Shown here: one piece after another, positions 1-64,000 of the stretch | Layout of the letters: every line of letters starts with the position of its first letter | Position numbering within the stretch: position 1 is the first letter of the stretch | NCBI GenBank assembly: GCA_946185535.1 | Contig: CAMHJX010000015.1 | Span: forward strand, 1 to 64,000 | DNA: 64,000 nt | Source: an uncultured Bacteroidales bacterium | GTDB lineage: Bacteria > Bacteroidota > Bacteroidia > Bacteroidales > F082 | Reading direction: 5' to 3' | Position numbers and translations under genes: made by a program | Notes under the pieces: generated by a model | The model's input: only the letters and a program-made list of their open reading frames with translations | Database searches by the model: none | What the model was told of the DNA's origin: nothing

Positions 1-831
1 AAGACTGGTGCCAAGATTGAGGTACTGCTGCTCCGCGAACTCGACCATGAGAGCCGCCTTTGGGATGTGCTCGTCGACCCAGCGCGTAAGATCCGCATCG
101 GTAATAAACTCTATTTCGGCGAAGGTGATGAGCTGGTGGCCGAAGTCATCGACAACACCACCTCGCGCGGCCGCACACTTCGTTTCCTCTACGACGGCAC
201 CTACGATGAGTTTAAGAAAACCCTCTCAGGACTAGGTCACACACCCATCCCAAAGGAACTCAACCGCGAGGAACGCCCCGAAGACGCCGAGGACTTCCAG
301 ACCATCTACGCCAAGGTGGAAGGTGCAGTTTCGGCCCCTACCGCTGGTATGCACTTCAGCAAAATCCTAATGAAACGCTTGGAAATCATCGGTGCCTCCT
401 TCGCCGAGCTGACTTTGCATCCCGGCATGGGCAACTTCCGCGACATCGAGGTGGAAGACCTCACCAAGCACAAGCCTGACTCGGAAGAGATGTACATCGA
501 CGAGGAATGCTGCACCTTGGTCAACGAAGCCAATGCGCGCCACAACAATGTGTTTGCCGTGGGCACTACATCGCTGAAAGCCCTTGAAACAGCCATGACC
601 ATCGGTGGCAAAATCAAGCCCTACAAAGGCTGGACAAACAAGTTCATCTTCCCGCCTTACACTTTCTCAGTGGCCAACTGCATGATCACCAACTTCCACC
701 TGCCCAAATCGCCCATGATGATGGAGGTGGCAGCGTTCGCTGGTTACGACCTGCTGATGAAAGCCTACAAGGAAGCCATCGCAGAGAAGTACCGTTTCTT
801 CACCTATGGTGATGCGATGTTAATCATTTAG
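1..831 (+). CDS. queA: S-adenosylmethionine:tRNA ribosyltransferase-isomerase QueA, 5' end missing
   Basis: QueA transfers and isomerises the ribosyl part of S-adenosylmethionine onto 7-aminomethyl-7-deazaguanine in tRNA, giving epoxyqueuosine in the queuosine pathway. The frame is open from base 1, so the N-terminus lies outside the window; about 276 residues remain of a family usually 340-400 long. Recognisable family blocks are [28 protein letters not shown] and the C-terminal segment [18 protein letters not shown]. The gene stops at 829-831 and is followed by an inverted-repeat region before glyQS. I see no damage to the visible part. Confidence 0.95.
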
Positions 832-900
832 CTATCAGCCATCAGCAGTCAGCTATCAGCTCAGTTTTGCTGGCTGATTGCTGATTGCTGAATGCTGAAA
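832..900. repeat. Imperfect inverted repeat of CAGCAATCAG-like units
   Basis: The gap between queA and glyQS is built from short TCAGCMATCAGC-type units. They run in one orientation at about 834-862 and in the opposite orientation at about 869-899, so a transcript could fold into a long imperfect hairpin. It may serve as queA's transcription end, but no clear T-tract follows. Similar simple inverted repeats fill other gaps in this window. Confidence 0.6.
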
Positions 901-946
901 GCCAATTTTGAATCTTAAATCTTTGAATCTTAAATAATTACCAATA

Positions 947-2470
947 ATGAACCAAGAAGATTTTTTCAAGAAAATAACCGCTCATGCGAAGGAATATGGT
1001 TTCATTTTCCCTTCGAGCGAAATTTATGACGGACTGTCAGCTGTCTATGACTACGGCCAAAACGGCGTGGAACTGAAGAAGAACATCCGCGAATATTGGT
1101 GGAAGGCCATGGTGCAGATGCACGAAAACATCGTCGGCATCGACGCCGCCATCTTCATGCACCCCACTACTTGGAAGGCCTCAGGCCATGTCGACGCTTT
1201 CAACGACCCGCTCATCGACAACCGCGACTCGAAAAAACGCTACCGCGCCGATGTGCTCGTCGAGGACTATATGGCTAAGATCGAGGAGAAGATTAATAAA
1301 GAGGTGGAGAAAGCCCGCAAACGCTTTGGCGATGCCTTCAACGAGGAACAGTTTGTGACCACCAACCCGCGCGTCCTCGAACACAAGGCCAAGATCGAGG
1401 AAATCAGTCACCGCCTGTATGGTGCCATGGAGAAGAATGACCTCGACGCCATCAAACAACTCATCCTCGACCTGGAAATCGTTTGCCCCATCAGCGGTAC
1501 CCGCAACTGGACCGATGTGCGTCAGTTCAACTTGATGTTTGCCACCAAGATGGGCTCTGTGGCCGACGGCTCCGACACCATCTATCTGCGTCCCGAGACA
1601 GCACAGGGTATCTTCGTCAACTACCTCAATGTGCAAAAGACCGGCCGTATGAAAATTCCGTTTGGCATCGCCCAGACTGGCAAGGCCTTCCGTAATGAGA
1701 TTGTGGCGCGTCAATTCATCTTCCGTATGCGCGAATTCGAACAGATGGAGATGCAGTTCTTCGTACGCCCTGGCACGGAACTCGAATGGTTCCAGCATTG
1801 GAAGCAGGAACGCCTCGCTTGGCACCTCTCTCTGGGTCTGCCCGCCGAGAAATACCGCTTCCACGACCACGAGAAGCTGGCCCACTACGCCAACGCCGCC
1901 ACCGACATCGAGTTCGACTTCCCGTTTGGCTTCAAGGAGCTGGAAGGCATTCACAGCCGCACCGATTTCGACCTCTCGGCCCACGCCAAATACTCGGGCA
2001 AGAAACTCCAATACTTCGACCCCGACACCAACGAGAGCTACACACCTTATGTCATCGAGACCTCCATCGGCCTCGACCGCATGTTCCTCGCCATGTTCAG
2101 CAACGCCTTCACCGAAGAGAAGCTGGAAGACGGCTCGGAGCGCGTGGTGCTGAAGCTGCCGGCCATCCTTGCACCTTACAAAGTCGCCGTGCTGCCGCTG
2201 GTCAAGAAAGACGGTCTGCCGGAGAAGGCCCGCGAAATCATCGACTCGCTGAAGGCCGACTTCATGTGCCAGTATGAGGAGAAAGACTCCATCGGCAAGC
2301 GCTACAGAAGACAGGATGCCATCGGCACACCGATGTGCGTCACCGTCGACAACGACACCTTGGTCGACAACACCGTCACCGTGCGCGACCGCGACACGAT
2401 GGCCCAAGTGCGCGTCCCTATCGACAATTTGAGAAATATGATTTTCGATGAGTTGAAGCCGAAGAAATAA
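947..2470 (+). CDS. glyQS: Glycyl-tRNA synthetase (class II, homodimer type)
   Basis: This enzyme charges tRNA-Gly with glycine in the cytoplasm. The 507-residue product is of the eukaryote/archaea-like alpha2 type (also called GlyS or GRS1), not the alpha2beta2 type. Visible features: RPETAQGIFVNY (about residue 216), class II motif 2 with FRNE at about 248, motif 3 around SIGLDR at about 370, and a C-terminal anticodon-binding domain from about 405, beginning APYKVAVLPL. Nothing looks damaged. The next gene starts 5 bp after the stop, so the two are probably co-transcribed. Confidence 0.97.
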   Translation: MNQEDFFKKITAHAKEYGFIFPSSEIYDGLSAVYDYGQNGVELKKNIREYWWKAMVQMHENIVGIDAAIFMHPTTWKASGHVDAFNDPLIDNRDSKKRYRADVLVEDYMAKIEEKINKEVEKARKRFGDAFNEEQFVTTNPRVLEHKAKIEEISHRLYGAMEKNDLDAIKQLILDLEIVCPISGTRNWTDVRQFNLMFATKMGSVADGSDTIYLRPETAQGIFVNYLNVQKTGRMKIPFGIAQTGKAFRNEIVARQFIFRMREFEQMEMQFFVRPGTELEWFQHWKQERLAWHLSLGLPAEKYRFHDHEKLAHYANAATDIEFDFPFGFKELEGIHSRTDFDLSAHAKYSGKKLQYFDPDTNESYTPYVIETSIGLDRMFLAMFSNAFTEEKLEDGSERVVLKLPAILAPYKVAVLPLVKKDGLPEKAREIIDSLKADFMCQYEEKDSIGKRYRRQDAIGTPMCVTVDNDTLVDNTVTVRDRDTMAQVRVPIDNLRNMIFDELKPKK

Positions 2471-2475
2471 AGCCT

Positions 2476-3276
2476 ATGCAAGTCAAGTGTGATTTTTGCG
2501 GCTCAATGATTGATGAGAAGAGCGAGCGCTGTCCCTGTTGCGGCGCTCCTCTCTCGGGTGCTAATCGCACTGCCAAGGAGCAGCCCAAGACCATCGAGGA
2601 GCTGCGCGCTTGGTATATCGCACATCACCTGCCACCAGAAGAAATCACTAGGTTTTTCATCGGCAAAAACATCACTGAACCGAAAGCCTTCGGTATCTAC
2701 AAAGATAGCTTTGGCGACTTCGTGGTTTACAAGAACAAGTCGACAGGTGAGCGCGCCATCCGCTATCAAGGTACCGACGAGAGGTATGCCGTAAACGAAC
2801 TGTACCAACGCCTGAAGGCGGAAATCGCCGACCAGAAAGGCAACCGACCTGCAAGCAGCCCGCAACAGCCTTTGGTGGACAAGACCATCAAAAAGAAAAA
2901 GAAGAGAAAAGGCTGTCTGTTTGCTGTAGGTATCTTCTTTGTCGTCATGTGCCTCTTGGTGGCCATTTTTGACAACACACCTCCTAATGGCTACTACAAC
3001 TACAACGGCACACAATATTATCACCAAGGCTCATCGTGGTTCTATTACGACAAAGAAAAAGACGATTGGTTCAAGTCCTATGAAAAAATCGACATTACGG
3101 ATGAGAACGCAAAGGACTACAAAACCTACCAACATTCGGGCAAATCATTCGAAGAGACCAGTTGGTATGACTCAGGTAAACATAGCGACGATTCCGGCTG
3201 GGACAACGACAGCAACTGGGATAGTGACAATGACTCGTGGGATAGTGGCAGCACCGACTGGGATTCGGACTGGTAG
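2476..3276 (+). CDS. Zinc-ribbon protein with one membrane segment and acidic aromatic tail
   Basis: Function unknown. The 266-residue product starts with a zinc ribbon (CDFC near residue 5 and CPCC near 19). A middle domain of roughly 110 residues, which I do not recognise, follows. A lysine-rich stop-transfer stretch precedes one hydrophobic helix at about 146-164 (CLFAVGIFFVVMCLLVAIF). The last 100 residues are dominated by Tyr, Trp, Asp, Ser and Gly, with repeated SWDSD-like units at the very end. The ribbon would lie in the cytosol and the tail outside. It is 5 bp downstream of glyQS and is followed by a strong terminator, so it ends that transcription unit. Confidence 0.75.
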   Translation: MQVKCDFCGSMIDEKSERCPCCGAPLSGANRTAKEQPKTIEELRAWYIAHHLPPEEITRFFIGKNITEPKAFGIYKDSFGDFVVYKNKSTGERAIRYQGTDERYAVNELYQRLKAEIADQKGNRPASSPQQPLVDKTIKKKKKRKGCLFAVGIFFVVMCLLVAIFDNTPPNGYYNYNGTQYYHQGSSWFYYDKEKDDWFKSYEKIDITDENAKDYKTYQHSGKSFEETSWYDSGKHSDDSGWDNDSNWDSDNDSWDSGSTDWDSDW

Positions 3277-3344
3277 TATTAGGATTGTCTACGGCAAGAA
3301 AGGCTCTGCCTTCAGCGTAGCCAAATCCGAGAAAAATCATCTTC

Positions 3345-3380
3345 AAAATCTCTCAAAAATCAAATTTTGGGAGATTTTTT
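3345..3380 (+). terminator. Rho-independent terminator
   Basis: A 14-bp stem with one mismatch pairs 3345-3358 (AAAATCTCTCAAAA) with 3365-3378 (TTTTGGGAGATTTT) and runs into T residues. It lies 68 bp after the zinc-ribbon gene stop and would end the glyQS transcript. Confidence 0.75.
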
Positions 3381-3447
3381 GTTTTGATTTTTGAAAGATT
3401 TCTTGCGAAGCAATTCCATAACACATAGACAACCCCATAGACAACGG

Positions 3448-3536
3448 TTGAATTTCGATTTTACAACAAGTTGAAATTCAATTGTTTAATTATTTACCAC
3501 ATCTCAAGATGATAGACAAGCCCTCTAAAGGGCTTG
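3448..3536. repeat. Two short perfect inverted repeats in a 367-bp gene-free gap
   Basis: The gap 3277-3643 has no gene. Besides the terminator it holds two perfect dyads: TTGAATTTC (3448-3456) against GAAATTCAA (3473-3481), and CAAGCCCT (3517-3524) against AGGGCTTG (3529-3536) around a 4-base loop. The second sits about 30 bp upstream of the -7 box at 3567, so it could be an operator or a second terminator. I cannot tell which. Confidence 0.45.
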
Positions 3537-3566
3537 ACAAATGGTTTTTCGTTTTGAGAAATGTTC

Positions 3567-3574
3567 TACTTTTG
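3567..3574 (+). promoter_or_regulatory. Bacteroidetes -7 promoter box (TACTTTTG)
   Basis: TACTTTTG matches the Bacteroidetes -7 consensus TAnnTTTG. It lies 69 bp upstream of the chosen ATG at 3644. No good -33 TTTG is correctly spaced, so only the -7 element is supported. Confidence 0.5.
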
Positions 3575-3643
3575 CGTTGCAGACCTGAAAGGAATGCAAA
3601 AACAGAACAACAAACTAAGATAAAAACGAAAAACCCTAGAACT

Positions 3644-5440
3644 ATGAAAAAGATATTCGCATTTTTAATTCTCTTCTATACCTGCTTCGGCATCCTTGAA
3701 GCACAAAACATCTGGGAGCCTTTGAATCTTCCTGGTTCGCTCAGGGGTGTGAACACCCAAGGTGATTTGTTCTGCATTCAGTACACCCATCCTATAAACC
3801 TGCTACGATCGCTAGACAAAGGCGAGACCTGGGAAACCGTGTTCACTGGCAATATCGGTAACTGCATCATCGGAGACAAAGGCAGGATTTTTCTGATAAA
3901 CGACAATATCGTCTATTATTCAGACGATAACGGCGACACCTGGCAGCAGACTTCACCTATTAATGATGGCACTGGCTACAATCCTTTCAGCTACATGAGA
4001 ATGGTTTCTCCTTCGAACGACACACTCGTTGGATGGGAATCTCCATTTCTTACCTGGACAATTGATGGCGGTCTCACTTGGGACTCGACCCACATCGCCT
4101 TCATGGAAAACGACCAAGAAATCTCAAGCCTTCTGGTCAATGAAAACGGTGATGTATATGCCAGTATCTGGCGCAACATCGGACCTAACATCGGCGTGTA
4201 TCACACCACCCTTTCTGATATGCGCAACTGGGAACTCGTTGCCTTTGAAGGACTTGGCATCAAAGACATGGCTTTTGATCCTGAAGGCAATTTGCTTTGC
4301 GGTGTTGATTTCGACGGCAGCTTTTCAGGCTTTGAGCATATACCTGGGTTTTATGCCTTTTGGGCCAGCAAAGTCGATGTCTCCGACAATGGCATCTTAT
4401 ACAAACCTAGTATTCCAAATGCAAACACGGCTATTCTGGCCTATTCCTTTGACCATGGCGAGCACTTCTACAACACCTTTGAAAACCTTCCCGTCTCAGA
4501 ACTCCTTCCTACCAACCTCTCCATCGCCTGGGACAATCGCTTGTATTTCGTAGGCGATGGACATTTTTGGAGGAGTATTCCCTATGCCGATGACATTCCA
4601 AGCATTTTCACTTTGTTTTCTGACTGGTATTACGAAATCCTCAACGACGACGGCAACATCTCTTACCAGCATCTAGAATATGTCGGTGATACGCTATTCG
4701 ACCGAGCAGGCAAACGCCCGAAGGTCATCGTACGCAGCAATACGCACTACGACCGCAGCGAAATTACCGAAGTCACTCACGAATATGTCTACGAGGAAGA
4801 CGGCAAAGTGTATTGGTGGAACAAAACCACTGAAGAATTCACAACACTATATGACTTCTGGGCTAATGTTGGTGACGAGTGGAACATCAAAGTAGGGAAC
4901 GAAAACATCACCGTCCATGTGGATGCCATTGACGACAGTTACGAATACAACAGCAGGAATTACAGAGCGTTGCATATCACCGACGCAAACGACATTTTCA
5001 GCGGCACCATCATTTGCGGCCTCGGCCATCTGACGAGTTTCTTCCCTGAAAAACTGATGACGAAAGGAAAAAGAACCAATGTGGAAGGTTTACGCTGTTA
5101 CTGGAGGGATGGCATCTTGGCATACAAAGATGGTGAAAGGGACTGTGATGAGATTTATCAACAGCTGCACAACGGTATTGAGGAAGACAGCCCTTCGACA
5201 GACTCAGGGACCTTAACGGTTTATCCGAATCCCGCTTACGGCTTTTTGTTTGTACGGCTGCCACAAAGTGACAGCCCTACAACGGGACAAACCGAATACC
5301 GCATCACCAACCTCATGGGACAAACCCTCGTGAAAGGTTCGATTAATGCTGAGACCCAGCAAATTGACATTGCCAATCTGACTGCGGGAATGTATTTCTT
5401 CAATGTGGGAGAACAAACCGTGAAATTCGTAAAACAATGA
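3644..5440 (+). CDS. Secreted Asp-box repeat protein with T9SS sorting domain
   Basis: The ATG at 3644 gives a clear signal peptide (MKKIFAFLILFYTCFGILEAQ); an upstream in-frame ATG at 3482 would precede the -7 box and add a poor N-terminus. The 598-residue product contains several Asp-box/BNR-like motifs (SLDKGETW, SDDNGDTW, TIDGGLTW, SFDHGEHF), the hallmark of sialidase-like beta-propellers. A C-terminal T9SS sorting domain occupies the last 75 residues or so (VYPNPAYGFLFV, ITNLMGQTLVKG, AGMYFFNV). It should be exported through the type IX system and anchored or released at the surface. No catalytic residues could be assigned, so an enzymatic role is not claimed. Its stop overlaps the next start (ATGA). 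Confidence 0.85.
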   Translation: MKKIFAFLILFYTCFGILEAQNIWEPLNLPGSLRGVNTQGDLFCIQYTHPINLLRSLDKGETWETVFTGNIGNCIIGDKGRIFLINDNIVYYSDDNGDTWQQTSPINDGTGYNPFSYMRMVSPSNDTLVGWESPFLTWTIDGGLTWDSTHIAFMENDQEISSLLVNENGDVYASIWRNIGPNIGVYHTTLSDMRNWELVAFEGLGIKDMAFDPEGNLLCGVDFDGSFSGFEHIPGFYAFWASKVDVSDNGILYKPSIPNANTAILAYSFDHGEHFYNTFENLPVSELLPTNLSIAWDNRLYFVGDGHFWRSIPYADDIPSIFTLFSDWYYEILNDDGNISYQHLEYVGDTLFDRAGKRPKVIVRSNTHYDRSEITEVTHEYVYEEDGKVYWWNKTTEEFTTLYDFWANVGDEWNIKVGNENITVHVDAIDDSYEYNSRNYRALHITDANDIFSGTIICGLGHLTSFFPEKLMTKGKRTNVEGLRCYWRDGILAYKDGERDCDEIYQQLHNGIEEDSPSTDSGTLTVYPNPAYGFLFVRLPQSDSPTTGQTEYRITNLMGQTLVKGSINAETQQIDIANLTAGMYFFNVGEQTVKFVKQ

Positions 5441-6780
5441 AAACACGATATTGGATATGGGCATTCCTCCTTACGGCGATCCTTGCGGCTTGCCAACAAG
5501 GCGCACGCAGCCTGAAAGAGGCTGAGGCACTCTTCCAGCAAGGTCTTGAACAGCGTGTTGCCAAACAAACGGAAGCCGCCGCCGAGAGCTTCAGCCAGGC
5601 ATTGTTGGCCATCAACCGCTGCAACCAAGCCCAACCTGAGGTAAAACGCCTGATAGCTCAAATCGAGGACAATCTCGGCTTCTGCTATTGGAAGCATGAA
5701 CTCTTCAGCGAAGCCCTACATTTGCATGAAGATGCTGCCACGCTGGCTCGTGAACTCAACGACTCCATCCTATCGATGAACGCCCTGCGCAACTGTGGGC
5801 GAGCTACGGCCTCGTTGGGAGACATTGATGCGGCAGAACAGTATTACGATGAAGCCCTGGGCATTGCCAAAGCACTGAACGACAAAACGATGCAAAACGA
5901 AATCCTGCTTGAATCGAGCCGCGATGTGCTGTTGGTGAAGGAAGACTACGAACAAGTAATCGAGCGTGTCAGTCAGGCATTGGCCAACGGCGCACAAGGC
6001 GACGGTACGCTGACTTTAGGCTTGGCCTACTATTATCTGGAGCAGGACAGCCTCGCCATCGTCCACCTCACTGAAGCCACCAAAAATGAGATGGCAGGCG
6101 TGCGCATGTCGGCCTACCAAAGCCTCTATTTCATCCATCAGATTAAGGAAAACTACCAAAAGGCATTGGAATGTCACGAACTGTTCAACGAGAACATGAT
6201 GCAGGCCGACAGCACCCACCGCAGCGAGCAGGTGCAGCGCATCAAGGCGGAATACGACCTCCAGATGCAGAAAAGCCAACTGCAATCGGAGCAAAAACTG
6301 AAGAACCTCTACCTTTATCTCATCCTCGGTGTCTTGTTGGTCGTTTTGGCTATCACCTTGCTACTCTTGAGACAAAAAACGCTCAGTGCCAAGCTGAAAG
6401 CCGAAGAAATGAAGAACCAACTGGAGTTAGAATTGAAGAAAAACAAGGTGTATGTGACCGCCCTCGCCCTCACCGAGCAAATCACCGCCTCGACCCTCGA
6501 CTTCGACCTCAAGGAAAACGAATGGGACGACTTCGTGACCCTCATCGACAAAGTGTACGGCGACTTCACCAAACGACTGATGGACAAATACCCCACCCTC
6601 ACCAAGAGCGACCTGCAGATCTGCTGCCTCACCAAGCAAGGCTTCAGCAACCAGGTCATCTCCATCATGATGAACCTGCAAACCAACTCCTACGCCCGCC
6701 GCAAGTCGCGCATCAAGCAGGAGAAGATGAACGGCTTGGAGGACGAGCGGAGTTTTGAAGAAATCGTGAATGCTGTGTAG
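5437..6780 (+). CDS. TPR membrane protein with C-terminal HTH-like domain
   Basis: The start overlaps the preceding stop as ATGA, so the two genes are translationally coupled. The 447-residue protein begins with a lipoprotein-type signal ending in a LAAC lipobox. TPR-like helical repeats follow (roughly 25-270), then a transmembrane helix at about 290-310 (YLILGVLLVVLAITLLLL) and a coiled coil. A C-terminal region at about 390-430 resembles the GerE/LuxR helix-turn-helix seen in many Bacteroidetes TPR regulators (TKSDLQICCLTKQGFSNQVI). That layout fits a membrane-bound sensor-regulator, and the coupling suggests it acts with the secreted Asp-box protein. Target genes and signal are unknown. 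Confidence 0.75.
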   Translation: MKTRYWIWAFLLTAILAACQQGARSLKEAEALFQQGLEQRVAKQTEAAAESFSQALLAINRCNQAQPEVKRLIAQIEDNLGFCYWKHELFSEALHLHEDAATLARELNDSILSMNALRNCGRATASLGDIDAAEQYYDEALGIAKALNDKTMQNEILLESSRDVLLVKEDYEQVIERVSQALANGAQGDGTLTLGLAYYYLEQDSLAIVHLTEATKNEMAGVRMSAYQSLYFIHQIKENYQKALECHELFNENMMQADSTHRSEQVQRIKAEYDLQMQKSQLQSEQKLKNLYLYLILGVLLVVLAITLLLLRQKTLSAKLKAEEMKNQLELELKKNKVYVTALALTEQITASTLDFDLKENEWDDFVTLIDKVYGDFTKRLMDKYPTLTKSDLQICCLTKQGFSNQVISIMMNLQTNSYARRKSRIKQEKMNGLEDERSFEEIVNAV

Positions 6781-6784
6781 CTTC

Positions 6785-6874
6785 TGGCTTTTGGCCTCTG
6801 GCTTCTGGCAGCTTCATCAGAAGAAAAAACTTCAAACCTCAGAAAAGCTGCCAAAGGCCAAGAGCCAGAAGCCA
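6785..6874. repeat. 30-bp-arm inverted repeat of TGGCTTCTGGC units
   Basis: Arms 6785-6814 and 6845-6874 pair at 24 of 30 positions, and every mismatch is a pyrimidine transition. It fills the gap between the TPR regulator and the BspA-like gene and may act as a transcription end or be a dispersed repeat. The low-complexity TGGCTTYTGGC unit resembles the simple repeat at 832-900 in style but not in sequence. Confidence 0.65.
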
Positions 6875-6916
6875 ATAGCAGAATAAAGAAATAGAATAAT
6901 AAAAACCTATAATACC

Positions 6917-8509
6917 ATGAAAAAGCTACTTTCAATTACAGTTTTAATGGTCTTAGCCATAAGCGGATTTACGCAAGAACTCCATTATGATTTTGCCGAA
7001 ACTGTCGAATCGGGACAAACATTGTATTTCCTAAAAGGATATTACGGCCCACAAGATGTAATGGTCACCTATCCGTGTTATCATGATACCATTATATATA
7101 ACGCTGTTGGAGCTTCTACACAAATAACGACCTATTACTATGGGTACGATGAGCCTTCTGGTGATTTGGTTATCCCTTCAACCATAACACACAACGACAC
7201 GGTTTATACAATAACGACAATCAGCAGAAATGCCTTTTGGAAATGCACAAATATCACCTCACTAACTTTGCCTAATACGCTAAACTCCATAATTCAAGGG
7301 GCTTTCGCTGGTTGCACTGGCATTACTGGCGAAGTGGTAATTCCCAATTCTGTAATCCATCTTGGAGACGATACTTTCCGCAGTTGTACAAACTTAAACT
7401 CTGTGGTTTTTGGCAATGCTTTACCAAAAATCGGCTGGGCTGCCTTCAAAGGATGTACTTCGTTGGAACACATTTCTCCTCTTCCCGAATCGTTAACAAG
7501 GATATACGACTGTGCATTTGAAGGCTGTAGCCAACTTTCAGGAACCATTGTCATTCCACCTCTAATCACTCAAATAGACGAGAAGGTCTTTAACTCATGC
7601 AACATTACGTCCGTTGTCATTCCTGAAGGAGTTACAAAAATCAAACGAGGAGCGTTTGCAGGATGCCCACTGGATTCACTTTATATCTCATCCTCGGTGA
7701 CTTCAATAAGTGTTGATGACAGTTATGGAATCGGTGCTTTTAGAGGGTGCAGTCGCCTGCAATCCATAATTGTTAATGAAGCCAACCCCGTTTACGACAG
7801 CCGTGGCAATTGCAATGCTTTAATCGAAACGGCCACAAACAAATTGCTTAAAGGTGGGCTTGGGACCGTTATTCCTGAAGACGTCAAGATCATCGGGCCT
7901 TATGCTTTTGACAATAATGAAATGACAGACATCACAATACCATCCTCTATTGAACGGCTGGAAGAAGGAGCTTTCTTTGGATGCAACTTATCAACAATCA
8001 CTTTACCCTCCTCGGTCTCATACATCGGTGATAAAGCATTATGTTGCAATAGCTTGACTTCCATCATTTGCGATTCGAACAATCCTCCTTATGCATACAA
8101 TACCATTGGTTGGGATGGGCCTATTAATAGTTTCTTGTGTTCTTATTATTGGGTTGATAAAACGATTCCCATCTACATCCCAATTGGCACAACCGAAACC
8201 TATCAAAACGCTTCTGGCTGGAATTATTTTACCAACTTTATTGAGTTAGATACGCTCGCCATAAACAAGGTCAAAACAAATGGTTTTGAGATGTATCCCA
8301 ATCCCACCAACGGCATTTTGTTCGTTGAGACGCTGCATGCCACATCTCTACCAGCGAAAACCGAATACCGCATTACCAACCTCATGGGCCAATCCCTGCT
8401 GCAAGGCCACATTACCGCTGAAAAACAACAAATCAATATCGATAATCTGCCTGCTGGATTGTATTTCATCACCTTTGCAGGCGAAACACAGAAATTTGTA
8501 GTAGAATAA
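6917..8509 (+). CDS. BspA-like leucine-rich repeat surface protein with T9SS sorting domain
   Basis: The 530-residue protein has a signal peptide (MKKLLSITVLMVLAISGFTQ). A series of LRR_5/BspA-type repeats spans roughly 85-420, each with an AFxGCxxL-type core (for example AFAGCTGITG, AFKGCTSLEH, AFEGCSQLSG). A T9SS sorting domain closes it (MYPNPTNGILFV, ITNLMGQSLLQG, AGLYFITF). BspA-type proteins usually bind host or bacterial surface ligands. The sorting domain is closely similar to that of the Asp-box protein at 3644, so both probably use the same secretion machinery. No catalytic motif is visible. Confidence 0.88.
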   Translation: MKKLLSITVLMVLAISGFTQELHYDFAETVESGQTLYFLKGYYGPQDVMVTYPCYHDTIIYNAVGASTQITTYYYGYDEPSGDLVIPSTITHNDTVYTITTISRNAFWKCTNITSLTLPNTLNSIIQGAFAGCTGITGEVVIPNSVIHLGDDTFRSCTNLNSVVFGNALPKIGWAAFKGCTSLEHISPLPESLTRIYDCAFEGCSQLSGTIVIPPLITQIDEKVFNSCNITSVVIPEGVTKIKRGAFAGCPLDSLYISSSVTSISVDDSYGIGAFRGCSRLQSIIVNEANPVYDSRGNCNALIETATNKLLKGGLGTVIPEDVKIIGPYAFDNNEMTDITIPSSIERLEEGAFFGCNLSTITLPSSVSYIGDKALCCNSLTSIICDSNNPPYAYNTIGWDGPINSFLCSYYWVDKTIPIYIPIGTTETYQNASGWNYFTNFIELDTLAINKVKTNGFEMYPNPTNGILFVETLHATSLPAKTEYRITNLMGQSLLQGHITAEKQQINIDNLPAGLYFITFAGETQKFVVE

Positions 8510-8532
8510 ATAACAATCAAAAACTCACAACT

Positions 8533-9048
8533 ATGAAAAAAGTATTTGTAATTCTAATTGTCGCGATAGCCGCTATCGCCATGGTATCCTGCAAAAAGGA
8601 TAACACAAACAACAATGACAAGCCCAACTACAGCGAACTTGTTGTCGGAAAATGGGATGTGCAGACTTATCACCATTGGATTCACGATCTCACTGACGAG
8701 CATCCGTGGGGTAACGATGATTCTTATTCCCAGGAAGAAACATGGAACTTGCCCGATACCAGTTATGCTGGCTATGACGCAATCGAGATTTATGCCGACG
8801 GAACCCTATGGTGGCACATGAGCGACCGAATGTTTCAAGAGGGAACGTATGCCAACCCTTATGTGGAGGCTGATTGGCTTATCAGCGGAGATTCTCTGAT
8901 AATCAACACGACCAAATATGCAATAACAAAACTCGACAACGAAACCATGGTCTTCGAAGACTACTATAAGGTAAATTCATACCAAAACCACCATGGCTGG
9001 GAACGAACAAACTGCTACACTTTCAAGCGCGCACAAGGTACAAACTAG
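8533..9048 (+). CDS. Lipocalin-like lipoprotein
   Basis: The 171-residue product has a lipoprotein signal ending MVSC followed by a KKD spacer. The mature part contains a VGKWDVQTY motif typical of Bacteroidetes lipocalin-like lipoproteins, which have this GxW near the start of the barrel. It should be anchored in the outer or inner membrane by its acylated cysteine. Its ligand is unknown. It follows the BspA-like gene by 23 bp and is probably in the same transcript. Confidence 0.75.
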   Translation: MKKVFVILIVAIAAIAMVSCKKDNTNNNDKPNYSELVVGKWDVQTYHHWIHDLTDEHPWGNDDSYSQEETWNLPDTSYAGYDAIEIYADGTLWWHMSDRMFQEGTYANPYVEADWLISGDSLIINTTKYAITKLDNETMVFEDYYKVNSYQNHHGWERTNCYTFKRAQGTN

Positions 9049-9108
9049 CAGTTGCCGTGATACGATAATCCTATAACCCCAAATGAAAACCAACAAAATC
9101 ATTGTAAT

Positions 9109-10005
9109 ATGAAAAAGCAACTTTCCATTATGATTGCACTGGCCTTATTGGCCATTGGCATCATCACGTCTTGCAAAAAAGACCCTATCCCGAACAACAA
9201 CGAACAGAACAACGAGCAACCTTCTGACACTATCCCTAGCGGGAATGATACTATTCCCATTGGAAACGACACCATTCCGATTGGAAATGATACTATTCCT
9301 AACGGGAACGACACCATACCCGTAGTGATTGATGGCATCCGTTTTGGCGATACCACGGGAATGAAGGTCACCACCTACAATACCATCATGGAATTTGATG
9401 ATGCATGGAATCCTATTCTGTTAGACCTCGATGGCAATGGGACTAACGACATTCGAATTGAAACCTATTACGACGGCCCCTTGGCAATAGGACAGTTCCA
9501 GGAGCTCACTTTGCATTGCATAAATGCCCAAATTCACGGCCAAACGGTTGAAAAAGAAAGTTACAGCCATCGCGATACCACAATAACAAACTATAACGGA
9601 TGGACACAAATAGTATCTAACTACACTTATTCTACTTGTGGCAAGATAGACGAAAACGACCCGGTCAGCACCTCCAATGTCTTTGAAATCACTGCCAATG
9701 ATTTCAACGACCCTCTCAGTTTAGAGGACAATTTCCAATTCATAAACTCAACCTTCTTATTCAGAGAGAATGTTGAATATACTTTAATGAATGATCCTAA
9801 TGAAGAGGAACAAATCGTTACAGGTTCACACAACAAACATATCTACAACTGCTGGAACTTCCCGACCGATGAAGAGAAATACATCGGCTTCAGAATCACT
9901 AAAAACGGCAATTCACGTTACGGCTGGCTAAAAATCAAATTGCATCCAACTTGGGGTGGTAAAGTGGTCGACACAGAGCTCATCGAAACGGCCATACAGA
10001 AATAG
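9109..10005 (+). CDS. Lipoprotein with tandem GNDTIP repeat linker
   Basis: The 298-residue product has a lipoprotein signal (lipobox ITSC). A low-complexity linker at about 25-75 contains four 7-residue units ending GNDTIP. A globular domain with a DLDGNGTND motif follows, which resembles a calcium-binding loop of the dockerin/EF-hand type. I do not recognise a named family for the rest. It is the last gene of the plus-strand surface block and converges on the AsmA-like gene, with 14 bp between the stops. Confidence 0.7.
   Translation: MKKQLSIMIALALLAIGIITSCKKDPIPNNNEQNNEQPSDTIPSGNDTIPIGNDTIPIGNDTIPNGNDTIPVVIDGIRFGDTTGMKVTTYNTIMEFDDAWNPILLDLDGNGTNDIRIETYYDGPLAIGQFQELTLHCINAQIHGQTVEKESYSHRDTTITNYNGWTQIVSNYTYSTCGKIDENDPVSTSNVFEITANDFNDPLSLEDNFQFINSTFLFRENVEYTLMNDPNEEEQIVTGSHNKHIYNCWNFPTDEEKYIGFRITKNGNSRYGWLKIKLHPTWGGKVVDTELIETAIQK
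9238..9321 (+). repeat. Four 21-bp tandem repeats inside a lipoprotein gene
   Basis: Four in-frame 21-bp units encode [SIN]GNDTIP. The copies differ mainly at synonymous third positions in an alternating pattern (GGAATGATACTATT against GGAAACGACACCATT), as if a two-unit block had been duplicated. Gain or loss of units would keep the frame and change linker length. Confidence 0.8.
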
Positions 10006-10019
10006 AAAACTGCTCTTGC

Positions 10020-13000
10020 TTACCTCACATTCGCCTTTAATCTGTCGGCGATCTTCTTCTTCAATTCGTAATACATCTGCTCCGTGTCGCTGCGCTTATT
10101 GGGTTTGTAGAGATTGGGATACTTGCAGTCTTCAAGCTTATACTCCAGCTTGTTGAAGGGTCCTGAAATCTTCAGCCCAAGGCGCACGGGCAAAGGCGAC
10201 TGGGTCACCGAGAGATGGTATTCGCCATTCTTGTCCAAGGTCATTCGGCCGTCAACCGTCACCTTGTATTTCCCAATCGCGATTTGCGAAGGCCACAAGT
10301 CGATTTCGTTCTTGAAAGCGGTGAGCTGCACATCGAGGCTGTCGACACGGTATTCTCCGTTGGTGCTGACATCAAGCATATCCGTAATTTTCGTGAAAGT
10401 GAATTTGTCTTTCACGGTCAGGTTTTTGCCTTCAATGTCGGCAGCGGCACGCAAGGTGGAAATCTTGGGTTCGTAGTTCGACTTCAGGTTGGTCTCCGCA
10501 CCGATGTGGAACTCGGCCTGCCCGTCGAAGGTCTTCAACATGGGCACCAGTGTGTCAATATAAGGCACCATCTGCAACAAGTCGTTGATCTGCACCTTTA
10601 GTAGGTGGAAATCCATAGCCAAGAAGAGGTTGTTCTTGCGCGGCGACTGATACAGTGCCGTCAACTGCATCTCGGCGGCCTTGTTGGTGAAACCGATTTC
10701 CTGCAAGATGAGCGTACCGTCTTTCACGGTCATGGTGCCGTTGAGGTTGTTCAGGTCGAAGTTGTCGTACAAGGCCTTCTTCGTATTGAGTACGAAGTTG
10801 AAATCGATACCTTCAGGCACCATGAAGGGGTTGTCTTCCTTGTTTTCAGGTTCGTTCGCCAAGGTCCCTGAGCCTTCGGTTCCTGAGCTTGTCGAAGGAG
10901 TCGAAGGGCCATCCGTTTCAGACCTACCCAACCCGCTGGTCAAATCCAAGATCTCATTGATGTCCATCATATTCGATGTGACTTGCATCTCGCCCTTCAT
11001 CAGGTTCTTATGGTCTTCAATCCACTCCTTGATGCCGATGACACTCCCTTGCAGACTGATGTCAGACTTGCCGATGCGGAAGGTGCTTTTCTTGAAGTCC
11101 AACTCACTGGAATTGAAGAGGAAATCAATATTACTGATACGGATGTCCTCGCTGATACCGTCTACCCGCAACTCAGCATTGCCCAAAATGAAATCAGCGG
11201 TGGGATTCCACTGGTTGAGGAAGTCCGTCTTGGCTTTGTTCTGTTTCACCGAAGCGTCGACTTTCAACGAATTGGAGTTCAACACATAGGCTTTACCCAT
11301 ATTGGCCATCACCTGCTTACCGTCTAAGGTAACACGGGCATTCATGCCATTGGCTTTCTTTTCAGGCGTAGTCACGAAAGTGAGTGCCGGCGCATCAATA
11401 TGGGCGGTAATGCTGTCGTAGTCCACATCCAAATGGCTAAACTTAAGGTCGGCATTCAGCAGCATCTTCTCCAACCCGCCTTTGAAGTTGTCGGCCGACA
11501 GCTTGATGTCGGGATTCTTCAAATCAGCCTTGATGCTTTTTCCTACTTGAGCATCCAATTGGCTGGTATTGAGAGCGATGTATGCACCCTTCTGTCCTTT
11601 TTGCTTGGCTGATGCCGGCAAGGTCAAACCCACATTGAGCATGGGAGCCTTTGCATGAATGGTGTCCATGTCCAAGGCGAAGTCCTTGACTTTCATGTTG
11701 GCCTTGGCCGAAAGGCGGTTCAGGTTGTAATCGTCGAGCGACTTCATCAGTTGCTCAACTGTGAAATTGGTGGTCAGGTCGAAGTTGGTGCGACCGTTCA
11801 ACTTCATTGTCTTGGGCAGGAAACTCTTAATATCTGTCATCGGCACATCGCCTTTCACCTTGAGTTTCAAGCCGATGTCACCCAATAAATCATCGACCAA
11901 ACCACTGGCCGTAAAGCTGCTTCGGTTGAATTTGGCCTTCACACTGTTGACCGTCAAGCTATTGGCATCAGTGTTGAGGTCCAAGTCCAAATCGCCATCC
12001 AAGTTGACCTCAGTGATGGGATACGGCAATTGCTTCATGCTGACTTTCACATTGTCGGTCAACACCTTAGCCTTAATCAAAGGCATGAGACTATCATTAT
12101 AAGTGCCTTTCACCTCCACATCAGAGAGAGTCGCCTTGCCCGAATACTCGATGCGACTTAGCTTTTTCTGCACCTTTTCAGGAAGATAAGTCAACACATC
12201 TTCTACAACCAAAGTATTGGTATTCAGCACTAAATCAAGGTTGATGTCGTTGTTATCGGCCATTTCCACCTCGCCGTCCACATCAAATTGGCAGCGATTA
12301 AGCCCAATTGTAGCCTTGTCAAGATGCCCCTTCATGTCTTTCATGTTGAACTGCAAAGGCAGGTTCAAGCTCAACGAATCGTTCTCAAGATAAGGTTCCT
12401 TCAGGTTCAAGTTGATGTCGGGAGTTGCCAGTTTCAATGTGCCATTGATTTGGTCCAATTGCGCAATTTTGCCATTAAAATCGAGGTTCAAAGCCTTCAA
12501 TGCCAACTGTATAGCCTTCATCTTCAGCGTTAAGTCATTGGCATTCATGGTCAAATCAGCATCGATGTCCTTGTCCTGCATCTTGCCTTTCAAATCTAGG
12601 TTGAGCCCTTGGACTTGGGTTGTCATTCCATTGCGGTCATCGGTATAAAACAAGGTAGTGTTTTTCAGCTTGACTTCCTCAATATCAACCAAATAATCAA
12701 AAGTGCTCGTGGTGTCACTATCCTCACTGGGTTTGAAGACATTGAAATTGTTGTTGCCAATCGTATCCGTATACAGGTTGACAAAAGCATCTTCAAGGAT
12801 GCACTTTCTGATTACTATCTCATTCTCTTTCAGCAGTTTCTTGAGGTCAAGCACCACAGCCAAGTCATCGATATTGGCTAAAGTATCGGATGGCGAACCC
12901 GCTGTTGGGTTAATTAAGGCGACATTCTCAATATCGATGCCTACATTGGGGAAGGTCTTGAACCAAGTGAGGTCGGCCTTGCCCAACTCCATCTCACAGG

Positions 13001-13145
13001 TAATGAACTCAGGCGCGTACTTTTTGACCATCTTGGTCAGCCGTCCCGAAGAGGAAATCATGGCCACAGCAATGCCAACCACAATAATCACTACCCCCAC
13101 AAGGGAGGCCAAGGTAATGCCGGTTATCTTTAATGCCTTTTTCAT
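10020..13145 (-). CDS. AsmA-family large envelope protein
   Basis: The 1041-residue protein has one N-terminal membrane helix at about 8-30 (ITLASLVGVVIIVVGIAVAM). A very long beta-rich region with the repetitive DLDL, LNVGLTLPA and DGRMTL patterns of AsmA/TamB-like proteins follows. In other bacteria these sit between inner and outer membrane and affect lipid transport or outer membrane assembly. A short low-complexity insertion (STPSTSSGTEGSGTL, encoded at about 10863-10910) comes from a dispersed repeat that also occurs outside genes here. The lipoprotein gene at 13151 ends 5 bp upstream, so the two probably share a transcript. Confidence 0.82.
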   Translation of the reverse strand: MKKALKITGITLASLVGVVIIVVGIAVAMISSSGRLTKMVKKYAPEFITCEMELGKADLTWFKTFPNVGIDIENVALINPTAGSPSDTLANIDDLAVVLDLKKLLKENEIVIRKCILEDAFVNLYTDTIGNNNFNVFKPSEDSDTTSTFDYLVDIEEVKLKNTTLFYTDDRNGMTTQVQGLNLDLKGKMQDKDIDADLTMNANDLTLKMKAIQLALKALNLDFNGKIAQLDQINGTLKLATPDINLNLKEPYLENDSLSLNLPLQFNMKDMKGHLDKATIGLNRCQFDVDGEVEMADNNDINLDLVLNTNTLVVEDVLTYLPEKVQKKLSRIEYSGKATLSDVEVKGTYNDSLMPLIKAKVLTDNVKVSMKQLPYPITEVNLDGDLDLDLNTDANSLTVNSVKAKFNRSSFTASGLVDDLLGDIGLKLKVKGDVPMTDIKSFLPKTMKLNGRTNFDLTTNFTVEQLMKSLDDYNLNRLSAKANMKVKDFALDMDTIHAKAPMLNVGLTLPASAKQKGQKGAYIALNTSQLDAQVGKSIKADLKNPDIKLSADNFKGGLEKMLLNADLKFSHLDVDYDSITAHIDAPALTFVTTPEKKANGMNARVTLDGKQVMANMGKAYVLNSNSLKVDASVKQNKAKTDFLNQWNPTADFILGNAELRVDGISEDIRISNIDFLFNSSELDFKKSTFRIGKSDISLQGSVIGIKEWIEDHKNLMKGEMQVTSNMMDINEILDLTSGLGRSETDGPSTPSTSSGTEGSGTLANEPENKEDNPFMVPEGIDFNFVLNTKKALYDNFDLNNLNGTMTVKDGTLILQEIGFTNKAAEMQLTALYQSPRKNNLFLAMDFHLLKVQINDLLQMVPYIDTLVPMLKTFDGQAEFHIGAETNLKSNYEPKISTLRAAADIEGKNLTVKDKFTFTKITDMLDVSTNGEYRVDSLDVQLTAFKNEIDLWPSQIAIGKYKVTVDGRMTLDKNGEYHLSVTQSPLPVRLGLKISGPFNKLEYKLEDCKYPNLYKPNKRSDTEQMYYELKKKIADRLKANVR
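10863..10910. repeat. Dispersed CCTGAGCYTGTCGAAGG repeat within a coding region
   Basis: Copies of the CCTGAGC...GTCGAAGG motif lie inside the AsmA-like gene in frame. The same motif forms inverted repeats between genes at 14884-14944 and 17525-17582. It encodes the Ser/Thr/Pro/Gly-rich linker in the protein. Confidence 0.75.
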
Positions 13146-13150
13146 ACCTT

Positions 13151-13552
13151 TTATTCTACCTTTGAGAAATGATGCGCCGTTCCATAATCGTCCTCATAGA
13201 CCAACTCACTGGAAGTGAGTGAAGTAACGGTGTAAACCTTGGGAACCATCACAAACGTGCCTACGTGCTCGTGCTTCAGGGTGGAGCCTGTCAAAGTCCA
13301 GTTGAAAAGTTGTGCCTCATCCTCACTGACATCATCGCCCTCATCCCATGTAGTACCGTTAACTTGTACCGTGTCGCCATTGGGCAAAACACGTTCTATA
13401 TTGGAACTATAATACTGCTCGAAAACCGAGCCCTCTTGCCACTTTCCATACAGCATCGAAGCGTCATAACCATTATCAATGGAAATATCGCCACACGCGC
13501 TGAAGCTCAAAGCGACAATAAGGCATAGAAAGAAATGAAGTAGCTTCTTCAT
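13151..13552 (-). CDS. Small lipocalin-like lipoprotein
   Basis: The 133-residue product has a lipoprotein signal ending FSAC. Its mature part begins with a LYGKWQEGS motif, as in Bacteroidetes lipocalin-like lipoproteins; related motifs occur in the lipoprotein at 8533. It is transcribed in the same direction as, and 5 bp ahead of, the AsmA-like gene, which suggests a shared envelope role. Ligand and function are unknown. Confidence 0.7.
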   Translation of the reverse strand: MKKLLHFFLCLIVALSFSACGDISIDNGYDASMLYGKWQEGSVFEQYYSSNIERVLPNGDTVQVNGTTWDEGDDVSEDEAQLFNWTLTGSTLKHEHVGTFVMVPKVYTVTSLTSSELVYEDDYGTAHHFSKVE

Positions 13553-13578
13553 CGGTTTGTTATTTAAGTTGTTGTATA

Positions 13579-14028
13579 TTATTTAGTTAACACTTTATTC
13601 ACTTCGTTGTCTGACAGGGCTTTTTGTAGAATCTGCTCATGGTCGAAGGCCAGACTAGGCAACTTGTCCAAGGCAAACCATTGTGCTTCAACTGCATCGT
13701 CGCTACCCACAACTTGTCGTTCCGTGTTGTCAACGCCCCAATAGGCTACACTGATGGTACGGTGACGCGGGTCGCGGTTGGGAGCACCGAAAGCATAGAG
13801 CTGGTGCAATTCAATGCCCGTCATTCCAGTCTCTTCCTGCAATTCTCGTGCCGCACAGGTGTCCAAATCCTCCTCCATCTCCAAAAAACCACCTGGCAAA
13901 GCCCAACAACCCTTGAATGGTTCGTTTCCCCGCTCAATCAATAGCAGGTGCCAATTACCATCTATCTTTCTGAATATCAAATTATCAGTCGTAACACACG
14001 GACGCGGATATTTGTATGTAAAACTCAT
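13579..14028 (-). CDS. NUDIX hydrolase
   Basis: The 149-residue cytosolic enzyme carries a complete Nudix box GGFLEMEE...ARELQEETG at about 46-68, with the Glu residues that bind the metal and cleave a nucleoside diphosphate linked to another group. The length and the AFGAPNRDPRHRTIS segment resemble ADP-ribose pyrophosphatase-like members, but the substrate is not proven. A -7 box lies just upstream at 14045-14052, back to back with the promoter of the amidase gene. Confidence 0.9.
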   Translation of the reverse strand: MSFTYKYPRPCVTTDNLIFRKIDGNWHLLLIERGNEPFKGCWALPGGFLEMEEDLDTCAARELQEETGMTGIELHQLYAFGAPNRDPRHRTISVAYWGVDNTERQVVGSDDAVEAQWFALDKLPSLAFDHEQILQKALSDNEVNKVLTK

Positions 14029-14044
14029 AATGCCTTATTTTCCG

Positions 14045-14052
14045 CAAAAATA
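14045..14052 (-). promoter_or_regulatory. -7 promoter box for the NUDIX gene (TATTTTTG)
   Basis: Read on the minus strand this is TATTTTTG, a full match to TAnnTTTG. It predicts a transcript start about 10 bases before the NUDIX ATG at 14028. No clear -33 box was found. Confidence 0.55.
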
Positions 14053-14064
14053 AGATTAATTTTC

Positions 14065-14072
14065 TATTTTTG
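14065..14072 (+). promoter_or_regulatory. -7 promoter box for the amidase gene (TATTTTTG)
   Basis: TATTTTTG lies 20 bp upstream of the amidase ATG at 14093. With the opposite-strand box at 14045-14052 it makes a compact divergent promoter pair. Confidence 0.55.
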
Positions 14073-14092
14073 CATTTGTAACAATCAGTTTT

Positions 14093-14884
14093 ATGCAAAA
14101 CCTCAACCTCGCTTATATCCAGGCCGACTTGAAATGGGAAGACAAGGCGGCTAATTTGCAACATTTCAGCGATTTGCTGAAACAGGTACAACCTGACACC
14201 GACCTGATTCTCATGCCCGAGACCTTCACCACGGCTTTTCCCGTCGACCCGAAACAATTTGCCGAAACCGCTGATGGCCCGACCATGCGTTGGTTGCGCG
14301 AACAAGCCAAGGCAAATGATGCAGTCATTGCCACTACCTTTCCTCTCGAAATCGACGGACACTACTTCAACAGCCTCGTCTGGATGCGTCCTGATGGCAG
14401 CTATGAGTTCTATTTCAAACGACACACCTTCACTATGGGTGGTGAGGACAAATTGGTTGAACGCGGTGATAAACAGCTGATTGTGGAGTTGAATGGGTGG
14501 CGCATCAGACCCATGGTGTGCTACGACATCCGATTCCCCATTTGGGCGCGCAACCGCTACGAGAACGGACAATACGAATACGACTTGGCCTTCTATCTCG
14601 CCAATTTCCCCGACTCAAGGATGGTGGTTTGGAACACACTCTTAGTCGCCCGCGCCATCGAGAACCAAGCCTATTGGATAGGCGTGAACCGTGTCGGCGA
14701 AGATCCCAATGGCCTGCATTACAGCGGTGAGTCACAGGTAATCAACTCTCGTGGAGAGGTCATCTCCAAAGCGGAGCCATACCAAGAAGCCGTGCTGCAT
14801 TGCACCTTGGATTATGAAAAGCTGGTGCGCTTCAGGCAGAAATTCCCTTTGGGACCGGATTGGGATGGGTTTGAGATAGTTTAG
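14093..14884 (+). CDS. Nitrilase-family omega-amidase
   Basis: The 263-residue product carries the carbon-nitrogen hydrolase triad: Glu43 in MPETF, Lys109 in FYFKRHTF and Cys143 in MVCYDIRFP. Overall it matches the YafV/Nit2 omega-amidases, which hydrolyse 2-oxoglutaramate or 2-oxosuccinamate to the oxo acid and ammonia. That role is inferred from the family. The start follows a -7 box by 20 bp. Confidence 0.88.
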   Translation: MQNLNLAYIQADLKWEDKAANLQHFSDLLKQVQPDTDLILMPETFTTAFPVDPKQFAETADGPTMRWLREQAKANDAVIATTFPLEIDGHYFNSLVWMRPDGSYEFYFKRHTFTMGGEDKLVERGDKQLIVELNGWRIRPMVCYDIRFPIWARNRYENGQYEYDLAFYLANFPDSRMVVWNTLLVARAIENQAYWIGVNRVGEDPNGLHYSGESQVINSRGEVISKAEPYQEAVLHCTLDYEKLVRFRQKFPLGPDWDGFEIV

Positions 14885-14944
14885 GTCCCTGAGCCCGTCG
14901 AAGGGCCGACTGATAATGACGGCGTTTCGACAGGCTCAACGACC
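14884..14944. repeat. Inverted repeat of the CCTGAGC...GTCGAAGG family
   Basis: GGTCCCTGAGCCCGTCGAAG (14884-14903) faces a second copy on the other strand (about 14923-14944, GGTCGTTGAGCCTGTCGAAA when reversed). It starts at the amidase stop codon and may form a transcript-ending hairpin. A further partial copy, CTACAGGCTCAGC, follows at about 14952. Confidence 0.7.
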
Positions 14945-15011
14945 TGCACTCTACAGGCTCAGCAACCTGCCTTAACTGAACAACTGAATAACTGATAACT
15001 ATCAACTAAAA

Positions 15012-15452
15012 ATGCTCTCCGTTTTCTCTGACGAATACTACATGAAACAAGCCTATCAGGAGGCTCAGCAAGCCCTTGAGGCCGATGAAATCCCCATTGG
15101 TGCTGTGGTGGTGTGCAACAACAAGATCATCGCCCGTGCCCATAACCAAACCGAAACTCTCAACGATGTGACTGCCCATGCCGAGATGCTCGCCATCACT
15201 GCTGCAGCCAACGCCCTGGGTGCCAAATATTTGGATGAATGCACGCTCTATGTCACTTTGGAACCCTGCCCCATGTGTGCCGGAGCACTTTGTCACGCAC
15301 ATATCGGCAAGGTCGTCTGGGCAGCCGATGACCCAAAAAACGGCTTTTCGCGTTTTGGCAATATGCTACACCCTAAGACAAAGACTGAAACAGGCATAAT
15401 GCGGGAGGAATGTCTCTCACTACTGACGGAGTTCTTTAAGAAGAGAAGATGA
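15012..15452 (+). CDS. tadA: tRNA adenosine(34) deaminase TadA
   Basis: TadA converts A34 of tRNA-Arg(ACG) to inosine. The 146-residue product has the zinc-binding HAE motif (His56, Glu58) and PCPMC (Cys86, Cys89) of the cytidine/deoxycytidylate deaminase fold, and the length is normal. The ATG chosen is the first in frame. The gene ends 5 bp before a repeat element (15457-15586) and converges on the ClC gene. Confidence 0.92.
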   Translation: MLSVFSDEYYMKQAYQEAQQALEADEIPIGAVVVCNNKIIARAHNQTETLNDVTAHAEMLAITAAANALGAKYLDECTLYVTLEPCPMCAGALCHAHIGKVVWAADDPKNGFSRFGNMLHPKTKTETGIMREECLSLLTEFFKKRR

Positions 15453-15456
15453 TAAA

Positions 15457-15586
15457 GAGATTCCCGAGGGAATGGAGTGTCGTCATTAAACTACAAGCGG
15501 CGGCAAGTGGAGCCTACTCAGGGTATGCGCTACATGTCGCCGCATTATACAAATACTGAATATTTCCATTCCCTAAGGGAATCTCC
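15457..15586. repeat. 130-bp palindromic repeat element, copy A
   Basis: The element is bounded by GAGATTCCCGAGGGAATGG (15457-15475) and its inverse CCATTCCCTAAGGGAATCTCC (15566-15586). Each end is itself a small palindrome, with GCGGCGGCA and GTCGCCGC facing each other inside. A second copy with the same layout lies at 30431-30558. Both copies sit between convergent genes. I find no coding capacity, so it resembles a REP- or MITE-like element or a bidirectional terminator. Confidence 0.8.
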
Positions 15587-15592
15587 AAAAAA

Positions 15593-17383
15593 TCAATCTT
15601 CAGATATTTCACTCATCATGGCGCGATAGGCCGAAAACACATTGGCCCGCGAAAGGTAACCCAAGTACTTGCCTTCCTGGATGACAGGAATGTTGTATTT
15701 GCCCGACTTCTGGAACTTGTGCACAATTTCTTCCATCGGCTCTTCAGGATGGATGACATAATCAGGCAGTACAGCATAATTTTGGATTGATTGGTCGTAA
15801 TGGCTTGAATCGAAGAGGATACTGCGAACATCATCGAACAGCACATGACCGCAGAAGAAGCCTTCCTTGTCGACCACAGGGAAGATGTTGCGCTTCGATG
15901 ACGACACCAAAGGCAACAGGTCGCCAAAAGTGCAATTCGGATCGATAGGGCTGAAATTGGTCTCAATCAACTGATTGATAGCCAACATATTGAGAATACT
16001 CTTATCCTTATTGTGTGTCACCTCCACACCCTTTTCCGCTACGGCATTGGTATAGATAGAATGGCTGAAAAACAGTCGGTTGATGGCATAAGCCAAGGCT
16101 GACACAATCATCAAGGGCACGATAAGCGCGTAGCCATTGGTGATTTCAGCGATGAGGAAGATGCCTGTCAAGGGCGCATGAAGCATACCCGCCACCAAGC
16201 CACTCATACCCACAAGGGCAAACTTGGCTGGATCTAAGTTACCGATACCCAAATAGTTGACCAAAGTCGCAAAAAACAATCCCGTGAAGGCACCTATGAA
16301 CAAAGCCGGAGCAAAGGTGCCACCCACGCCGCCCGCACCAAAAGTAAAGGCTGTGGCAAAGGCTTTCAGCAAAATCATGCCCGCAAAGAGGATGATGACC
16401 ACGAGGTCGAAATCCTTGAATCTAGCAAACAAAGGATTGCCAAAAACAGGACTATAATCGCCTCGCAAAGCCGAGTTGATGGCCTCGTAGCCCTCGCCGT
16501 AAAGCGCTGGGAATAAGAAAATAAGGATGCCTAACAGGGTGCCACCAACGAGAAAACGCACCCAAGGCGACTGCACTTTCTTGAAACGCTTCTCCACACT
16601 GAAGGTCACCTTGAGGAAATAGGCCGAAACCAGTCCCGCAAAGAGGCCTAAACCGACGTAAAACAAGGCATTGCTTGGGATAAAACCTTCGGCAATAACC
16701 GCAGGATATTCCACCGTCTGGCCGAGGAACCAATATGCGGTCAAGATGGCGACAAACGAAGAGCAGATGATAGGCACTAAAGCATTGAGCGACAGGTCGA
16801 TCATAAACACCTCAAGGGCAAAGACAATACCTGTGATAGGTGCTTGAAAGATGGCTGCCAAAGCCGCCGCTCCACCCATGCCGATAAGCAAGATAGTGTG
16901 CTTATAGTCAAGCTTCAGCAATTGTGCAATATTTGAGCCTATGCTACCGCCTGTCGACACGCTTGGACCTTCCAATCCCACTGAACCACCAAAACCAACA
17001 GTCAGAGCACTGGTAACAATACTCGACCAAGTGCTGCTATGATGTACCTTACCCTTATTCTTCGAGATGGCATAAAGAATGCCCGGTATGCCATGGCCGA
17101 CATCCTTCTTGAGGATATACTTGCAGAATAGGATGGTCAACAGGATACCGATGGCGGGACAGATGAAATAAAGGATATGCGAATAATTGAATTGCGCGTT
17201 GATGACCAAATCGCGAATGCCGTGGGCCAGCTTTTTGATGACTACGGCGGCTGCACCAGCAAGAAATCCCGTCGGGATGCTGAGTATCAGCATAAAACGA
17301 CGATCGGTCATGTGCGTCGCACGCCAAGCATTGAAGCGGTCAATCCATCCGTTGATTTTATCTTTGGCTTTACCCACGGTCAT
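15593..17383 (-). CDS. ClC-family chloride transporter with CBS domains
   Basis: The 596-residue inner membrane protein carries the ClC selectivity motifs GSVGLEGPSV (133-142, with gating Glu138) and GAGGVGGTFAPALFIGAF. Two CBS domains follow in the last 140 residues or so. The gating Glu suggests a chloride/proton antiporter, and the CBS pair suggests nucleotide control; both points come from the family. The first anion-binding motif reads GHGIP (96-100) where E. coli ClC has GSGIP. The gene is monocistronic and converges on tadA. Confidence 0.92.
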   Translation of the reverse strand: MTVGKAKDKINGWIDRFNAWRATHMTDRRFMLILSIPTGFLAGAAAVVIKKLAHGIRDLVINAQFNYSHILYFICPAIGILLTILFCKYILKKDVGHGIPGILYAISKNKGKVHHSSTWSSIVTSALTVGFGGSVGLEGPSVSTGGSIGSNIAQLLKLDYKHTILLIGMGGAAALAAIFQAPITGIVFALEVFMIDLSLNALVPIICSSFVAILTAYWFLGQTVEYPAVIAEGFIPSNALFYVGLGLFAGLVSAYFLKVTFSVEKRFKKVQSPWVRFLVGGTLLGILIFLFPALYGEGYEAINSALRGDYSPVFGNPLFARFKDFDLVVIILFAGMILLKAFATAFTFGAGGVGGTFAPALFIGAFTGLFFATLVNYLGIGNLDPAKFALVGMSGLVAGMLHAPLTGIFLIAEITNGYALIVPLMIVSALAYAINRLFFSHSIYTNAVAEKGVEVTHNKDKSILNMLAINQLIETNFSPIDPNCTFGDLLPLVSSSKRNIFPVVDKEGFFCGHVLFDDVRSILFDSSHYDQSIQNYAVLPDYVIHPEEPMEEIVHKFQKSGKYNIPVIQEGKYLGYLSRANVFSAYRAMMSEISED

Positions 17384-17524
17384 TCTCGTTTTTAACTACG
17401 TTGAAATGCCCTGCATTCGACATAGTCAATGCTTCGCATTTCGGCCGCTAAAATATAAAAAAGTAACGCGCGCACCGAAAAGAAACGACTTTTTCACTAT
17501 TTTCGCAACTTAATTCAAAATTAC

Positions 17525-17582
17525 GGCCCTTCGACAGGCTCAGGGGGCTGCAAAAGCTAAGGCCGTTGAGCCTGTCGAAACG
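17525..17582. repeat. Inverted repeat of the CCTGAGC...GTCGAAGG family
   Basis: CCTTCGACAGGCTCA (17528-17542) faces TGAGCCTGTCGAAAC (about 17567-17581). It lies in the divergent gap between the ClC gene and exonuclease III, so here it cannot simply be a terminator for a neighbour. Confidence 0.75.
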
Positions 17583-17606
17583 CCGAAACATAGAAAATAG
17601 ACTACC

Positions 17607-18368
17607 ATGAAAATCGTCAGCTACAATGTGAACGGCATCCGCGCAGCCATCAACAAAGGCCTGCTGCAATGGATCAACGACTACCAACCCGATGTGCTCT
17701 GCTTCCAAGAGCTGAAAGCCACACCCGACCAGATTCCCTTGATGGACTTTGAGATGATGGGCTACCACCATTATTGGTTTCCTGCGCAGAAGAAAGGCTA
17801 CAGCGGCGTGGGCATCATCACAAAACAGGAGCCCGACAATGTGGTCTACGGCATGAACGAGCCTTTATACGACAACGAAGGCCGCTTTCTCCGTGCCGAC
17901 TTCGGCGACCTCTCGGTGGTAAGTGTCTACCATCCCTCGGGCACCACAGGCGACGAGCGCCAAGCCTTCAAGATGGTGTGGCTCGACTTTTTCCGCAACT
18001 ATGTCAATGAGCTGAGGAAAAAACGCCCGCAACTGGTGCTTTCGGGCGACTACAACATCTGCCATGAAGACATCGACATCAACAACCCGAGGAAACACGA
18101 CACCTCGTCAGGCTTCCTGCCCGAGGAACGCCAGTGGATGACCGACTTCCTCAGCGATGGCTACATCGACAGTTTCCGACAGTTGGTGAAGGAACCCAAC
18201 CAATACAGTTGGTGGAGTTTCCGTGCCGGTGCCCGAGCCAAAAACCTCGGCTGGCGCATCGACTACCACATGGTAACAGAGAACTTGAAAGACCACATCG
18301 CCCAAGTAGGTATCCTGCCCGAGGTGATGCACTCCGACCATTGCCCTATCGTATTGGAGCTGAAATAA
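17607..18368 (+). CDS. xth: Exodeoxyribonuclease III / AP endonuclease
   Basis: The 253-residue enzyme cuts DNA 5' of abasic sites and digests 3' ends in base excision repair. Family motifs are complete: NVNGIRAA near the N-terminus, LCFQELKA with the metal-binding Glu, SGDYNICHEDIDINNP with the catalytic Asp and Asn, DYHMVTENL, and HSDHCPI with the catalytic His at the C-terminus. Length is normal. tRNA-Arg follows 55 bp downstream but has its own promoter motif. Confidence 0.95.
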   Translation: MKIVSYNVNGIRAAINKGLLQWINDYQPDVLCFQELKATPDQIPLMDFEMMGYHHYWFPAQKKGYSGVGIITKQEPDNVVYGMNEPLYDNEGRFLRADFGDLSVVSVYHPSGTTGDERQAFKMVWLDFFRNYVNELRKKRPQLVLSGDYNICHEDIDINNPRKHDTSSGFLPEERQWMTDFLSDGYIDSFRQLVKEPNQYSWWSFRAGARAKNLGWRIDYHMVTENLKDHIAQVGILPEVMHSDHCPIVLELK

Positions 18369-18396
18369 AGTTTTCTTCTATTTCGGAAAAAATGTG

Positions 18397-18404
18397 TACC
18401 TTTG
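18397..18404 (+). promoter_or_regulatory. -7 promoter box for tRNA-Arg (TACCTTTG)
   Basis: TACCTTTG matches TAnnTTTG and lies 19 bp before the tRNA. A TTTC at 18372-18375, 21 bp upstream of it, could be a weak -33 element. Confidence 0.6.
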
Positions 18405-18423
18405 CAGCGGATTTAAATCCAAG

Positions 18424-18495
18424 GGCCTAATAGTTCAAGGGATAGAACGGAAGTTTCCTAAACTTTAAATCTAGGTTCGAGTCCTAGTTGGGCTA
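18424..18495 (+). tRNA. tRNA-Arg, anticodon CCU
   Basis: The 72-base gene folds as a full cloverleaf. The acceptor GGCCTAA pairs with TTGGGCT (two G-U pairs), the D stem is GTTC/GAAC, the anticodon stem is GAAGT/ACTTT with loop TTCCTAA, and the T arm is CTAGG TTCGAGT CCTAG. The anticodon CCT reads AGG (arginine). The discriminator is A and CCA is not encoded. No integrase gene or attachment repeat lies beside it. Confidence 0.93.
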
Positions 18496-18594
18496 CAAAA
18501 TTTCAAATAGCAAATAATTGGTTTTCAATTGTTTGCTATTTCTTTTTATTTCCTTTTGATGCAATAATACGCACAAATCAGCGTTATCATCCCA

Positions 18595-18602
18595 TAAATT
18601 TG
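18595..18602 (+). promoter_or_regulatory. -7 promoter box for porZ (TAAATTTG)
   Basis: TAAATTTG matches TAnnTTTG and lies 25 bp upstream of the porZ ATG. A correctly spaced -33 TTTG was not found. Confidence 0.5.
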
Positions 18603-18627
18603 TATTTTTACCGCCAAATTCATCACT

Positions 18628-20949
18628 ATGAACAGATTCAGAATTACCCTCCTCATAGCCGCATGGCTCGTTTCTACTTTAGCCATCGCCCAAGACGGCG
18701 TTTCCATCGGCAACTGGCGCACTCACCTGCCCTATCAGAAAGTGATTGGTGTTGAACCCGTTGGCAACAAAATCTATGCTGCCACTCAATATGAGTTGTT
18801 TTACTACGACACAGAGGACAACTCCATCAATATCCTCAACAAAATCAATGGCTTGTCGGACATCGGTATCAGCACAATAGGCTACAACGAGAACCAACGC
18901 AAACTCTTCGTCGCCTATACGAACGCCAATGTCGACCTCATCGACCACGATGGCAACATCCACAACATGAGCGACATCAAGGATAAGAACATCGTGGGCA
19001 ACAAAAGCATCAACCATGTCTGCTTTGATGGTGACTTGGCTTATGTGGCTTGCGGATTCGGCATCGTTGTCTTCGACCTGAAAAAAGAAGAGGTAAAAGA
19101 TACTTATTATATTGGTAACCAAGGTGATATGGTAAATGTCACCGATATAGCTCTTTATAATGGCCGCATCTATGCTTGCACCGACAATGGCGTTTATTAT
19201 GCCGCTCAAGATGCACAAAACTTAGCCAATTATGCCGCCTGGCATTTCGACACCAGCCTCATCCATCCGCATCTGGCCTACAAAGAAATGGAAGTCTTCG
19301 CGGGCAAACTATTACTCAACCATAATGGCGAGCACAATGGCGATACCCTCTTTGTGTTCGACGGCAGCCATTGGGGCTATTTCGACAGAGAAAACATCAC
19401 TGAGAAGCAACAGCTTCGTGCTTACGGCGACCGCCTCCTCATTGTCAACCGATACAATATTTCGGAGCACGACAGAAACTTCCAACAAGTACATTCCATT
19501 TACAATCCTGGTGGAGCGATTGAGCCTCTCGCCGTGGCTATCGACAACAGCGGCAACTACTGGATTGGCGACACAAGACGAGGCCTCGTCAAGACTTCTG
19601 ATGGCTGGAACAACATGGATGTGAAGCCCAATGGCACGGCCTCGAAAAATGTCTTCGAGCTCAAGGCCTACGACAATCAAGTGTGGATTGCCACAGGAGG
19701 ACACGCCTCCAACTGGGGCAAGCGGTACATGCGTGACGGCGTGGCCCGCTTCGACGGCTCCTGGACCATCCTTAACAATTCCACTTTACCCGACTTCAAC
19801 GAATACACCGACTTCGTTTGCACTGCCACCAATCCCAAAGACCCCTCAGTCACTTATGTGGGCACATGGGGCAGTGGCTTACTGAAATTCAAGGATGATG
19901 AATTGGTGGAGGTCTACAACGAAGAAAATAGCTCACTGCACCACTGGGTCAGTGACCCGAGCCTCATCAACATCAGTGGCTTGGCCTTCGACAGCAAAGG
20001 CAACCTGTGGGTAGCCAACACGGGAGCACCCAACCTCCTCTCTGCAATGGAGCCCGATGGCACTTGGCACTCCTTCAATCTTGGCGGTAGCATTAGCGCC
20101 ATCGACATTGGCACATTGCTCATCGACCATAACGACTACAAATGGATTACGCGCCGTAATGGCGAAGTCATTGTCTTCAACGACAATGGCACCCTCAGTA
20201 ATCCCACTGACGACCAGACGGTCAACCTCAACACGGCTACAGGCAACGGCAAGCTCCTTGGCTCTGTCAGTTGCCTCACTGTAGACAATAAGGGCGCCGT
20301 TTGGGCTGGCACCGACAAAGGCCCTTGCCTGTTCTCCGACACAAAGAAAATCTTCAGCGGAGACAACTTCGACGCTACACAAGTACGCGTGCCTCGCAAC
20401 GACGGCACTGACCAATTTGATTACTTGTTTGCCGAATCCAACGTGCTTTCGATGGCAGCTATGGAAGGTTCCGATCAGATTTGGTTTGGTCTTGAATCGG
20501 GTGTCTATCTCATGTCGTTTGACGGCAAGCCCAAAGAAATCCACTACTTCAACACCAGCAACAGCCCCTTGCTTGACAATGCCGTCACCACCATGGCCAT
20601 CGACAAGAGTGGTGAGGTGTTCTTCGGCACGGGTAGCGGTGTTATCTCCTATCGCGGCGAATATGCCACGCCTGAGCCTGAAATCAGCGAAGTGATTGCC
20701 TATCCTAACCCTGTTAGACCTGGCTATAATGGATTTGTTGGCATCAAGGGTTTGGTTTCCAATTCGTTGGTCAGAATCACCACCGTCGATGGTGCCTTTG
20801 TCACCCAGTTGATTTCGGAAGGCGGTCAGGCTGTTTGGGACTGCACCAACATCAACGGTGAAAAAGTCGATCCTGGCGTTTATTTCATCTTCGTCAGCAC
20901 CAAGCAAGGCACCGACAAGTTTGCCACCAAGATTTTGATCATGAACTGA
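18628..20949 (+). CDS. porZ: Type IX secretion system protein PorZ
   Basis: PorZ is part of the T9SS attachment complex that joins cargo to A-LPS at the cell surface. The 773-residue product has a signal peptide (ending about TLAIAQD) and opens with GNWRTHLPYQKV, typical of the family. Two beta-propeller regions of the two-component-regulator-propeller type follow. A sorting domain closes it (VIAYPNPVRPGYNGFVGI to the end, with DPGVYFIFV). Its presence means that the T9SS cargo proteins at 3644 and 6917 have a plausible attachment route. The stop overlaps the recO start by one base. Confidence 0.9.
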   Translation: MNRFRITLLIAAWLVSTLAIAQDGVSIGNWRTHLPYQKVIGVEPVGNKIYAATQYELFYYDTEDNSINILNKINGLSDIGISTIGYNENQRKLFVAYTNANVDLIDHDGNIHNMSDIKDKNIVGNKSINHVCFDGDLAYVACGFGIVVFDLKKEEVKDTYYIGNQGDMVNVTDIALYNGRIYACTDNGVYYAAQDAQNLANYAAWHFDTSLIHPHLAYKEMEVFAGKLLLNHNGEHNGDTLFVFDGSHWGYFDRENITEKQQLRAYGDRLLIVNRYNISEHDRNFQQVHSIYNPGGAIEPLAVAIDNSGNYWIGDTRRGLVKTSDGWNNMDVKPNGTASKNVFELKAYDNQVWIATGGHASNWGKRYMRDGVARFDGSWTILNNSTLPDFNEYTDFVCTATNPKDPSVTYVGTWGSGLLKFKDDELVEVYNEENSSLHHWVSDPSLINISGLAFDSKGNLWVANTGAPNLLSAMEPDGTWHSFNLGGSISAIDIGTLLIDHNDYKWITRRNGEVIVFNDNGTLSNPTDDQTVNLNTATGNGKLLGSVSCLTVDNKGAVWAGTDKGPCLFSDTKKIFSGDNFDATQVRVPRNDGTDQFDYLFAESNVLSMAAMEGSDQIWFGLESGVYLMSFDGKPKEIHYFNTSNSPLLDNAVTTMAIDKSGEVFFGTGSGVISYRGEYATPEPEISEVIAYPNPVRPGYNGFVGIKGLVSNSLVRITTVDGAFVTQLISEGGQAVWDCTNINGEKVDPGVYFIFVSTKQGTDKFATKILIMN

Positions 20950-21674
20950 TGGACGACACAATCCAAGGCATTGTCCTGCAATCCATCCGCTACGGCGACA
21001 CCAGCCTTATTGTAAAGGTATTTACCCGAAGTCTCGGACTACGCTCCTATATGGTGAAAGGAGCCTTCAATCGCAACTCGAAAAGTCGAGCGGCTTTATT
21101 TCAAAACCTACACCTTATTAATTATGTAGAAGCCAGCAGGCCCAACAAAGGCAGTTTGGGTTACCTGAAAGATGTACAGCTCTCCACCGTCTACCAAAGC
21201 ATCCCTTTCGTGATGAACAAGAGTGCCATCTTGATGTACATCAGTGAATTGCTTTCAAAGACCATCATTGAACAAGAACAGAATGAGGTCATGTTTGACT
21301 TCATCGTTCGCTCCCTGCTTTGGCTCGACTTAGTGGAACAAGACTATGCCAACTTCCCCTTGTTCTTCACCTTGGAGCTGACCCGACATCTGGGATTCTA
21401 TCCTAAAGCCAACCACGAAACAGGCTATTGCTTCGATATGATGGAAGGCTCGTTTGCCCATGACCTACCAGTACACCCTTATTACTTCGACAATGAAAAC
21501 GCACAACTGTTGGCGCAAATGCTTAATGTTAGCATTGACGAGGCTTGTCGCATGCCTTTGCGTGTGAGCCAACGCCGAGAGTTGCTTGACGGACTCATCA
21601 TGTTCATGCGGCTTCATGCCCCCGTGATGAACGACTTCCATTCGCATGAAGTACTGAAGACCGTGTTGGAATAA
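20949..21674 (+). CDS. recO: DNA repair protein RecO
   Basis: RecO works with RecR to load RecA onto SSB-coated single-stranded DNA in gap repair. The 241-residue product has the N-terminal OB-fold block typical of the family (IVLQSIRYGDTSLIVKVFT), a helical middle, and a C-terminal region around residues 155-180 (GYCFDMMEGSFA). The start is the ATG overlapping the porZ stop, implying coupling to porZ. Confidence 0.92.
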   Translation: MDDTIQGIVLQSIRYGDTSLIVKVFTRSLGLRSYMVKGAFNRNSKSRAALFQNLHLINYVEASRPNKGSLGYLKDVQLSTVYQSIPFVMNKSAILMYISELLSKTIIEQEQNEVMFDFIVRSLLWLDLVEQDYANFPLFFTLELTRHLGFYPKANHETGYCFDMMEGSFAHDLPVHPYYFDNENAQLLAQMLNVSIDEACRMPLRVSQRRELLDGLIMFMRLHAPVMNDFHSHEVLKTVLE

Positions 21675-21691
21675 ATAAGCTATTGTAACGT

Positions 21692-21788
21692 ATTACGTCA
21701 TTGCAAGGCCTCATTCCGTAAAAACGGAAGAAGCAATCCAGAATTGCTTCCTGGATTGCTTCGTCGTGCCTCCTCGCAATGACGTAAT
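21692..21788. repeat. 97-bp dispersed palindrome with ATTACGTCATTGC ends
   Basis: Terminal arms ATTACGTCATTGC (21692-21704) and GCAATGACGTAAT (21776-21788) are perfect inverses. Inside, GAAGCAATCCAG faces CTGGATTGCTTC. The motif GGATTGCTTCGTCGTGCCTCCTCGCAATGACG is a repeat type I recognise from many bacterial genomes, given here only in part. It lies between the convergent recO and coiled-coil genes and could end both transcripts. Confidence 0.8.
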
Positions 21789-21796
21789 AGCAGAAG

Positions 21797-22711
21797 TTAC
21801 TTCAAATCAACGGTGGTTTGGCCTATCAGCTTGCCACCTTGCTCGTACACGTCAATGAAATAAGTGCCGGGCATCAGCTCGTAAGCATCAGGCTTCACAT
21901 AATAGGCACGCACTGCGGTTTCGGTGCCGTCATAGTTGACCCTCACCTTCTCAGTGAACTGCAAGGTCTCGCCATTCGACTTGAACGAATACTCATCGCC
22001 TGTGCCCTTACTGATGATGGCACGCTTGGGATCGGCAATGCGCACATAGAATAGCTTTGTACCCGGTTCGATGAGCTCGTTGGCCGCCACATTGAAGTCA
22101 ATTCTGATGCGTTCGGCACGGCTGGCCCGATCGGTGTCCGATTCCTTACCACTGCCTTTGAAGCGCACGGCTTTGGCTTTGTAGTTGGAGATCCTCATCG
22201 TAGCTGCTTGGTTCACCTTGTTGGTCAGCTCTTCCTTCTGACGGGTCAGAGTAGTGTTCTGACGACGCTCGGCTTGGAACTCTTCTCGGATACGTTCGTT
22301 CTCAGCCACCAGTTCACGATTGACGGTGTAGAGCGAGTCCATCTGGCGCACATAACGCTGCGAAATGTCTTGCAAGGCAGCCACTTTCTTCTTGATACGG
22401 TTGTAATCCCATTGTGAATCAAGAAGTTTCTTGATTTCAACAGCATCGGCTTGGATGATACTGTCCTTTTCGGCTAGTTCAAGGCTTAACTCACCATAGC
22501 TTTCTTTCAGCTCGTTATGCACTTTCATCAAGCTATCCACTTCGGCCTGAAAATCGAGACGTTGCATCTCCTTTTCGGCTTCGAGGGCTTCCTTATCGGT
22601 TTTCAGTGACGAATTACGCACCAATAGGAAAACCAAGGCAATAACCAGCAAGCCAAGGATGGCATAAAGCCATATTGGCTGATTTGATCTTTTCTTATTC
22701 TCTGAATCCAT
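21797..22711 (-). CDS. Membrane-anchored coiled-coil protein, function unknown
   Basis: The 304-residue product has a short cytosolic N-terminus and one membrane helix at about 13-31 (WLYAILGLLVIALVFLLV). A long Glu/Lys/Gln-rich coiled coil spans about 33-185, and a C-terminal beta-rich domain from about 195 includes KAVRFKGSGKESDTDRAS. I do not recognise a named family. It lies 65 bp after the upxY-like gene on the same strand and may belong to the same transcription unit as the polysaccharide export genes. Homologues of this layout are common in Bacteroidetes without known function. Confidence 0.65.
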   Translation of the reverse strand: MDSENKKRSNQPIWLYAILGLLVIALVFLLVRNSSLKTDKEALEAEKEMQRLDFQAEVDSLMKVHNELKESYGELSLELAEKDSIIQADAVEIKKLLDSQWDYNRIKKKVAALQDISQRYVRQMDSLYTVNRELVAENERIREEFQAERRQNTTLTRQKEELTNKVNQAATMRISNYKAKAVRFKGSGKESDTDRASRAERIRIDFNVAANELIEPGTKLFYVRIADPKRAIISKGTGDEYSFKSNGETLQFTEKVRVNYDGTETAVRAYYVKPDAYELMPGTYFIDVYEQGGKLIGQTTVDLK

Positions 22712-22776
22712 GACTTATTTGTTTTGTTTCTATTCGTGTTTTATGCTGCATAAATAACAATATCCTCAAACGTACC

Positions 22777-23322
22777 CTATTTTTTCACATCTTCACACGG
22801 TTCCACTTTCGCCCTTGGGATATGAACCGGAATACATTGCCCGACCACATCGATGTAGACAATCAGATGGCGTTTGTTGTAGATGGTTTCAAGCTTGCCC
22901 GTGAGACCTTTCATGGGACCATTGATAATCCTCACCTTCTGCCCCACTTTCAATTCCTCATGATTCATCATCTTATACTCCTCGCCCTTCTCGAAATCAC
23001 TGACGAACTTCTTGATGGCAAGAATCTGATTCTCAGGAACGGCAACGGCCTTTCTCTCAAAGGTGACAAATTTGATTACGCCATACACATTCAAAATAGG
23101 GATGTACTCCCTTTCGTTGGAATACACGAACACATACGACTTAAACAAAGGCTCCTCCACTTTCTTTTTGCGGTCACTCCATTGCTTAATCTGGGTAACC
23201 AACGGCAAATATGCCTTGTAGCCACCCTCCTCAAGCTGCGACAGCACCTTTTTTTCCATACGCGACCTCACATAAAGGGCGTGCCAGAACCTCTCATCAA
23301 GATCGTCTACCGTGTTACTCAT
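22777..23322 (-). CDS. UpxY-type NusG-like transcription antiterminator
   Basis: The 181-residue protein has an N-terminal NGN domain (WHALYVRSRMEKKVLSQL, then FKSYVFVY) and a C-terminal KOW domain (VGQKVRIINGPMKGLTGKL). This is the arrangement of UpxY-family NusG paralogues, which in Bacteroides let RNA polymerase read through long capsule operons. It starts directly after the wzc stop with no gap, so it belongs to the export operon and not to the general transcription machinery. Housekeeping NusG normally sits beside secE and rpl genes, which are absent here. Its likely target is the long polysaccharide operon at 32-64 kb; that is inference. Confidence 0.85.
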   Translation of the reverse strand: MSNTVDDLDERFWHALYVRSRMEKKVLSQLEEGGYKAYLPLVTQIKQWSDRKKKVEEPLFKSYVFVYSNEREYIPILNVYGVIKFVTFERKAVAVPENQILAIKKFVSDFEKGEEYKMMNHEELKVGQKVRIINGPMKGLTGKLETIYNKRHLIVYIDVVGQCIPVHIPRAKVEPCEDVKK

Positions 23323-25812
23323 TTATGCCTTATCTTCTTTTCCCTTACGATGACTGTGTTTTTTCTTATCATCGCCTTCGCTCTCGCCGTAATAGCCACT
23401 CGTATCTCCGTAGCCATAACCATAACCGTAACCATAACCGTAACCATAACCATATTTCTTACCTCCATAGCCATAGCCCTTTTCTGCTTTGACACCATTG
23501 ATGACGATGGAGAAATGCATATCGCGGTCTTCAAGGTCTTTGATGAGACCACCAAACGCATTCTTGTTGGTCACACCCTGACGAACAATGAAGAGGTTGG
23601 CATCAGTATGGCGCATGAGCAGCAAGGAATCGGTAACAAGGGCAATAGGCGGAGTGTCGATAATGATGTAATCGTAACGCTTTTTCAGTTCGGCGAACAA
23701 CTCGTCACACTTCTCCGAGGCAATTAACTCGGCAGGGTTGGGCGGAATGGGACCACTCGGAATGATATCGAGGTTTGGGATTTTTCCTGAACTTTGAATG
23801 ATGTTATCCAAACTCTCCTTATTGCCCAAGAAACTGCTCAAACCCGTGCTATTGGATAAGGCAAACTCTTGGAAAAGTCTTGGTTTGCGCAAGTCGAATC
23901 CCAACAACACGGTTTTCTTGCCATATAAGGCATAGATAGAGGCGATATTGATACTATTGAACGTCTTTCCAATGCTCTGCGTATCACCTGTAACCAATAC
24001 CGTGCAAGGTAATTTGCTCTGTGTGATGAATTCGATATTGGTACGGATAGAGCGGAAGGATTCTGCAATGGGCGACTTGGGGTTGTTGACCACCAAGAGC
24101 GGATCTTTGGTATTGCTTTGAGCCACCATACCAACGATAGGGAAGTTCGTCAGTTTTTCCACATCCTTGCGGTCTGTGATGGTCACATTGAAGAAATTCT
24201 TCAAGAAGAGGTACAAGGCGGGAATCAACAGACCTATGATGATGGCTACGAGGTAGTTCATCATCGTACGAGGAGCAATGATGCGAGTTCTCTCCAGACG
24301 AGCCTCGTCAAGAATCTCATTGTCAGGAGTATTGGATGCTTTCAAGATTTGGGCTTCAGCACGACGGCGCATCAGGTACTTATAGGTTTCGTCCGTGAAG
24401 TCGAAATTACGCTGAATATTGATGAGCTGTTGTTGCTTACCAGGCAACTGGCGCGATTTCACTTCCAATGAACCAATACGGCGTTCTACCTCGTTGAGAC
24501 TCATCTGGGCATTGTTCACAAGGTTATTGACATTCTCAAGCAATGCCCTCTTTGTGGTGACAATCTGTTCGTTGAGTTTCACAATTTGCGGGTGCTGCTC
24601 GGTTTGGGTAAGCAACTGGGTAGCCTTTGATTGCGACAGCGTGACAAGGTCACGAGCCAACTGATTGAGTAAAGGATCGTTGATACCCATCGTGCTAGGA
24701 GCGGCAAGATTCTCAGGGTCGTCAATTTGCACCTTGATATAATCCTGCAATCGCTGGTAGATTTTCAAATTAACAGTTTTTTCAGCTCTTTCCCTCTCCA
24801 AAGCCTGAAGGTTATTATATACCTGATTGGTCTGTAAGTCAAGGTTCATGAGGTCGTTTTCTTGGCGGAAATCCTTCAAATCGGATTCAGCTTGACTCAA
24901 CGACTCCTGAATGCCACTCAGTTCGTTATCGATGAACGCAATCGTGTTTTCCGAGACTAAGTTTTTCTTCTCCAATCCACGATTAACATATTCGTTCATC
25001 AGCAAGTTGACAAAATCCACGATTTTCTGCTTGTTGGTACCCTGCATACTCACTGCTGCCACTGAAGCTTGTTTGGTGAGAGGACCTACCGAAAAACCAC
25101 TCATTTGTGATACTAGCGATGAATAACTGTTGAGCCAGAAAAACATCTTGTGTTCTCCACTAGCATCTTGTTTAAACTCTTCCGATCTGGTAATGCGAAT
25201 ACGATTGTAGCCATTGTCAATCCAGGCACCTTGTTTGTATTCTCCACTAATATCAATCTTGGCGAATGGGTCGCGTTCTGTTTCTTGACAAAGAATGTAA
25301 TCATATTTGCTAAGACCTTCACCTATGGCATGTAGACTGATGCCATCATTGTCCAAGAAAGTTATCTCGTATTTCAATCCCACTGCCTGTGGAACGCTAC
25401 TTTCAAATTCGACATGGAATGGCGCGTTTTTGTACAACTCACGGCCTGCAATATGACCCTTATCAAAATAAGTCACTTCTATACCCATTTTCTTCACCAC
25501 ACGTTCGGTAAGTGAATACGATTTCAATATGGCAATCTCATTGTCCAAATTCTGTCCAATACCGAAATTTCTAGTGGTCATAATAGACGTAGGGTCAATA
25601 TCACTATTTCGCTCTTTGATTAGCACAGTACCCGAAGTCTGATAAACTTTAGGCGTGTAGCGATTGTATGCGAAGCAAATGGCCAAAGCCACCACGATAA
25701 AGATGAGGAACAAATACCAATGACTCAATGCAACAAAAAACAATTGTTTTATGTCGATATTTTGGTCATCTTTATTCGGTTGAGAATTGTATGCTTGTTT
25801 CTTGTTTGCCAT
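23323..25812 (-). CDS. wzc: Wzc-type polysaccharide copolymerase and tyrosine autokinase
   Basis: The 829-residue inner membrane protein controls chain length and export. It has a first membrane helix at about 28-48, a Wzz-type periplasmic domain with long coiled coils, and a second helix at about 510-530. The cytosolic BY-kinase has a P-loop reading TQSIGKT near 610, Walker A' LLGFDLRKP and Walker B YIIIDTPP near 715. The C-terminus is a tyrosine cluster of alternating Gly-Tyr from about 785 to 810, the expected autophosphorylation tail. The P-loop lacks the usual PGEGK(S/T) sequence. It follows wza by 22 bp. Confidence 0.93.
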   Translation of the reverse strand: MANKKQAYNSQPNKDDQNIDIKQLFFVALSHWYLFLIFIVVALAICFAYNRYTPKVYQTSGTVLIKERNSDIDPTSIMTTRNFGIGQNLDNEIAILKSYSLTERVVKKMGIEVTYFDKGHIAGRELYKNAPFHVEFESSVPQAVGLKYEITFLDNDGISLHAIGEGLSKYDYILCQETERDPFAKIDISGEYKQGAWIDNGYNRIRITRSEEFKQDASGEHKMFFWLNSYSSLVSQMSGFSVGPLTKQASVAAVSMQGTNKQKIVDFVNLLMNEYVNRGLEKKNLVSENTIAFIDNELSGIQESLSQAESDLKDFRQENDLMNLDLQTNQVYNNLQALERERAEKTVNLKIYQRLQDYIKVQIDDPENLAAPSTMGINDPLLNQLARDLVTLSQSKATQLLTQTEQHPQIVKLNEQIVTTKRALLENVNNLVNNAQMSLNEVERRIGSLEVKSRQLPGKQQQLINIQRNFDFTDETYKYLMRRRAEAQILKASNTPDNEILDEARLERTRIIAPRTMMNYLVAIIIGLLIPALYLFLKNFFNVTITDRKDVEKLTNFPIVGMVAQSNTKDPLLVVNNPKSPIAESFRSIRTNIEFITQSKLPCTVLVTGDTQSIGKTFNSINIASIYALYGKKTVLLGFDLRKPRLFQEFALSNSTGLSSFLGNKESLDNIIQSSGKIPNLDIIPSGPIPPNPAELIASEKCDELFAELKKRYDYIIIDTPPIALVTDSLLLMRHTDANLFIVRQGVTNKNAFGGLIKDLEDRDMHFSIVINGVKAEKGYGYGGKKYGYGYGYGYGYGYGYGDTSGYYGESEGDDKKKHSHRKGKEDKA
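23414..23455 (-). repeat. 6-bp tandem repeats encoding the Wzc tyrosine tail
   Basis: Seven consecutive units of CCATAA or CCGTAA (plus strand, last unit imperfect) encode alternating Gly-Tyr on the minus strand. Gain or loss of a unit keeps the frame and changes the number of tail tyrosines. Confidence 0.85.
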
Positions 25813-25834
25813 AGTTTTGTAAATAGTTAAATTG

Positions 25835-26620
25835 TTATTTGATAATACTATACAGCGTAACGCCCAAAGTGATAATAGAAAAGACCGTGGAATACGGGAA
25901 AGTGGTGAACCCCCATTGCTTAATCCTCAGCGGTTCCACATAAACGATGTCGTTAGGTTTCAGATAATAATATGGTGATGAAAGAATATCAGCCTGACCC
26001 ATATCGACAGTAACAATCTCAGAACCATTATCCGTTTGTCGGATGATTTTCACTTCGCTTTTTTTTGCAAAATTGGTCATATTACCCGCCAAAGACATGG
26101 CTTCAAAGAGGTTGATCTGCGACTGGTAGACCTTATACATACCCGGTTTGCTTACCTCGCCTAACAAAGTCAGATTGAAACTGGCCAATTTGACTACCAG
26201 CATGCTTCCATTGATATAAGTATTGATAGCGGTTTGCAACTTGTTTTTGGCTTCGTCAACCGTTAGGTTCTTCACCTCAACCTTACCTACCAAAGGCATT
26301 TCTACACAACCTTCTTTATCAATAGTAGTGGTTTGAAGATAGATATTGGCGTCAGAAGACAGGTAACCTCTAACGTCACCATTAATCGAAGCTGCACTAC
26401 GCTCGTCAATGGTGTTAACGACATGAATGTATAAATTGTCTCCAGGCTGAAGCTTGTAGTCAATGGCGCGATCATTGACATATTCTTTGGAAATGTTTTC
26501 AGCAGCCATTTCAGCGTTCTTCAAATAAAGCATCTTTTTCTGAGGTACGCACGAAGCAAAGACCACGGCAAGAAGTGCCGCAATCAGTCCAATTTTCAAT
26601 AATTTGTTCATATAATTCAT
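25835..26620 (-). CDS. wza: Wza-type outer membrane polysaccharide export lipoprotein
   Basis: The product (261 residues from the first ATG; an in-frame ATG at 26611 is an equally good start) has a lipoprotein signal with lipobox FASC. A polysaccharide export domain follows (DYKLQPGDNLYIHV at about 55-70), then an SLBB-type domain (LLGEVSKPGMYKV at about 150-165) and a C-terminal hydrophobic segment. It should form the outer membrane pore for the polymer. It sits between the gldH-like gene (13 bp upstream) and wzc. Confidence 0.9.
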   Translation of the reverse strand: MNYMNKLLKIGLIAALLAVVFASCVPQKKMLYLKNAEMAAENISKEYVNDRAIDYKLQPGDNLYIHVVNTIDERSAASINGDVRGYLSSDANIYLQTTTIDKEGCVEMPLVGKVEVKNLTVDEAKNKLQTAINTYINGSMLVVKLASFNLTLLGEVSKPGMYKVYQSQINLFEAMSLAGNMTNFAKKSEVKIIRQTDNGSEIVTVDMGQADILSSPYYYLKPNDIVYVEPLRIKQWGFTTFPYSTVFSIITLGVTLYSIIK

Positions 26621-26633
26621 GTTTATTTGTTTT

Positions 26634-27095
26634 TCAATTGTTGATAAGTACCAAATCCTTCACGCCCACAACGGGGGTAATGGGCATCTTTTGTTCAAGC
26701 CTAAACTGATATTTGCCTGGGTCAGTAATCATCAGTTGCTTGTTGATAGGTAAGGTAAAGGTGTAGCATCCGTCCACTTTTTCGACGTTCCAATGGCCTT
26801 CCTCGTCCTTCAGCTTGAACTTGTAACCCTTGGCACGATAGGGGTTTTCATGCTCATCAAAAACAGTGAAAATCAATGAAATGTCGTTGTATGGATAATC
26901 GTCAGTGAAACTAATGCGCAAACTGAGATTATAGGTTGTTGCTTTGGTAATGTCAATGTCATTGGTCACATAATCAAAACGTTCCCAGACTGTTTCATAG
27001 AAACTGCGCTGCAACAATTCCTTGTTGTTCACCTGTTGCCCACACCCGAAAAGGCTGAGGAAAAAAAGCAAAACTAAAATGCGGTATACTTTCAT
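26634..27095 (-). CDS. gldH: GldH-like gliding-motility lipoprotein
   Basis: The ATG at 27095 is chosen because the -7 box at 27117-27124 predicts a transcript start near 27110. The in-frame ATG at 27107 would then be almost leaderless, and the longer frame to 27227 would cross the promoter. The 153-residue product has a lipobox LFGC and the GldH-like pattern (SFYETVWERFDYV, ISLIFTVFDE). GldH is needed for gliding and stability of the T9SS-linked Gld complex in Flavobacteria. It is followed 13 bp later by wza, an unusual coupling to polysaccharide export. Confidence 0.75.
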   Translation of the reverse strand: MKVYRILVLLFFLSLFGCGQQVNNKELLQRSFYETVWERFDYVTNDIDITKATTYNLSLRISFTDDYPYNDISLIFTVFDEHENPYRAKGYKFKLKDEEGHWNVEKVDGCYTFTLPINKQLMITDPGKYQFRLEQKMPITPVVGVKDLVLINN

Positions 27096-27116
27096 ATTTT
27101 TACGCATAAAAACGTG

Positions 27117-27124
27117 CAAATATA
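27117..27124 (-). promoter_or_regulatory. -7 promoter box for the gldH-wza-wzc-upxY operon (TATATTTG)
   Basis: The minus strand reads TATATTTG, a full TAnnTTTG match. It would start transcription of the gldH-like gene and, from the tight spacing, the three genes after it. Confidence 0.55.
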
Positions 27125-27228
27125 GAGAAAAATTATCATTTGCCTTGTTTTTATTCTCGCTTTTTGCTGAAAAGATTTTTTTTTGAAAAAAACGGCCAAA
27201 ACCCCTTTCCACCAATAAGAAAAACATT

Positions 27229-27236
27229 TACTTTTG
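27229..27236 (+). promoter_or_regulatory. -7 promoter box for mrdA-rodA (TACTTTTG)
   Basis: TACTTTTG lies 18 bp before the mrdA ATG. TTTC at 27206-27209, 19 bp upstream, is a near match to the -33 TTTG. It is divergent from the gldH promoter. Confidence 0.6.
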
Positions 27237-27254
27237 TAATTTGCAAAATTCATC

Positions 27255-29117
27255 ATGAGAACGGGCAATAACAATTTGACAAACAGGAAGTTGTTGGTAA
27301 TGGGTGTCTTCATTGCCATAGGTGTGATATATCTTATCAGATTGTTTTCGCTCCAAGTGCTCGACAAACACTACAAACAGTTGGCCGACAACAATGCCTT
27401 GCGTTTCGTTACCCAATATCCCGCCCGAGGCAAGGTGTACGACCGCAACGGGAAGCTTTTGGTGTTCAACGAGGCCGTTTACGACCTGATGGTCAACCCA
27501 AAACAAGTCGCTGATGCCATAAAAAAAGACACCTTGAACCCTTTCGACACAACGACTTTCTGCCATCTGTTGGAAATTGACAAGGCTACGTTCAACAAAC
27601 AAATGAACAAAGCCAAGGAGGAGTCGTATTTTAAGTCCTCGCCTTTCATGACCCAAGTCTCGAAAGAGAACTACGCCCATATCGCCGAAATGCTCTATCG
27701 CTTCCCTGGATTCTTCTTCCAGACACGTACAGTACGTCACTATCCCAATGAAATCGCTGCCCACACTTTGGGCGACATCGGCGAAATCAGCAAAAACGAA
27801 TTGGAAAAGGACGAGGAAAACTACTACCGCCAAGGCGACTACATCGGCAAATCGGGTATTGAAAAGTCGTACGAGAAGGAACTGCGTGGTGTGAAAGGCC
27901 TGAAAGTCATGATGGTGGACGTGCACAACCGCGAGATGGGCAGTTTCATGGACGGCGAACTCGACAAGGAGCCCGTGGCCGGAAAAGACATCTACCTTGG
28001 CTTGGATGCTGAGTTGCAAGCCTATGGTGAACAACTCATGGTCGGCAAGATCGGCTCCATCGTGGCCGTCGAGCCTTCCACGGGACAGATTCTGGCTTTC
28101 GTCACCAGCCCTACCTACGACCCTAACCTCCTCGTAGGCCGTGAACGCGGCACCCACTACAACGAGCTGAAAAATGACCCAATGAAGCCCCTCATCAACC
28201 GCGCCATCAGCGGCACCTATCCTCCTGGCTCCACCTTCAAGACCGTCGTGGGCCTCATCGCCATGCAGAGCGGCAGCATCACGCCCGCCACCTGTTTCCA
28301 TTGCAGCGGACCTGGTTCCATGCCCATCAAATGCACCCACAGCCACGGCTCGAGTCCCGACTTCGCCAATGCTATCATGAACTCGTGCAACCCCTACTTC
28401 TACGAGTCGTTCAAGACCACCATCAACAACCCGAAATTCGGTAACATCAAGAATGGCTACGATTATTGGAAAGATATGACATACAAAATGGGACTTGGGC
28501 GTAAGTTCAACACTGACATCCCCTACGAACGCTCAGGTAACATTCCCTCACGCGAGTATTACGACAAAATGTACGGTGGACAATGGAACTCAGTGACCAT
28601 CCGTTCCTTAGGCATCGGGCAAGGTGAGGTTTTGGTGACGCCTTTGCAACTCTGCAACATCGCCGCCTTGATAGCCAATGAAGGCTATTACTACCCACCT
28701 CATTTAATTAAGTGTTTCGGCGATACCACGGCCATCCCCGAGGTGATGACCACCAAAGTCGACCCTGGCATCGACCCGAAATACGTTCGCACGATGAAGC
28801 AAGGCTTACGTACTGTGTTCAGTGGTCCTGCCGGTACTGCACGTCGTTATGAATTGAAAGACATCCCCCAATGCGGCAAGACTGGTACCGCCCAGAACCC
28901 ACATGGCAACTACCACTCCAATTTTATCGCCTTTGCGCCCTACGACAACCCGAAAATCGCCCTTGCCGTCATCATCGAGAACGGTGGTTACGGTGCCACC
29001 TGGGCAGCTCCTATTGCCAGCCTGATGATTGAGAAATACATACGCGGCTATACGGTACGTGAAGATTTGGAAAAACGCATCATGGAAGGCAGAATCTCAT
29101 ATAAGAACGAACGATGA
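27255..29117 (+). CDS. mrdA: Penicillin-binding protein 2 (elongation transpeptidase)
   Basis: PBP2 cross-links peptidoglycan during side-wall growth with RodA. The 620-residue product has an N-terminal membrane helix at about 15-33 and a PBP dimerisation domain with YPARGKVYDRNG. The transpeptidase motifs are SxxK as STFK near 325, SxN as SCN near 376, and KTG as CGKTGTAQNP near 540. Length and motifs are normal. The stop overlaps the rodA start by four bases. Confidence 0.96.
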   Translation: MRTGNNNLTNRKLLVMGVFIAIGVIYLIRLFSLQVLDKHYKQLADNNALRFVTQYPARGKVYDRNGKLLVFNEAVYDLMVNPKQVADAIKKDTLNPFDTTTFCHLLEIDKATFNKQMNKAKEESYFKSSPFMTQVSKENYAHIAEMLYRFPGFFFQTRTVRHYPNEIAAHTLGDIGEISKNELEKDEENYYRQGDYIGKSGIEKSYEKELRGVKGLKVMMVDVHNREMGSFMDGELDKEPVAGKDIYLGLDAELQAYGEQLMVGKIGSIVAVEPSTGQILAFVTSPTYDPNLLVGRERGTHYNELKNDPMKPLINRAISGTYPPGSTFKTVVGLIAMQSGSITPATCFHCSGPGSMPIKCTHSHGSSPDFANAIMNSCNPYFYESFKTTINNPKFGNIKNGYDYWKDMTYKMGLGRKFNTDIPYERSGNIPSREYYDKMYGGQWNSVTIRSLGIGQGEVLVTPLQLCNIAALIANEGYYYPPHLIKCFGDTTAIPEVMTTKVDPGIDPKYVRTMKQGLRTVFSGPAGTARRYELKDIPQCGKTGTAQNPHGNYHSNFIAFAPYDNPKIALAVIIENGGYGATWAAPIASLMIEKYIRGYTVREDLEKRIMEGRISYKNER

Positions 29118-30385
29118 ACGAACGTAACAGCATCATAGGAAAAATCGATTGGGTGACCATACTCATCTACTTGGCTTTGGTGATTATCGGCTGGTTCAGC
29201 ATCTTCTCAGCCAAATACGACGAAATGCACCCCAGTATCTTCGACCTATCACAAGTGTATGGCAAACAGCTTATTTGGATAGGCTCATCTCTTTTGATAG
29301 GGTTCGTCATCCTATTGATTGACGCCAAGTTCTTCAATGCCTTCTCGCTTTGGATCTATTTCTTTTTCCTAGCCAGTTTGTTTGTCGTATTGGTCTATGG
29401 CAAAGCCACCAATGGTGCCACTTCGTGGATTGAGCTTAGCGCTAACGTCAAGTTCCAGCCTTCCGAATTTGCCAAAATGGCTACTGCTTTGGCACTTGCG
29501 GGTTATCTCGACCGTTTGGATGTTGATATGCAAAAGCGGAAGGATCAAATCATTGCTGCGCTTCTTGTCCTCGCCCCCATGGCACTCGTATTGCTCCAAA
29601 ACGACACGGGGTCAGCCATCGTGTTCGTTTCTTTCATCTTCGTGCTCTATCGCGAGGGCTTCCCTGGCACGGGACTGGTTATGGTTGGTGGCGTAGTGGC
29701 CATCCTTTTATTCATCCTCACCTTGGTATGGAGCCAAAAGGTCATGTACATCATCCTCGGAAGTCTACTCGTCCTCACCCTAACTTACTACTTGATTACC
29801 AAGAGAAAAGGCATCTTCAAAATGTTGGGAGTCTTTGCCTTTATGTTTGTCTTCGTTTTCTCAGTCGACTACGCTTTCCACAAGGTATTGCAAACGCATC
29901 AGCAAAACCGTATTCTCGTCATGTTAGGCAAACTTGACGACCCCAAAGGCGTTGGCTACAACGTGCATCAATCGAAAATCGCTATCGGTTCGGGCGGTTT
30001 CACTGGCAAAGGCTTCCTGCAAGGCACACAAACCAAATACGACTTCGTTCCCGAACAGCACACCGACTTCATCTTCTGCACTGTAGGTGAGGAAGGTGGT
30101 TTTCTTGGAACCGCTCTAGTTGTATTACTTTATGTGGCATTATTGGTGCGTATTATCCTTCTCGCCGAGCGACAACGATCCACCTTCAGCCGCGTATATG
30201 GATATGCCATCGCAGGCATCCTTTTCGTCCACGTGGCCATCAACATCGGCATGACCATCGGCTTGGTGCCAGTCATTGGTATTCCTCTCCCCTTCCTAAG
30301 CTATGGTGGTTCCAGTATGCTGGCCTTCACCATAATGCTGGCCATCTTCGTGAAACAGGATGCTAATCGATTGAATATTTTATAA
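29114..30385 (+). CDS. rodA: Rod-shape peptidoglycan glycosyltransferase RodA
   Basis: RodA is the SEDS-family polymerase that extends glycan strands with PBP2. The 423-residue product has about ten membrane helices and SEDS motifs: FQPSEFAKMA near 115-125, HTDFIFCTVGEEGG near 315, and the C-terminal GIPLPFLSYGGSS. It overlaps mrdA (ATGA), the classic mrdAB arrangement, and ends before a repeat element shared with the tadA end. Confidence 0.96.
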   Translation: MNERNSIIGKIDWVTILIYLALVIIGWFSIFSAKYDEMHPSIFDLSQVYGKQLIWIGSSLLIGFVILLIDAKFFNAFSLWIYFFFLASLFVVLVYGKATNGATSWIELSANVKFQPSEFAKMATALALAGYLDRLDVDMQKRKDQIIAALLVLAPMALVLLQNDTGSAIVFVSFIFVLYREGFPGTGLVMVGGVVAILLFILTLVWSQKVMYIILGSLLVLTLTYYLITKRKGIFKMLGVFAFMFVFVFSVDYAFHKVLQTHQQNRILVMLGKLDDPKGVGYNVHQSKIAIGSGGFTGKGFLQGTQTKYDFVPEQHTDFIFCTVGEEGGFLGTALVVLLYVALLVRIILLAERQRSTFSRVYGYAIAGILFVHVAINIGMTIGLVPVIGIPLPFLSYGGSSMLAFTIMLAIFVKQDANRLNIL

Positions 30386-30430
30386 GTAACTGATCAAAAA
30401 CAAATTGCAAACACCAACGGGTTTTTCGAT

Positions 30431-30558
30431 AGATTCCCTGCGGGAATGGTGGTTGTCGTTAGTGTTTCCCGCGGCGGCATGTGACATTTATGATTTGTAA
30501 GCGTTATTAGCCGCCGCTAGGTAACTATAAAATGAACTCCATTCCCGGAGGGAATCTC
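30431..30558. repeat. 128-bp palindromic repeat element, copy B
   Basis: It has the same architecture as 15457-15586: end AGATTCCCTGCGGGAATGG at 30431, inverse end CTCCATTCCCGGAGGGAATC at about 30537, and internal GCGGCGGCA facing GCCGCCGC. The middle has diverged but keeps a GTCGTTA-like stretch near the left arm. It lies between convergent rodA and adenine deaminase, again at a meeting point of two genes. Confidence 0.8.
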
Positions 30559-30598
30559 CACACTTCAAATATGTAAACTATATTTACTCATATATTTA

Positions 30599-32248
30599 TC
30601 ATTCGTAAATCGATGTAATCCCAAACTTCTTGACGTCAAACAGCCCTTGGTCGCTGAGTTTCAGCTCAGGAATGACCAACAAAGCCATGAATGCCAAAGT
30701 CATAAATGGTGCATAAAGTGTTGAACCCAAGCGTTTTGCCAAGGCATCGGCATTCTGATAGGCAGCCGCCACCTCATAGCCGTCCTCGTTGCTCATTAGT
30801 CCAGCCACAGGCAACGGCACTGCCACCATTTCAGTACTGCAATATGCCGTCACACCACCTGTATGCTCAATGAGCAGGTTAACGGCATGAAGAATATCCT
30901 TATCGGTGACACCCACCGCCACAATGTTGTGACTGTCGTGTGCCACACTCGAAGCCAAAGCCCCACGTCGTAAACCAAAGCCTTTGATAAAGGCGACCGC
31001 AGGTTTGGATGGTTTGTATCGGTTTACGACGACCATCTTCAAGATGTCGTGCTCCACATCGCTGACAATACCACCATCCGACACTTTCGGTTCAGTCGTG
31101 AAACTTTTTGTAATCAGTTGTCCGTCAATACAATCTATCACCTTTATCAGTTTGCCTTCATTCGGAACAAATAGATCTTCTGCCGTAATGAATTCGGCTT
31201 TGAAGATATTGGGGGTCACCATTTCCTTATAATCAATGTTCGACACTCCATTTTCTGCCACCAAAACACCTTTAATATAAGTCTGCTTCGCGACAGGATG
31301 ATGCAGGTCGTCAACCACGATGAAGTCGGCATCGTCACCTGTTTGTAGCATACCCACATTGAGGTTGTAATGCTTCACGGCATTGAGCGAGGCCGCTTTC
31401 AGCACATCCAACACATTATAACCCAGTGCAATGGCTCTTCGAACCAAGTCGTCAATATGGCCTTTCACCAATTCGTTAGGATGCTTATCATCGGAGCAGA
31501 ACATCAGCTTATCGGGATGGGTGGCCATGAGTGGTATCAAAGCCTCAAAATTCTTGGCTGCACTTCCTTCGCGGATGAGAATCCTCATGCCTAGACTGAT
31601 TTTCTCCAAAGCGCCCGCTAAACGGAAACATTCGTGGTCGGTGGTGATGCCCGCCCCAACATACTTTTGCAAGTCGACTCCCGTCACCGCAGGCGCATGA
31701 CCGTCGATGGGCTTACCGTTCCTACGAGCAGCTGCAATTTTTCTCAAGAGCTCAGGATCATCATGGATGACACCTGGGTAGTTCATCACCTCCGAGAGGT
31801 AGTAGATGTCGGGTGAAGCCATCAGTTCTTCTATGTCTTCTGCATTGAGTGTAGCTCCTGCCGTCTCAAACGCCGTTGAAGGCACACAGCTCGGTGCACC
31901 GAAGAAGAACTTGAACGGCACTTTTTTGCCGTTTTCAATCATATATCGAATACCATCCTTGCCCAATACATTGGCGATTTCATGTGGGTCGCTGACCGTG
32001 GCCACCGTGCCATGGCAAACTGCCAATCGGGCGAACTCGGATGGTACCAGCATGGAACTCTCAATATGCACATGGGCATCAACGAAGCCTGGCATGATGT
32101 ACTGTGTGTTACCCACAGGTTGTTGCTCTATTTTACTGATTTTGCCGTCCTCAACGACGACCACTCCCGAGAAAATCCTGGAATTGACGAGGTCGACAAT
32201 CTGACCTCCGATAGTGAATGTTGAGTTTGCCGAAATACTATTGTTCAT
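30599..32248 (-). CDS. ade: Adenine deaminase
   Basis: The enzyme converts adenine to hypoxanthine in purine salvage. The 549-residue product shows the amidohydrolase metal sites MPGFVDAHVHIESS and VSDPHE, and SDDKHPNEL, in a normal-length Ade protein. The start at 32248 is preferred over the upstream ATG at 32275 because the -7 box lies between them at 32265-32272. It is transcribed separately from the polysaccharide operon, whose terminator abuts its promoter. Confidence 0.93.
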   Translation of the reverse strand: MNNSISANSTFTIGGQIVDLVNSRIFSGVVVVEDGKISKIEQQPVGNTQYIMPGFVDAHVHIESSMLVPSEFARLAVCHGTVATVSDPHEIANVLGKDGIRYMIENGKKVPFKFFFGAPSCVPSTAFETAGATLNAEDIEELMASPDIYYLSEVMNYPGVIHDDPELLRKIAAARRNGKPIDGHAPAVTGVDLQKYVGAGITTDHECFRLAGALEKISLGMRILIREGSAAKNFEALIPLMATHPDKLMFCSDDKHPNELVKGHIDDLVRRAIALGYNVLDVLKAASLNAVKHYNLNVGMLQTGDDADFIVVDDLHHPVAKQTYIKGVLVAENGVSNIDYKEMVTPNIFKAEFITAEDLFVPNEGKLIKVIDCIDGQLITKSFTTEPKVSDGGIVSDVEHDILKMVVVNRYKPSKPAVAFIKGFGLRRGALASSVAHDSHNIVAVGVTDKDILHAVNLLIEHTGGVTAYCSTEMVAVPLPVAGLMSNEDGYEVAAAYQNADALAKRLGSTLYAPFMTLAFMALLVIPELKLSDQGLFDVKKFGITSIYE

Positions 32249-32264
32249 AAATGCTTTTTTGGCG

Positions 32265-32272
32265 CAAAGGTA
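32265..32272 (-). promoter_or_regulatory. -7 promoter box for ade (TACCTTTG)
   Basis: The minus strand reads TACCTTTG, a full TAnnTTTG match, 16 bp before the ade start at 32248. It decides the choice of start codon. Confidence 0.6.
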
Positions 32273-32273
32273 C

Positions 32274-32304
32274 AAAAAAACCTCCTGGCAGAGGCCAAGA
32301 GGTT
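32274..32304 (-). terminator. Terminator at the end of the polysaccharide operon
   Basis: On the minus strand AACCTCTTGGCC (32293-32304) pairs with GCCAGGAGGTT (32279-32289) around a short loop, then runs into seven T residues at 32274-32280. It follows the beta-helix lipoprotein stop by about 35 bp and marks the downstream end of the long operon. Confidence 0.8.
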
Positions 32305-32338
32305 AATTTGTTCCTTTATAGTGGGTTTGTATGAATAA

Positions 32339-33778
32339 CTATTTCTGTTTTTTCGTGTTGAATTTACAATTGGTATAGGTATTTGTTGACTTCGTTGTAA
32401 CTTTACTCCTGATTGATGTGTCCCATTGCCCGAACTCACAGTTGATAAATTCCATATTTTTAGCATGAAGCAACACCGATCTTTCATCATCATTATTATG
32501 AAGGCGAGGTATATAGCAGTTCTCAAAACGCATCCAATACGCATACGCAAGCTTTATTTTACTCGTAAAAACACAATCTTTAACAATTGTAGCTATATGA
32601 CCAAAATCTATTAAATTGTTCAAATGTGCTGAAACGTCGCGATGATTGTCTTTAAAAGTACATTTTTCCACTAAAACGTTTTGGTTTCCAATCTCAGGAT
32701 AATGCTCTAATCCATCGGGCTCAAAGTCAATGGCACTTCGAGGTGCGGTCCCTTTGACCGCTTCGCTGCCACAACCTTCAAAATGACAATTTCTGATTAT
32801 CACATTGCGCGCTCCAATTGCCACCCCGTTGCGCCTTGCTCCAATAATCTTGACATCCTCCATCAGCAAACCATCGGCAAATCTGGAACCATACTCGTTA
32901 GGCAGATGAGAACCTTGAAAAATCAAGCAATCTCCAAAAGCATCTCTGAGCGTGATGCCTCGAAAAATGAAATTCTTGCATTTGAAACACCTAAACAGAA
33001 AACCCCATTCCCCATAATATTTAGACCCTGCGTAAGGTGAAGTGTAAAAATGATTTTTGTTGTCACCAGCAATAGTGCCCTTACCTTCAATCGTCACGTT
33101 CTCCTTGCCATATTCCCAAAAAACAAAATATGCCCCCACATTGGTAGGGAGCATTTGTAAGGTATTGTTTAGCGTTATCGTGGTATTGGAAGGGATGGTG
33201 AATATTCTCAGGAACGCATACTCATCATTATACACCTCCACGTAATGGCGTTTTTTTTTGCCTTTACCATTTATATGATAAGTGAACTCATCTCCGAGTT
33301 TGGCATTACCCTGATAAGGCAACTCAAAATAATAGGTTCGATTCTCTTCAAAATACAGATGACAGAAAGTGGCATCATTGGAAAAAGCCAGCATGTTCTT
33401 AATCAACTGGTTGGCTATATATTCTTTGCCTGCTTCATACTCAAACCATCCATCATGCGCTTCTACAATATCCCAGACACCTCTGATGATGACTTTTTTT
33501 CCAAATACAGGTTTCTTATCCTTTACTTCCAATTTGGAATGTCTGCCCACGAGTATCACATGGTCTATCCTCCCACCGTCAAAAACCAGCTCCTGCTGAT
33601 CTCCGATATACAGAATAGCATCATTTGCGGTATAGTCTCCCTTAATAACAAAAGTCAATCCTGCTTTGTCTAACATCTTTTGGGTCAGCACGGTAGGACT
33701 TTTACCACATGCCGTTATGATGCTGAAAACAACGCAAAAGACTACACAAAAAACTCTTGTGTGCTTAGTTATGCCCAT
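32339..33778 (-). CDS. Right-handed beta-helix lipoprotein
   Basis: The 479-residue product has a lipoprotein signal ending ITAC and a long series of parallel beta-helix turns from about 200 to the end (patterns such as NVTIEGKGTIAG, NFIFRGITLRDAFGD, NVIIRNCHFEGCG). Proteins of this pectate-lyase-like fold often cut, epimerise or bind polysaccharides. No catalytic set could be assigned. It is the last gene of the operon, overlapping the initiating transferase gene by 14 bases, so it probably acts on the locus's own polymer outside the cell. Confidence 0.78.
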   Translation of the reverse strand: MGITKHTRVFCVVFCVVFSIITACGKSPTVLTQKMLDKAGLTFVIKGDYTANDAILYIGDQQELVFDGGRIDHVILVGRHSKLEVKDKKPVFGKKVIIRGVWDIVEAHDGWFEYEAGKEYIANQLIKNMLAFSNDATFCHLYFEENRTYYFELPYQGNAKLGDEFTYHINGKGKKKRHYVEVYNDEYAFLRIFTIPSNTTITLNNTLQMLPTNVGAYFVFWEYGKENVTIEGKGTIAGDNKNHFYTSPYAGSKYYGEWGFLFRCFKCKNFIFRGITLRDAFGDCLIFQGSHLPNEYGSRFADGLLMEDVKIIGARRNGVAIGARNVIIRNCHFEGCGSEAVKGTAPRSAIDFEPDGLEHYPEIGNQNVLVEKCTFKDNHRDVSAHLNNLIDFGHIATIVKDCVFTSKIKLAYAYWMRFENCYIPRLHNNDDERSVLLHAKNMEFINCEFGQWDTSIRSKVTTKSTNTYTNCKFNTKKQK

Positions 33779-34373
33779 TGAATGCTTCTGAGGTGGCCTG
33801 CCCTTCCTCCGAGATTCCCTCGCGCTTGAAAACTTTGAAAATAGTCATGAAGAAAATCTTCACATCCAGCCAAAAGGTCAGATGATCCACATAATAGATA
33901 TCATATTCCAAACGCTTGGTAAAGGAGATGGCATTTCTACCATTCACCTGCGCCCAACCGCTGATGCCGGGACGAACCTCATGACGACGCATCTGCTCTG
34001 GAGAATACAAAGGCAAATACTCGACTTTCCATGGCCTTGGTCCAATGAAGGACATGTCGCCTTTGAGAATGTTTATCAGTTGTGGCAGTTCATCGATGGA
34101 AAGGCTGCGCACAATTTTCCCCACTTTGGTAAGGCGTTGCGCGTCTGGCAGCAGTTTACCTTCGGCATCACGTTCATCCGTCATAGTCTTGAACTTGATG
34201 ACCTTGTATATCTTGGCATCCTTACCTGGACGTTCCTGCATAAAGAACACTCCTGCTCCTTTGTTGGCAAAATGCAGGATGATGGCCACAATGATGATAA
34301 TCCATCCAACTACAATAAGCGCTAGCAGTGCCCCGAAAATACTGATACAGCGTTTGAAAAAGTGTTTGTACAT
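33765..34373 (-). CDS. PglC-like initiating sugar-phosphate transferase
   Basis: This 202-residue enzyme would move a sugar phosphate from a UDP-sugar to undecaprenyl phosphate, the first membrane step of polymer assembly. It has one N-terminal hydrophobic re-entrant segment (IFGALLALIVVGWIIIIVAI), the FKTMTD motif, and the catalytic region with DELPQLINILKGDMSFIGPRP truncated here to its core DELPQ and GPRP blocks. The small monotopic form matches PglC, whose usual substrate is diacetylbacillosamine. That fits the PglD-like genes in the locus but is inference. Confidence 0.92.
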   Translation of the reverse strand: MYKHFFKRCISIFGALLALIVVGWIIIIVAIILHFANKGAGVFFMQERPGKDAKIYKVIKFKTMTDERDAEGKLLPDAQRLTKVGKIVRSLSIDELPQLINILKGDMSFIGPRPWKVEYLPLYSPEQMRRHEVRPGISGWAQVNGRNAISFTKRLEYDIYYVDHLTFWLDVKIFFMTIFKVFKREGISEEGQATSEAFNGHN

Positions 34374-34387
34374 AAAGGCAGATTACA

Positions 34388-34891
34388 TTATAATTTCTGA
34401 TTGGCATCAGGACGTTCTCCTCTACAAATCATCCCACCGTGATCATTTAGTTTAATATTCACTTTGATGATTTTAGCTGGATTACCCGCAACAATACAAC
34501 CATCTGGTACATCTTTTGTCACAACAGCATTGGCTCCTACAATTACATGATTACCAATTTTCAATCCTGGGTTTATCACAGCCCCCCAACCAATATTCAC
34601 ATGATCACCAATCCATGTATCAACATATTGATGAGCTTCATCCCTATAATGATCGTGAGCCAGCACCAAAGCGTTTTGAGCAATATGTACATAATTACCC
34701 AAATGGACTCCATGGGGATTAATACCATCAATTTTAGCTTTTCTATGAATAACACAATATTTTCCAACATTGACACCTCTTATTCTTCTATGATAAAACA
34801 AACTAATGTTATTAATCACATCCTTAAATAGAAAAAATTTTATTCTTTGAACTAGCGATTTTTTTGGGCGATTACCTTTTGTTTCTTCCAT
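34388..34891 (-). CDS. Left-handed beta-helix (hexapeptide) acyltransferase
   Basis: The 167-residue product is a trimer-type hexapeptide-repeat acetyltransferase. Repeats run from about 55 to 150 ([41 protein letters not shown]) and end in the usual [10 protein letters not shown]. It resembles the WcaF/maltose O-acetyltransferase group, with the candidate catalytic His in LAHDHY. It probably O-acetylates a sugar of the repeat unit from acetyl-CoA. Confidence 0.85.
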
Positions 34892-34913
34892 AATAATACG
34901 ATTTTAGATTAGT

Positions 34914-35807
34914 TTAATTGATTGTATCGTTAATAAGATGATGTTTTTCCAATATTTTTTTTGCCATTTTCAACATTGGAGGACCTATGAACTTGTTATT
35001 CATATAAGCAACGCCTCTACCTTCTTTTTCAGCTTCTTCTGAAAGGAAAACTATTTCTTCAGCCCATTTAACTTGTTCATCTGAAGGAGAAAAGCATTTA
35101 TGACAAATCGGAATCTCTTTGGGATGAACCAACATTTTCCCTTCATAGCCTAGATCTTTTGCCATATTCGATTCCCGCTCCAAATCTTCTAGGTCATGGA
35201 CTTTCATGTGAACAATATCCAACGGGACGATATCATGCGCTTTTGCTGCATTTGCAATAATTGCCCTTGCGGAAAAAATACTATTTGCACCTTCATTGTG
35301 TCGTCCGCCCAAATCTGTCATATAATCTTCCGCACCAAAACCAACAGCAATGATACGTTCTGGACAAGATTCGCATATATCATTAATGTTTGCTACCGCC
35401 CCCGTAGTTTCAATAAGTGGAATTAGTTTAAAATAACCAGCTGGAATATGTTTCTCATACTCAATAGTTTCCAAAAGCTTTCCGATAAAATAAATATCTT
35501 GTCCATTGATGCATTTAGGATAAATGAAGCCTGTAATACCCAATAGTGAAAGTTGATATACATCTTTCAACAATTCACCACTTTCTCTATCATTTACTCT
35601 TGGAAAAACTATTTGACCATCCAACAAACCTTCATTCAAGAACTTAATGATATTATCACGACCCAACTGTTTATTCTCAAAAGGTTGACACGAGTCCTCC
35701 AAGTCTAATGCTAACATATCAGCTCCACTTTTCAAAGCATTTTGGATTAAATGCTCTTTATGAGCCGGAAGATACAATAAACTACGTGTTAGAAAATCTA
35801 CAGTCAT
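34914..35807 (-). CDS. CitE/HpcH-like lyase, paralogue 1
   Basis: The 297-residue TIM-barrel protein belongs to the HpcH/HpaI aldolase and citrate lyase beta family, which make or break C-C bonds between a CoA thioester enolate and an oxo acid. Active-site pieces are present: LDLEDS, FPRVNDRES (binding Arg), PLIETTGAV (Glu) and GFGAEDYMTDLGG. It is clearly similar along its whole length to the next gene upstream in the operon (35819-36703), so the pair arose by tandem duplication. With the adjacent MaoC gene it suggests a malyl- or methylmalyl-CoA-like intermediate. Confidence 0.85.
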   Translation of the reverse strand: MTVDFLTRSLLYLPAHKEHLIQNALKSGADMLALDLEDSCQPFENKQLGRDNIIKFLNEGLLDGQIVFPRVNDRESGELLKDVYQLSLLGITGFIYPKCINGQDIYFIGKLLETIEYEKHIPAGYFKLIPLIETTGAVANINDICESCPERIIAVGFGAEDYMTDLGGRHNEGANSIFSARAIIANAAKAHDIVPLDIVHMKVHDLEDLERESNMAKDLGYEGKMLVHPKEIPICHKCFSPSDEQVKWAEEIVFLSEEAEKEGRGVAYMNNKFIGPPMLKMAKKILEKHHLINDTIN

Positions 35808-35818
35808 ATTTTGTATTA

Positions 35819-36703
35819 TTAGTGAGATTTACACAAATCGTTCTTTTTTAATATTTCTTGTGCCATTTTGAGCATCGGAGGGCCGATAAACTTGTTATCT
35901 TTCACAGCAACTCCTTTGCCCTCACTAATTGATTCTTCTGTCAACCGAACCATTTCTTCTGCCCATTCAACTTCTTCGGGTGTAGGAGAATAGTAACGAT
36001 GACATAAAGGCAATTCTTTAGGATTAAGGATGAGCATTCCATCAAAACCAAGCTTCTTAGAAAGAATTAAATTATGCTCAAGGTCATCCAAGTCATGAAC
36101 TCTGATATGTACAGTATCAATAGCGGCTACCCCACAATTATGTGCTCCATTCACTATCATATTACGAGCAAAGAAAATGCTCTGTCCATCTATGTCGTGT
36201 TTACCTTCAAGATCTGTCACATAATCCTCACAACCGAAAGCTACAGCAATCACTCTTGGACTTGCCTTACAGATGTCTTGAATATTCATCACGGCACCTG
36301 TCGTCTCAATAATTGGAATAAGTTTGAATGTACCTTGTTTAAACCCTTTATCATATTCAATCGTATCAAGTAATTTGCCTATAAAATAGATATCCTCACC
36401 ACAGCGAGCTTTGGGATACATAAAACCCGTCACCCCTTTGATAGAAAGTTGGGTCACATCCTTTAATAATTGACCACTTTCTCTATCATTAATTCGGGGG
36501 AAAAGAATACGATTGTTAAAAACACCGTCTTCAATATACTTAATAATGTTATTTCGAGCAATTTGCTTGTTCTCTAATGGCTGAACAGAATCTTCAACAT
36601 CTAATAACAGCACATCAGCATTGGTACGTGCAGCACTTTGCATCAACCTGTCATTATGAGCAGGTACAAACATAAGACTGCGTGTAAGGAAACTTGTTTT
36701 CAT
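35819..36703 (-). CDS. CitE/HpcH-like lyase, paralogue 2
   Basis: The 294-residue paralogue of the previous protein shares the order LDVEDS, FPRINDRES, IPIIETTGAV and AFGCEDYVTDLEG, the long block DIYFIGKLL and the C-terminal KFIGPPMLKMA. Both copies keep the active-site pattern, so both may be active or may form a hetero-oligomer. It lies 11 bp after paralogue 1's upstream boundary and 9 bp before the MaoC-like gene. The substrate is not known. Confidence 0.85.
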   Translation of the reverse strand: MKTSFLTRSLMFVPAHNDRLMQSAARTNADVLLLDVEDSVQPLENKQIARNNIIKYIEDGVFNNRILFPRINDRESGQLLKDVTQLSIKGVTGFMYPKARCGEDIYFIGKLLDTIEYDKGFKQGTFKLIPIIETTGAVMNIQDICKASPRVIAVAFGCEDYVTDLEGKHDIDGQSIFFARNMIVNGAHNCGVAAIDTVHIRVHDLDDLEHNLILSKKLGFDGMLILNPKELPLCHRYYSPTPEEVEWAEEMVRLTEESISEGKGVAVKDNKFIGPPMLKMAQEILKKNDLCKSH

Positions 36704-36712
36704 ACTGATAAT

Positions 36713-37177
36713 TTATGATAGATTTTGTTTTTTTACCAAAACATTTCTTCGGAATGAAATAACATCTTCTCCTCTTTGATTATAACCGATGGTTTCAACA
36801 TAGATGATTCCTCGATCATTTTTCGATTTGGATTCTCGTTTATCTAATATTTTTGTACGTGCATAAAGAGTATCTCCAACAAAAGTAGGAGCAAGATGTT
36901 TTATATTCTCATACCCAAGATTAGCGATAGCCTTACCACTGATATCAGGTACTGTCATGCCAACCACCAAAGAAAAGACCAATGTTCCCACAACTAGTAA
37001 TTGGCCATGTTGGTTGTGACTAGCATAATCAACATTTGTATGCACTGGATGATGATTCATTGTAAGAAGTGAAAAGAAATTATTGTCACTTTCAAAAACT
37101 GTTTTTGAAAGAGCATGTTTTATCTCTTCCCCTACTTCAAAGTCTTCAAAGTAAAGACCCAAAACGCTTTGTTTCAT
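36713..37177 (-). CDS. MaoC-like hot-dog hydratase
   Basis: The 154-residue single hot-dog protein would hydrate or dehydrate an enoyl-CoA or enoyl-ACP. The usual R-hydratase motif SGDxNPxH is replaced by TMNHHPVH at about 39-46. That matches the subgroup with TMNxxPxH that I recall beside CitE-like genes and related to mesaconyl-CoA hydratases. The neighbourhood (two CitE-like genes downstream, KAS III upstream) supports a role in making or reshaping a branched or hydroxy acyl group. Exact reaction unknown. Confidence 0.8.
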   Translation of the reverse strand: MKQSVLGLYFEDFEVGEEIKHALSKTVFESDNNFFSLLTMNHHPVHTNVDYASHNQHGQLLVVGTLVFSLVVGMTVPDISGKAIANLGYENIKHLAPTFVGDTLYARTKILDKRESKSKNDRGIIYVETIGYNQRGEDVISFRRNVLVKKQNLS

Positions 37178-37231
37178 ATTTTCAAATTATACATTATTTA
37201 CTAATAAACTAATAGTTTTAATTTAACAACT

Positions 37232-38287
37232 TCATATCTTCCCCACCTCCAGCACCACCATCTTCTGCGTCTTCAGAATCATCGTGCCCCAAGTGAGGCC
37301 GAGGCCAAAGGAAGAACAGACTAATGTCAGTGGACGGGATTGCAATTCTTCTCGGAGATTATAGGTCATCAGCATGGGCACAGAAGCACCGCCAAGGTTG
37401 CCAAATTCTTGGAGGTCATACGGAGTCTTCTCCAACGGAAGTTTCAATTTCTTCACGATTCTGTCCACAATCAGCTTGTTGGCCTGATGAATAAGGAAGA
37501 AGTCGACGTTATCGGTATTCAACCCATATTTCTCCATGAGGTTCTTGATGCTGATAGGTGGCCTCGAAATAGCAAAGGATAACACGCTCATGCCTTCTAT
37601 CAGCGTATCTTTGGGCGCACGAATGATGCCATTGCCAAAGTCTTCCTCGATGAACGACTCTGCCGTGATGGGATGACGATAGCCGCCATGCGGCGTAATC
37701 AAGGCCTGATAGCCAGAGCCTAACGTGTTGAACTCGATGACGATATCCTCAGCTGTCGGATCATACTCCAAAGCCATAGCCGTACCGCTGTCACCAAACA
37801 AAGGCACACGGCTCTTGTCTTTCAACGAACCCATGCGAAGCGCTGTATCGCCCACCAACAACAAAGCACGTTTTACCGTTCCAGCACTCAGCAGATTGCC
37901 CGCCACATTGATGGCGTACATACTGCCACAACACCCCATCGGAATGTCCAATACGAAAGTACTAGTCGGCAAGCCCATACGATGCTGCAAAATACCAGCT
38001 GTGGGAGGGGTCTTGTAGTCGCCCGTCACCGAACCAAACACCAGCACATCGACGCTTTCCTTCTCCCAACCCAAAGCAGCCAACAGACGCTCCGCCGCAT
38101 CTTGGCAGAGGTCGGAAGTGCAAAGGTCGTCAGGACCGATGTAACGGTTCTTGATGCCAACCGTGTTGTCAAAAATATCGGCTTCTTCTTGAGTGAAGAT
38201 GTCGAAGTCGGCAGTCTTCACCGCATGGTTCGGAACGGTGCCCGTCACGCCGCGCACTGCCACATTCTTGATTTCCCAAAGTGCCAT
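37232..38287 (-). CDS. 3-oxoacyl-ACP synthase III-like enzyme, copy 1
   Basis: The 351-residue thiolase-fold condensing enzyme carries the KAS III triad: Cys119 in MGCCGSM, His in FLIHQANK, and Asn in FGNLGGAS. KAS III joins an acyl-CoA or acyl-ACP starter to malonyl-ACP. The start overlaps the ACP stop by one base, so enzyme and carrier are coupled. The flanking residues GCCGSM differ from the ACSGF of housekeeping FabH, consistent with a specialised substrate. A housekeeping FabH would normally sit with plsX and rpmF, which are absent. Confidence 0.9.
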   Translation of the reverse strand: MALWEIKNVAVRGVTGTVPNHAVKTADFDIFTQEEADIFDNTVGIKNRYIGPDDLCTSDLCQDAAERLLAALGWEKESVDVLVFGSVTGDYKTPPTAGILQHRMGLPTSTFVLDIPMGCCGSMYAINVAGNLLSAGTVKRALLLVGDTALRMGSLKDKSRVPLFGDSGTAMALEYDPTAEDIVIEFNTLGSGYQALITPHGGYRHPITAESFIEEDFGNGIIRAPKDTLIEGMSVLSFAISRPPISIKNLMEKYGLNTDNVDFFLIHQANKLIVDRIVKKLKLPLEKTPYDLQEFGNLGGASVPMLMTYNLREELQSRPLTLVCSSFGLGLTWGTMILKTQKMVVLEVGKI

Positions 38288-38526
38288 TACAGTTCAATTT
38301 CGTATTTGCCGAGGATGGCCTTGGCGTTATCGTAAGAGGTGAACTCGAGGATGTCCTCAGGGTCGAGCATGATGTCGAAAGCGTCCTCAACAGCCGAAGT
38401 AAGGCTCAATTGGCGTACACTGTCCCAGCCATCGATGGCTTTGTTGTCGAAACCGGCACCTAAAGCCGAAACATCCACGGAAAACACTTCGCAGAAGATA
38501 TTGTTCAGTTTTTCTAAATTGTTCAT
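38287..38526 (-). CDS. Acyl carrier protein 1
   Basis: The 79-residue acidic helical protein has the phosphopantetheine Ser36 in GWDSVRQL, close to the standard DSL. It overlaps the downstream KAS III start and follows the acyl ligase gene by 23 bp, so ligase, carrier and condensing enzyme form one module. It would carry the acyl group loaded by the ligase. Confidence 0.85.
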   Translation of the reverse strand: MNNLEKLNNIFCEVFSVDVSALGAGFDNKAIDGWDSVRQLSLTSAVEDAFDIMLDPEDILEFTSYDNAKAILGKYEIEL

Positions 38527-38549
38527 GATTAAACTTTTATATTGATTGT

Positions 38550-39929
38550 TTATTGATTTATCACTTTTCCAGCTTCGTTGCGCAGAATTGCGTCAACAAA
38601 TTGTATCTCTATATTCTTGTGGAACAGATGGGTCTTGTCTTCGATGAAAGCAGGCAACACATCGACAAGCTCGGGCTTTGTGACGAGGACGATCAGCTTC
38701 TCATCATTGCCTTTGCAGTAACAGTCGGCCTTATATTCCGACTTGATGAGATTCTCCACCTCATCCAAGCCTATACGCAAACCGAAGATCTTCAGGAAGC
38801 GTTTCAAACGTCCCACAATGAAATAGCAACCGTCGACATCACGATGCGCCAAGTCGCCCGTGTGCATCACTCCATGGTTCTCATCACCTTTGAGCAGGTC
38901 TTCCCTACTATTGGCATAGCCCATTGTGACATTTTCGCCTCGATACACCATCTCACCGGTTGCTTCGCCTTCGAAGGTCTCATTACCATTCTCATCAACG
39001 ATGGACAACTGTCCTCCAGGCTCGGCAATGCCTATACTACAAGTTTTTTCCAAGGCCAATTCCGCAGGAAGATACGCCATACGTGCCGTGCATTCCGACT
39101 GTCCGTAGGTGGCGATGAACTTCTTGCCCTTGTCATACGCATATTGCGCTAAGGCCTTGAACATCTCCTCTGTCAACTTTCCACCCCCTTGGGTGATGAT
39201 TTGCAAGTTGGGCAAGTCCATCCTTGTAAAACGCATCTTCATCAGCAGCTCGTAACTGTATGGCACACCCGTGAAACTGGTAGCTTCTTTCAACATGGTC
39301 CAGAAGCCCCTGTCCAATAGGGAGCGGCCTGAGAGCAACAAAGTTGCGCCTGCCAACAAGTGGCTCGCGATGACAGAGAGCCCCATCGTGTAATGCATAG
39401 GCAAAATGGCCATGGCCTTTTCGGTGCCGTCCATTTGAAACATTCGCATCACATTATCGGCATTGGCCTCGATATTGTGCAGGCTGTGACGCACCAACTT
39501 GGGACTTCCTGTGGAACCCGAGGTAGGTAGAAGCAAGGCAAGGTCGGGATGCATGGCTACAGGGGCATTTCCTGTTTTCAATAAGGAGTAACCATGTGAC
39601 GAAAACACCTTTTCATAGCCCAGTTTCTCAACCATCCCATCAGGAGCCCAAAGGTATTCGGGCTGATAGAGATTGTATAAGGCGGTGAAAAGAGTCTCTT
39701 CCGTCTTGGCACTCAAAATGAGTAGTACAATGCCATTGGAAAGCGAACCCAGATAGCCCAACAAGGAACCATTGCAATTCTCGGCCAATAGGAAGATCAA
39801 CGACCGATTTGGCAGATGTTGCTTGAGCTCTTCTGAAAAGTCGCACAAGTCACCGTAGGTCAGCTGTTCTCCGCTATCGTCAATGACAGCTATCTTATCT
39901 TTTGGCTTTTTATCTAAATCTAAAAACAT
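38550..39929 (-). CDS. Acyl-activating AMP-dependent ligase
   Basis: The 459-residue ANL-superfamily enzyme activates a carboxylic acid as acyl-AMP and passes it to CoA or to an ACP. Motifs: LLPTSGSTGSPKLV (about 130-143), ATYGQSECTA, HTGDLAHRDVDG, IVGRLKRFLKIFG, and the final catalytic Lys in NEAGKVINQ. It is shorter than CoA ligases (usually above 500), closer to acyl-ACP-type ligases in polysaccharide and polyketide loci. Its position directly ahead of ACP1 suggests it loads that carrier. Confidence 0.85.
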   Translation of the reverse strand: MFLDLDKKPKDKIAVIDDSGEQLTYGDLCDFSEELKQHLPNRSLIFLLAENCNGSLLGYLGSLSNGIVLLILSAKTEETLFTALYNLYQPEYLWAPDGMVEKLGYEKVFSSHGYSLLKTGNAPVAMHPDLALLLPTSGSTGSPKLVRHSLHNIEANADNVMRMFQMDGTEKAMAILPMHYTMGLSVIASHLLAGATLLLSGRSLLDRGFWTMLKEATSFTGVPYSYELLMKMRFTRMDLPNLQIITQGGGKLTEEMFKALAQYAYDKGKKFIATYGQSECTARMAYLPAELALEKTCSIGIAEPGGQLSIVDENGNETFEGEATGEMVYRGENVTMGYANSREDLLKGDENHGVMHTGDLAHRDVDGCYFIVGRLKRFLKIFGLRIGLDEVENLIKSEYKADCYCKGNDEKLIVLVTKPELVDVLPAFIEDKTHLFHKNIEIQFVDAILRNEAGKVINQ

Positions 39930-40048
39930 TGTTTTCTCACAGAAATGATAGTATTGGTTTCACACAGAAAGCTCTTTATTTATCTCACACAGATACCACT
40001 GATTTCACTGATTATTATTGAGCTTAAAAGCTCAAATATTTGCCTAAA

Positions 40049-40420
40049 TCAATTTACTATCCGCTTAATACTTTCGCTTAAGTTACTTGTGTTGAAGTTG
40101 ACAAGAATACCTACATGTTTTTTGAGGAGTCTTAGGTAAGTAAGTAATTGTTTTGCAAACACCGGTTTCATTTCTTCAACCGACTTTAATTAAACAATAA
40201 CTTGGTTCTCAACCAATAAATCAAGTCGAAGGGGTGTTTTAAGCACAGTGTCCTTGTACACAACAGGAACCTCCTTCTGGCGAACCACATCTAAACCACG
40301 CTCTTTTAGCTCGAAAAACATAGCTTCTTCATAGACTGATTCGAGTAATCCAGGACCGAGTTCGTTATAAACGTCAAAAATGGCTCCTCTTATCTCGTAT
40401 GTTATTTCGTTGTCAGTCAT
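40049..40420 (-). pseudogene. GxxExxY protein broken by a stop codon
   Basis: The N-terminal part (start taken at 40420, MTDNEITYEIRGAIFDVYN) has the family signature GLLESVYEEA and LDLLVENQVIV. It then meets TAA at 40190-40192. Reading on in the same frame gives LKSVEEMKPVFAKQLLTYL and on to a second stop at 40049-40051, which is the normal C-terminal half. The stop replaces the Glu of the usual VELK motif, the likely catalytic ExK of a PD-(D/E)xK-type fold. One base change explains the break. Function of the family is unknown; the gene is unrelated to its neighbours. Confidence 0.8.
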
Positions 40421-40486
40421 ACGTACGTTCCACTCACCCACCGCCGCAAGGCAAGCATATCCGTGAAATCTGTGAAATCTGTGTGA

Positions 40487-41245
40487 TTAAATAGAAGCGC
40501 AGCCGTCCACACCCAATATATGTCCGCTGATATACGATGCCCTATCAGAAGCCAAGAAAGCCACTGCGTTGGCCACATCCTGAGGCGTGCCAAGGCGCCC
40601 AAGGGCAATACGACTGATGCGCTGATCAATCTTGTCGCCAGACGCTTCATAAAGCTCCTCAAAGCGTTCCGTCTTGATGATACCTGGAGCCACAGCATTC
40701 ACCCTGATTTGCATGGGTGAAAGCTCCTTCGCGGCACTCTTGGTGGCAGCGATGACCGCTCCTTTGGTAGAACTATAGGCCACCTGACCTGGTGAGCCAA
40801 CTACACCAGTAATTGAGGCAATGTTAACGATACTACCGCCACCCGTGCGAGCCATCAGACGCGAAACGATCTGCATCATATCGATGACGGCAAACACATT
40901 AACGGCATACATCTTTTCAAGCAACGGCTTGGTCACCATGCCCAACTTTTGGTTTTGGATGATAGCGGCGTTGTTCACTACCACATCTATCCGACCTTCG
41001 GTCTTGTGGATAGTCATCAGGCCATTCTTGAGTGCAGCACTATCCGTCACATCCATAACCATGGGCACTATACGAGTCTCGTTCTCCTTGGATTTTTCTG
41101 CGGCCCATTCTTCCATGTCGCCCAAGGCAAGGTCAGCGGCATACACCACCGCGCCATCAGCAGCAAGTTGGTTGGCAATCACACGGCCTATGCCACGACC
41201 TGCGCCAGTGACAAGGCAAATCTTTCCTGATAAGAGTCTTTCCAT
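40487..41245 (-). CDS. Short-chain dehydrogenase/reductase, copy 1 (FabG-like)
   Basis: The start at 41245 (MERLLSGKICLVTG) is chosen because it lies just after the stop of the upstream gene and begins right before the Rossmann motif. The 252-residue product has TGAGRGIG, NNAA, and the catalytic Ser and YSSTK of classical SDRs, and ends in GHILGVDG. It resembles 3-oxoacyl-ACP reductases and could reduce a beta-keto group made by the KAS III enzymes. It could instead act on a nucleotide sugar. Confidence 0.85.
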   Translation of the reverse strand: MERLLSGKICLVTGAGRGIGRVIANQLAADGAVVYAADLALGDMEEWAAEKSKENETRIVPMVMDVTDSAALKNGLMTIHKTEGRIDVVVNNAAIIQNQKLGMVTKPLLEKMYAVNVFAVIDMMQIVSRLMARTGGGSIVNIASITGVVGSPGQVAYSSTKGAVIAATKSAAKELSPMQIRVNAVAPGIIKTERFEELYEASGDKIDQRISRIALGRLGTPQDVANAVAFLASDRASYISGHILGVDGCASI

Positions 41246-41246
41246 C

Positions 41247-41990
41247 TTAATACAAAGTTTTTCCTCCATCAATAATAAGCGAATGGCCTGTCACCCATGA
41301 GGAAGCATCCGAGAGTAGGTAAACGATGGCCAAAGCCACATCACGAGGTTCGCCGTAGCGTTTCATGGGATAAGTTTCCATATCCTTAGCTTTGTCCTCA
41401 TCGGAATAAGCTCGTCCAGCAAGATTGGTATTGACCATGCCGGGGTTGACGCTATTGCAACGGATGCGCGGTGCGCCCTCCAAAGCCACATTACGCACAA
41501 ACACCTGCAAAGCACCTTTCGATGCACCATACATGGCATTTCCTGGAGCAGTGGTATAAACTCCTCCAATAGAAACGGTAAACACCAATGAAGCGTTGAC
41601 ATTGAACTTCTTTTTCTTCAACAAACGCTGCGTCAGATAGATGGGACCGTATGTATTGATGGACATGATCCGCTCAAGTGCCTCTTTACTAATCATCTTT
41701 ACTGGTGTAGGCTTAGTAACACCTGCGTTGCTCACAAAACCATCAAGCATAGGAAGCCTACTTACCAAATCATCCAAGGCTTCTTGTGAAGTCAAGTCGG
41801 CGGAAATACATTCATGCCCCTCGCCTTCCAGCAAAGCCTTTGTTTCGGTAAGACCTGTTTCATTGATATCAGTTAACACAAGTTTTGCTCCCAGTTTTGC
41901 ACATTCAATACTAGTAGCTCGCCCTATGCCTCCAGCAGCACCAGTGACTAGGATGGTCTTCCCTTCCAAGGAAAAAGGATTGTAGCTCAT
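41247..41990 (-). CDS. Short-chain dehydrogenase/reductase, copy 2
   Basis: The ATG at 41990 overlaps the ACP2 stop (ATGA), so carrier and reductase are translationally coupled. The 247-residue enzyme has TGAAGGIG, SNAGV, YGASK and TGHSLIIDGG. It resembles SDR copy 3 at 52697-53443 more than copy 1 (shared FSLEGKTILVTGA and C-terminus). The coupling to an ACP is the best evidence that it is an acyl-ACP ketoreductase. Confidence 0.87.
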   Translation of the reverse strand: MSYNPFSLEGKTILVTGAAGGIGRATSIECAKLGAKLVLTDINETGLTETKALLEGEGHECISADLTSQEALDDLVSRLPMLDGFVSNAGVTKPTPVKMISKEALERIMSINTYGPIYLTQRLLKKKKFNVNASLVFTVSIGGVYTTAPGNAMYGASKGALQVFVRNVALEGAPRIRCNSVNPGMVNTNLAGRAYSDEDKAKDMETYPMKRYGEPRDVALAIVYLLSDASSWVTGHSLIIDGGKTLY

Positions 41991-42223
41991 TGTTCCGCCT
42001 TTTTCTGGACAAGATTGAACAAATCCTCGATGGTGACACACGATTTCATCTCGTTGCCATCAATGGTAACATTGTACTCCTCATCAATCATCAAAATGAG
42101 AGAGAGAGCAATTAGCGAAGTGTATTCCTCCAAGTCGTGGAACACGGTTTCAGGCTTGAATTCGCTAATGTCGGTTTCATCAAACTGTTCAGCGAAATGT
42201 TCGATAAATTCTTTGATCTCCAT
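41987..42223 (-). CDS. Acyl carrier protein 2
   Basis: The 78-residue product is ACP-like with Ser36 in LEEYTSLIAL as the likely phosphopantetheine site. The preceding residue is Thr where most ACPs have Asp. It is related to ACP3 at 55179 (shared TIEDL(F/Y)xLV C-terminus and acidic N-terminus). It is coupled to the SDR by an ATGA overlap and lies 25 bp after the PglD-like gene. Confidence 0.82.
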   Translation of the reverse strand: MEIKEFIEHFAEQFDETDISEFKPETVFHDLEEYTSLIALSLILMIDEEYNVTIDGNEMKSCVTIEDLFNLVQKKAEQ

Positions 42224-42248
42224 ATTAATTTATGTGTTTATTAAGATT

Positions 42249-42878
42249 TTACATCAGTTTTTTTGCCGGATTACCCATAACGGTTGTTCCAGCCTTTACT
42301 TTCTTAATCACGAAGCTGCACGCCCCCACATGAGCGCCACTCTCCACTTTTACGTTGTGGCTAATGACCGCTCCTGTATGGATATTCACGTCATCTTCCA
42401 CTATAGTGCCCCCCACACAGGTGACATGGGTATCTATGCGGTTCCAACTGCCGATACGGGCATCATGGCCAATAACTGTATAGGACTGAATCATATTGTA
42501 GTCACCCACTACGGCATCATTACCAATTACGGTATAGGCTCCTATGAAATTACCCTTACCAAGTTGGGCATTGGTATAAATTCTCGCCATTTTGTGTACC
42601 AACTGCAAAAACTCGCCTCCTCTGGCAATGATTTCTTCCATGCAAGGTCTTCGCGCCGCTCCACCGATAGAGGAGACAAACACATCATCTGCTTGTGGTT
42701 GATAGTTTTTGATGGTGCCAATAATGGGAGGATAATTGGGATAACCATCCAATGCATTCAAGTCGTCGTCAATAAAGCCTTTAATATCGAAGGTCTCTCC
42801 GTAGCCGACACTCTCAAGGGCATTACTATATATGGTGCGACCCATACCGCCAGCACCAATGATGATTAGATGTTTCAT
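42249..42878 (-). CDS. PglD-like sugar N-acyltransferase, copy 1
   Basis: The 209-residue product has the PglD plan: an N-terminal Rossmann-like sugar-binding part (LIIIGAGGMGRTIY) and hexapeptide repeats from about 95 to 200, ending GTTVMGNPAKKLM. PglD-type enzymes acylate the 4-amino group of UDP-amino sugars. The adjacent ACP2 raises the possibility that the donor is an acyl-ACP rather than acetyl-CoA; that is inference. Its start overlaps the glycosyltransferase stop. Confidence 0.88.
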   Translation of the reverse strand: MKHLIIIGAGGMGRTIYSNALESVGYGETFDIKGFIDDDLNALDGYPNYPPIIGTIKNYQPQADDVFVSSIGGAARRPCMEEIIARGGEFLQLVHKMARIYTNAQLGKGNFIGAYTVIGNDAVVGDYNMIQSYTVIGHDARIGSWNRIDTHVTCVGGTIVEDDVNIHTGAVISHNVKVESGAHVGACSFVIKKVKAGTTVMGNPAKKLM

Positions 42879-44035
42879 ACTCGTTGTTTCTTTTTTTCTA
42901 TTTCTTCCTCAAAAATGCCTTCTAATTGCCTTGCAATGCTTTGTGGAGCAAAACGGCGATTGCATTCCTCAATAATTGTTTCAGGATTGTAGCAGTCATA
43001 ATTATTATACATAGTTTTCAAGGCTTTTGTCAAAGCATCAACATCTTCAATAGGTATCAACAAACCATTTTCTTTATTTACAAATTCATCCGGTCCTCCA
43101 CAATCCGTAGCTATTACAGGAAGACCTTGCGACATAGCCTCAATATAAACAACGCCAAATGTTTCAGCACGAGAAGCAAGTACAAAAGCATGACTTTCTT
43201 TCATCAACTCGATTATTTCCTGCTTGTTCTTACGACCAACCAATGTGATTTTTTCTATTAAGCCACATTCATCTATTTGCTTTTGCAATCTTTCTCGTTC
43301 TTCTCCATCACCGATTATAGACAAAATACAACCTTGTTCTGCAAGGCCAGATTTCGAAAATGCTTCTATCAGTAAATCAAATCCCTTTCTGTGTATAATA
43401 CTACCTACTGAAACAAACCTAAAAACATTCTCTATTTTCTTTTTTGTAACGGAAGCGTCAACAAATTCCTCACCCAACATATCATAAACCACTTCTGCAT
43501 CTTTGTTGAAATGGCGTTTGATATGTTTTTTCAAACTTTCAGATACAGCCAAAAGCCTGTCAACCATATTATATGCTGTGTTTCCACAAATTGCAAGTGT
43601 CTTAGGAAGCGTTGGCTGATTAAGCCTTGACCAATGCTCTATACCAACTATCGGAATTGATGGGTATTTTCTGTGTACCTTTCCCAAATCGTACATATTA
43701 AACAGATAGTGGGCATAAATCAAATCAGGTTTACCGTGAAAACATTCAATATGTTGAAACAATTTTTTCATCATCACTTGCCGCACACGTCGACGGATCC
43801 TCTCAATATGAAATACTGCCATTGGAAGCCAATAAATAAGATATGTAGGGATTCCATCTATTGACCCTTCAGTAATTCCTTTTTTACGTTTTTCTTTCCT
43901 ATATCTTCCATCAATCGCTGAAATAATCACATTATGTCCCATTTTTTTCAAAGCGCGAGCCTGATCCAATTCAAAGCAACCCCATTGAGGATCGTTTTCT
44001 GAAGGAATACCATGAGAAACAATCAAAATATTCAT
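42875..44035 (-). CDS. GT4-family glycosyltransferase
   Basis: The 386-residue GT-B enzyme transfers a sugar from a nucleotide donor to the growing lipid-linked unit on the cytosolic face. Evidence: VSVGSIIHRKGFDLLIEAF, IIGDGEERERL, and the EX7E motif ETFGVVYIE followed by GLPVIATDCGGPDEFV. It is the only clear glycosyltransferase in the window, so the other linkages are probably made by genes beyond the right edge. Confidence 0.92.
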   Translation of the reverse strand: MNILIVSHGIPSENDPQWGCFELDQARALKKMGHNVIISAIDGRYRKEKRKKGITEGSIDGIPTYLIYWLPMAVFHIERIRRRVRQVMMKKLFQHIECFHGKPDLIYAHYLFNMYDLGKVHRKYPSIPIVGIEHWSRLNQPTLPKTLAICGNTAYNMVDRLLAVSESLKKHIKRHFNKDAEVVYDMLGEEFVDASVTKKKIENVFRFVSVGSIIHRKGFDLLIEAFSKSGLAEQGCILSIIGDGEERERLQKQIDECGLIEKITLVGRKNKQEIIELMKESHAFVLASRAETFGVVYIEAMSQGLPVIATDCGGPDEFVNKENGLLIPIEDVDALTKALKTMYNNYDCYNPETIIEECNRRFAPQSIARQLEGIFEEEIEKKKQRV

Positions 44036-44130
44036 AATAGTTAGGCTGTTATCTTAATTTCATATTACCGAGTTGTGTTTGTAATAAACCATATTACTTG
44101 TTTTTTTGACATATTATGTCTATTCTTTTT

Positions 44131-45273
44131 TCAATGAGCATCAACAAGATCTTGAAAGACGGGATTTTCCTCTTCAATTTGGTAATTAGTATCGTCATCA
44201 AAGTAGTCCAATTCTTTTTGCTTGGATAGTATCAAACAAAATGGAAGAAATAGGAAATAAGAATATCCCATTAAAAGACCTGATTCGTTAAGACCCCAAA
44301 TCATAGCAACTAAAACCAACAATAATAATGGCCTGAGATGTTCTTGACACAAATTGCATATCTTATTAAAATAAAAATATATCACGAAAACAAGTATTAC
44401 AAATGTTGGTACCCCAAAAGTTGAAATAATATCAAGAGAAGAGTTATGCATACTTTTATCCCACCATGAAGTATCCATTCCACCAAACCAAAAATGAGAA
44501 GAATCTCCTAATTGTGAGAATATGAAATTCCATATTATTTGCCGTCCAGAAAAAATGTCTTGATCCATCAAATTTGTATTGGCATTATAGCGCCAACTAT
44601 AGTCGGAGGCAAATTGGCAATATACCCATGGATATAACACACCCATTACTACAATTATCCAGTAAATCAGTTTTAAATTCTTAAATCTTTTCTTGAAGAC
44701 AAAAGCAATAGGAATTAATAGAAAAACCATCAAAGACGTACGGGATTCCGTACGATATATTGCAATTAATGAAATAATTATGATAATAACCATAGCAAGT
44801 GTCATTCGATCCTGATACTTGCTATTTATGAATTGACCATTGAATATTATTAAGAACAATAATAAAAAAACAAATGCCACCTGATTAGGATTAATGTAAA
44901 ACCGATTACTTATTATAAAATAAATGAAAAAAGATACTATAGAAGATAAAACTATTAAAGATATCTCTTGTTTTGACAAAGCCAATTGGCAATATACAAA
45001 TAACGTAATTGGAATCATCACCAGCACAAGCATAGTTTGCCAATTATAACTATACCCACCAAACAAATAAAGAAAAACTGAGTATAACAAGAGTAAGATA
45101 GGAAGAATGGCATCAAATTTCGGTCTAAAATACTTGATATACAAAAACAGAATTGGAATATATCTAAGCAATGTAACCACTATAGAAAGCGACGACTCAA
45201 CATCTTTGAGCAATAGCCATAACAAAGAGAAAACAAATGATATAAAAAGTAAAAGAAAATCTGTTTTTATCAT
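44131..45273 (-). CDS. wzy: Wzy-like polysaccharide polymerase
   Basis: The 380-residue protein has about ten membrane helices and a larger extracellular loop at about 210-270, the usual layout of O-antigen polymerases. The gene is strikingly AT-rich compared with the acyl-module genes, as polymerase genes often are. Identification rests on topology and locus rather than a motif. It would polymerise the repeat units flipped by Wzx. Confidence 0.8.
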   Translation of the reverse strand: MIKTDFLLLFISFVFSLLWLLLKDVESSLSIVVTLLRYIPILFLYIKYFRPKFDAILPILLLLYSVFLYLFGGYSYNWQTMLVLVMIPITLFVYCQLALSKQEISLIVLSSIVSFFIYFIISNRFYINPNQVAFVFLLLFLIIFNGQFINSKYQDRMTLAMVIIIIISLIAIYRTESRTSLMVFLLIPIAFVFKKRFKNLKLIYWIIVVMGVLYPWVYCQFASDYSWRYNANTNLMDQDIFSGRQIIWNFIFSQLGDSSHFWFGGMDTSWWDKSMHNSSLDIISTFGVPTFVILVFVIYFYFNKICNLCQEHLRPLLLLVLVAMIWGLNESGLLMGYSYFLFLPFCLILSKQKELDYFDDDTNYQIEEENPVFQDLVDAH

Positions 45274-45350
45274 TACTACGCCTTGAATTACAATGTTTTA
45301 GATAATTTATATAGACTAAATCTTTATTCGATTTGTTTATATTTCTTTCG

Positions 45351-46157
45351 TTATACGACAAAAGCCCCTTTTAAATGAGATTTCCTTTTTTCTTCAGGAG
45401 GTAAAACAAGGTAATCTCCATACATTTTTGTCAAATATGCATCTGGGTTATTCACTATGCACAAAGATTTCCCCTCAAACGATACTTTCTTTGTTGGAAA
45501 CAATTCACTTTCTTCAAATAAATATGTATGATATTGTGACATGTTCCAAGAATAACATGTATACACTTCTGTATCTTTGGAATTGAATTTTATACAATAC
45601 CTTTCATAAAACCTATGAAGCATTACCCCTATTCCTTTAGGCATAACATGCAATACTGCAGTTAATATTTTTGAAAAAAAGTTACTTCCCGGATAGTCTC
45701 TACGACTAAAAATAGAAATAAACCAAAAAAGCCTAGAAACCTTTATGCACCATACAGCTCGTTTGGTATTACTTGGAACCTTATCGTAAGGAAAGATATC
45801 AATATATATTCCTTTGTATTTCATTTTTTCCACCCCAAAATCAGGAAAGAAAGTATCTCCAAGTCGAACTTTTGCAAAAGGCCAAGGATATGCAGAATCC
45901 GTTTTGTAAGTTTGGAGAAAAAGATTGTCTTGCAAACAACCATTAGAACCTAATTCCAACAACCGATTGTAATCCTCTCGAGGCATCCCCACATCCACAT
46001 CGTCATCCCAAGGAATGAAACCATGATGGCGAACAGCACCCAACGCTGTGCCACTATCCAAAAAATAGGTCAAACCATTTTCTTCGCAAATCTTATCAAA
46101 CTTGACCAACATGTCAAGCTGGATGGAATGTAACAATTCTATTGAGTCTGATTCCAT
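45351..46157 (-). CDS. LicD-family phosphotransferase
   Basis: The 268-residue product opens with the LicD hallmark: LDSGTALGAVRHHGFIPWDD at about 33-52 and the acidic metal cluster DDDVDVGM. LicD proteins transfer phosphocholine or a related phosphoryl group from a nucleotide donor to a glycan. The donor here is unknown, since no choline kinase or CDP-choline genes are visible. It follows the ATP-grasp triplet. Confidence 0.9.
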   Translation of the reverse strand: MESDSIELLHSIQLDMLVKFDKICEENGLTYFLDSGTALGAVRHHGFIPWDDDVDVGMPREDYNRLLELGSNGCLQDNLFLQTYKTDSAYPWPFAKVRLGDTFFPDFGVEKMKYKGIYIDIFPYDKVPSNTKRAVWCIKVSRLFWFISIFSRRDYPGSNFFSKILTAVLHVMPKGIGVMLHRFYERYCIKFNSKDTEVYTCYSWNMSQYHTYLFEESELFPTKKVSFEGKSLCIVNNPDAYLTKMYGDYLVLPPEEKRKSHLKGAFVV

Positions 46158-46172
46158 AACGGTTTTATTTGT

Positions 46173-47378
46173 TTATAGTTTTCCAAGACATCTTTTCGCA
46201 AAGCGTTTCATGCCCATAGCACGAACCATTTTTTTATACATCCGGCCAGGTAATGCATCCTCGTCATCTGTAACGAAACTGATGTCACTTTCACGCAACA
46301 GGGATTTGTACTCACCTCTGGAAATATATCCATGATACCAATCTTCCAAACACATGCGTTCATTAACAAATGTTGCGCTTTTGGTTATTAATAACTTATC
46401 GTCTATAGGGGCTTCTTCTGTCATCATACGCACAAACAATGCAGGAAGGTTTATTCCCATTTTCGTATAGGCATAACCCGACCCTCCATAGCGGAAATTC
46501 ATCTCGCAGAAAAAGTATTTGCCTTCACTCTTAAAAAAGTCTATGTCAAATATGCCAACAAATCCTGTTTCACGAACAAATGCCTTGAAGCCGTCCAATA
46601 GTTCCACATAGTCATCACATGGCTCTATAATCCCCCTTTTAGCCACTCCAAAATGACCTCCCATAGCCAAAGAGGTTGTATGTATAATTCCCGGAATGAG
46701 AACATTATGGCCGTCTGAAACGCCCATTAAAGCTTGTTCTACGTCAATTTTTTTGTATTCCTCAACCAAAACTGAGATCGAAGGATAACGCTTTATCAAA
46801 AGGTTGATGGTTTTGTGCAGGTCTTCTTCGTTTTCACATTTGCCCAATCCTGTTTTTGCTCCTACCAAAGTAGCCAACGGTTTGGGGAAACATGGGTAAG
46901 TGATTTCGGACGGTAATGAATATGCTCCATCTATCACCTCAACTACCTTTCCCCGAGCAACATTCAAACCCATTTTCAAAGCAGTTTCCTTTTGACGAAT
47001 CTTGCTCATCCAATCCACCACTGCTCCTTGACGATGATTAATATGAGGAAACAAGAAATGTTTTTCGAGCCTATTCTGATTCAAATCGATAGCCGCCGCC
47101 GACATGTCACTGTCAGGGATTATGACCACTTTTTGGTTCGAATCCACACATTTTTCCAGCAATAAATCAATTAGTTTTTCGCTTTCAGGCAAACAGTAAT
47201 GGATTTGGCTGACATACTTGCTATAGCAGTCAATTGGACGGGAAGAGTCAGGCTTGCCCTTTCGCTTATTGACCATCATTACGATGACAATCACCTCATA
47301 ACCAGTCCTACCCAAAGCCCGAATAACCCCTAACCTTGATGTGTACCCATGCCCTATAACAACGACTTTTTGTTTCAT
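46173..47378 (-). CDS. ATP-grasp ligase, paralogue 1
   Basis: The 401-residue protein begins VVVIGHGYTSRLGVIRALG. An ATP-grasp fold follows, with CFPKPLATLVGAKTGLGKCEN as an ATP-binding part (shown only to 20 residues: PKPLATLVGAKTGLGKC) and FCEMNFRYGGSGYA as the metal-binding end. It is one of three close paralogues here, sharing RPIDCYSKYV and NERMCLEDWYHGY. ATP-grasp ligases activate a carboxylate as acyl-phosphate and join it to an amine. In a glycan locus they probably make amino-acid amides. Confidence 0.82.
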   Translation of the reverse strand: MKQKVVVIGHGYTSRLGVIRALGRTGYEVIVIVMMVNKRKGKPDSSRPIDCYSKYVSQIHYCLPESEKLIDLLLEKCVDSNQKVVIIPDSDMSAAAIDLNQNRLEKHFLFPHINHRQGAVVDWMSKIRQKETALKMGLNVARGKVVEVIDGAYSLPSEITYPCFPKPLATLVGAKTGLGKCENEEDLHKTINLLIKRYPSISVLVEEYKKIDVEQALMGVSDGHNVLIPGIIHTTSLAMGGHFGVAKRGIIEPCDDYVELLDGFKAFVRETGFVGIFDIDFFKSEGKYFFCEMNFRYGGSGYAYTKMGINLPALFVRMMTEEAPIDDKLLITKSATFVNERMCLEDWYHGYISRGEYKSLLRESDISFVTDDEDALPGRMYKKMVRAMGMKRFAKRCLGKL

Positions 47379-47405
47379 AATCGTAGCTTCTAAACAATTA
47401 GATCA

Positions 47406-48608
47406 TTACTTCTTCAATATTCTTTTCAATGTATTAACAGGCAATCTTTTCCGAATTAACCTATTAAACATTTTCTCGGGCAAAGTGTCTTCCGCATCAG
47501 GAACAAAACGGATATCTGCTGTTTTTATATATTTTCGATATTCCTTGTAGGAGATATATCCATAATTCCAATCATCCACACACATCCTTTCATTTACATA
47601 AACGGCTTCTCCCTTAACAGTCTTATTCATGGCTTCAATGGACTCACCATAAAAGTGTTTCACCATCATGGCTGGAAGGTTTACCCCCATTTTTGTGATG
47701 GCATATCCCGAACCTCCATAACGCAAATTCAACTCGCAGAAATAAAACTTACCCTCACTCTTATAGAAATCCACATCAAAAACACCTACGAATCCAATGG
47801 CCAATACCAATTGCTTGAACTTTTCCAACAATGCCTCAAATCCCTTCACAGAAATAACCTTACCTTGTAAGGCAATTCCCATGTTTTTCTTTGAAACTTT
47901 TAGAAACTGAAGCACTCCAGGAATAATCACTTCTTTTCCATCCGAAAAGCCAAGCAAGGCATACTCGGTCTCAATTTCCTTGTAATCTTCCACCATGACC
48001 TTGACGTCCCTACTTCGCGTATTGATGATGTAATCCAAAGCTTCCGACAAATCCTTCACATTGTCACAACGTCTCATGCCACCCTTGCCTCCATTCATGG
48101 TAGCCAAAGGCTTGGGAAAGACAGGATATTGCAAATCGGACGGGTTGGTGTATTGTCCGTCCTTAATCTCAACTATCGTGGCGTTGGTTACATTCAAGCC
48201 AATCTCCTTTGCCAATTGTTTCTGATGTGTTTTCTCCATCCAATACTCCATCGAAGACGGCTCTTTGGCGATATGAGGAAACAAGAAATGCGCTTTTAAT
48301 CTGTCTTTGTTATTATCGATGGCAGCCACCACGTCGTCGCCATCAGGAATCAACACAACCTTCTGATTTGGGTCAACGCATTTTTCGAGCAACAGCGGAA
48401 CCAGCGAATCGCGCTCACGACGAACGCAATAGTAAAAACGGCTGACGTATTTGCTGTAGCAGTCAATCGGTTTAACAGGTGTTGATTTCTTGTCCTTCGT
48501 TTGTGTCATCACCACGACAGTGACTTCACATCCGATTTGTGCCACGGCACGAATGAGACTCAACCGCGAGGAATAGCTATGCCCTATGATGACAACTTTG
48601 GGTTTCAT
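47406..48608 (-). CDS. ATP-grasp ligase, paralogue 2
   Basis: The 400-residue paralogue of the preceding and following ATP-grasp genes has VVIIGHSYSSRLSLIRAVA, PVKPIDCYSKYV, PKPLATMNGGKGGMRRC, FCELNLRYGGSGYA and NERMCVDDWNYGY. All three keep the metal-binding E(L/M/I)N(L/F/M)R(Y/F)GGSGYA, so each is probably active. Differences in the middle suggest different acids or amines. It lies 27 bp from paralogue 1. Confidence 0.82.
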   Translation of the reverse strand: MKPKVVIIGHSYSSRLSLIRAVAQIGCEVTVVVMTQTKDKKSTPVKPIDCYSKYVSRFYYCVRRERDSLVPLLLEKCVDPNQKVVLIPDGDDVVAAIDNNKDRLKAHFLFPHIAKEPSSMEYWMEKTHQKQLAKEIGLNVTNATIVEIKDGQYTNPSDLQYPVFPKPLATMNGGKGGMRRCDNVKDLSEALDYIINTRSRDVKVMVEDYKEIETEYALLGFSDGKEVIIPGVLQFLKVSKKNMGIALQGKVISVKGFEALLEKFKQLVLAIGFVGVFDVDFYKSEGKFYFCELNLRYGGSGYAITKMGVNLPAMMVKHFYGESIEAMNKTVKGEAVYVNERMCVDDWNYGYISYKEYRKYIKTADIRFVPDAEDTLPEKMFNRLIRKRLPVNTLKRILKK

Positions 48609-48619
48609 TAATCAAAAAA

Positions 48620-49747
48620 CTATATATGCAACAAATGCTCAATCCCTACAATGGCTGTTTCTCGGTTCTGTTCTGAACGCAGCGTATGGAGCGCAAACAT
48701 CAAATCTCTTTCGTTGTATTTATACAACCACTTTTTGTAAGCAGCAGGAAAAAATCTTTTCAATTTCAACCTCAATTTTGAGGGACTTCTGAAAGCAGTA
48801 AGATATAAACGCAACTCTTTGTCGCAGAACTTCTGCAATTCTTGATACACATAATCCTCGTCTCCAACCTTATTCGAACGTGCATTGAATTCCAACAAAT
48901 CCTGCTGTTCGTCATAGCGCACAAAGAGGTTGTCAACAGATTTAACCTTGTGTTTTTTGATCTGAACTTGCCCGTTCTCAATGACTAATTCCACAATTAA
49001 CCCTGTATCCGTTAGTCCTGGAGCAAAGTTCTTGAGCAAGAAATCACCTTGACCATAAAGTAGATACGATCCATTGTAATATTCCTCACATCCAATGCAA
49101 TGCGTATGCTGAGCAAGAATCAAATCCGCACCGCAATCAGCCATACGATGAAAGCGTTTTCTCGTCTCAGGCGATGGATAGTGGAACTTTTCAATTCCAC
49201 CATGATATAACACCACTAAATAATCGCATTGTTTCTTCAACTGTTCCAACTCTCGACAAACCACATATTCGTCATACAACCAAGCTCCTGCGGTATTGTC
49301 TGTAGGTTTGTTATACATGGTTTCACTGACATTGTAGAAACCGATGTTTATTCCACCAACTTCCTTAACAAACGAACGGACTATTTCATTTTCATTTTTG
49401 CCAGCACCGATATGCCTAATTCCAGCATTATCCAAAGTGCGCATCGTATCTATCATGCCTTGGTGTCCACCATCTGTGGCATGGTTGTTGGCTAAAAGAC
49501 ACAGATCTATTCCCAGTTTCTTGTAAGCTTCAACGGCCGATGTTGTTGCCACTTTAACTGGGCCAGTTTTTCTGCATTTGTCAGGATGGTCGGTCAATGC
49601 GCCTTCGAGATTACAAATGGTGAAATCCGCACTAGAAAACAATTGTGTTATTACTTTGCCGAACAATGAGTCCGTGTCACCCTTTGAAAAGAATGAAACA
49701 TTTTGTTCGGTAGGGAACAGATCGCCGACAATAAGAATAGTATTCAT
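48620..49747 (-). CDS. CapA-like metallophosphatase-fold protein, copy 1
   Basis: The ATG at 49747 (MNTILIVGDLFPTEQ) is the sensible start; the longer frame adds a poor N-terminus. The 375-residue product has the CapA/PgsA pattern of a metallophosphatase fold: GDLF, CNLEG, LANNHATDGG and AQHTHCIG. CapA proteins take part in poly-gamma-glutamate and other amide-linked polymer production. Its position between two ATP-grasp ligases supports a shared amide-forming or -processing pathway. Confidence 0.82.
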   Translation of the reverse strand: MNTILIVGDLFPTEQNVSFFSKGDTDSLFGKVITQLFSSADFTICNLEGALTDHPDKCRKTGPVKVATTSAVEAYKKLGIDLCLLANNHATDGGHQGMIDTMRTLDNAGIRHIGAGKNENEIVRSFVKEVGGINIGFYNVSETMYNKPTDNTAGAWLYDEYVVCRELEQLKKQCDYLVVLYHGGIEKFHYPSPETRKRFHRMADCGADLILAQHTHCIGCEEYYNGSYLLYGQGDFLLKNFAPGLTDTGLIVELVIENGQVQIKKHKVKSVDNLFVRYDEQQDLLEFNARSNKVGDEDYVYQELQKFCDKELRLYLTAFRSPSKLRLKLKRFFPAAYKKWLYKYNERDLMFALHTLRSEQNRETAIVGIEHLLHI

Positions 49748-49802
49748 TTTACTTGTTCTATGGATACAACTGAATATTAATAATGGAAGAAAAAAAACTC
49801 CT

Positions 49803-51017
49803 TTACTTGCCAAACAATTGTTTGACGGTTCTCTTAAAGAACTTTTTTCTAAAATCCCTCATAAAAACTTTTTGAGGCTGAGTATCGTTTTCGTCATCAA
49901 TAAAATTAATCTGAGAAGTCTTTTTTAGATGTAAAAAGGCCTTGGTACTCATATATCCATTATACCAATCGTCAAAAGCCATCCTTTCGTTGAAAAATGT
50001 TGCACTTTGAACAATCTTCTTATTCAGGTCATCAATGTTTTCACCTAAAAATGATTTAATCATCATTACCGGCAGGTTGACTCCGGTTTTGGTATAAGCA
50101 TATCCCGAGCCTCCAAAGCGCATATTAATCTCAGCAAAATAGATCAAGCCTTCGCTTTCATAAAAATCGATGTCAAAAATGCCAACAAAACCAATCTTTT
50201 TAATAAGCTGTGAAAATTTCTCTATAAGGTCATTGTCTTCTGCGGGAAAAACCTTGCCTTGCACTGCTACGCCGAAATGCGTTCCGTGAGCCAATTGCAA
50301 GATTTCGATAATTCCGGGAATCACAACCTCTTGTCCGTCAGAAAAACCCAGCAAAGCAAATTCCCTATTAATCTTCTTAAAATCCTCAACTAGAAGTTTT
50401 ATGTTTCTATACCTTTCATTCAAAGTGGGCAATTGAGTCAGATGTTTTTCCAACTCCATTCTATTATTGCATTTTTTCAAGCCCAACTTTGCTCCTACCA
50501 AAGAAACTAACGGCTTTGCAAAGCATGGATACGAAATGGTGTCAGGGATGATGTATTTCCCATCCTTAATTTCGATGACCAAAGAATTCGGCACATGTAG
50601 TCCAACTTCTTGGGCCAATTGTTTTTGACGCTCTTTATTCATCCATTCCACAACAGCACCTTGTTTCCAATTGATATTTGGACAATAAAAATGATCTTTC
50701 AAGACATCCAATGACTGGTCGATGGCTGCCGCAGAAAAATCGTTATCAGGAAAAATGAAAGTCTTTTGGTTAGGGTCAACACATTGAGTAAGAAGCAAAT
50801 CGATAAGCATTTCCTTATTGTATGTCTCACAATACAAGGTACGATTCACGTATTTGCTATATGCGTCTATTGGTTTGTCCTCCACTAAACCTCCATTAGT
50901 CTTGTTGCGATGTGTCAGTACAATAAGCGTAATGTCACATCCTATTTCAGCGACGGAGCGGACAATACTTAACCTTCCTGTGAATCCTTGACCTATAATA
51001 ACAACTTTATTTTTCAT
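49803..51017 (-). CDS. ATP-grasp ligase, paralogue 3
   Basis: This 404-residue third member of the triplet has VVIIGQGFTGRLSIVRSVA, KPIDAYSKYV, FAKPLVSLVGAKLGLKKC and FAEINMRFGGSGYA. It is separated from paralogue 2 by the CapA-like gene. Like the others it would join a carboxylic acid to an amino group with ATP. The three-fold copy number suggests stepwise addition of more than one residue, or alternative acceptors. Confidence 0.82.
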   Translation of the reverse strand: MKNKVVIIGQGFTGRLSIVRSVAEIGCDITLIVLTHRNKTNGGLVEDKPIDAYSKYVNRTLYCETYNKEMLIDLLLTQCVDPNQKTFIFPDNDFSAAAIDQSLDVLKDHFYCPNINWKQGAVVEWMNKERQKQLAQEVGLHVPNSLVIEIKDGKYIIPDTISYPCFAKPLVSLVGAKLGLKKCNNRMELEKHLTQLPTLNERYRNIKLLVEDFKKINREFALLGFSDGQEVVIPGIIEILQLAHGTHFGVAVQGKVFPAEDNDLIEKFSQLIKKIGFVGIFDIDFYESEGLIYFAEINMRFGGSGYAYTKTGVNLPVMMIKSFLGENIDDLNKKIVQSATFFNERMAFDDWYNGYMSTKAFLHLKKTSQINFIDDENDTQPQKVFMRDFRKKFFKRTVKQLFGK

Positions 51018-51042
51018 TAAAAACAGTTCTTAAACAATAACA

Positions 51043-51690
51043 TCAACCAATACCTAACTTTCTGGAAACCTTTCTACAAATAAATGAAATCATCCGGGAA
51101 CGCTCAATTCTTCCTGGCTTATATTGCCACTTGGTCAATCTCTCCGACCATTTGCAACGTTTATTGATATACTCATCCGAAAAAGGGCATCCATTAAGCC
51201 ATTTCACTATCCTTACTGAATAATGGTCAGAGTTTTTTGGAGCAAAATAGGCAACCACTTTATACCCATCTTTTCCTAGCACCTTCAAAATAGTGTGATT
51301 GTTTTCTGCTGTGTCACCTTGATTCATATCAGCTCCGTGAGCTAAGGTATAGTCATATTTCAAGGCATTCATGTCCTCCAAAATACCAATTCCTTGGTAT
51401 TGATTTAATATGCCAGTGAAACACCCATGGGCCACTTTTTTCCCTTTGTTCCACCAGTTTTTTCCTTGGAAGAATGTGACCGATGTGGTACCGACTAATT
51501 TATCTCCGTCCATGGCCACCCAACACTCACCTTCTTCGCCCAGCATTTCTTTGATTTGGTCGCCTGTCATTTGAGAATAACCTAAAACTATTCCTTTTTC
51601 ATAGTTTTTTTTATGTGCTGCAGCCAACAGTTCATGGATGTCATCGTATGAAACCCAATCGGGCTTGGGCATTACTTTTATATCTTCCAT
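51043..51690 (-). CDS. GNAT-like N-acyltransferase
   Basis: The 215-residue product looks like a GNAT-fold acyltransferase: ECWVAMDGDKLVGTTSVTF is the typical beta-strand pair, and a central segment around TGILNQYQGIGILEDMN is in place of the acyl-CoA-binding loop. GNAT enzymes move an acyl group from CoA (sometimes ACP) to an amine. It is packed between the ATP-grasp triplet and a membrane acyltransferase gene (1 bp away), so it probably modifies the same glycan. Confidence 0.65.
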   Translation of the reverse strand: MEDIKVMPKPDWVSYDDIHELLAAAHKKNYEKGIVLGYSQMTGDQIKEMLGEEGECWVAMDGDKLVGTTSVTFFQGKNWWNKGKKVAHGCFTGILNQYQGIGILEDMNALKYDYTLAHGADMNQGDTAENNHTILKVLGKDGYKVVAYFAPKNSDHYSVRIVKWLNGCPFSDEYINKRCKWSERLTKWQYKPGRIERSRMISFICRKVSRKLGIG

Positions 51691-51691
51691 A

Positions 51692-52693
51692 TCATTTATT
51701 TTTTTCAGTTTTAAAACCTTGCATCAACTTATCATAACCAAATTGGATATAATATGACAGCACCAACATCACAGGAAAAACGACACCTGCCATATAGAGC
51801 CATTTCAACCAAACAGTCGATGGATTCCAAATCATTTCACCTGCCCAAAAGAAAAAGCGGTGGAACATATAACAGGCCATGCTCGCATAACTTACATTTT
51901 TAATTAACGAGCCAATTGGCGAGACCACATTACTTGCATTATGACGAAACACCATGTTAGCAATATACTCACAAACAAACAAGAGAGCAAATACGCCAAC
52001 AAATGCTGAAGTTCTTTTAAACAACACGTTTGGTGTCTTTAAAAAGGTTACGGATAGTAATCCAACAAAAAACACCACTACTACCCACTTTATCCATTTA
52101 CGATTCTCAAATTTCCAATTAAAATAAGGCGCTGTAACCAAACCCACAATATATAACGACATGTTAAATAGGAATCTAAAATCTAACGGATGGATATAAT
52201 TCCGTATAAACCAAACTATTAACAACATTCCAGCTCCTATTGTCAAACGCCATGCAAATGACTTTCTACTAATGAAAGGAGTAATGAAATAGCACCAAAG
52301 TATAACAGGTATATACCACAGTGTCATTGGCCTAGGTGTTGTGAACGGGGATATGCAAAGCACACCATTCAAGGTGGCTTTGACACTATTAAAGCCAATC
52401 AAATAGAGGATGACTGCAGCAAGCAGAAAAAGCGGTATGATTCGCAAAACACGTTTCTTATAGAAAGGCCATATCCTTGTGTTGCCATCTTCTCCAAAAG
52501 AATACTTGCCGCCAAGAAGATAACCAGAAGCAAATGTGAAGAGGCCCAAACAAGAATTAGTTAAAATGGCAAACACTGGATGCACATAAATCGCAGAAGT
52601 TACTTCTGGATGTATGTATGCCCACAAATGCACAAACGCGACAATAAAAGACATACACAAAACACGTGCAACATCAAATCGGTAATCTCTCAT
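51692..52693 (-). CDS. Membrane acyltransferase 3 (OafA-like)
   Basis: The 333-residue protein has about ten membrane helices and the acyltransferase-3 N-terminal pattern MRDYRFDVARVLCMSFIVAF with His shortly after (VHLWAYIHPE). Such proteins O-acylate surface polysaccharides, taking the acyl group from cytosolic acyl-CoA across the membrane. Both the acyl group and the target sugar are unknown. Confidence 0.85.
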   Translation of the reverse strand: MRDYRFDVARVLCMSFIVAFVHLWAYIHPEVTSAIYVHPVFAILTNSCLGLFTFASGYLLGGKYSFGEDGNTRIWPFYKKRVLRIIPLFLLAAVILYLIGFNSVKATLNGVLCISPFTTPRPMTLWYIPVILWCYFITPFISRKSFAWRLTIGAGMLLIVWFIRNYIHPLDFRFLFNMSLYIVGLVTAPYFNWKFENRKWIKWVVVVFFVGLLSVTFLKTPNVLFKRTSAFVGVFALLFVCEYIANMVFRHNASNVVSPIGSLIKNVSYASMACYMFHRFFFWAGEMIWNPSTVWLKWLYMAGVVFPVMLVLSYYIQFGYDKLMQGFKTEKNK

Positions 52694-52696
52694 ATA

Positions 52697-53443
52697 TCAA
52701 TGTATTGTATATCCGCCATCAATTACCAACGAGGTACCTGTAACCATTTGCGAGGCATCCGACATGTAGTAAATCACGGCGTATGCAATTTCTTCCGGTC
52801 TGGCAAATCGGCCCAAAGGATAGTTGCTCCGGATTTCGCTCAATGTTTCCTCGCTATACTTGTGAATCATCTCCGTTTCGACGAATGCAGGTTGAATGCA
52901 ATTCACTCGGGCTTTAAGCGGCAATACCTCAAGCGCCAAAACTTTGGCGAACTGATTGACTGCCGCTTTTGAGGCAGCATACATTGCATTGGATACCGAA
53001 GGATAGAACGCAGAAACAGATGACATGAATACAATAGAGGCTTGTTTGGCTATTTTTTTATCTTTCAGTAAAGATTTGACCAACATAGCAGGTCCTGAAA
53101 GATTTGTCGAAAGCATCTTTGACACATACTCATCATCAATCTTCTTGATGATCATTTTGTCATTGATGCCAGCAATTAAAGCGATTCCATCCAATACCGA
53201 AACTTCTTCTGCCAATTTCTGAATATCTTCTAAATTGGTCATATCAGCCGTTATGATGCAATGATTACCCGGAGCCATTTCCGAAAGTGTCTGTTCCAAC
53301 CGCTCTTTATTGCGTGCCGAAAGAAAGACATTGGCACCCATTTTAGAACATTCGATGGCAGTTGCCTTCCCTATTCCAGAAGATGCGCCTGTGACCAAAA
53401 TGGTTTTACCTTCAAGACTGAAAATAGCGTTATTCATGCTCAT
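52697..53443 (-). CDS. Short-chain dehydrogenase/reductase, copy 3
   Basis: This 248-residue classical SDR has FSLEGKTILVTGASSGIG, the catalytic Ser in SSVSAF, YAASK, and TGTSLVIDGGYTIH at the end. It is a paralogue of SDR copy 2 at 41247. It sits 3 bp after the second PglD-like gene, in the second acyl module (FabD, ACP3, KAS III copy 2). It is a candidate beta-ketoacyl-ACP reductase. Confidence 0.87.
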   Translation of the reverse strand: MSMNNAIFSLEGKTILVTGASSGIGKATAIECSKMGANVFLSARNKERLEQTLSEMAPGNHCIITADMTNLEDIQKLAEEVSVLDGIALIAGINDKMIIKKIDDEYVSKMLSTNLSGPAMLVKSLLKDKKIAKQASIVFMSSVSAFYPSVSNAMYAASKAAVNQFAKVLALEVLPLKARVNCIQPAFVETEMIHKYSEETLSEIRSNYPLGRFARPEEIAYAVIYYMSDASQMVTGTSLVIDGGYTIH

Positions 53444-53446
53444 TAA

Positions 53447-54031
53447 TTATAGTTCGATTTTTTTTGCAGGATTACCTAGGACCGTCTCACCATCTTTCAC
53501 TTTGCGACTTACTACACTGCCCGCTCCAACTGTACAGCCCTCCCCTATTTTCACATCTGGATAGATGATGGAACCCGTAAAAAGAGATGTGCGTGTCCCA
53601 ACTTTGTTTCTGCCACATAATTTAACTCCCACGTATAGATGTGAACCTTGTTCAACAACACCATCATGTCCAATATTACAGTGGTCTTGTATCAAAACGT
53701 CATCATGAATATTGGTATTAATAGAAACCGTAGTGAATGCACCAACGACGACTCCCGTACCTAAAACACAAGATGGTGCGATATTAGCAGATGGATGAAT
53801 AATATTGACAAAATGCCCACCTTTTTCACGTATGATACGAGTTTTTTCGACCCTATCTGAAGGTTTTGATTCAGCACATACAAAAACATCATCCGGTTCA
53901 ATCTGATAATCATCTACATTATCAATATGACATTTAATATCCCATTCAACAAGATAATCTTTACAGATAGAAGCGTACCAATGTACGATTTGACCTACAT
54001 TGCCTTTCCCTATAATAATCAAATGTTTCAT
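53447..54031 (-). CDS. PglD-like sugar N-acyltransferase, copy 2
   Basis: The 194-residue product has an N-terminal Rossmann-like part (LIIIGKGNVGQIVHWY) and hexapeptide repeats (CVLGTGVVVGAFTTV, IQDHCNIGHDGVV), ending GETVLGNPAKKIEL. It is a paralogue of the copy at 42249 and again lies between an SDR and the KAS III/ACP pair. The repeated pairing of a PglD-like transferase with an ACP module suggests each module makes the acyl group its own transferase uses. Confidence 0.87.
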   Translation of the reverse strand: MKHLIIIGKGNVGQIVHWYASICKDYLVEWDIKCHIDNVDDYQIEPDDVFVCAESKPSDRVEKTRIIREKGGHFVNIIHPSANIAPSCVLGTGVVVGAFTTVSINTNIHDDVLIQDHCNIGHDGVVEQGSHLYVGVKLCGRNKVGTRTSLFTGSIIYPDVKIGEGCTVGAGSVVSRKVKDGETVLGNPAKKIEL

Positions 54032-54036
54032 AAATT

Positions 54037-55104
54037 TTATAATGTCATTAGATCAGGAATCAATATTTTACCATGAGTTTTTATTTGGGCTACACCAAGT
54101 GAGAAACCAACACCAATGGTCGCAGCGAGCAAATTAAGAGGTCTATCATACAACTCATGTTGTAACTCTGTAACCATTAATAATGGAATAGTTGCGCCAC
54201 TAGTATTACCAAATTCCTGTATGTTATAAGGCACCTTTTCAGGAGGAAACTTCAACTTCTTGCGTAGTTTCTCACAGAGGAACTTATTGGCCTGATGCAA
54301 CAGTAGATAGTCAACCTCATCAGGCTCGATATTAAACTTAGCACGCATCTCTTCATAAACCTTTGGGATGAAATGTGTACCGTAAGAGAACACCTCGTCG
54401 CCAATCATCTTCTCATGCAAGCGGGTGCGACGGATGCCGTTGCCACAATCTTCCATAATAAACGATTTTTCGTTGACAGGGTTGCGCGAGCCACCGTCAG
54501 GCAAGATAACAAATTCTCGTCCTGATCCATCGGACATATAGGTGATGTTGATCTCGTCTTTCGAATTCGGGTCATACTCAATAGCCGTAACCGTACCGGC
54601 ATCGCCAAGTAGGAGTGTCATGCTGCGGTCTTCTGGACTAGCGTATTCCGACTGGGTGTTACCCACCATCAGTAATCCTTTGCGGAAAGAACCCGAAGAC
54701 ATCAAGTTGCCCATCACGCCAAGTCCCACAAGGAAACCAGAGCATCCAAGAGTGATGTCAAAAGCAAGACAAGAGGTTGGAATACCCATCTTATCCTGCA
54801 ACACAATTCCTGTAGCAGGGAGTTTATAGTCTGTGGTGTGTGAAACAAAAACTAAAAGATCGATTTCGCTCTTATCCCAGCCAAGGTCTGCCAAGAGTTT
54901 TTCAGCCGCTTTCTGACACAAGTCGGAAGTGCAAATGCTTCCATCGTGTATGGCGCAATGACGGCGAACAACGCCTGTTGCATTGATATATTTCTGGATT
55001 TCTTCAGGGGTCATGCCAGGATAATCCTTGTTCTCTTGTACACGTTCAGGTACACACCCAGCCATGCCTTTAATAGCAATATTTTTTACACTAATTGATG
55101 ACAT
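54037..55104 (-). CDS. 3-oxoacyl-ACP synthase III-like enzyme, copy 2
   Basis: The ATG at 55104 (MSSISVKNIAIKGMAGCVPE) is preferred; the longer frame would overlap the ACP3 gene. The 355-residue enzyme has Cys121 in LGCSGFLVG, His in LLHQANK and Asn in FGNTSGAT. It is closer to ordinary FabH around the cysteine than copy 1. It would use an acyl starter and malonyl-ACP supplied by the FabD at 55450. Confidence 0.9.
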   Translation of the reverse strand: MSSISVKNIAIKGMAGCVPERVQENKDYPGMTPEEIQKYINATGVVRRHCAIHDGSICTSDLCQKAAEKLLADLGWDKSEIDLLVFVSHTTDYKLPATGIVLQDKMGIPTSCLAFDITLGCSGFLVGLGVMGNLMSSGSFRKGLLMVGNTQSEYASPEDRSMTLLLGDAGTVTAIEYDPNSKDEINITYMSDGSGREFVILPDGGSRNPVNEKSFIMEDCGNGIRRTRLHEKMIGDEVFSYGTHFIPKVYEEMRAKFNIEPDEVDYLLLHQANKFLCEKLRKKLKFPPEKVPYNIQEFGNTSGATIPLLMVTELQHELYDRPLNLLAATIGVGFSLGVAQIKTHGKILIPDLMTL

Positions 55105-55132
55105 ATATTCAAATTTACATTTTGGAAGAAAG

Positions 55133-55165
55133 GGAAGCACACACTCAGTAACAATGTGTGCTTCC
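55133..55165. promoter_or_regulatory. Perfect 11-bp hairpin between ACP3 and KAS III copy 2
   Basis: GGAAGCACACA (55133-55143) pairs perfectly with TGTGTGCTTCC (55155-55165) around an 11-base loop. It lies in the 74-bp gap between the ACP3 stop and the KAS III start. No T-tract follows on the minus strand, so it is more likely an RNA stability or processing hairpin than a simple terminator. Confidence 0.6.
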
Positions 55166-55178
55166 AAAAGGTTTTGGT

Positions 55179-55406
55179 TTACTTTGACTCCACGAGATGA
55201 TACAGGTCCTCGATAGTTGTACAATTACGCAGGTCAGCGCCAGTAACGCGCTTGTCCATCTCATCATCAACCATCGAAATGATTGAAAGCGCTACTAATG
55301 AGCCCCACTCATCCAATTCTCTATATTTGGTTGCTGGGGTGAATTGTTCTGCCGGTGTGTCATCAAACTCGGCGGCAAATGCTTTTACAAATTCATCTAA
55401 TGTCAT
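55179..55406 (-). CDS. Acyl carrier protein 3
   Basis: The 75-residue product is ACP-like with Ser36 in LDEWGSLVAL; Gly replaces the usual Asp before Ser. It is related to ACP2. It lies between FabD and KAS III copy 2, as in a compact malonyl-ACP-using module. It probably needs a 4'-phosphopantetheinyl transferase encoded elsewhere. Confidence 0.82.
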   Translation of the reverse strand: MTLDEFVKAFAAEFDDTPAEQFTPATKYRELDEWGSLVALSIISMVDDEMDKRVTGADLRNCTTIEDLYHLVESK

Positions 55407-55449
55407 AATATAAAAATTTAAAGTGAAAAATATTGTTAATTGATACTAT

Positions 55450-56397
55450 TTAGCCTTCTTTGATCACTGAATAATCCTTAATTTTACCTTCATAAAATGG
55501 AATGTGAAGTAATGAGCTTACATAAGCGTGAGGCTTCATGCGATTCACTATTTTTTGAAGCGTATCATCAGTACCGACCTCATAATAGTGTGTCACTCCA
55601 TCGGCATCCATATTGTTAACCATATCCGTCCACAACACACTGCTGGTGATATGTTCAATTAAGTTAGCACGCAACTCGTCAGGATTGGTATGCGGCTTGG
55701 CATCCACACATTGATAAATGGGGATGCGAGGTGTTTTAAACTCCACTTCATTGATGATAGCACCCAACTCTTTTTTAGCCTCGTTCATAAAAGGTGAATG
55801 GAATGAGCCTCCGATGGCCAACGGCACAGCCTTCTTGGCACCTTCGGCCATAAAGGCCTTGCAGGCCATGCGTACACCTTTCTTGGTGCCAGTGATGACT
55901 ACTTGACCCGGACCATTGTGGTTGGCAAAATAAATAGCCTCACCCGTTTCATCCCAAATCTCTTTGATACGCTTGGCTACATATTCGTCTGAAAGACCAA
56001 TGACCGCGCCCATGCCAGTTTTTACCGGAGCGTTCTCGTATGCCTTTTGCCCAATCAATGCACGGTTAAGTACTAGCTTCAATCCATCTTCAAGTGAGAT
56101 GGCACCAGCAATCACTAATGCGGCAAATTCTCCAAGTGAATGCCCTGCCACTACATCAGGAATAATCTCATCCTGAGCCATTGCCAAGGCCACCTCATAT
56201 ATAAACACGGAGGGCTGTGTATTGCGTGTTTCCATCAGTTCCTCTTCCGTACCATGAAACATCACATCGGTAATCTTCCAACCGAGTGCCTCATCAGCAC
56301 GGTCAAACAATTCTTTCGCTTTGGGAGAGAAGACATACAAATCCTTTCCCATCCCTTCTTTCTGGCAACCTTGACCTGGAAATATAAATGCTTTCAT
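55450..56397 (-). CDS. Malonyl-CoA:ACP transacylase (FabD-like)
   Basis: The 315-residue enzyme transfers malonyl from CoA to an ACP. It shows GQGCQ at the N-terminus, the nucleophile Ser87 in GHSLGE, the substrate Arg in LNRALIGQ and His in GGSFHSPF near 202. It is complete and of normal length. Because it sits in the polysaccharide operon next to ACP3, it is probably dedicated to that carrier, which implies malonyl extension and not just transfer of a ready-made acyl group. Confidence 0.93.
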   Translation of the reverse strand: MKAFIFPGQGCQKEGMGKDLYVFSPKAKELFDRADEALGWKITDVMFHGTEEELMETRNTQPSVFIYEVALAMAQDEIIPDVVAGHSLGEFAALVIAGAISLEDGLKLVLNRALIGQKAYENAPVKTGMGAVIGLSDEYVAKRIKEIWDETGEAIYFANHNGPGQVVITGTKKGVRMACKAFMAEGAKKAVPLAIGGSFHSPFMNEAKKELGAIINEVEFKTPRIPIYQCVDAKPHTNPDELRANLIEHITSSVLWTDMVNNMDADGVTHYYEVGTDDTLQKIVNRMKPHAYVSSLLHIPFYEGKIKDYSVIKEG

Positions 56398-56407
56398 ATA
56401 CTTTGTA

Positions 56408-57484
56408 TTAATCTTTTAACCACGTATTTGGCCTAGGCCATAACTCTTTGATGATTCTTTCCGTATATTCTCCCATGCCTGAACAGAAAGCCGATTGGCT
56501 TAAACCTGGATTTGTATTAAATTCAATCAATACAGGTTCACCAGATTCTTCAATAGCGACATCCCATCCGACAAGATTGAAGAAAGGCAAGCGCAAATGA
56601 AGCCTCTTAACCAACTCTATCGCCTTGTCGTATGATGGCAGCTGATACCCTTCCAACACAATTCCCGTATCGGTCTTGACAATATTGTCTTCACTATAAC
56701 CTCCAAAGGCTTCTTTGCCCAGCTTACCGTCTTTTGAAATGGTTGTACTGATACCTCCAGAGCACTGATTGTCGATAACTTGATTCAATCGGCCAATTCG
56801 AACAACTGAATAAATAATCAAAACTTCCATTCCAGAACGGTATGAAAGAATACGCAATGTATTAACCGATGTCGGATTTAAGGCCGCCATCCTTTCATGT
56901 TGCTTGACACATTCTTGAACAAGGAAATTCTTTTTATACTGTTTAAATAAATCCTCGACCGTTAAGCCATCCAAAGTCGTCTTGCCGTCTTTTGAACTGA
57001 ACAGCTGCACACCACGGCCTTGAGACTCTCTAGAGGGTTTTATGATCACTCTATCCAAGTTACTACATAACGAAATAGCATCTTCTTTAGAAACAGGATT
57101 TCCTTCGAAGTAGAAATACCCATTCATATTCTTCAGAATAGTATGCGCTATGTTTTCATTCGGAAACAGCAGATCACACATATTCTTGTCACCATACGCT
57201 TTTAGCAAAGAATGGTCATTTGCTTTGGGTAGGATTTCACAAGCATAGATATTGGTGGGCACATATGCTTTATTAAACACACCCGTTCTAGAATAGAAGT
57301 ATTCATGGCTATACAAAGGAATCTTCTGTCCTATCATGCCTTGATAAAAATCTTGAACCTCCTTTTCTTGTTCTTTGGTGAGCTTTCTCAGATGTTTTAA
57401 GTCCTTGAAATTCTTAGTGATTTTTTCTTTATATTTTCTAAGCTCACGCTTTTTCTTTCTGTTGCGTTTTAGTTTTTCAAACAT
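56408..57484 (-). CDS. Sugar-transfer-associated ATP-grasp protein
   Basis: The start at 57484 (MFEKLKRNRKKKRELRKYKE) is preferred over the GTG at 57511, which lies inside the direct repeat. The 358-residue product begins with a basic coiled stretch and has an ATP-grasp fold (IIKPSRESQGRGVQLF, NLVGWDVAIEESGEPVLIEFN, metal-binding EFNTNPGLSQ). It matches the ATP-grasp family found in glycan loci with sugar transferases, and is not closely related to the triplet at 46-51 kb. It probably ligates a carboxylate to an amine on a sugar. Confidence 0.8.
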   Translation of the reverse strand: MFEKLKRNRKKKRELRKYKEKITKNFKDLKHLRKLTKEQEKEVQDFYQGMIGQKIPLYSHEYFYSRTGVFNKAYVPTNIYACEILPKANDHSLLKAYGDKNMCDLLFPNENIAHTILKNMNGYFYFEGNPVSKEDAISLCSNLDRVIIKPSRESQGRGVQLFSSKDGKTTLDGLTVEDLFKQYKKNFLVQECVKQHERMAALNPTSVNTLRILSYRSGMEVLIIYSVVRIGRLNQVIDNQCSGGISTTISKDGKLGKEAFGGYSEDNIVKTDTGIVLEGYQLPSYDKAIELVKRLHLRLPFFNLVGWDVAIEESGEPVLIEFNTNPGLSQSAFCSGMGEYTERIIKELWPRPNTWLKD

Positions 57485-57486
57485 AA

Positions 57487-57570
57487 TTATAAATTTTGTT
57501 TCATTGTCCACATCAGCAGATTCCGCCTTGCGTCAAAAGAATTAGGCAATGTCAGTCTAATCTGAACATA
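57487..57570 (-). pseudogene. 3' remnant of a capA-like gene
   Basis: A 27-codon open stretch ends at the stop 57487-57489, 2 bp before the ATP-grasp start. It encodes IRLTLPNSFDARRNLLMWTM then KQNL. The CapA-like protein at 59558-60712 ends LRLLTHDARRNLLMWTIK then RGCL. The match shows that this fragment is the tail of a capA-type gene left behind when the AAA/TOPRIM segment came to lie between capA and the ATP-grasp gene. Confidence 0.7.
57506..57535. repeat. 30-bp direct repeat, left copy
   Basis: GTCCACATCAGCAGATT then one variable base (C) then CGCCTTGCGTCA. It matches 59580-59609 at 29 of 30 positions in the same orientation and bounds the AAA/TOPRIM cassette. Confidence 0.9.
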
Positions 57571-57663
57571 CTAGACTCCATAACAAAGGCTGGTTCCGCC
57601 CCAGCGCTTCATGTTTTCAACAACATGCGTGCTACTATTACACCACTTTTGGAAACACTCGGT

Positions 57664-58293
57664 TTATAATCCTTGTATTCTATTAATCATTCGGTTTAAG
57701 CTATCAGAAACCAACCTTCCTGTTTCGGGCTTCCAAACCTTCTCAATAAAAGGTACAACTGCCGTATTGTATTCCTTGCCTTTACAAGTTTTATCATTGA
57801 GCGGAACCGATACTTGAGCTCTCACATCGGATTTTGTAGAGAGATGAGCCAACTGATGTGTAAAATGCCATGATGATTTCACATTCAAGGAAATCTCTGA
57901 CAATGGTTTCCGCCCTTGCATTTTCTGAGGAAGAAATTTCGGCATTTCAGTAAGCGGAATTCCAAAATAATACGCAAACCCTTCTGTGTCTGCCATCAAC
58001 CAAGCCTCCACTTCATCACATGCGATGTTAATAACAAACCCCGATGATTGTGTGATTCCATTGAGTAGGTTAGTCTTTCCGATGGGTGCACATGGGTCAT
58101 CATCCAGGTCAGTCAACAATATTATTGGATATTGTCGGGCAAGCTCGTTAAAACTTGAGATCTTGCTTTTTATTTCAGACCCTCGAGCTGGCAAGCTTTG
58201 GATAATATGCAATTTTGGATTGTAGTCAGACACTAAGCGTCTTATCACAGCCCTTGTTGCATCATCTTCGCCCGAAATAAAAACGTCTCGCAT
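57664..58293 (-). CDS. TOPRIM-like nuclease partner (DUF4276/RloB type)
   Basis: The 209-residue product has the acidic pattern of TOPRIM nucleases: Glu9 in FISGEDDATRA, Asp62 and Asp64 in LLTDLDDDPC, and Glu94/Glu96 in ACDEVEAWLMAD. This matches small TOPRIM-like proteins encoded beside AAA ATPases in anti-phage pairs (PARIS-, AbiL- or Rlo-like groups). It starts 2 bp after the ATPase stop. The exact defence family is not settled from sequence alone, and 123 bp after its stop contain no clear terminator. Confidence 0.72.
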   Translation of the reverse strand: MRDVFISGEDDATRAVIRRLVSDYNPKLHIIQSLPARGSEIKSKISSFNELARQYPIILLTDLDDDPCAPIGKTNLLNGITQSSGFVINIACDEVEAWLMADTEGFAYYFGIPLTEMPKFLPQKMQGRKPLSEISLNVKSSWHFTHQLAHLSTKSDVRAQVSVPLNDKTCKGKEYNTAVVPFIEKVWKPETGRLVSDSLNRMINRIQGL

Positions 58294-58295
58294 TT

Positions 58296-59471
58296 TTATG
58301 ACTCTTTTACTTGTGCGTTCATCTGCGCAACAGTACTAGGCTTGACGTACGGGATAACCACATCTCCAATGGTAAGCCCCGCCTCGATAGCGGCTTTCAG
58401 AGCCGGAATATCAGACACCACTTTTACAACGGTGCCCTCATTGGAAGTGTCCAAAACGAGCACCTCTTGCATACTGATACCAGCATTTGAAAGCATTTCA
58501 TAACTATGGGTGGTGACGAAAACCTGACGTTTCCTCCCTCTCTGAACACTTGCGATAAACTCGGGCATTTGCTCGACAATTCCACTATTGAGATTTATCT
58601 CGGGTTCCTCAAGCAATATGATTCCGTTGCCGTCCAACATGGCAAAAAGGAAACCTATAAGCCTTAAGGTCCCGTCAGAGAAAGCTGTTTCGTCCTGCAT
58701 ACTTCCACTCTTGCGCCAATGCTTGTATCTCGCCTCTATGTGAGGAACTCCCATGCTGTCTTTTTTGAAAGTCAACTCATCCAACTGGGGAACCACCGAT
58801 GCCAAAATCCCGTTTATTCTTTTCAGATAGCTTTTCTGTGTTCTTTCCGACAAAAGAGAAAGCCTATTCAGGAAATTCCTACCGTAATAATCTTCTTTTC
58901 CAGAAGTGAGTATGGTTGACCCCGACTCCCTTACCAGTTGAGGAATCACATTCAAGTATTCTACATCGGCAAAAGCGTCGCGGATAGCGCGAAAACTTCT
59001 GTTGGCTGTCGCCTGTTCAAGATGAGTATATTTTAAAGTGTCGGCATCTTCACCATGGTCATTGGACGACCTTTCGAGAAGATATTCTTTAGAGACGGCA
59101 TCAAAAACTTTCTCTTCCAACACATTAGCCTGATTCTTAGTAATACCGCCACCCACATTTTTGATTTTCAATGAATAGACCCACTTCAATTCGCCGCTTT
59201 CCATGTCTCTCAAGTCTGTCTCAATTGAAATATCAGTGCGTTTTCGTGCCGCAAGGCACCGTATTTTTGTCACCCCACCCCGCTGGTCAACCGCACTTTG
59301 CAAACCACCTCCTTGTCGGGCCACATCACGGAGAAACCTAATGCAATCCAAGAAGTTTGACTTTCCTGCAGCATTGGCGCCTATGATAAAACAACGTGGT
59401 GCCACTTTCACATCGCACTCGTGGAAGTTCTTCCAATTATAGAGTTTTAACCTTGATATATACAGACTCAT
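58296..59471 (-). CDS. AAA-type ATPase of a two-gene defence-like cassette
   Basis: The 391-residue RecF/SMC-like ATPase has Walker A GANAAGKS (31-38), Walker B IILLEEPEINLN (about 283-294) with an ABC-like FSDGTLRL before it, and the switch VTTHSYEML. This is the OLD/AAA_21 layout without a fused nuclease, the nuclease part being supplied by the TOPRIM gene 2 bp downstream. It has its own -7 box and sits inside direct repeats, so it looks independent of the polysaccharide operon. Confidence 0.82.
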   Translation of the reverse strand: MSLYISRLKLYNWKNFHECDVKVAPRCFIIGANAAGKSNFLDCIRFLRDVARQGGGLQSAVDQRGGVTKIRCLAARKRTDISIETDLRDMESGELKWVYSLKIKNVGGGITKNQANVLEEKVFDAVSKEYLLERSSNDHGEDADTLKYTHLEQATANRSFRAIRDAFADVEYLNVIPQLVRESGSTILTSGKEDYYGRNFLNRLSLLSERTQKSYLKRINGILASVVPQLDELTFKKDSMGVPHIEARYKHWRKSGSMQDETAFSDGTLRLIGFLFAMLDGNGIILLEEPEINLNSGIVEQMPEFIASVQRGRKRQVFVTTHSYEMLSNAGISMQEVLVLDTSNEGTVVKVVSDIPALKAAIEAGLTIGDVVIPYVKPSTVAQMNAQVKES

Positions 59472-59496
59472 ATTTCCCGTCTTTTTATAATCGATG

Positions 59497-59504
59497 CAAA
59501 GATA
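59497..59504 (-). promoter_or_regulatory. -7 promoter box for the AAA/TOPRIM pair (TATCTTTG)
   Basis: The minus strand reads TATCTTTG, a full TAnnTTTG match, 25 bp before the ATPase ATG. It lies inside the segment bounded by the direct repeats. No -33 TTTG is well placed. Confidence 0.6.
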
Positions 59505-59557
59505 GTCGTTTTTGAAATATAAAGTTTTTTACTGATAAGAAGAAAAACACTTTTGTT

Positions 59558-60712
59558 TTACAGACAACCTCTCTTTATCGTCCACATCAGCAGATTACGC
59601 CTTGCGTCATGAGTAAGCAGACGCAATAATGAATAGTCGTTAGTTTTGTTTTTCCCTCTAAGTTTATCTTTCCAACAAGTAAACAATAACTTGGTACACA
59701 GTTTCAATGACTGTGGATGTATCGTCTTGTCAATAATAGACATCTCCTTCATACCCAAATCAGTGCATATCTTTTTCAGATATGTGTTATATTTATCCTT
59801 GTTAGTCAAATACTGGCAAATGGTTTCATTGTGCTTGTTACGTGCTTCGTCATGATTAATTTCGATTCCAACATTATCCACATTTCTCGTATTCACCACT
59901 TCCCAATTCAGTTTTCCATCGGCAATGGTCATCACCACGCAAAGACCTTCGTACCAATGCGGACGATTGGTGGCACGATAGTCGTAGCCTTCTTTGCTGT
60001 TGAATAGGAAGTTACCAAGACTATAAAAAATAGGCTTTCCGTTGTATTCTTCCCAACCTTGTGGACAATGAGGGTGAGCTGCAATTACGCCGTCTGCCCC
60101 ATAGTCTATAAAATCGCGGTAGCGGGCAATTGTTTCAGGCAAAGGGATATCGATATATTCAATACCGTCGTGTGGCAAAATAAAAAGATAATCCACTTCC
60201 TTTTTTGCCTCTATGATGACATGGTTCACTTTCAGGTCGTTGATGTAGGCGCAACCCAATCCATCGTGTTTGATAACATCGTCAAAAACCCCAGTATATG
60301 CAGCAAAAGACAAACCAAGGAATCCAATCTTTATCCCATTCACTGCCACAATCTTGGGTTTATAGGCTTCTTCGTACGTACCGGCCCCAAAGGCAGCCTC
60401 ACCCAGGGCTGCTTTCGTTTTTTTGAAGCCTTCATCGCCCCAATCGAAGGCATGGTTATTGGCCAAAGAAAACACATTGAAACCAAGTTCTCGTAAAAAG
60501 TCAGGGACATCATCGTGTTGGAAAAAGCGTTCCCTACCTTGCGGAGGCATTTCCATTTCTGGTTTCAAAGGCACTTCGAAATTAATCACTTTCACATCAC
60601 AAGACTTTATCAGACTCTTCAAATAGTCTGATACACTAATTTTTGATGTTGAGGGTTTGGAGCAGAAATCGCCAGCAAAAAACAGTTTTATTTTATTATC
60701 CTTTGACAGCAT
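59558..60712 (-). CDS. CapA-like metallophosphatase-fold protein, copy 2
   Basis: The 384-residue CapA/PgsA-family protein has AGDFCSKPS, NFEVPL, LANNHAFDWGDEG and AAHPHCPQGWEEY, with SLGNFLFNS as the last metal site. It is only distantly related to copy 1. Its last residues, after NLLMWT, differ from the remnant at 57487, consistent with a new 3' end supplied when the cassette arrived. Its start overlaps the deacetylase stop by 17 bases. Confidence 0.83.
   Translation of the reverse strand: MLSKDNKIKLFFAGDFCSKPSTSKISVSDYLKSLIKSCDVKVINFEVPLKPEMEMPPQGRERFFQHDDVPDFLRELGFNVFSLANNHAFDWGDEGFKKTKAALGEAAFGAGTYEEAYKPKIVAVNGIKIGFLGLSFAAYTGVFDDVIKHDGLGCAYINDLKVNHVIIEAKKEVDYLFILPHDGIEYIDIPLPETIARYRDFIDYGADGVIAAHPHCPQGWEEYNGKPIFYSLGNFLFNSKEGYDYRATNRPHWYEGLCVVMTIADGKLNWEVVNTRNVDNVGIEINHDEARNKHNETICQYLTNKDKYNTYLKKICTDLGMKEMSIIDKTIHPQSLKLCTKLLFTCWKDKLRGKNKTNDYSLLRLLTHDARRNLLMWTIKRGCL
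59580..59609. repeat. 30-bp direct repeat, right copy (within the capA-like 3' end)
   Basis: This copy is coding: on the minus strand it gives the DARRNLLMWT end of CapA copy 2. It differs from 57506-57535 by one base. Confidence 0.9.
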
Positions 60713-62048
60713 ATTGTATTACTTTTTCACACCATTTGAAATAGTCTTGAATAAGCTTCCTATTGCGAATATAAATGTGCCACGTCAACACCAATTCGCC
60801 TTGATATTGATTCACAAAATCAATTGTTGATTGAATATCCAACCATCTTTCATTTTCTGACTTTACTTTCTCATCATAGCGAATTACTGTGTCCATGATC
60901 TGGCAGGGATGCTCAATTAAATTCATAACCCGTCTTTGATAAAGGTCAAATAGACGATAAGGAACACAAACACCACTTCTAAAGCCCTGTCTTTTATGGA
61001 AAACACAATTACTGATGTGCAAAGGAACTTCTGTAATGCTTTCCCACAAACGCAATGTCTCATGATTATAAAGCAAATGATGATTGCGACCAATAGTTGG
61101 TTTTTCTTGAAGTAATGTGATAATTCTTGATACTTCTTTATCCCATTGCTTTTTATTTCCAAACATATTTTGCGAAGGATGAAAACCTAAAACAATTTTC
61201 GCATTGTTTTTTTTCTTCAACTTTTCAACAATTTCTTTTGTCTCCTTGTCACCAAACAAATAAGTAGCTTCTGTTTCCCCTTTTCCACATACCTTAAAAT
61301 AAAACCATTCCAGTATATTGTACTTTTCAGCCAAAGCCGTATACAAGCCAAACTGACTATATCCCTTAGGAAATGTGCGTCTATATTTAATTTCCTCCAT
61401 CCAGGTTAAGTTCAATATTTTGTTTTTGGGAGCTCCGTGAACGGTTTGTCGCACAAAGTCTTTCACAATTCTCTTCCATGAAGGAGTAATGAAACCATCC
61501 ACATCATGAGAAAGCACTACTTCATATTCACGGGAAGTAAATTGGATTTCAGAAGGAAGTAGTTTTCGCAAAAAAACTGCATACTCGTTTACAAAAGGAC
61601 GATTGGATATGCCATGTTTCACAGCAAACAACAGGGTTTCGTCACAATCACCCTTTTCTTCCCTTCCCAGTAGCGACTCCTCCCAACGGGTAAGCATGAA
61701 AAAAGTGGAAGCAAAAATATCCAAACCAATTACTATAGTATCATCCTTTTTCTCAAACTTGTCTTCACCATATATAATCGGTAATTCTTGTTCTAAGCCA
61801 TGAAACCAACCCAAACTTGCTGGAACATTATTTAAATTCAAATAGGATAAAGGATCCGTATACTGATTGAAGAAATGGTCTTCAATGATGAGTTTACTAT
61901 TGGCAACGCTTAATTCATAGTTCACAGCATCATCCCTAAACTGGATAGCATAATCTTCATGTTTGCAGCCTAATATATCTGCAAATAGGACTTCAATAGC
62001 ATAAACCCGTTCTGGGATATTGTTATTTGGACAATTAATCTGTATCAT
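60696..62048 (-). CDS. Polysaccharide deacetylase-like protein with N-terminal accessory domain
   Basis: The 450-residue product has an N-terminal domain of about 120 residues seen in Bacteroidetes deacetylase-like proteins (I recall it as DUF7033). A NodB-like TIM barrel follows, with the metal motif VVLSHDVDGF near 190 and a second part around LVLTWHIYIRN near 425. It has no signal peptide, so a cytosolic role on a lipid-linked or nucleotide sugar is possible. It overlaps the flippase gene by four bases. Confidence 0.8.
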   Translation of the reverse strand: MIQINCPNNNIPERVYAIEVLFADILGCKHEDYAIQFRDDAVNYELSVANSKLIIEDHFFNQYTDPLSYLNLNNVPASLGWFHGLEQELPIIYGEDKFEKKDDTIVIGLDIFASTFFMLTRWEESLLGREEKGDCDETLLFAVKHGISNRPFVNEYAVFLRKLLPSEIQFTSREYEVVLSHDVDGFITPSWKRIVKDFVRQTVHGAPKNKILNLTWMEEIKYRRTFPKGYSQFGLYTALAEKYNILEWFYFKVCGKGETEATYLFGDKETKEIVEKLKKKNNAKIVLGFHPSQNMFGNKKQWDKEVSRIITLLQEKPTIGRNHHLLYNHETLRLWESITEVPLHISNCVFHKRQGFRSGVCVPYRLFDLYQRRVMNLIEHPCQIMDTVIRYDEKVKSENERWLDIQSTIDFVNQYQGELVLTWHIYIRNRKLIQDYFKWCEKVIQYAVKG

Positions 62049-63523
62049 AATTTATGCTTTTTTCTCTCCCAAAATCGAAGCTTTGCGGGGATAATGGTTA
62101 GAAAATAAGTATATGATTCTGGTTTGAACACAACGGACCAACCAATATAAATTACCAGGAACACCACTAACATCAACAATCCATTAAGATACATATTACC
62201 TTTTATTAAATAGCCAATCACAAAACCTACAACTGCAGCCAAAACGGACACTGCGGTAATAGGGAATAAATCTTTTAATTGTTGAGTCCATTTATATCCA
62301 ATATGTTTCGAAACAAGTCCAATATTAACCAAATAAGAAAACCAACTATTAATCGTTACACCAACCAAAAGACCTTTCATTCCCCACAAAACCAATCCTC
62401 CAACTATTGCCAAAACGCCAATTCCTCTTTTCAACAAAGTCCAAAGAAACATCGTTTTACTTTTACCAATAGCTGAGATTGTTTGAAGATTAATTGCTTG
62501 TAAACAATTGGGCAAACCCGCAACACAGAGTACTTGAAAATAAGGAACACTTGCCAACCAACGTTCAGAATATAGCAACACAAAAACTGGCTTGGCAAGC
62601 AATATCATAATGAACATCAAAGGAAATGTAAGATAAGAAAGTGTCGTGGTTAATCTTTTAATCATATTAATCATCATCGCTTTGTTATCTTGAACTTCTG
62701 CATACAAAGGATATGTCACTTCTGTCATCACTTTGGAAATACTATTGGAAACAAGTTTTTCAACACCATGTGCCTTAGAATAATAACCCATAGTAGAAGA
62801 ATTATATACTTTTCCAATTAGCAAGCCCTGAATCTGTTGTCCAAAATGATTAACCAAATGGGTCAAGAACATATAAAAACCAAAACTAAATAATTCCTTA
62901 AAAGATTTCCATGAAAAAGTCCATATCGGCCGCCATTTGATGAAGAACCAAAACACAATGGCAGGAATTGCTGCTGTAATCAAGTTTTGCGCCACCAAAG
63001 CCCATACGCCAAAACCTTTGTAGGCCATAAAAATGGTAACACCTAATGCAATAATTGATGTAGTTATTGTTACGATGGATAGCACTTTAAAATTCAACTT
63101 TTTCTTCAGTTGGTTACGCTGAACGATGTTGAAAGCATATATGAATAGCACCAAGCCCTGAACTCGAAGTACATCGCTCAATAGCGAAATGTCATAGAAC
63201 CTCGCAATTGCAGGTGCACTGAAAAATAAGATAACATACATCAGAACAGCCATGCCAAGGTTCCAATAAAAAATAGTTGAATAATCCTCTTGAGTAGGTT
63301 TTTTCTTTTGAATCAAGGCTGAGCCAAAACCTCCGTCAATAAAAGTCTCGGCTAACACCATGAAAATGGAGAGCATACCAATGCAACCATAATCATGAGG
63401 AGTAAGTAACCGAGCTAAAATGATGCCCGAGACAAACTGAATGAACATCATTGAGTACTTCTGCAATAATGTCCACACCATGCCGGAGGCGGCTTTTTGT
63501 TTTAAGCTTTTTTGCTTTGCCAT
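62045..63523 (-). CDS. wzx: Wzx-type polysaccharide flippase (MOP superfamily)
   Basis: The 492-residue integral membrane protein has about 12-14 helices. It opens with the WzxC-type pattern KQKAASGMVWTLLQKYSMMF and GIILARLLTPHDYGCIGML. It would flip undecaprenyl-linked repeat units to the periplasm for Wzy. The gene starts 5 bp after the opine dehydrogenase-like stop and overlaps the deacetylase gene (ATGA). Confidence 0.92.
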   Translation of the reverse strand: MAKQKSLKQKAASGMVWTLLQKYSMMFIQFVSGIILARLLTPHDYGCIGMLSIFMVLAETFIDGGFGSALIQKKKPTQEDYSTIFYWNLGMAVLMYVILFFSAPAIARFYDISLLSDVLRVQGLVLFIYAFNIVQRNQLKKKLNFKVLSIVTITTSIIALGVTIFMAYKGFGVWALVAQNLITAAIPAIVFWFFIKWRPIWTFSWKSFKELFSFGFYMFLTHLVNHFGQQIQGLLIGKVYNSSTMGYYSKAHGVEKLVSNSISKVMTEVTYPLYAEVQDNKAMMINMIKRLTTTLSYLTFPLMFIMILLAKPVFVLLYSERWLASVPYFQVLCVAGLPNCLQAINLQTISAIGKSKTMFLWTLLKRGIGVLAIVGGLVLWGMKGLLVGVTINSWFSYLVNIGLVSKHIGYKWTQQLKDLFPITAVSVLAAVVGFVIGYLIKGNMYLNGLLMLVVFLVIYIGWSVVFKPESYTYFLTIIPAKLRFWERKKHKL

Positions 63524-63528
63524 AAACG

Positions 63529-64000
63529 CTACTCTATTATAGCCTTTTTAATATCTTCCACCGTCACATCTTCTTTCCCTAACAAATATTGGATTGTCCT
63601 TGCCCCCGATTTCAAATCCTTATTCAACAAAGCGGAAGCTAAGGACATGATACCTTCTTGTATGGATGTATCCACTCCCACCAACTTAGCAACAGAAACA
63701 TAAAGACCCAAGCCCATCGGGACATCCTCCAATAGGTAACGATGGTTGATAAAGGATGGACCCTTGTTGCTTGAATCAGCAAACGAGCGGAACACCGCCA
63801 TGGCATCAATGTTCAAATCTTCCTCGTTGCGCCATTTAGCAGCCTCAAAATAGTCCAAAGGTTCACAACCAAAGGCTTGCAACACCTTGTTTTTCTCCAC
63901 ATCAAAGGCTTTAATCACATTAACCACCGAGGGAGTAAAAGCCTCGCGATACATCCAAAATTCACCATTGCTATATTCAATGCGTGAAGCAGAAAAAAGA
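63529..64000 (-). CDS. Opine dehydrogenase-like protein, N-terminal part beyond the window
   Basis: The frame stays open to the window edge, so only the last 156 residues or so are seen. They match the C-terminal helical domain of NAD(P)-dependent octopine/nopaline-type dehydrogenases: EFWMYREAFTPSVVNVIKAF, HRYLLEDVPMGLG, and a terminal helix set. These enzymes reductively join an oxo acid to an amino acid. N-(1-carboxyethyl)amino acids are known glycan substituents in some O-antigens. The missing Rossmann domain prevents a firm call. Confidence 0.72.
   Translation of the reverse strand, partial: LFSASRIEYSNGEFWMYREAFTPSVVNVIKAFDVEKNKVLQAFGCEPLDYFEAAKWRNEEDLNIDAMAVFRSFADSSNKGPSFINHRYLLEDVPMGLGLYVSVAKLVGVDTSIQEGIMSLASALLNKDLKSGARTIQYLLGKEDVTVEDIKKAIIE

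Follow-up and report, generated by a model that had tools for sequence, protein, structure and literature searches.

Three small, separately exchangeable sets of fatty-acid-like enzymes probably build unusual short acid decorations for coat sugars in a polysaccharide locus of an uncultured, rumen-type Bacteroidales bacterium. The locus lies in the window (the whole stretch of DNA analysed, 64,000 nucleotides). The product of its operon is somewhat more probably than otherwise a surface polysaccharide of the Wzx/Wzy type, for which three acyl-supply modules are carried. As a tentative and rather unlikely generalization, glycan loci of gut and rumen Bacteroidales could carry exchangeable mini assembly lines: a ligase-primed, two-carrier synthase making a starter plus one extension, and a MaoC-CitE pair, from a clade lacking the catalytic lid aspartate, that would reach hydroxyacyl thioesters of branched or dicarboxylic type by a different route. 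Amino-sugar acyl groups help decide the antigenicity of bacterial coats, and Flavobacterium psychrophilum strains whose predicted acyl-group genes are not the same also differ in the antigenicity of their LPS (PMC6519341; here and below, published systems are cited from excerpts of the papers). If the modules work as read, Bacteroidales would alter the chemistry of their coats by exchanging small acyl cassettes, and the decoration could be predicted from the locus sequence.

Gene content and recurrence of the locus

Three ACPs, two KAS III enzymes, a second FabD, three SDRs, an AMP ligase, a MaoC protein and two VioB/PglD-like acyltransferases are encoded on one strand of the locus. This gene set had been listed in a first-pass annotation of the same DNA, and Pfam confirmed the family of every gene named there. 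All three ACPs scored above the cut-off of PF00550 and have the attachment serine. The coupled overlaps were also recovered: ACP1 and KAS1 have 1 base in common (38287), and SDR2 and ACP2 overlap by 4 bases, given an SDR2 start at the internal ATG at 41990. The MaoC gene (36713-37177) sits just outside the range previously annotated. It directly adjoins two HpcH/HpaI (CitE-like) lyase genes (34914-35807 and 35819-36703) that had been overlooked and that changed the reading of the acyl modules. RmlA/RmlB-like genes are present at the 5' end of the operon. Polysaccharide functions of the locus include:

33765..34373, minus strand, initiating sugar transferase (Bac_transf, PF02397)
62045..63523, minus strand, Wzx-type flippase of the same locus (PF13440/PF01943)

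A tRNA-Ser called by ARAGORN at 63736-63834 falls within an octopine-dehydrogenase-like gene on the opposite strand and is a probable false call.

Three blocks, recurring apart from each other, were resolved across more than 100 related loci. The arrangement is more than chance, since the same gene order is repeated in many other genomes. The first-pass annotation had proposed acyl modules that each use their own carrier, one of them primed by a ligase, interleaved with acyltransferases, and this proposal is supported. Gene content, recurrence and separability were observed directly, as were the ACP serines and the CitE residues described below.

Module 1: ligase, starter carrier and extender block

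Module 1 comprises the following genes:

37232..38287, minus strand, KAS III copy 1 (KAS1; PF08541/PF08545)
38287..38526, minus strand, ACP1, GWDS-type carrier (PF00550)
38550..39929, minus strand, AMP-forming acyl ligase (LIG; PF00501 and family alignment)
40487..41245, minus strand, SDR1 reductase (PF13561/PF00106)
41247..41990, minus strand, SDR2 reductase, extender block (PF13561)
41987..42223, minus strand, ACP2, extender block, of a class co-occurring with KAS III (PF00550)
42249..42878, minus strand, PglD1, VioB/PglD-like acyltransferase (PF17836 and PF00132)

ACP1 is only 16-19% identical to ACP2 and ACP3. Copies of KAS1 (73-99% identical) were found at 10 places in 9 other genomes, every one in a locus with LIG and ACP1. 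For the ligase family alignment, 80 named loci were kept; L124, which has no intact ligase, was dropped from the ligase loci, and short flanks led to the removal of 21/79 loci before the main count. In the Bacteroidales-type ligase loci (L089-L123, n=35), an SDR gene lies directly upstream of LIG in 30/35, ACP1 is at most two genes downstream of LIG in 35/35 and a KAS gene directly follows ACP1 in 30/35. With flanks of at least 5 kb, ACP1 was present within 8 kb in 58/58 ligase loci and an SDR in 57/58. Within 10 kb, KAS III, the ACP2 class and at least two SDRs occur in 37/58; KAS III and the ACP2 class are both missing in the other 21/58, and neither is ever alone. At 8 kb, two of the 79 loci have a KAS gene with no ACP2-class gene: L116 gains one when the span is widened to 10 kb, and L128 has short flanks. 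On the tree, KAS III and ACP2 change in agreement in 4/4 cases; with no more than 4 independent changes (sign test, p 0.125), gene presence gives no significant result after phylogeny is taken into account.

Because KAS III and the ACP2 class are present or absent as a pair, the reading suggested for module 1 is a starter that the ligase loads and that is extended once with malonyl. Here, as in the other two modules, substrates and products are inferred. LIG would activate a small carboxylic acid and load it onto ACP1; its PDB matches are distant and mixed, with oxalyl-CoA synthetase first. SDR1 would reduce the keto form, either ACP1-bound or free. KAS1 would condense the ACP1 starter with malonyl on ACP2, as suggested by the pairing of KAS III with the ACP2 class, SDR2 would reduce the product to a beta-hydroxyacyl-ACP2, and PglD1 would move the beta-hydroxyacyl group to an amino sugar.

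In some taxa, ligase-ACP1-SDR1 stands by itself. Such starter-only loci, lacking KAS but with a PglD-like gene, were found in Butyricimonas synergistica (L125) and Desulfosporosinus (L133 and L134), so LIG-ACP1-SDR1 can be enough. Module 1 might accordingly work with no extension, LIG and ACP1 delivering the acid itself and KAS1 acting as an acyl mover from ACP1 to ACP2 rather than as a condensing enzyme. This reading is improbable: KAS1 has an apparently full Cys-His-Asn set, read by eye. In 37/37 loci, KAS III and ACP2 are joined by two or more SDRs, as expected if a new keto group needs reduction, yet two SDRs are also present in 5/21 ligase loci devoid of KAS.

Module 2: FabD and the third carrier

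The extension reading of module 1 calls for malonyl groups, and the first-pass annotation had taken FabD as their general supplier. FabD belongs to a second block, listed with the gene that follows SDR3:

55450..56397, minus strand, FabD, dedicated malonyl transferase (PF00698)
55179..55406, minus strand, ACP3, which adjoins FabD in relatives (PF00550)
54037..about 55104, minus strand, KAS III copy 2 (KAS2; PF08541/PF08545; start placed by eye at MSSISVKN)
53447..54031, minus strand, PglD2, VioB/PglD-like acyltransferase (PF00132)
52697..53443, minus strand, SDR3 reductase (PF13561/PF00106)
51692..52693, minus strand, membrane acyltransferase (Acyl_transf_3, PF01757)

The operon FabD, a second copy in the genome, shares 46% identity with the other one. 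In 13/15 other places (12/13 and 1/2 in two sets), an ACP3-type carrier and KAS/SDR genes come after FabD, which lies near the ligase in only 3/79 ligase loci. A general role that includes module 1 was thus rejected. One counterexample was found in genome G109, where FabD adjoins module 1 and not an ACP3 (L084). The Acyl_transf_3 gene holds the same position in loci L214 and L216. By analogy, FabD would charge ACP3 with malonate, KAS2 would add an acetyl starter, SDR3 would reduce the product and the resulting 3-hydroxybutyryl group would be transferred by PglD2 or by the neighbouring membrane acyltransferase.

Modules 1 and 2 may have carriers or products in common. It is conceivable, though doubtful, that they form one pathway, in which 3-hydroxybutyryl-ACP3 is extended by KAS1 on ACP2 to 3,5-dihydroxyhexanoyl and the ligase only salvages released acid. 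The two-ketosynthase wfpC-G genes of F. psychrophilum, where the 3,5-dihydroxyhexanoyl group was observed by NMR on Qui2NAc4N (PMC6519341), speak for such a pathway, as do relatives with more than one KAS and SDRs around the ligase (L077, L084, L126, L130-L132). However, modules 1 and 2 are found without each other in relatives, and each window module has its own acyltransferase neighbour, which favours two separate modules.

Sugar acyltransferases and acceptor

The best model for both PglD1 and PglD2 is TIGR03570 (NeuD/PglB/VioB), with 146.4 and 132.4 bits, both below the cut-off of 160.8. Among PDB structures, PglD1 matches VioB (7txp) best. A DegT aminotransferase (PF01041) gave no match on the contig of the window (C15) and six matches on C1 and C2. 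The bacillosamine-like acceptor of the first-pass annotation is therefore not supported, also in view of the RmlA/RmlB-like 5' genes and the VioB match, and the acceptor amine is not explained. The acyl groups could instead be destined for glycan hydroxyls, via the membrane acyltransferase, or for amino acids attached by ATP-grasp enzymes. The missing DegT match fits this alternative, and so do the weakly matched ATP-grasp proteins, ATPgrasp_ST, two CapA-like proteins, LicD and Acyl_transf_3 of the same locus. It is nevertheless rather unlikely given the NeuD/PglB/VioB matches, albeit below cut-off, and the DegT-like genes present in 27/43 ligase loci checked; an amino sugar is preferred.

Module 3: MaoC with CitE-like lyases

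MaoC had been counted among the enzymes of the KAS/ACP modules. It travels instead with the CitE-like lyases:

36713..37177, minus strand, MaoC-family hydratase/dehydratase (PF19315/PF01575)
35819..36703, minus strand, CitE-like lyase a, lid Asp changed to Gly274
34914..35807, minus strand, CitE-like lyase b, same Asp-to-Gly change (PF03328; residue table)
34388..34891, minus strand, hexapeptide acyltransferase adjoining module 3 (PF00132)

MaoC adjoins CitE in 21/22 loci. The MaoC-CitE-CitE module is also found where modules 1 and 2 are missing, in most cases with a hexapeptide acyltransferase close by. Five stretches contain MaoC-CitE with no ligase, KAS III or ACP2-type match (G108, 34 kb; G076, G125:C5, G118:C32 and G092:C25, 20 kb each). 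The idea of MaoC as the dehydratase of the KAS/ACP modules was rejected for this reason. At 7-8 kb from the pair, the G076 stretch does have a weak match to ACP1 (33%) and another, distant MaoC.

A hexapeptide acyltransferase lies at most two genes from MaoC-CitE in 16/22 loci, against 70/264 for other genes, with profile seeds partly drawn from the tested loci; in the seed-free loci (n=15) the count is 9/15, with none in 4/15. In an acyltransferase tree (n=40), the split between CitE-near and ACP/KAS-near genes needs 2 changes, against about 13 in shuffles. Branches of this tree are long and drew a warning that they meet, and its deep nodes are weakly supported. It omits genes lying near both block types or near neither, and those outside 180-260 residues, among them the window gene (34388-34891), which is too short.

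The window CitE proteins have the TIM barrel with C-terminal lid of the CitE-like superfamily. Both copies keep the metal-site Glu and Asp, the substrate Arg and the Glu-Asp pair (residue table). The lid position, in contrast, is Gly in both. Among 25 MaoC-linked CitE proteins it is occupied by 22 Gly and 3 Ser, never by Asp; three distant second CitE-like proteins with Glu at the lid were set apart. The lid Asp is kept in 23/23 other CitE homologues, a control set with loci taken from the homologue search, outside which further, weaker matches lie. This residue (Asp299/Asp318) is stated to be conserved in the superfamily, except for Glu in one thioesterase cluster (PMC3832036), and is the catalytic lid residue of malyl-CoA lyases. 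The clade devoid of Asp is a direct test of a residue called conserved across the superfamily.

The C-C step should consequently differ from that of known malyl-CoA lyases, and the loss in both copies argues against ordinary malyl- or citramalyl-CoA chemistry. One possible route would begin with decarboxylation to an enolate, which would avoid the need to remove a proton from the acyl carbon. MaoC and the two lyases would produce or modify a hydroxyacyl thioester, branched or dicarboxylic and of the citramalyl, methylmalyl or malyl type, and the hexapeptide acyltransferase would add its acyl group to the glycan. O-antigens with malyl and 2-hydroxyglutaryl amides are known (PMC3210612).

Module 3 could also be a remnant of itaconate or citramalate catabolism of the RipB-RipC type, present in the operon by chance. 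The best NCBIfam model for MaoC is indeed RipB_Ich (NF038241; 151.6 bits, curated cut-off 340), and CitE b, the only copy scanned, matches CitE and RipC models (RipC_Ccl, NF038242: 117.3 bits, curated cut-off 375), all below the curated cut-offs. A remnant is very improbable, however: no CoA-transferase was recognised by eye among the module 3 neighbours listed, the module recurs near hexapeptide acyltransferases that group apart from the ACP-linked ones, and its lyases lack the lid Asp found in the catabolic enzymes.

Comparison with known systems

Module 2 has the same parts as the viosamine island of Pseudomonas syringae pv. tabaci, where a KAS III, a reductase, an ACP and an N-acyltransferase provide 3-hydroxybutyryl on a dTDP-4-amino sugar (PMC3927599). 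In P. syringae, acp, vioS, vioR and vioB serve the viosamine that carries this group, and mass spectra were recorded for a vioR mutant (PMC3927599). In the window, an ACP, a KAS III, a reductase and a hexapeptide N-acyltransferase likewise stand together at 52697-56397. Unlike the window, the seven-gene island, as excerpted, has no FabD, ligase, second carrier or CitE/MaoC, and it serves a flagellin glycan (PMC3927599).

The Flavobacterium precedent named in the first-pass annotation holds: the predicted products of wfpC-wfpG of the F. psychrophilum O-antigen are a pair of ketosynthases, a single ACP, a single reductase and a homologue of PglD (PMC6519341), all of them protein types that the window encodes too. 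That locus differs in having one ACP, pglE and pglF, and no ligase named in the excerpts (PMC6519341); the window has two KAS III and three ACPs in two classes, and each KAS adjoins its own ACP. The enterobacterial flagellin islands (Acp, CaiC ligase, FabG, LuxE, LuxC) combine ACP, ligase and reductase like the starter unit and locus L144, but no ketosynthase is named in the excerpts (PMC4875605), and LuxC/LuxE were not seen in the window operon.

The claim of novelty is therefore narrowed. The 3-hydroxybutyryl module (PMC3927599), the two-ketosynthase module (PMC6519341) and the sets of ACP, ligase and reductase (PMC4875605) are published; no description of the ligase-primed module with two ACPs, nor of MaoC-CitE in polysaccharide loci, was found in the literature searched. 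Module 3 resembles malyl-CoA/citramalyl-CoA lyases and RipB-RipC in its TIM barrel, C-terminal lid, same Arg, Glu and Asp, and hydratase-lyase pairing, and differs in the lid Gly/Ser, in scores far below the cut-offs and in its place in polysaccharide loci near acyltransferases (PMC3832036, PMC6689899). Modules 1 and 2 follow known examples with a twist, and module 3 contains lyases without a residue reported as conserved.

Operon layout

The acyl-module region is a long run of genes, all on the minus strand, which was read from gene order and spacing as one putative operon. Its 5′ start, past the end of the window, holds RmlA-like and RmlB-like genes (names given by eye; Pfam NTP_transferase and GDP_Man_Dehyd), joined by a cytidylyltransferase gene and an octopine-dehydrogenase-like gene. 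A Wzx-type flippase gene follows, then CapA-like, ATP-grasp, LicD, Wzy and glycosyltransferase genes, and the last gene encodes an initiating sugar transferase. All the acyl-metabolism genes listed in the first-pass annotation were found in the window, with MaoC placed just outside the range that had been assigned to them. The observation itself was confirmed but was incomplete, an important part having been missed. In the window, two CitE-like lyases come after MaoC.

Three ATP-grasp-like proteins, the first separated from the second by a CapA-like protein, are encoded at 46173-51017 and are possibly amino-acid amide ligases; similar runs were seen in L073 and L076, two related loci. A 215-residue protein encoded at 51043-51690 matched neither Pfam nor NCBIfam; it is GNAT-like by eye, and relatives also carry such a protein. 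A DUF4276 and AAA ATPase pair, which we take to be defence-like, lies within the polysaccharide locus at 57664-59471.

Module 1: a proposed ligase-loaded starter and extension block

Module 1 comprises an AMP-forming acyl ligase (LIG), two carriers (ACP1 and ACP2), two SDRs, a KAS III (KAS1) and a PglD-like acyltransferase (PglD1). Copies of KAS1 with 73-99% identity were found at 10 places in nine other genomes (149 genomes searched, the window's own included), and LIG and ACP1 were present at all 10. In a scan with the ligase alignment, 80 loci were kept out of 100 encoding a relative. In the best 35 of these 80 (L089-L123, titled Bacteroidales, or its members or parents), ACP1 was always within two genes downstream of LIG (35/35), an SDR was directly upstream of LIG in 30, KAS directly followed ACP1 in 30, and 31 had an ACP2-class gene no more than five genes upstream; in 23 the order was strictly SDR-SDR-LIG-ACP1-KAS. 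At the 19 ligase loci outside Bacteroidota with flanks of at least 5 kb, ACP1 was found every time (19/19), an SDR 18 times and KAS once.

Joint presence was counted in the 58 ligase loci with at least 5 kb of flank on both sides. In 37, a KAS III occurred together with two or more SDRs and a carrier of the ACP2 class; KAS and ACP2 were both absent from the other 21, five of which had two SDRs. Four changes of KAS presence were required on the ligase tree and ACP2 changed in the same direction in all four (sign test, p 0.125, a test that cannot reach significance with only four pairs). The simplest reading is that module 1 consists of a ligase-loaded starter on ACP1 plus an all-or-none extension block; gain and loss of this block could not be distinguished on the ligase tree.

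A short insertion resembling a broken gene, presumably of GxxExxY type, separates SDR1 from LIG at 40050-40500. In L144 (Brevinematales), ACP1 and LIG are adjoined by a transketolase half, LuxE and LuxC (confirmed with Pfam), and by eye L145 (Lachnoclostridium) has the same arrangement; ACP1, LIG, SDR, transketolase halves, LuxE and LuxC stand in one row in both (L145 by eye). This row is possibly an aldehyde-making branch of the LIG-ACP1 starter unit.

Module 3: MaoC and CitE-like lyases

A search of 295 genomes taken from the order, with E up to 1e-25, gave MaoC in 16, the window's own among them. Twenty-two module 3 loci were compared: the window, six of the genus and 15 of the order. In 21 of these, MaoC and CitE stand side by side. 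Among the neighbours listed, a hexapeptide acyltransferase was within two genes in 16/22 module 3 loci versus 70/264 for other genes of the same loci. At the 15 order-level loci, which had given no seeds to the profile, one was listed within two genes in nine and none was listed in four. On a tree of acyltransferases adjoining CitE (17) or ACP/KAS (23), which has long branches, two changes were required, versus a mean of about 13 after shuffling, and none of 500 shuffles was as low. The MaoC-CitE pair occurred without module 1 or 2 in five genus loci, within the stretch fetched. Among the 80 ligase loci it was found in L090 and L102, and CitE alone in L106.

Second, distant CitE-like proteins (23-25% identity) are encoded at L192:8116-8946, L195:8533-9375 and L200:8067-8894; they have Glu at the lid position and lack the aligned substrate Arg. 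At L200:6619-11201, the genes for MaoC-CitE and for the second CitE-like protein stand in one run with a PanB homologue (PF02548) and a gene that is LUD-like by eye.

Acceptor sugar

The best PDB match of PglD1 was VioB, and the best model for both PglD1 and PglD2 (the acyltransferase of module 2) was NeuD/PglB/VioB, each scoring under its cut-off. DegT-like genes were present in 27 of the 43 ligase loci checked, and no aminotransferase match was found on the window's contig. An amino-sugar amide is therefore the likely acyl product in general and a putative one for this operon. The bacillosamine-like acceptor proposed earlier was left unsupported by the RmlA-like and RmlB-like genes and the missing aminotransferase match on the contig; RmlA and RmlB would yield dTDP-4-keto-6-deoxyglucose. 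The genome contains one PPTase match.

Module 2: FabD and its carrier

Between the FabD of the operon and the genome's other FabD, identity is 46%. Across 149 genomes of the family, 15 further places were found to carry a FabD copy exceeding the level of the usual one. In 12 of the 13 stretches fetched for these, the gene after FabD, or the next but one where a small gene intervenes, encodes an ACP3-type carrier, and SDR and KAS genes come next in variable order; in the exception, L219, the ACP, KAS and SDR genes are upstream of FabD. Of the remaining two places, that in genome G125 (L073) fits the pattern and that in G109 (L084), where FabD adjoins module 1, does not, giving 13/15 overall. 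Identities between the G125 sister locus and the window are uneven (PglD2 and SDR3 94-96%, ACP3 81%, FabD and KAS2 49-50%), a sign that parts of module 2 may have been exchanged.

Near a FabD-ACP-SDR-KAS module, L218:11664-13538 encodes a protein that is FkbH-like by eye and has no match in Pfam, which suggests glyceryl-type starters in related loci.

Comparison with known systems

Module 3 is the most unusual of the three, with a sharp anomaly at residue level (Gly or Ser at the position of the malyl-CoA lyase catalytic lid Asp) and putative chemistry. Module 1 is a new variation on the known kind to which module 2 belongs. Module 2 is of an already known kind: the closest described system is the viosamine island of P. 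syringae, where the modified sugar reportedly disappears when the reductase is lost (PMC3927599).
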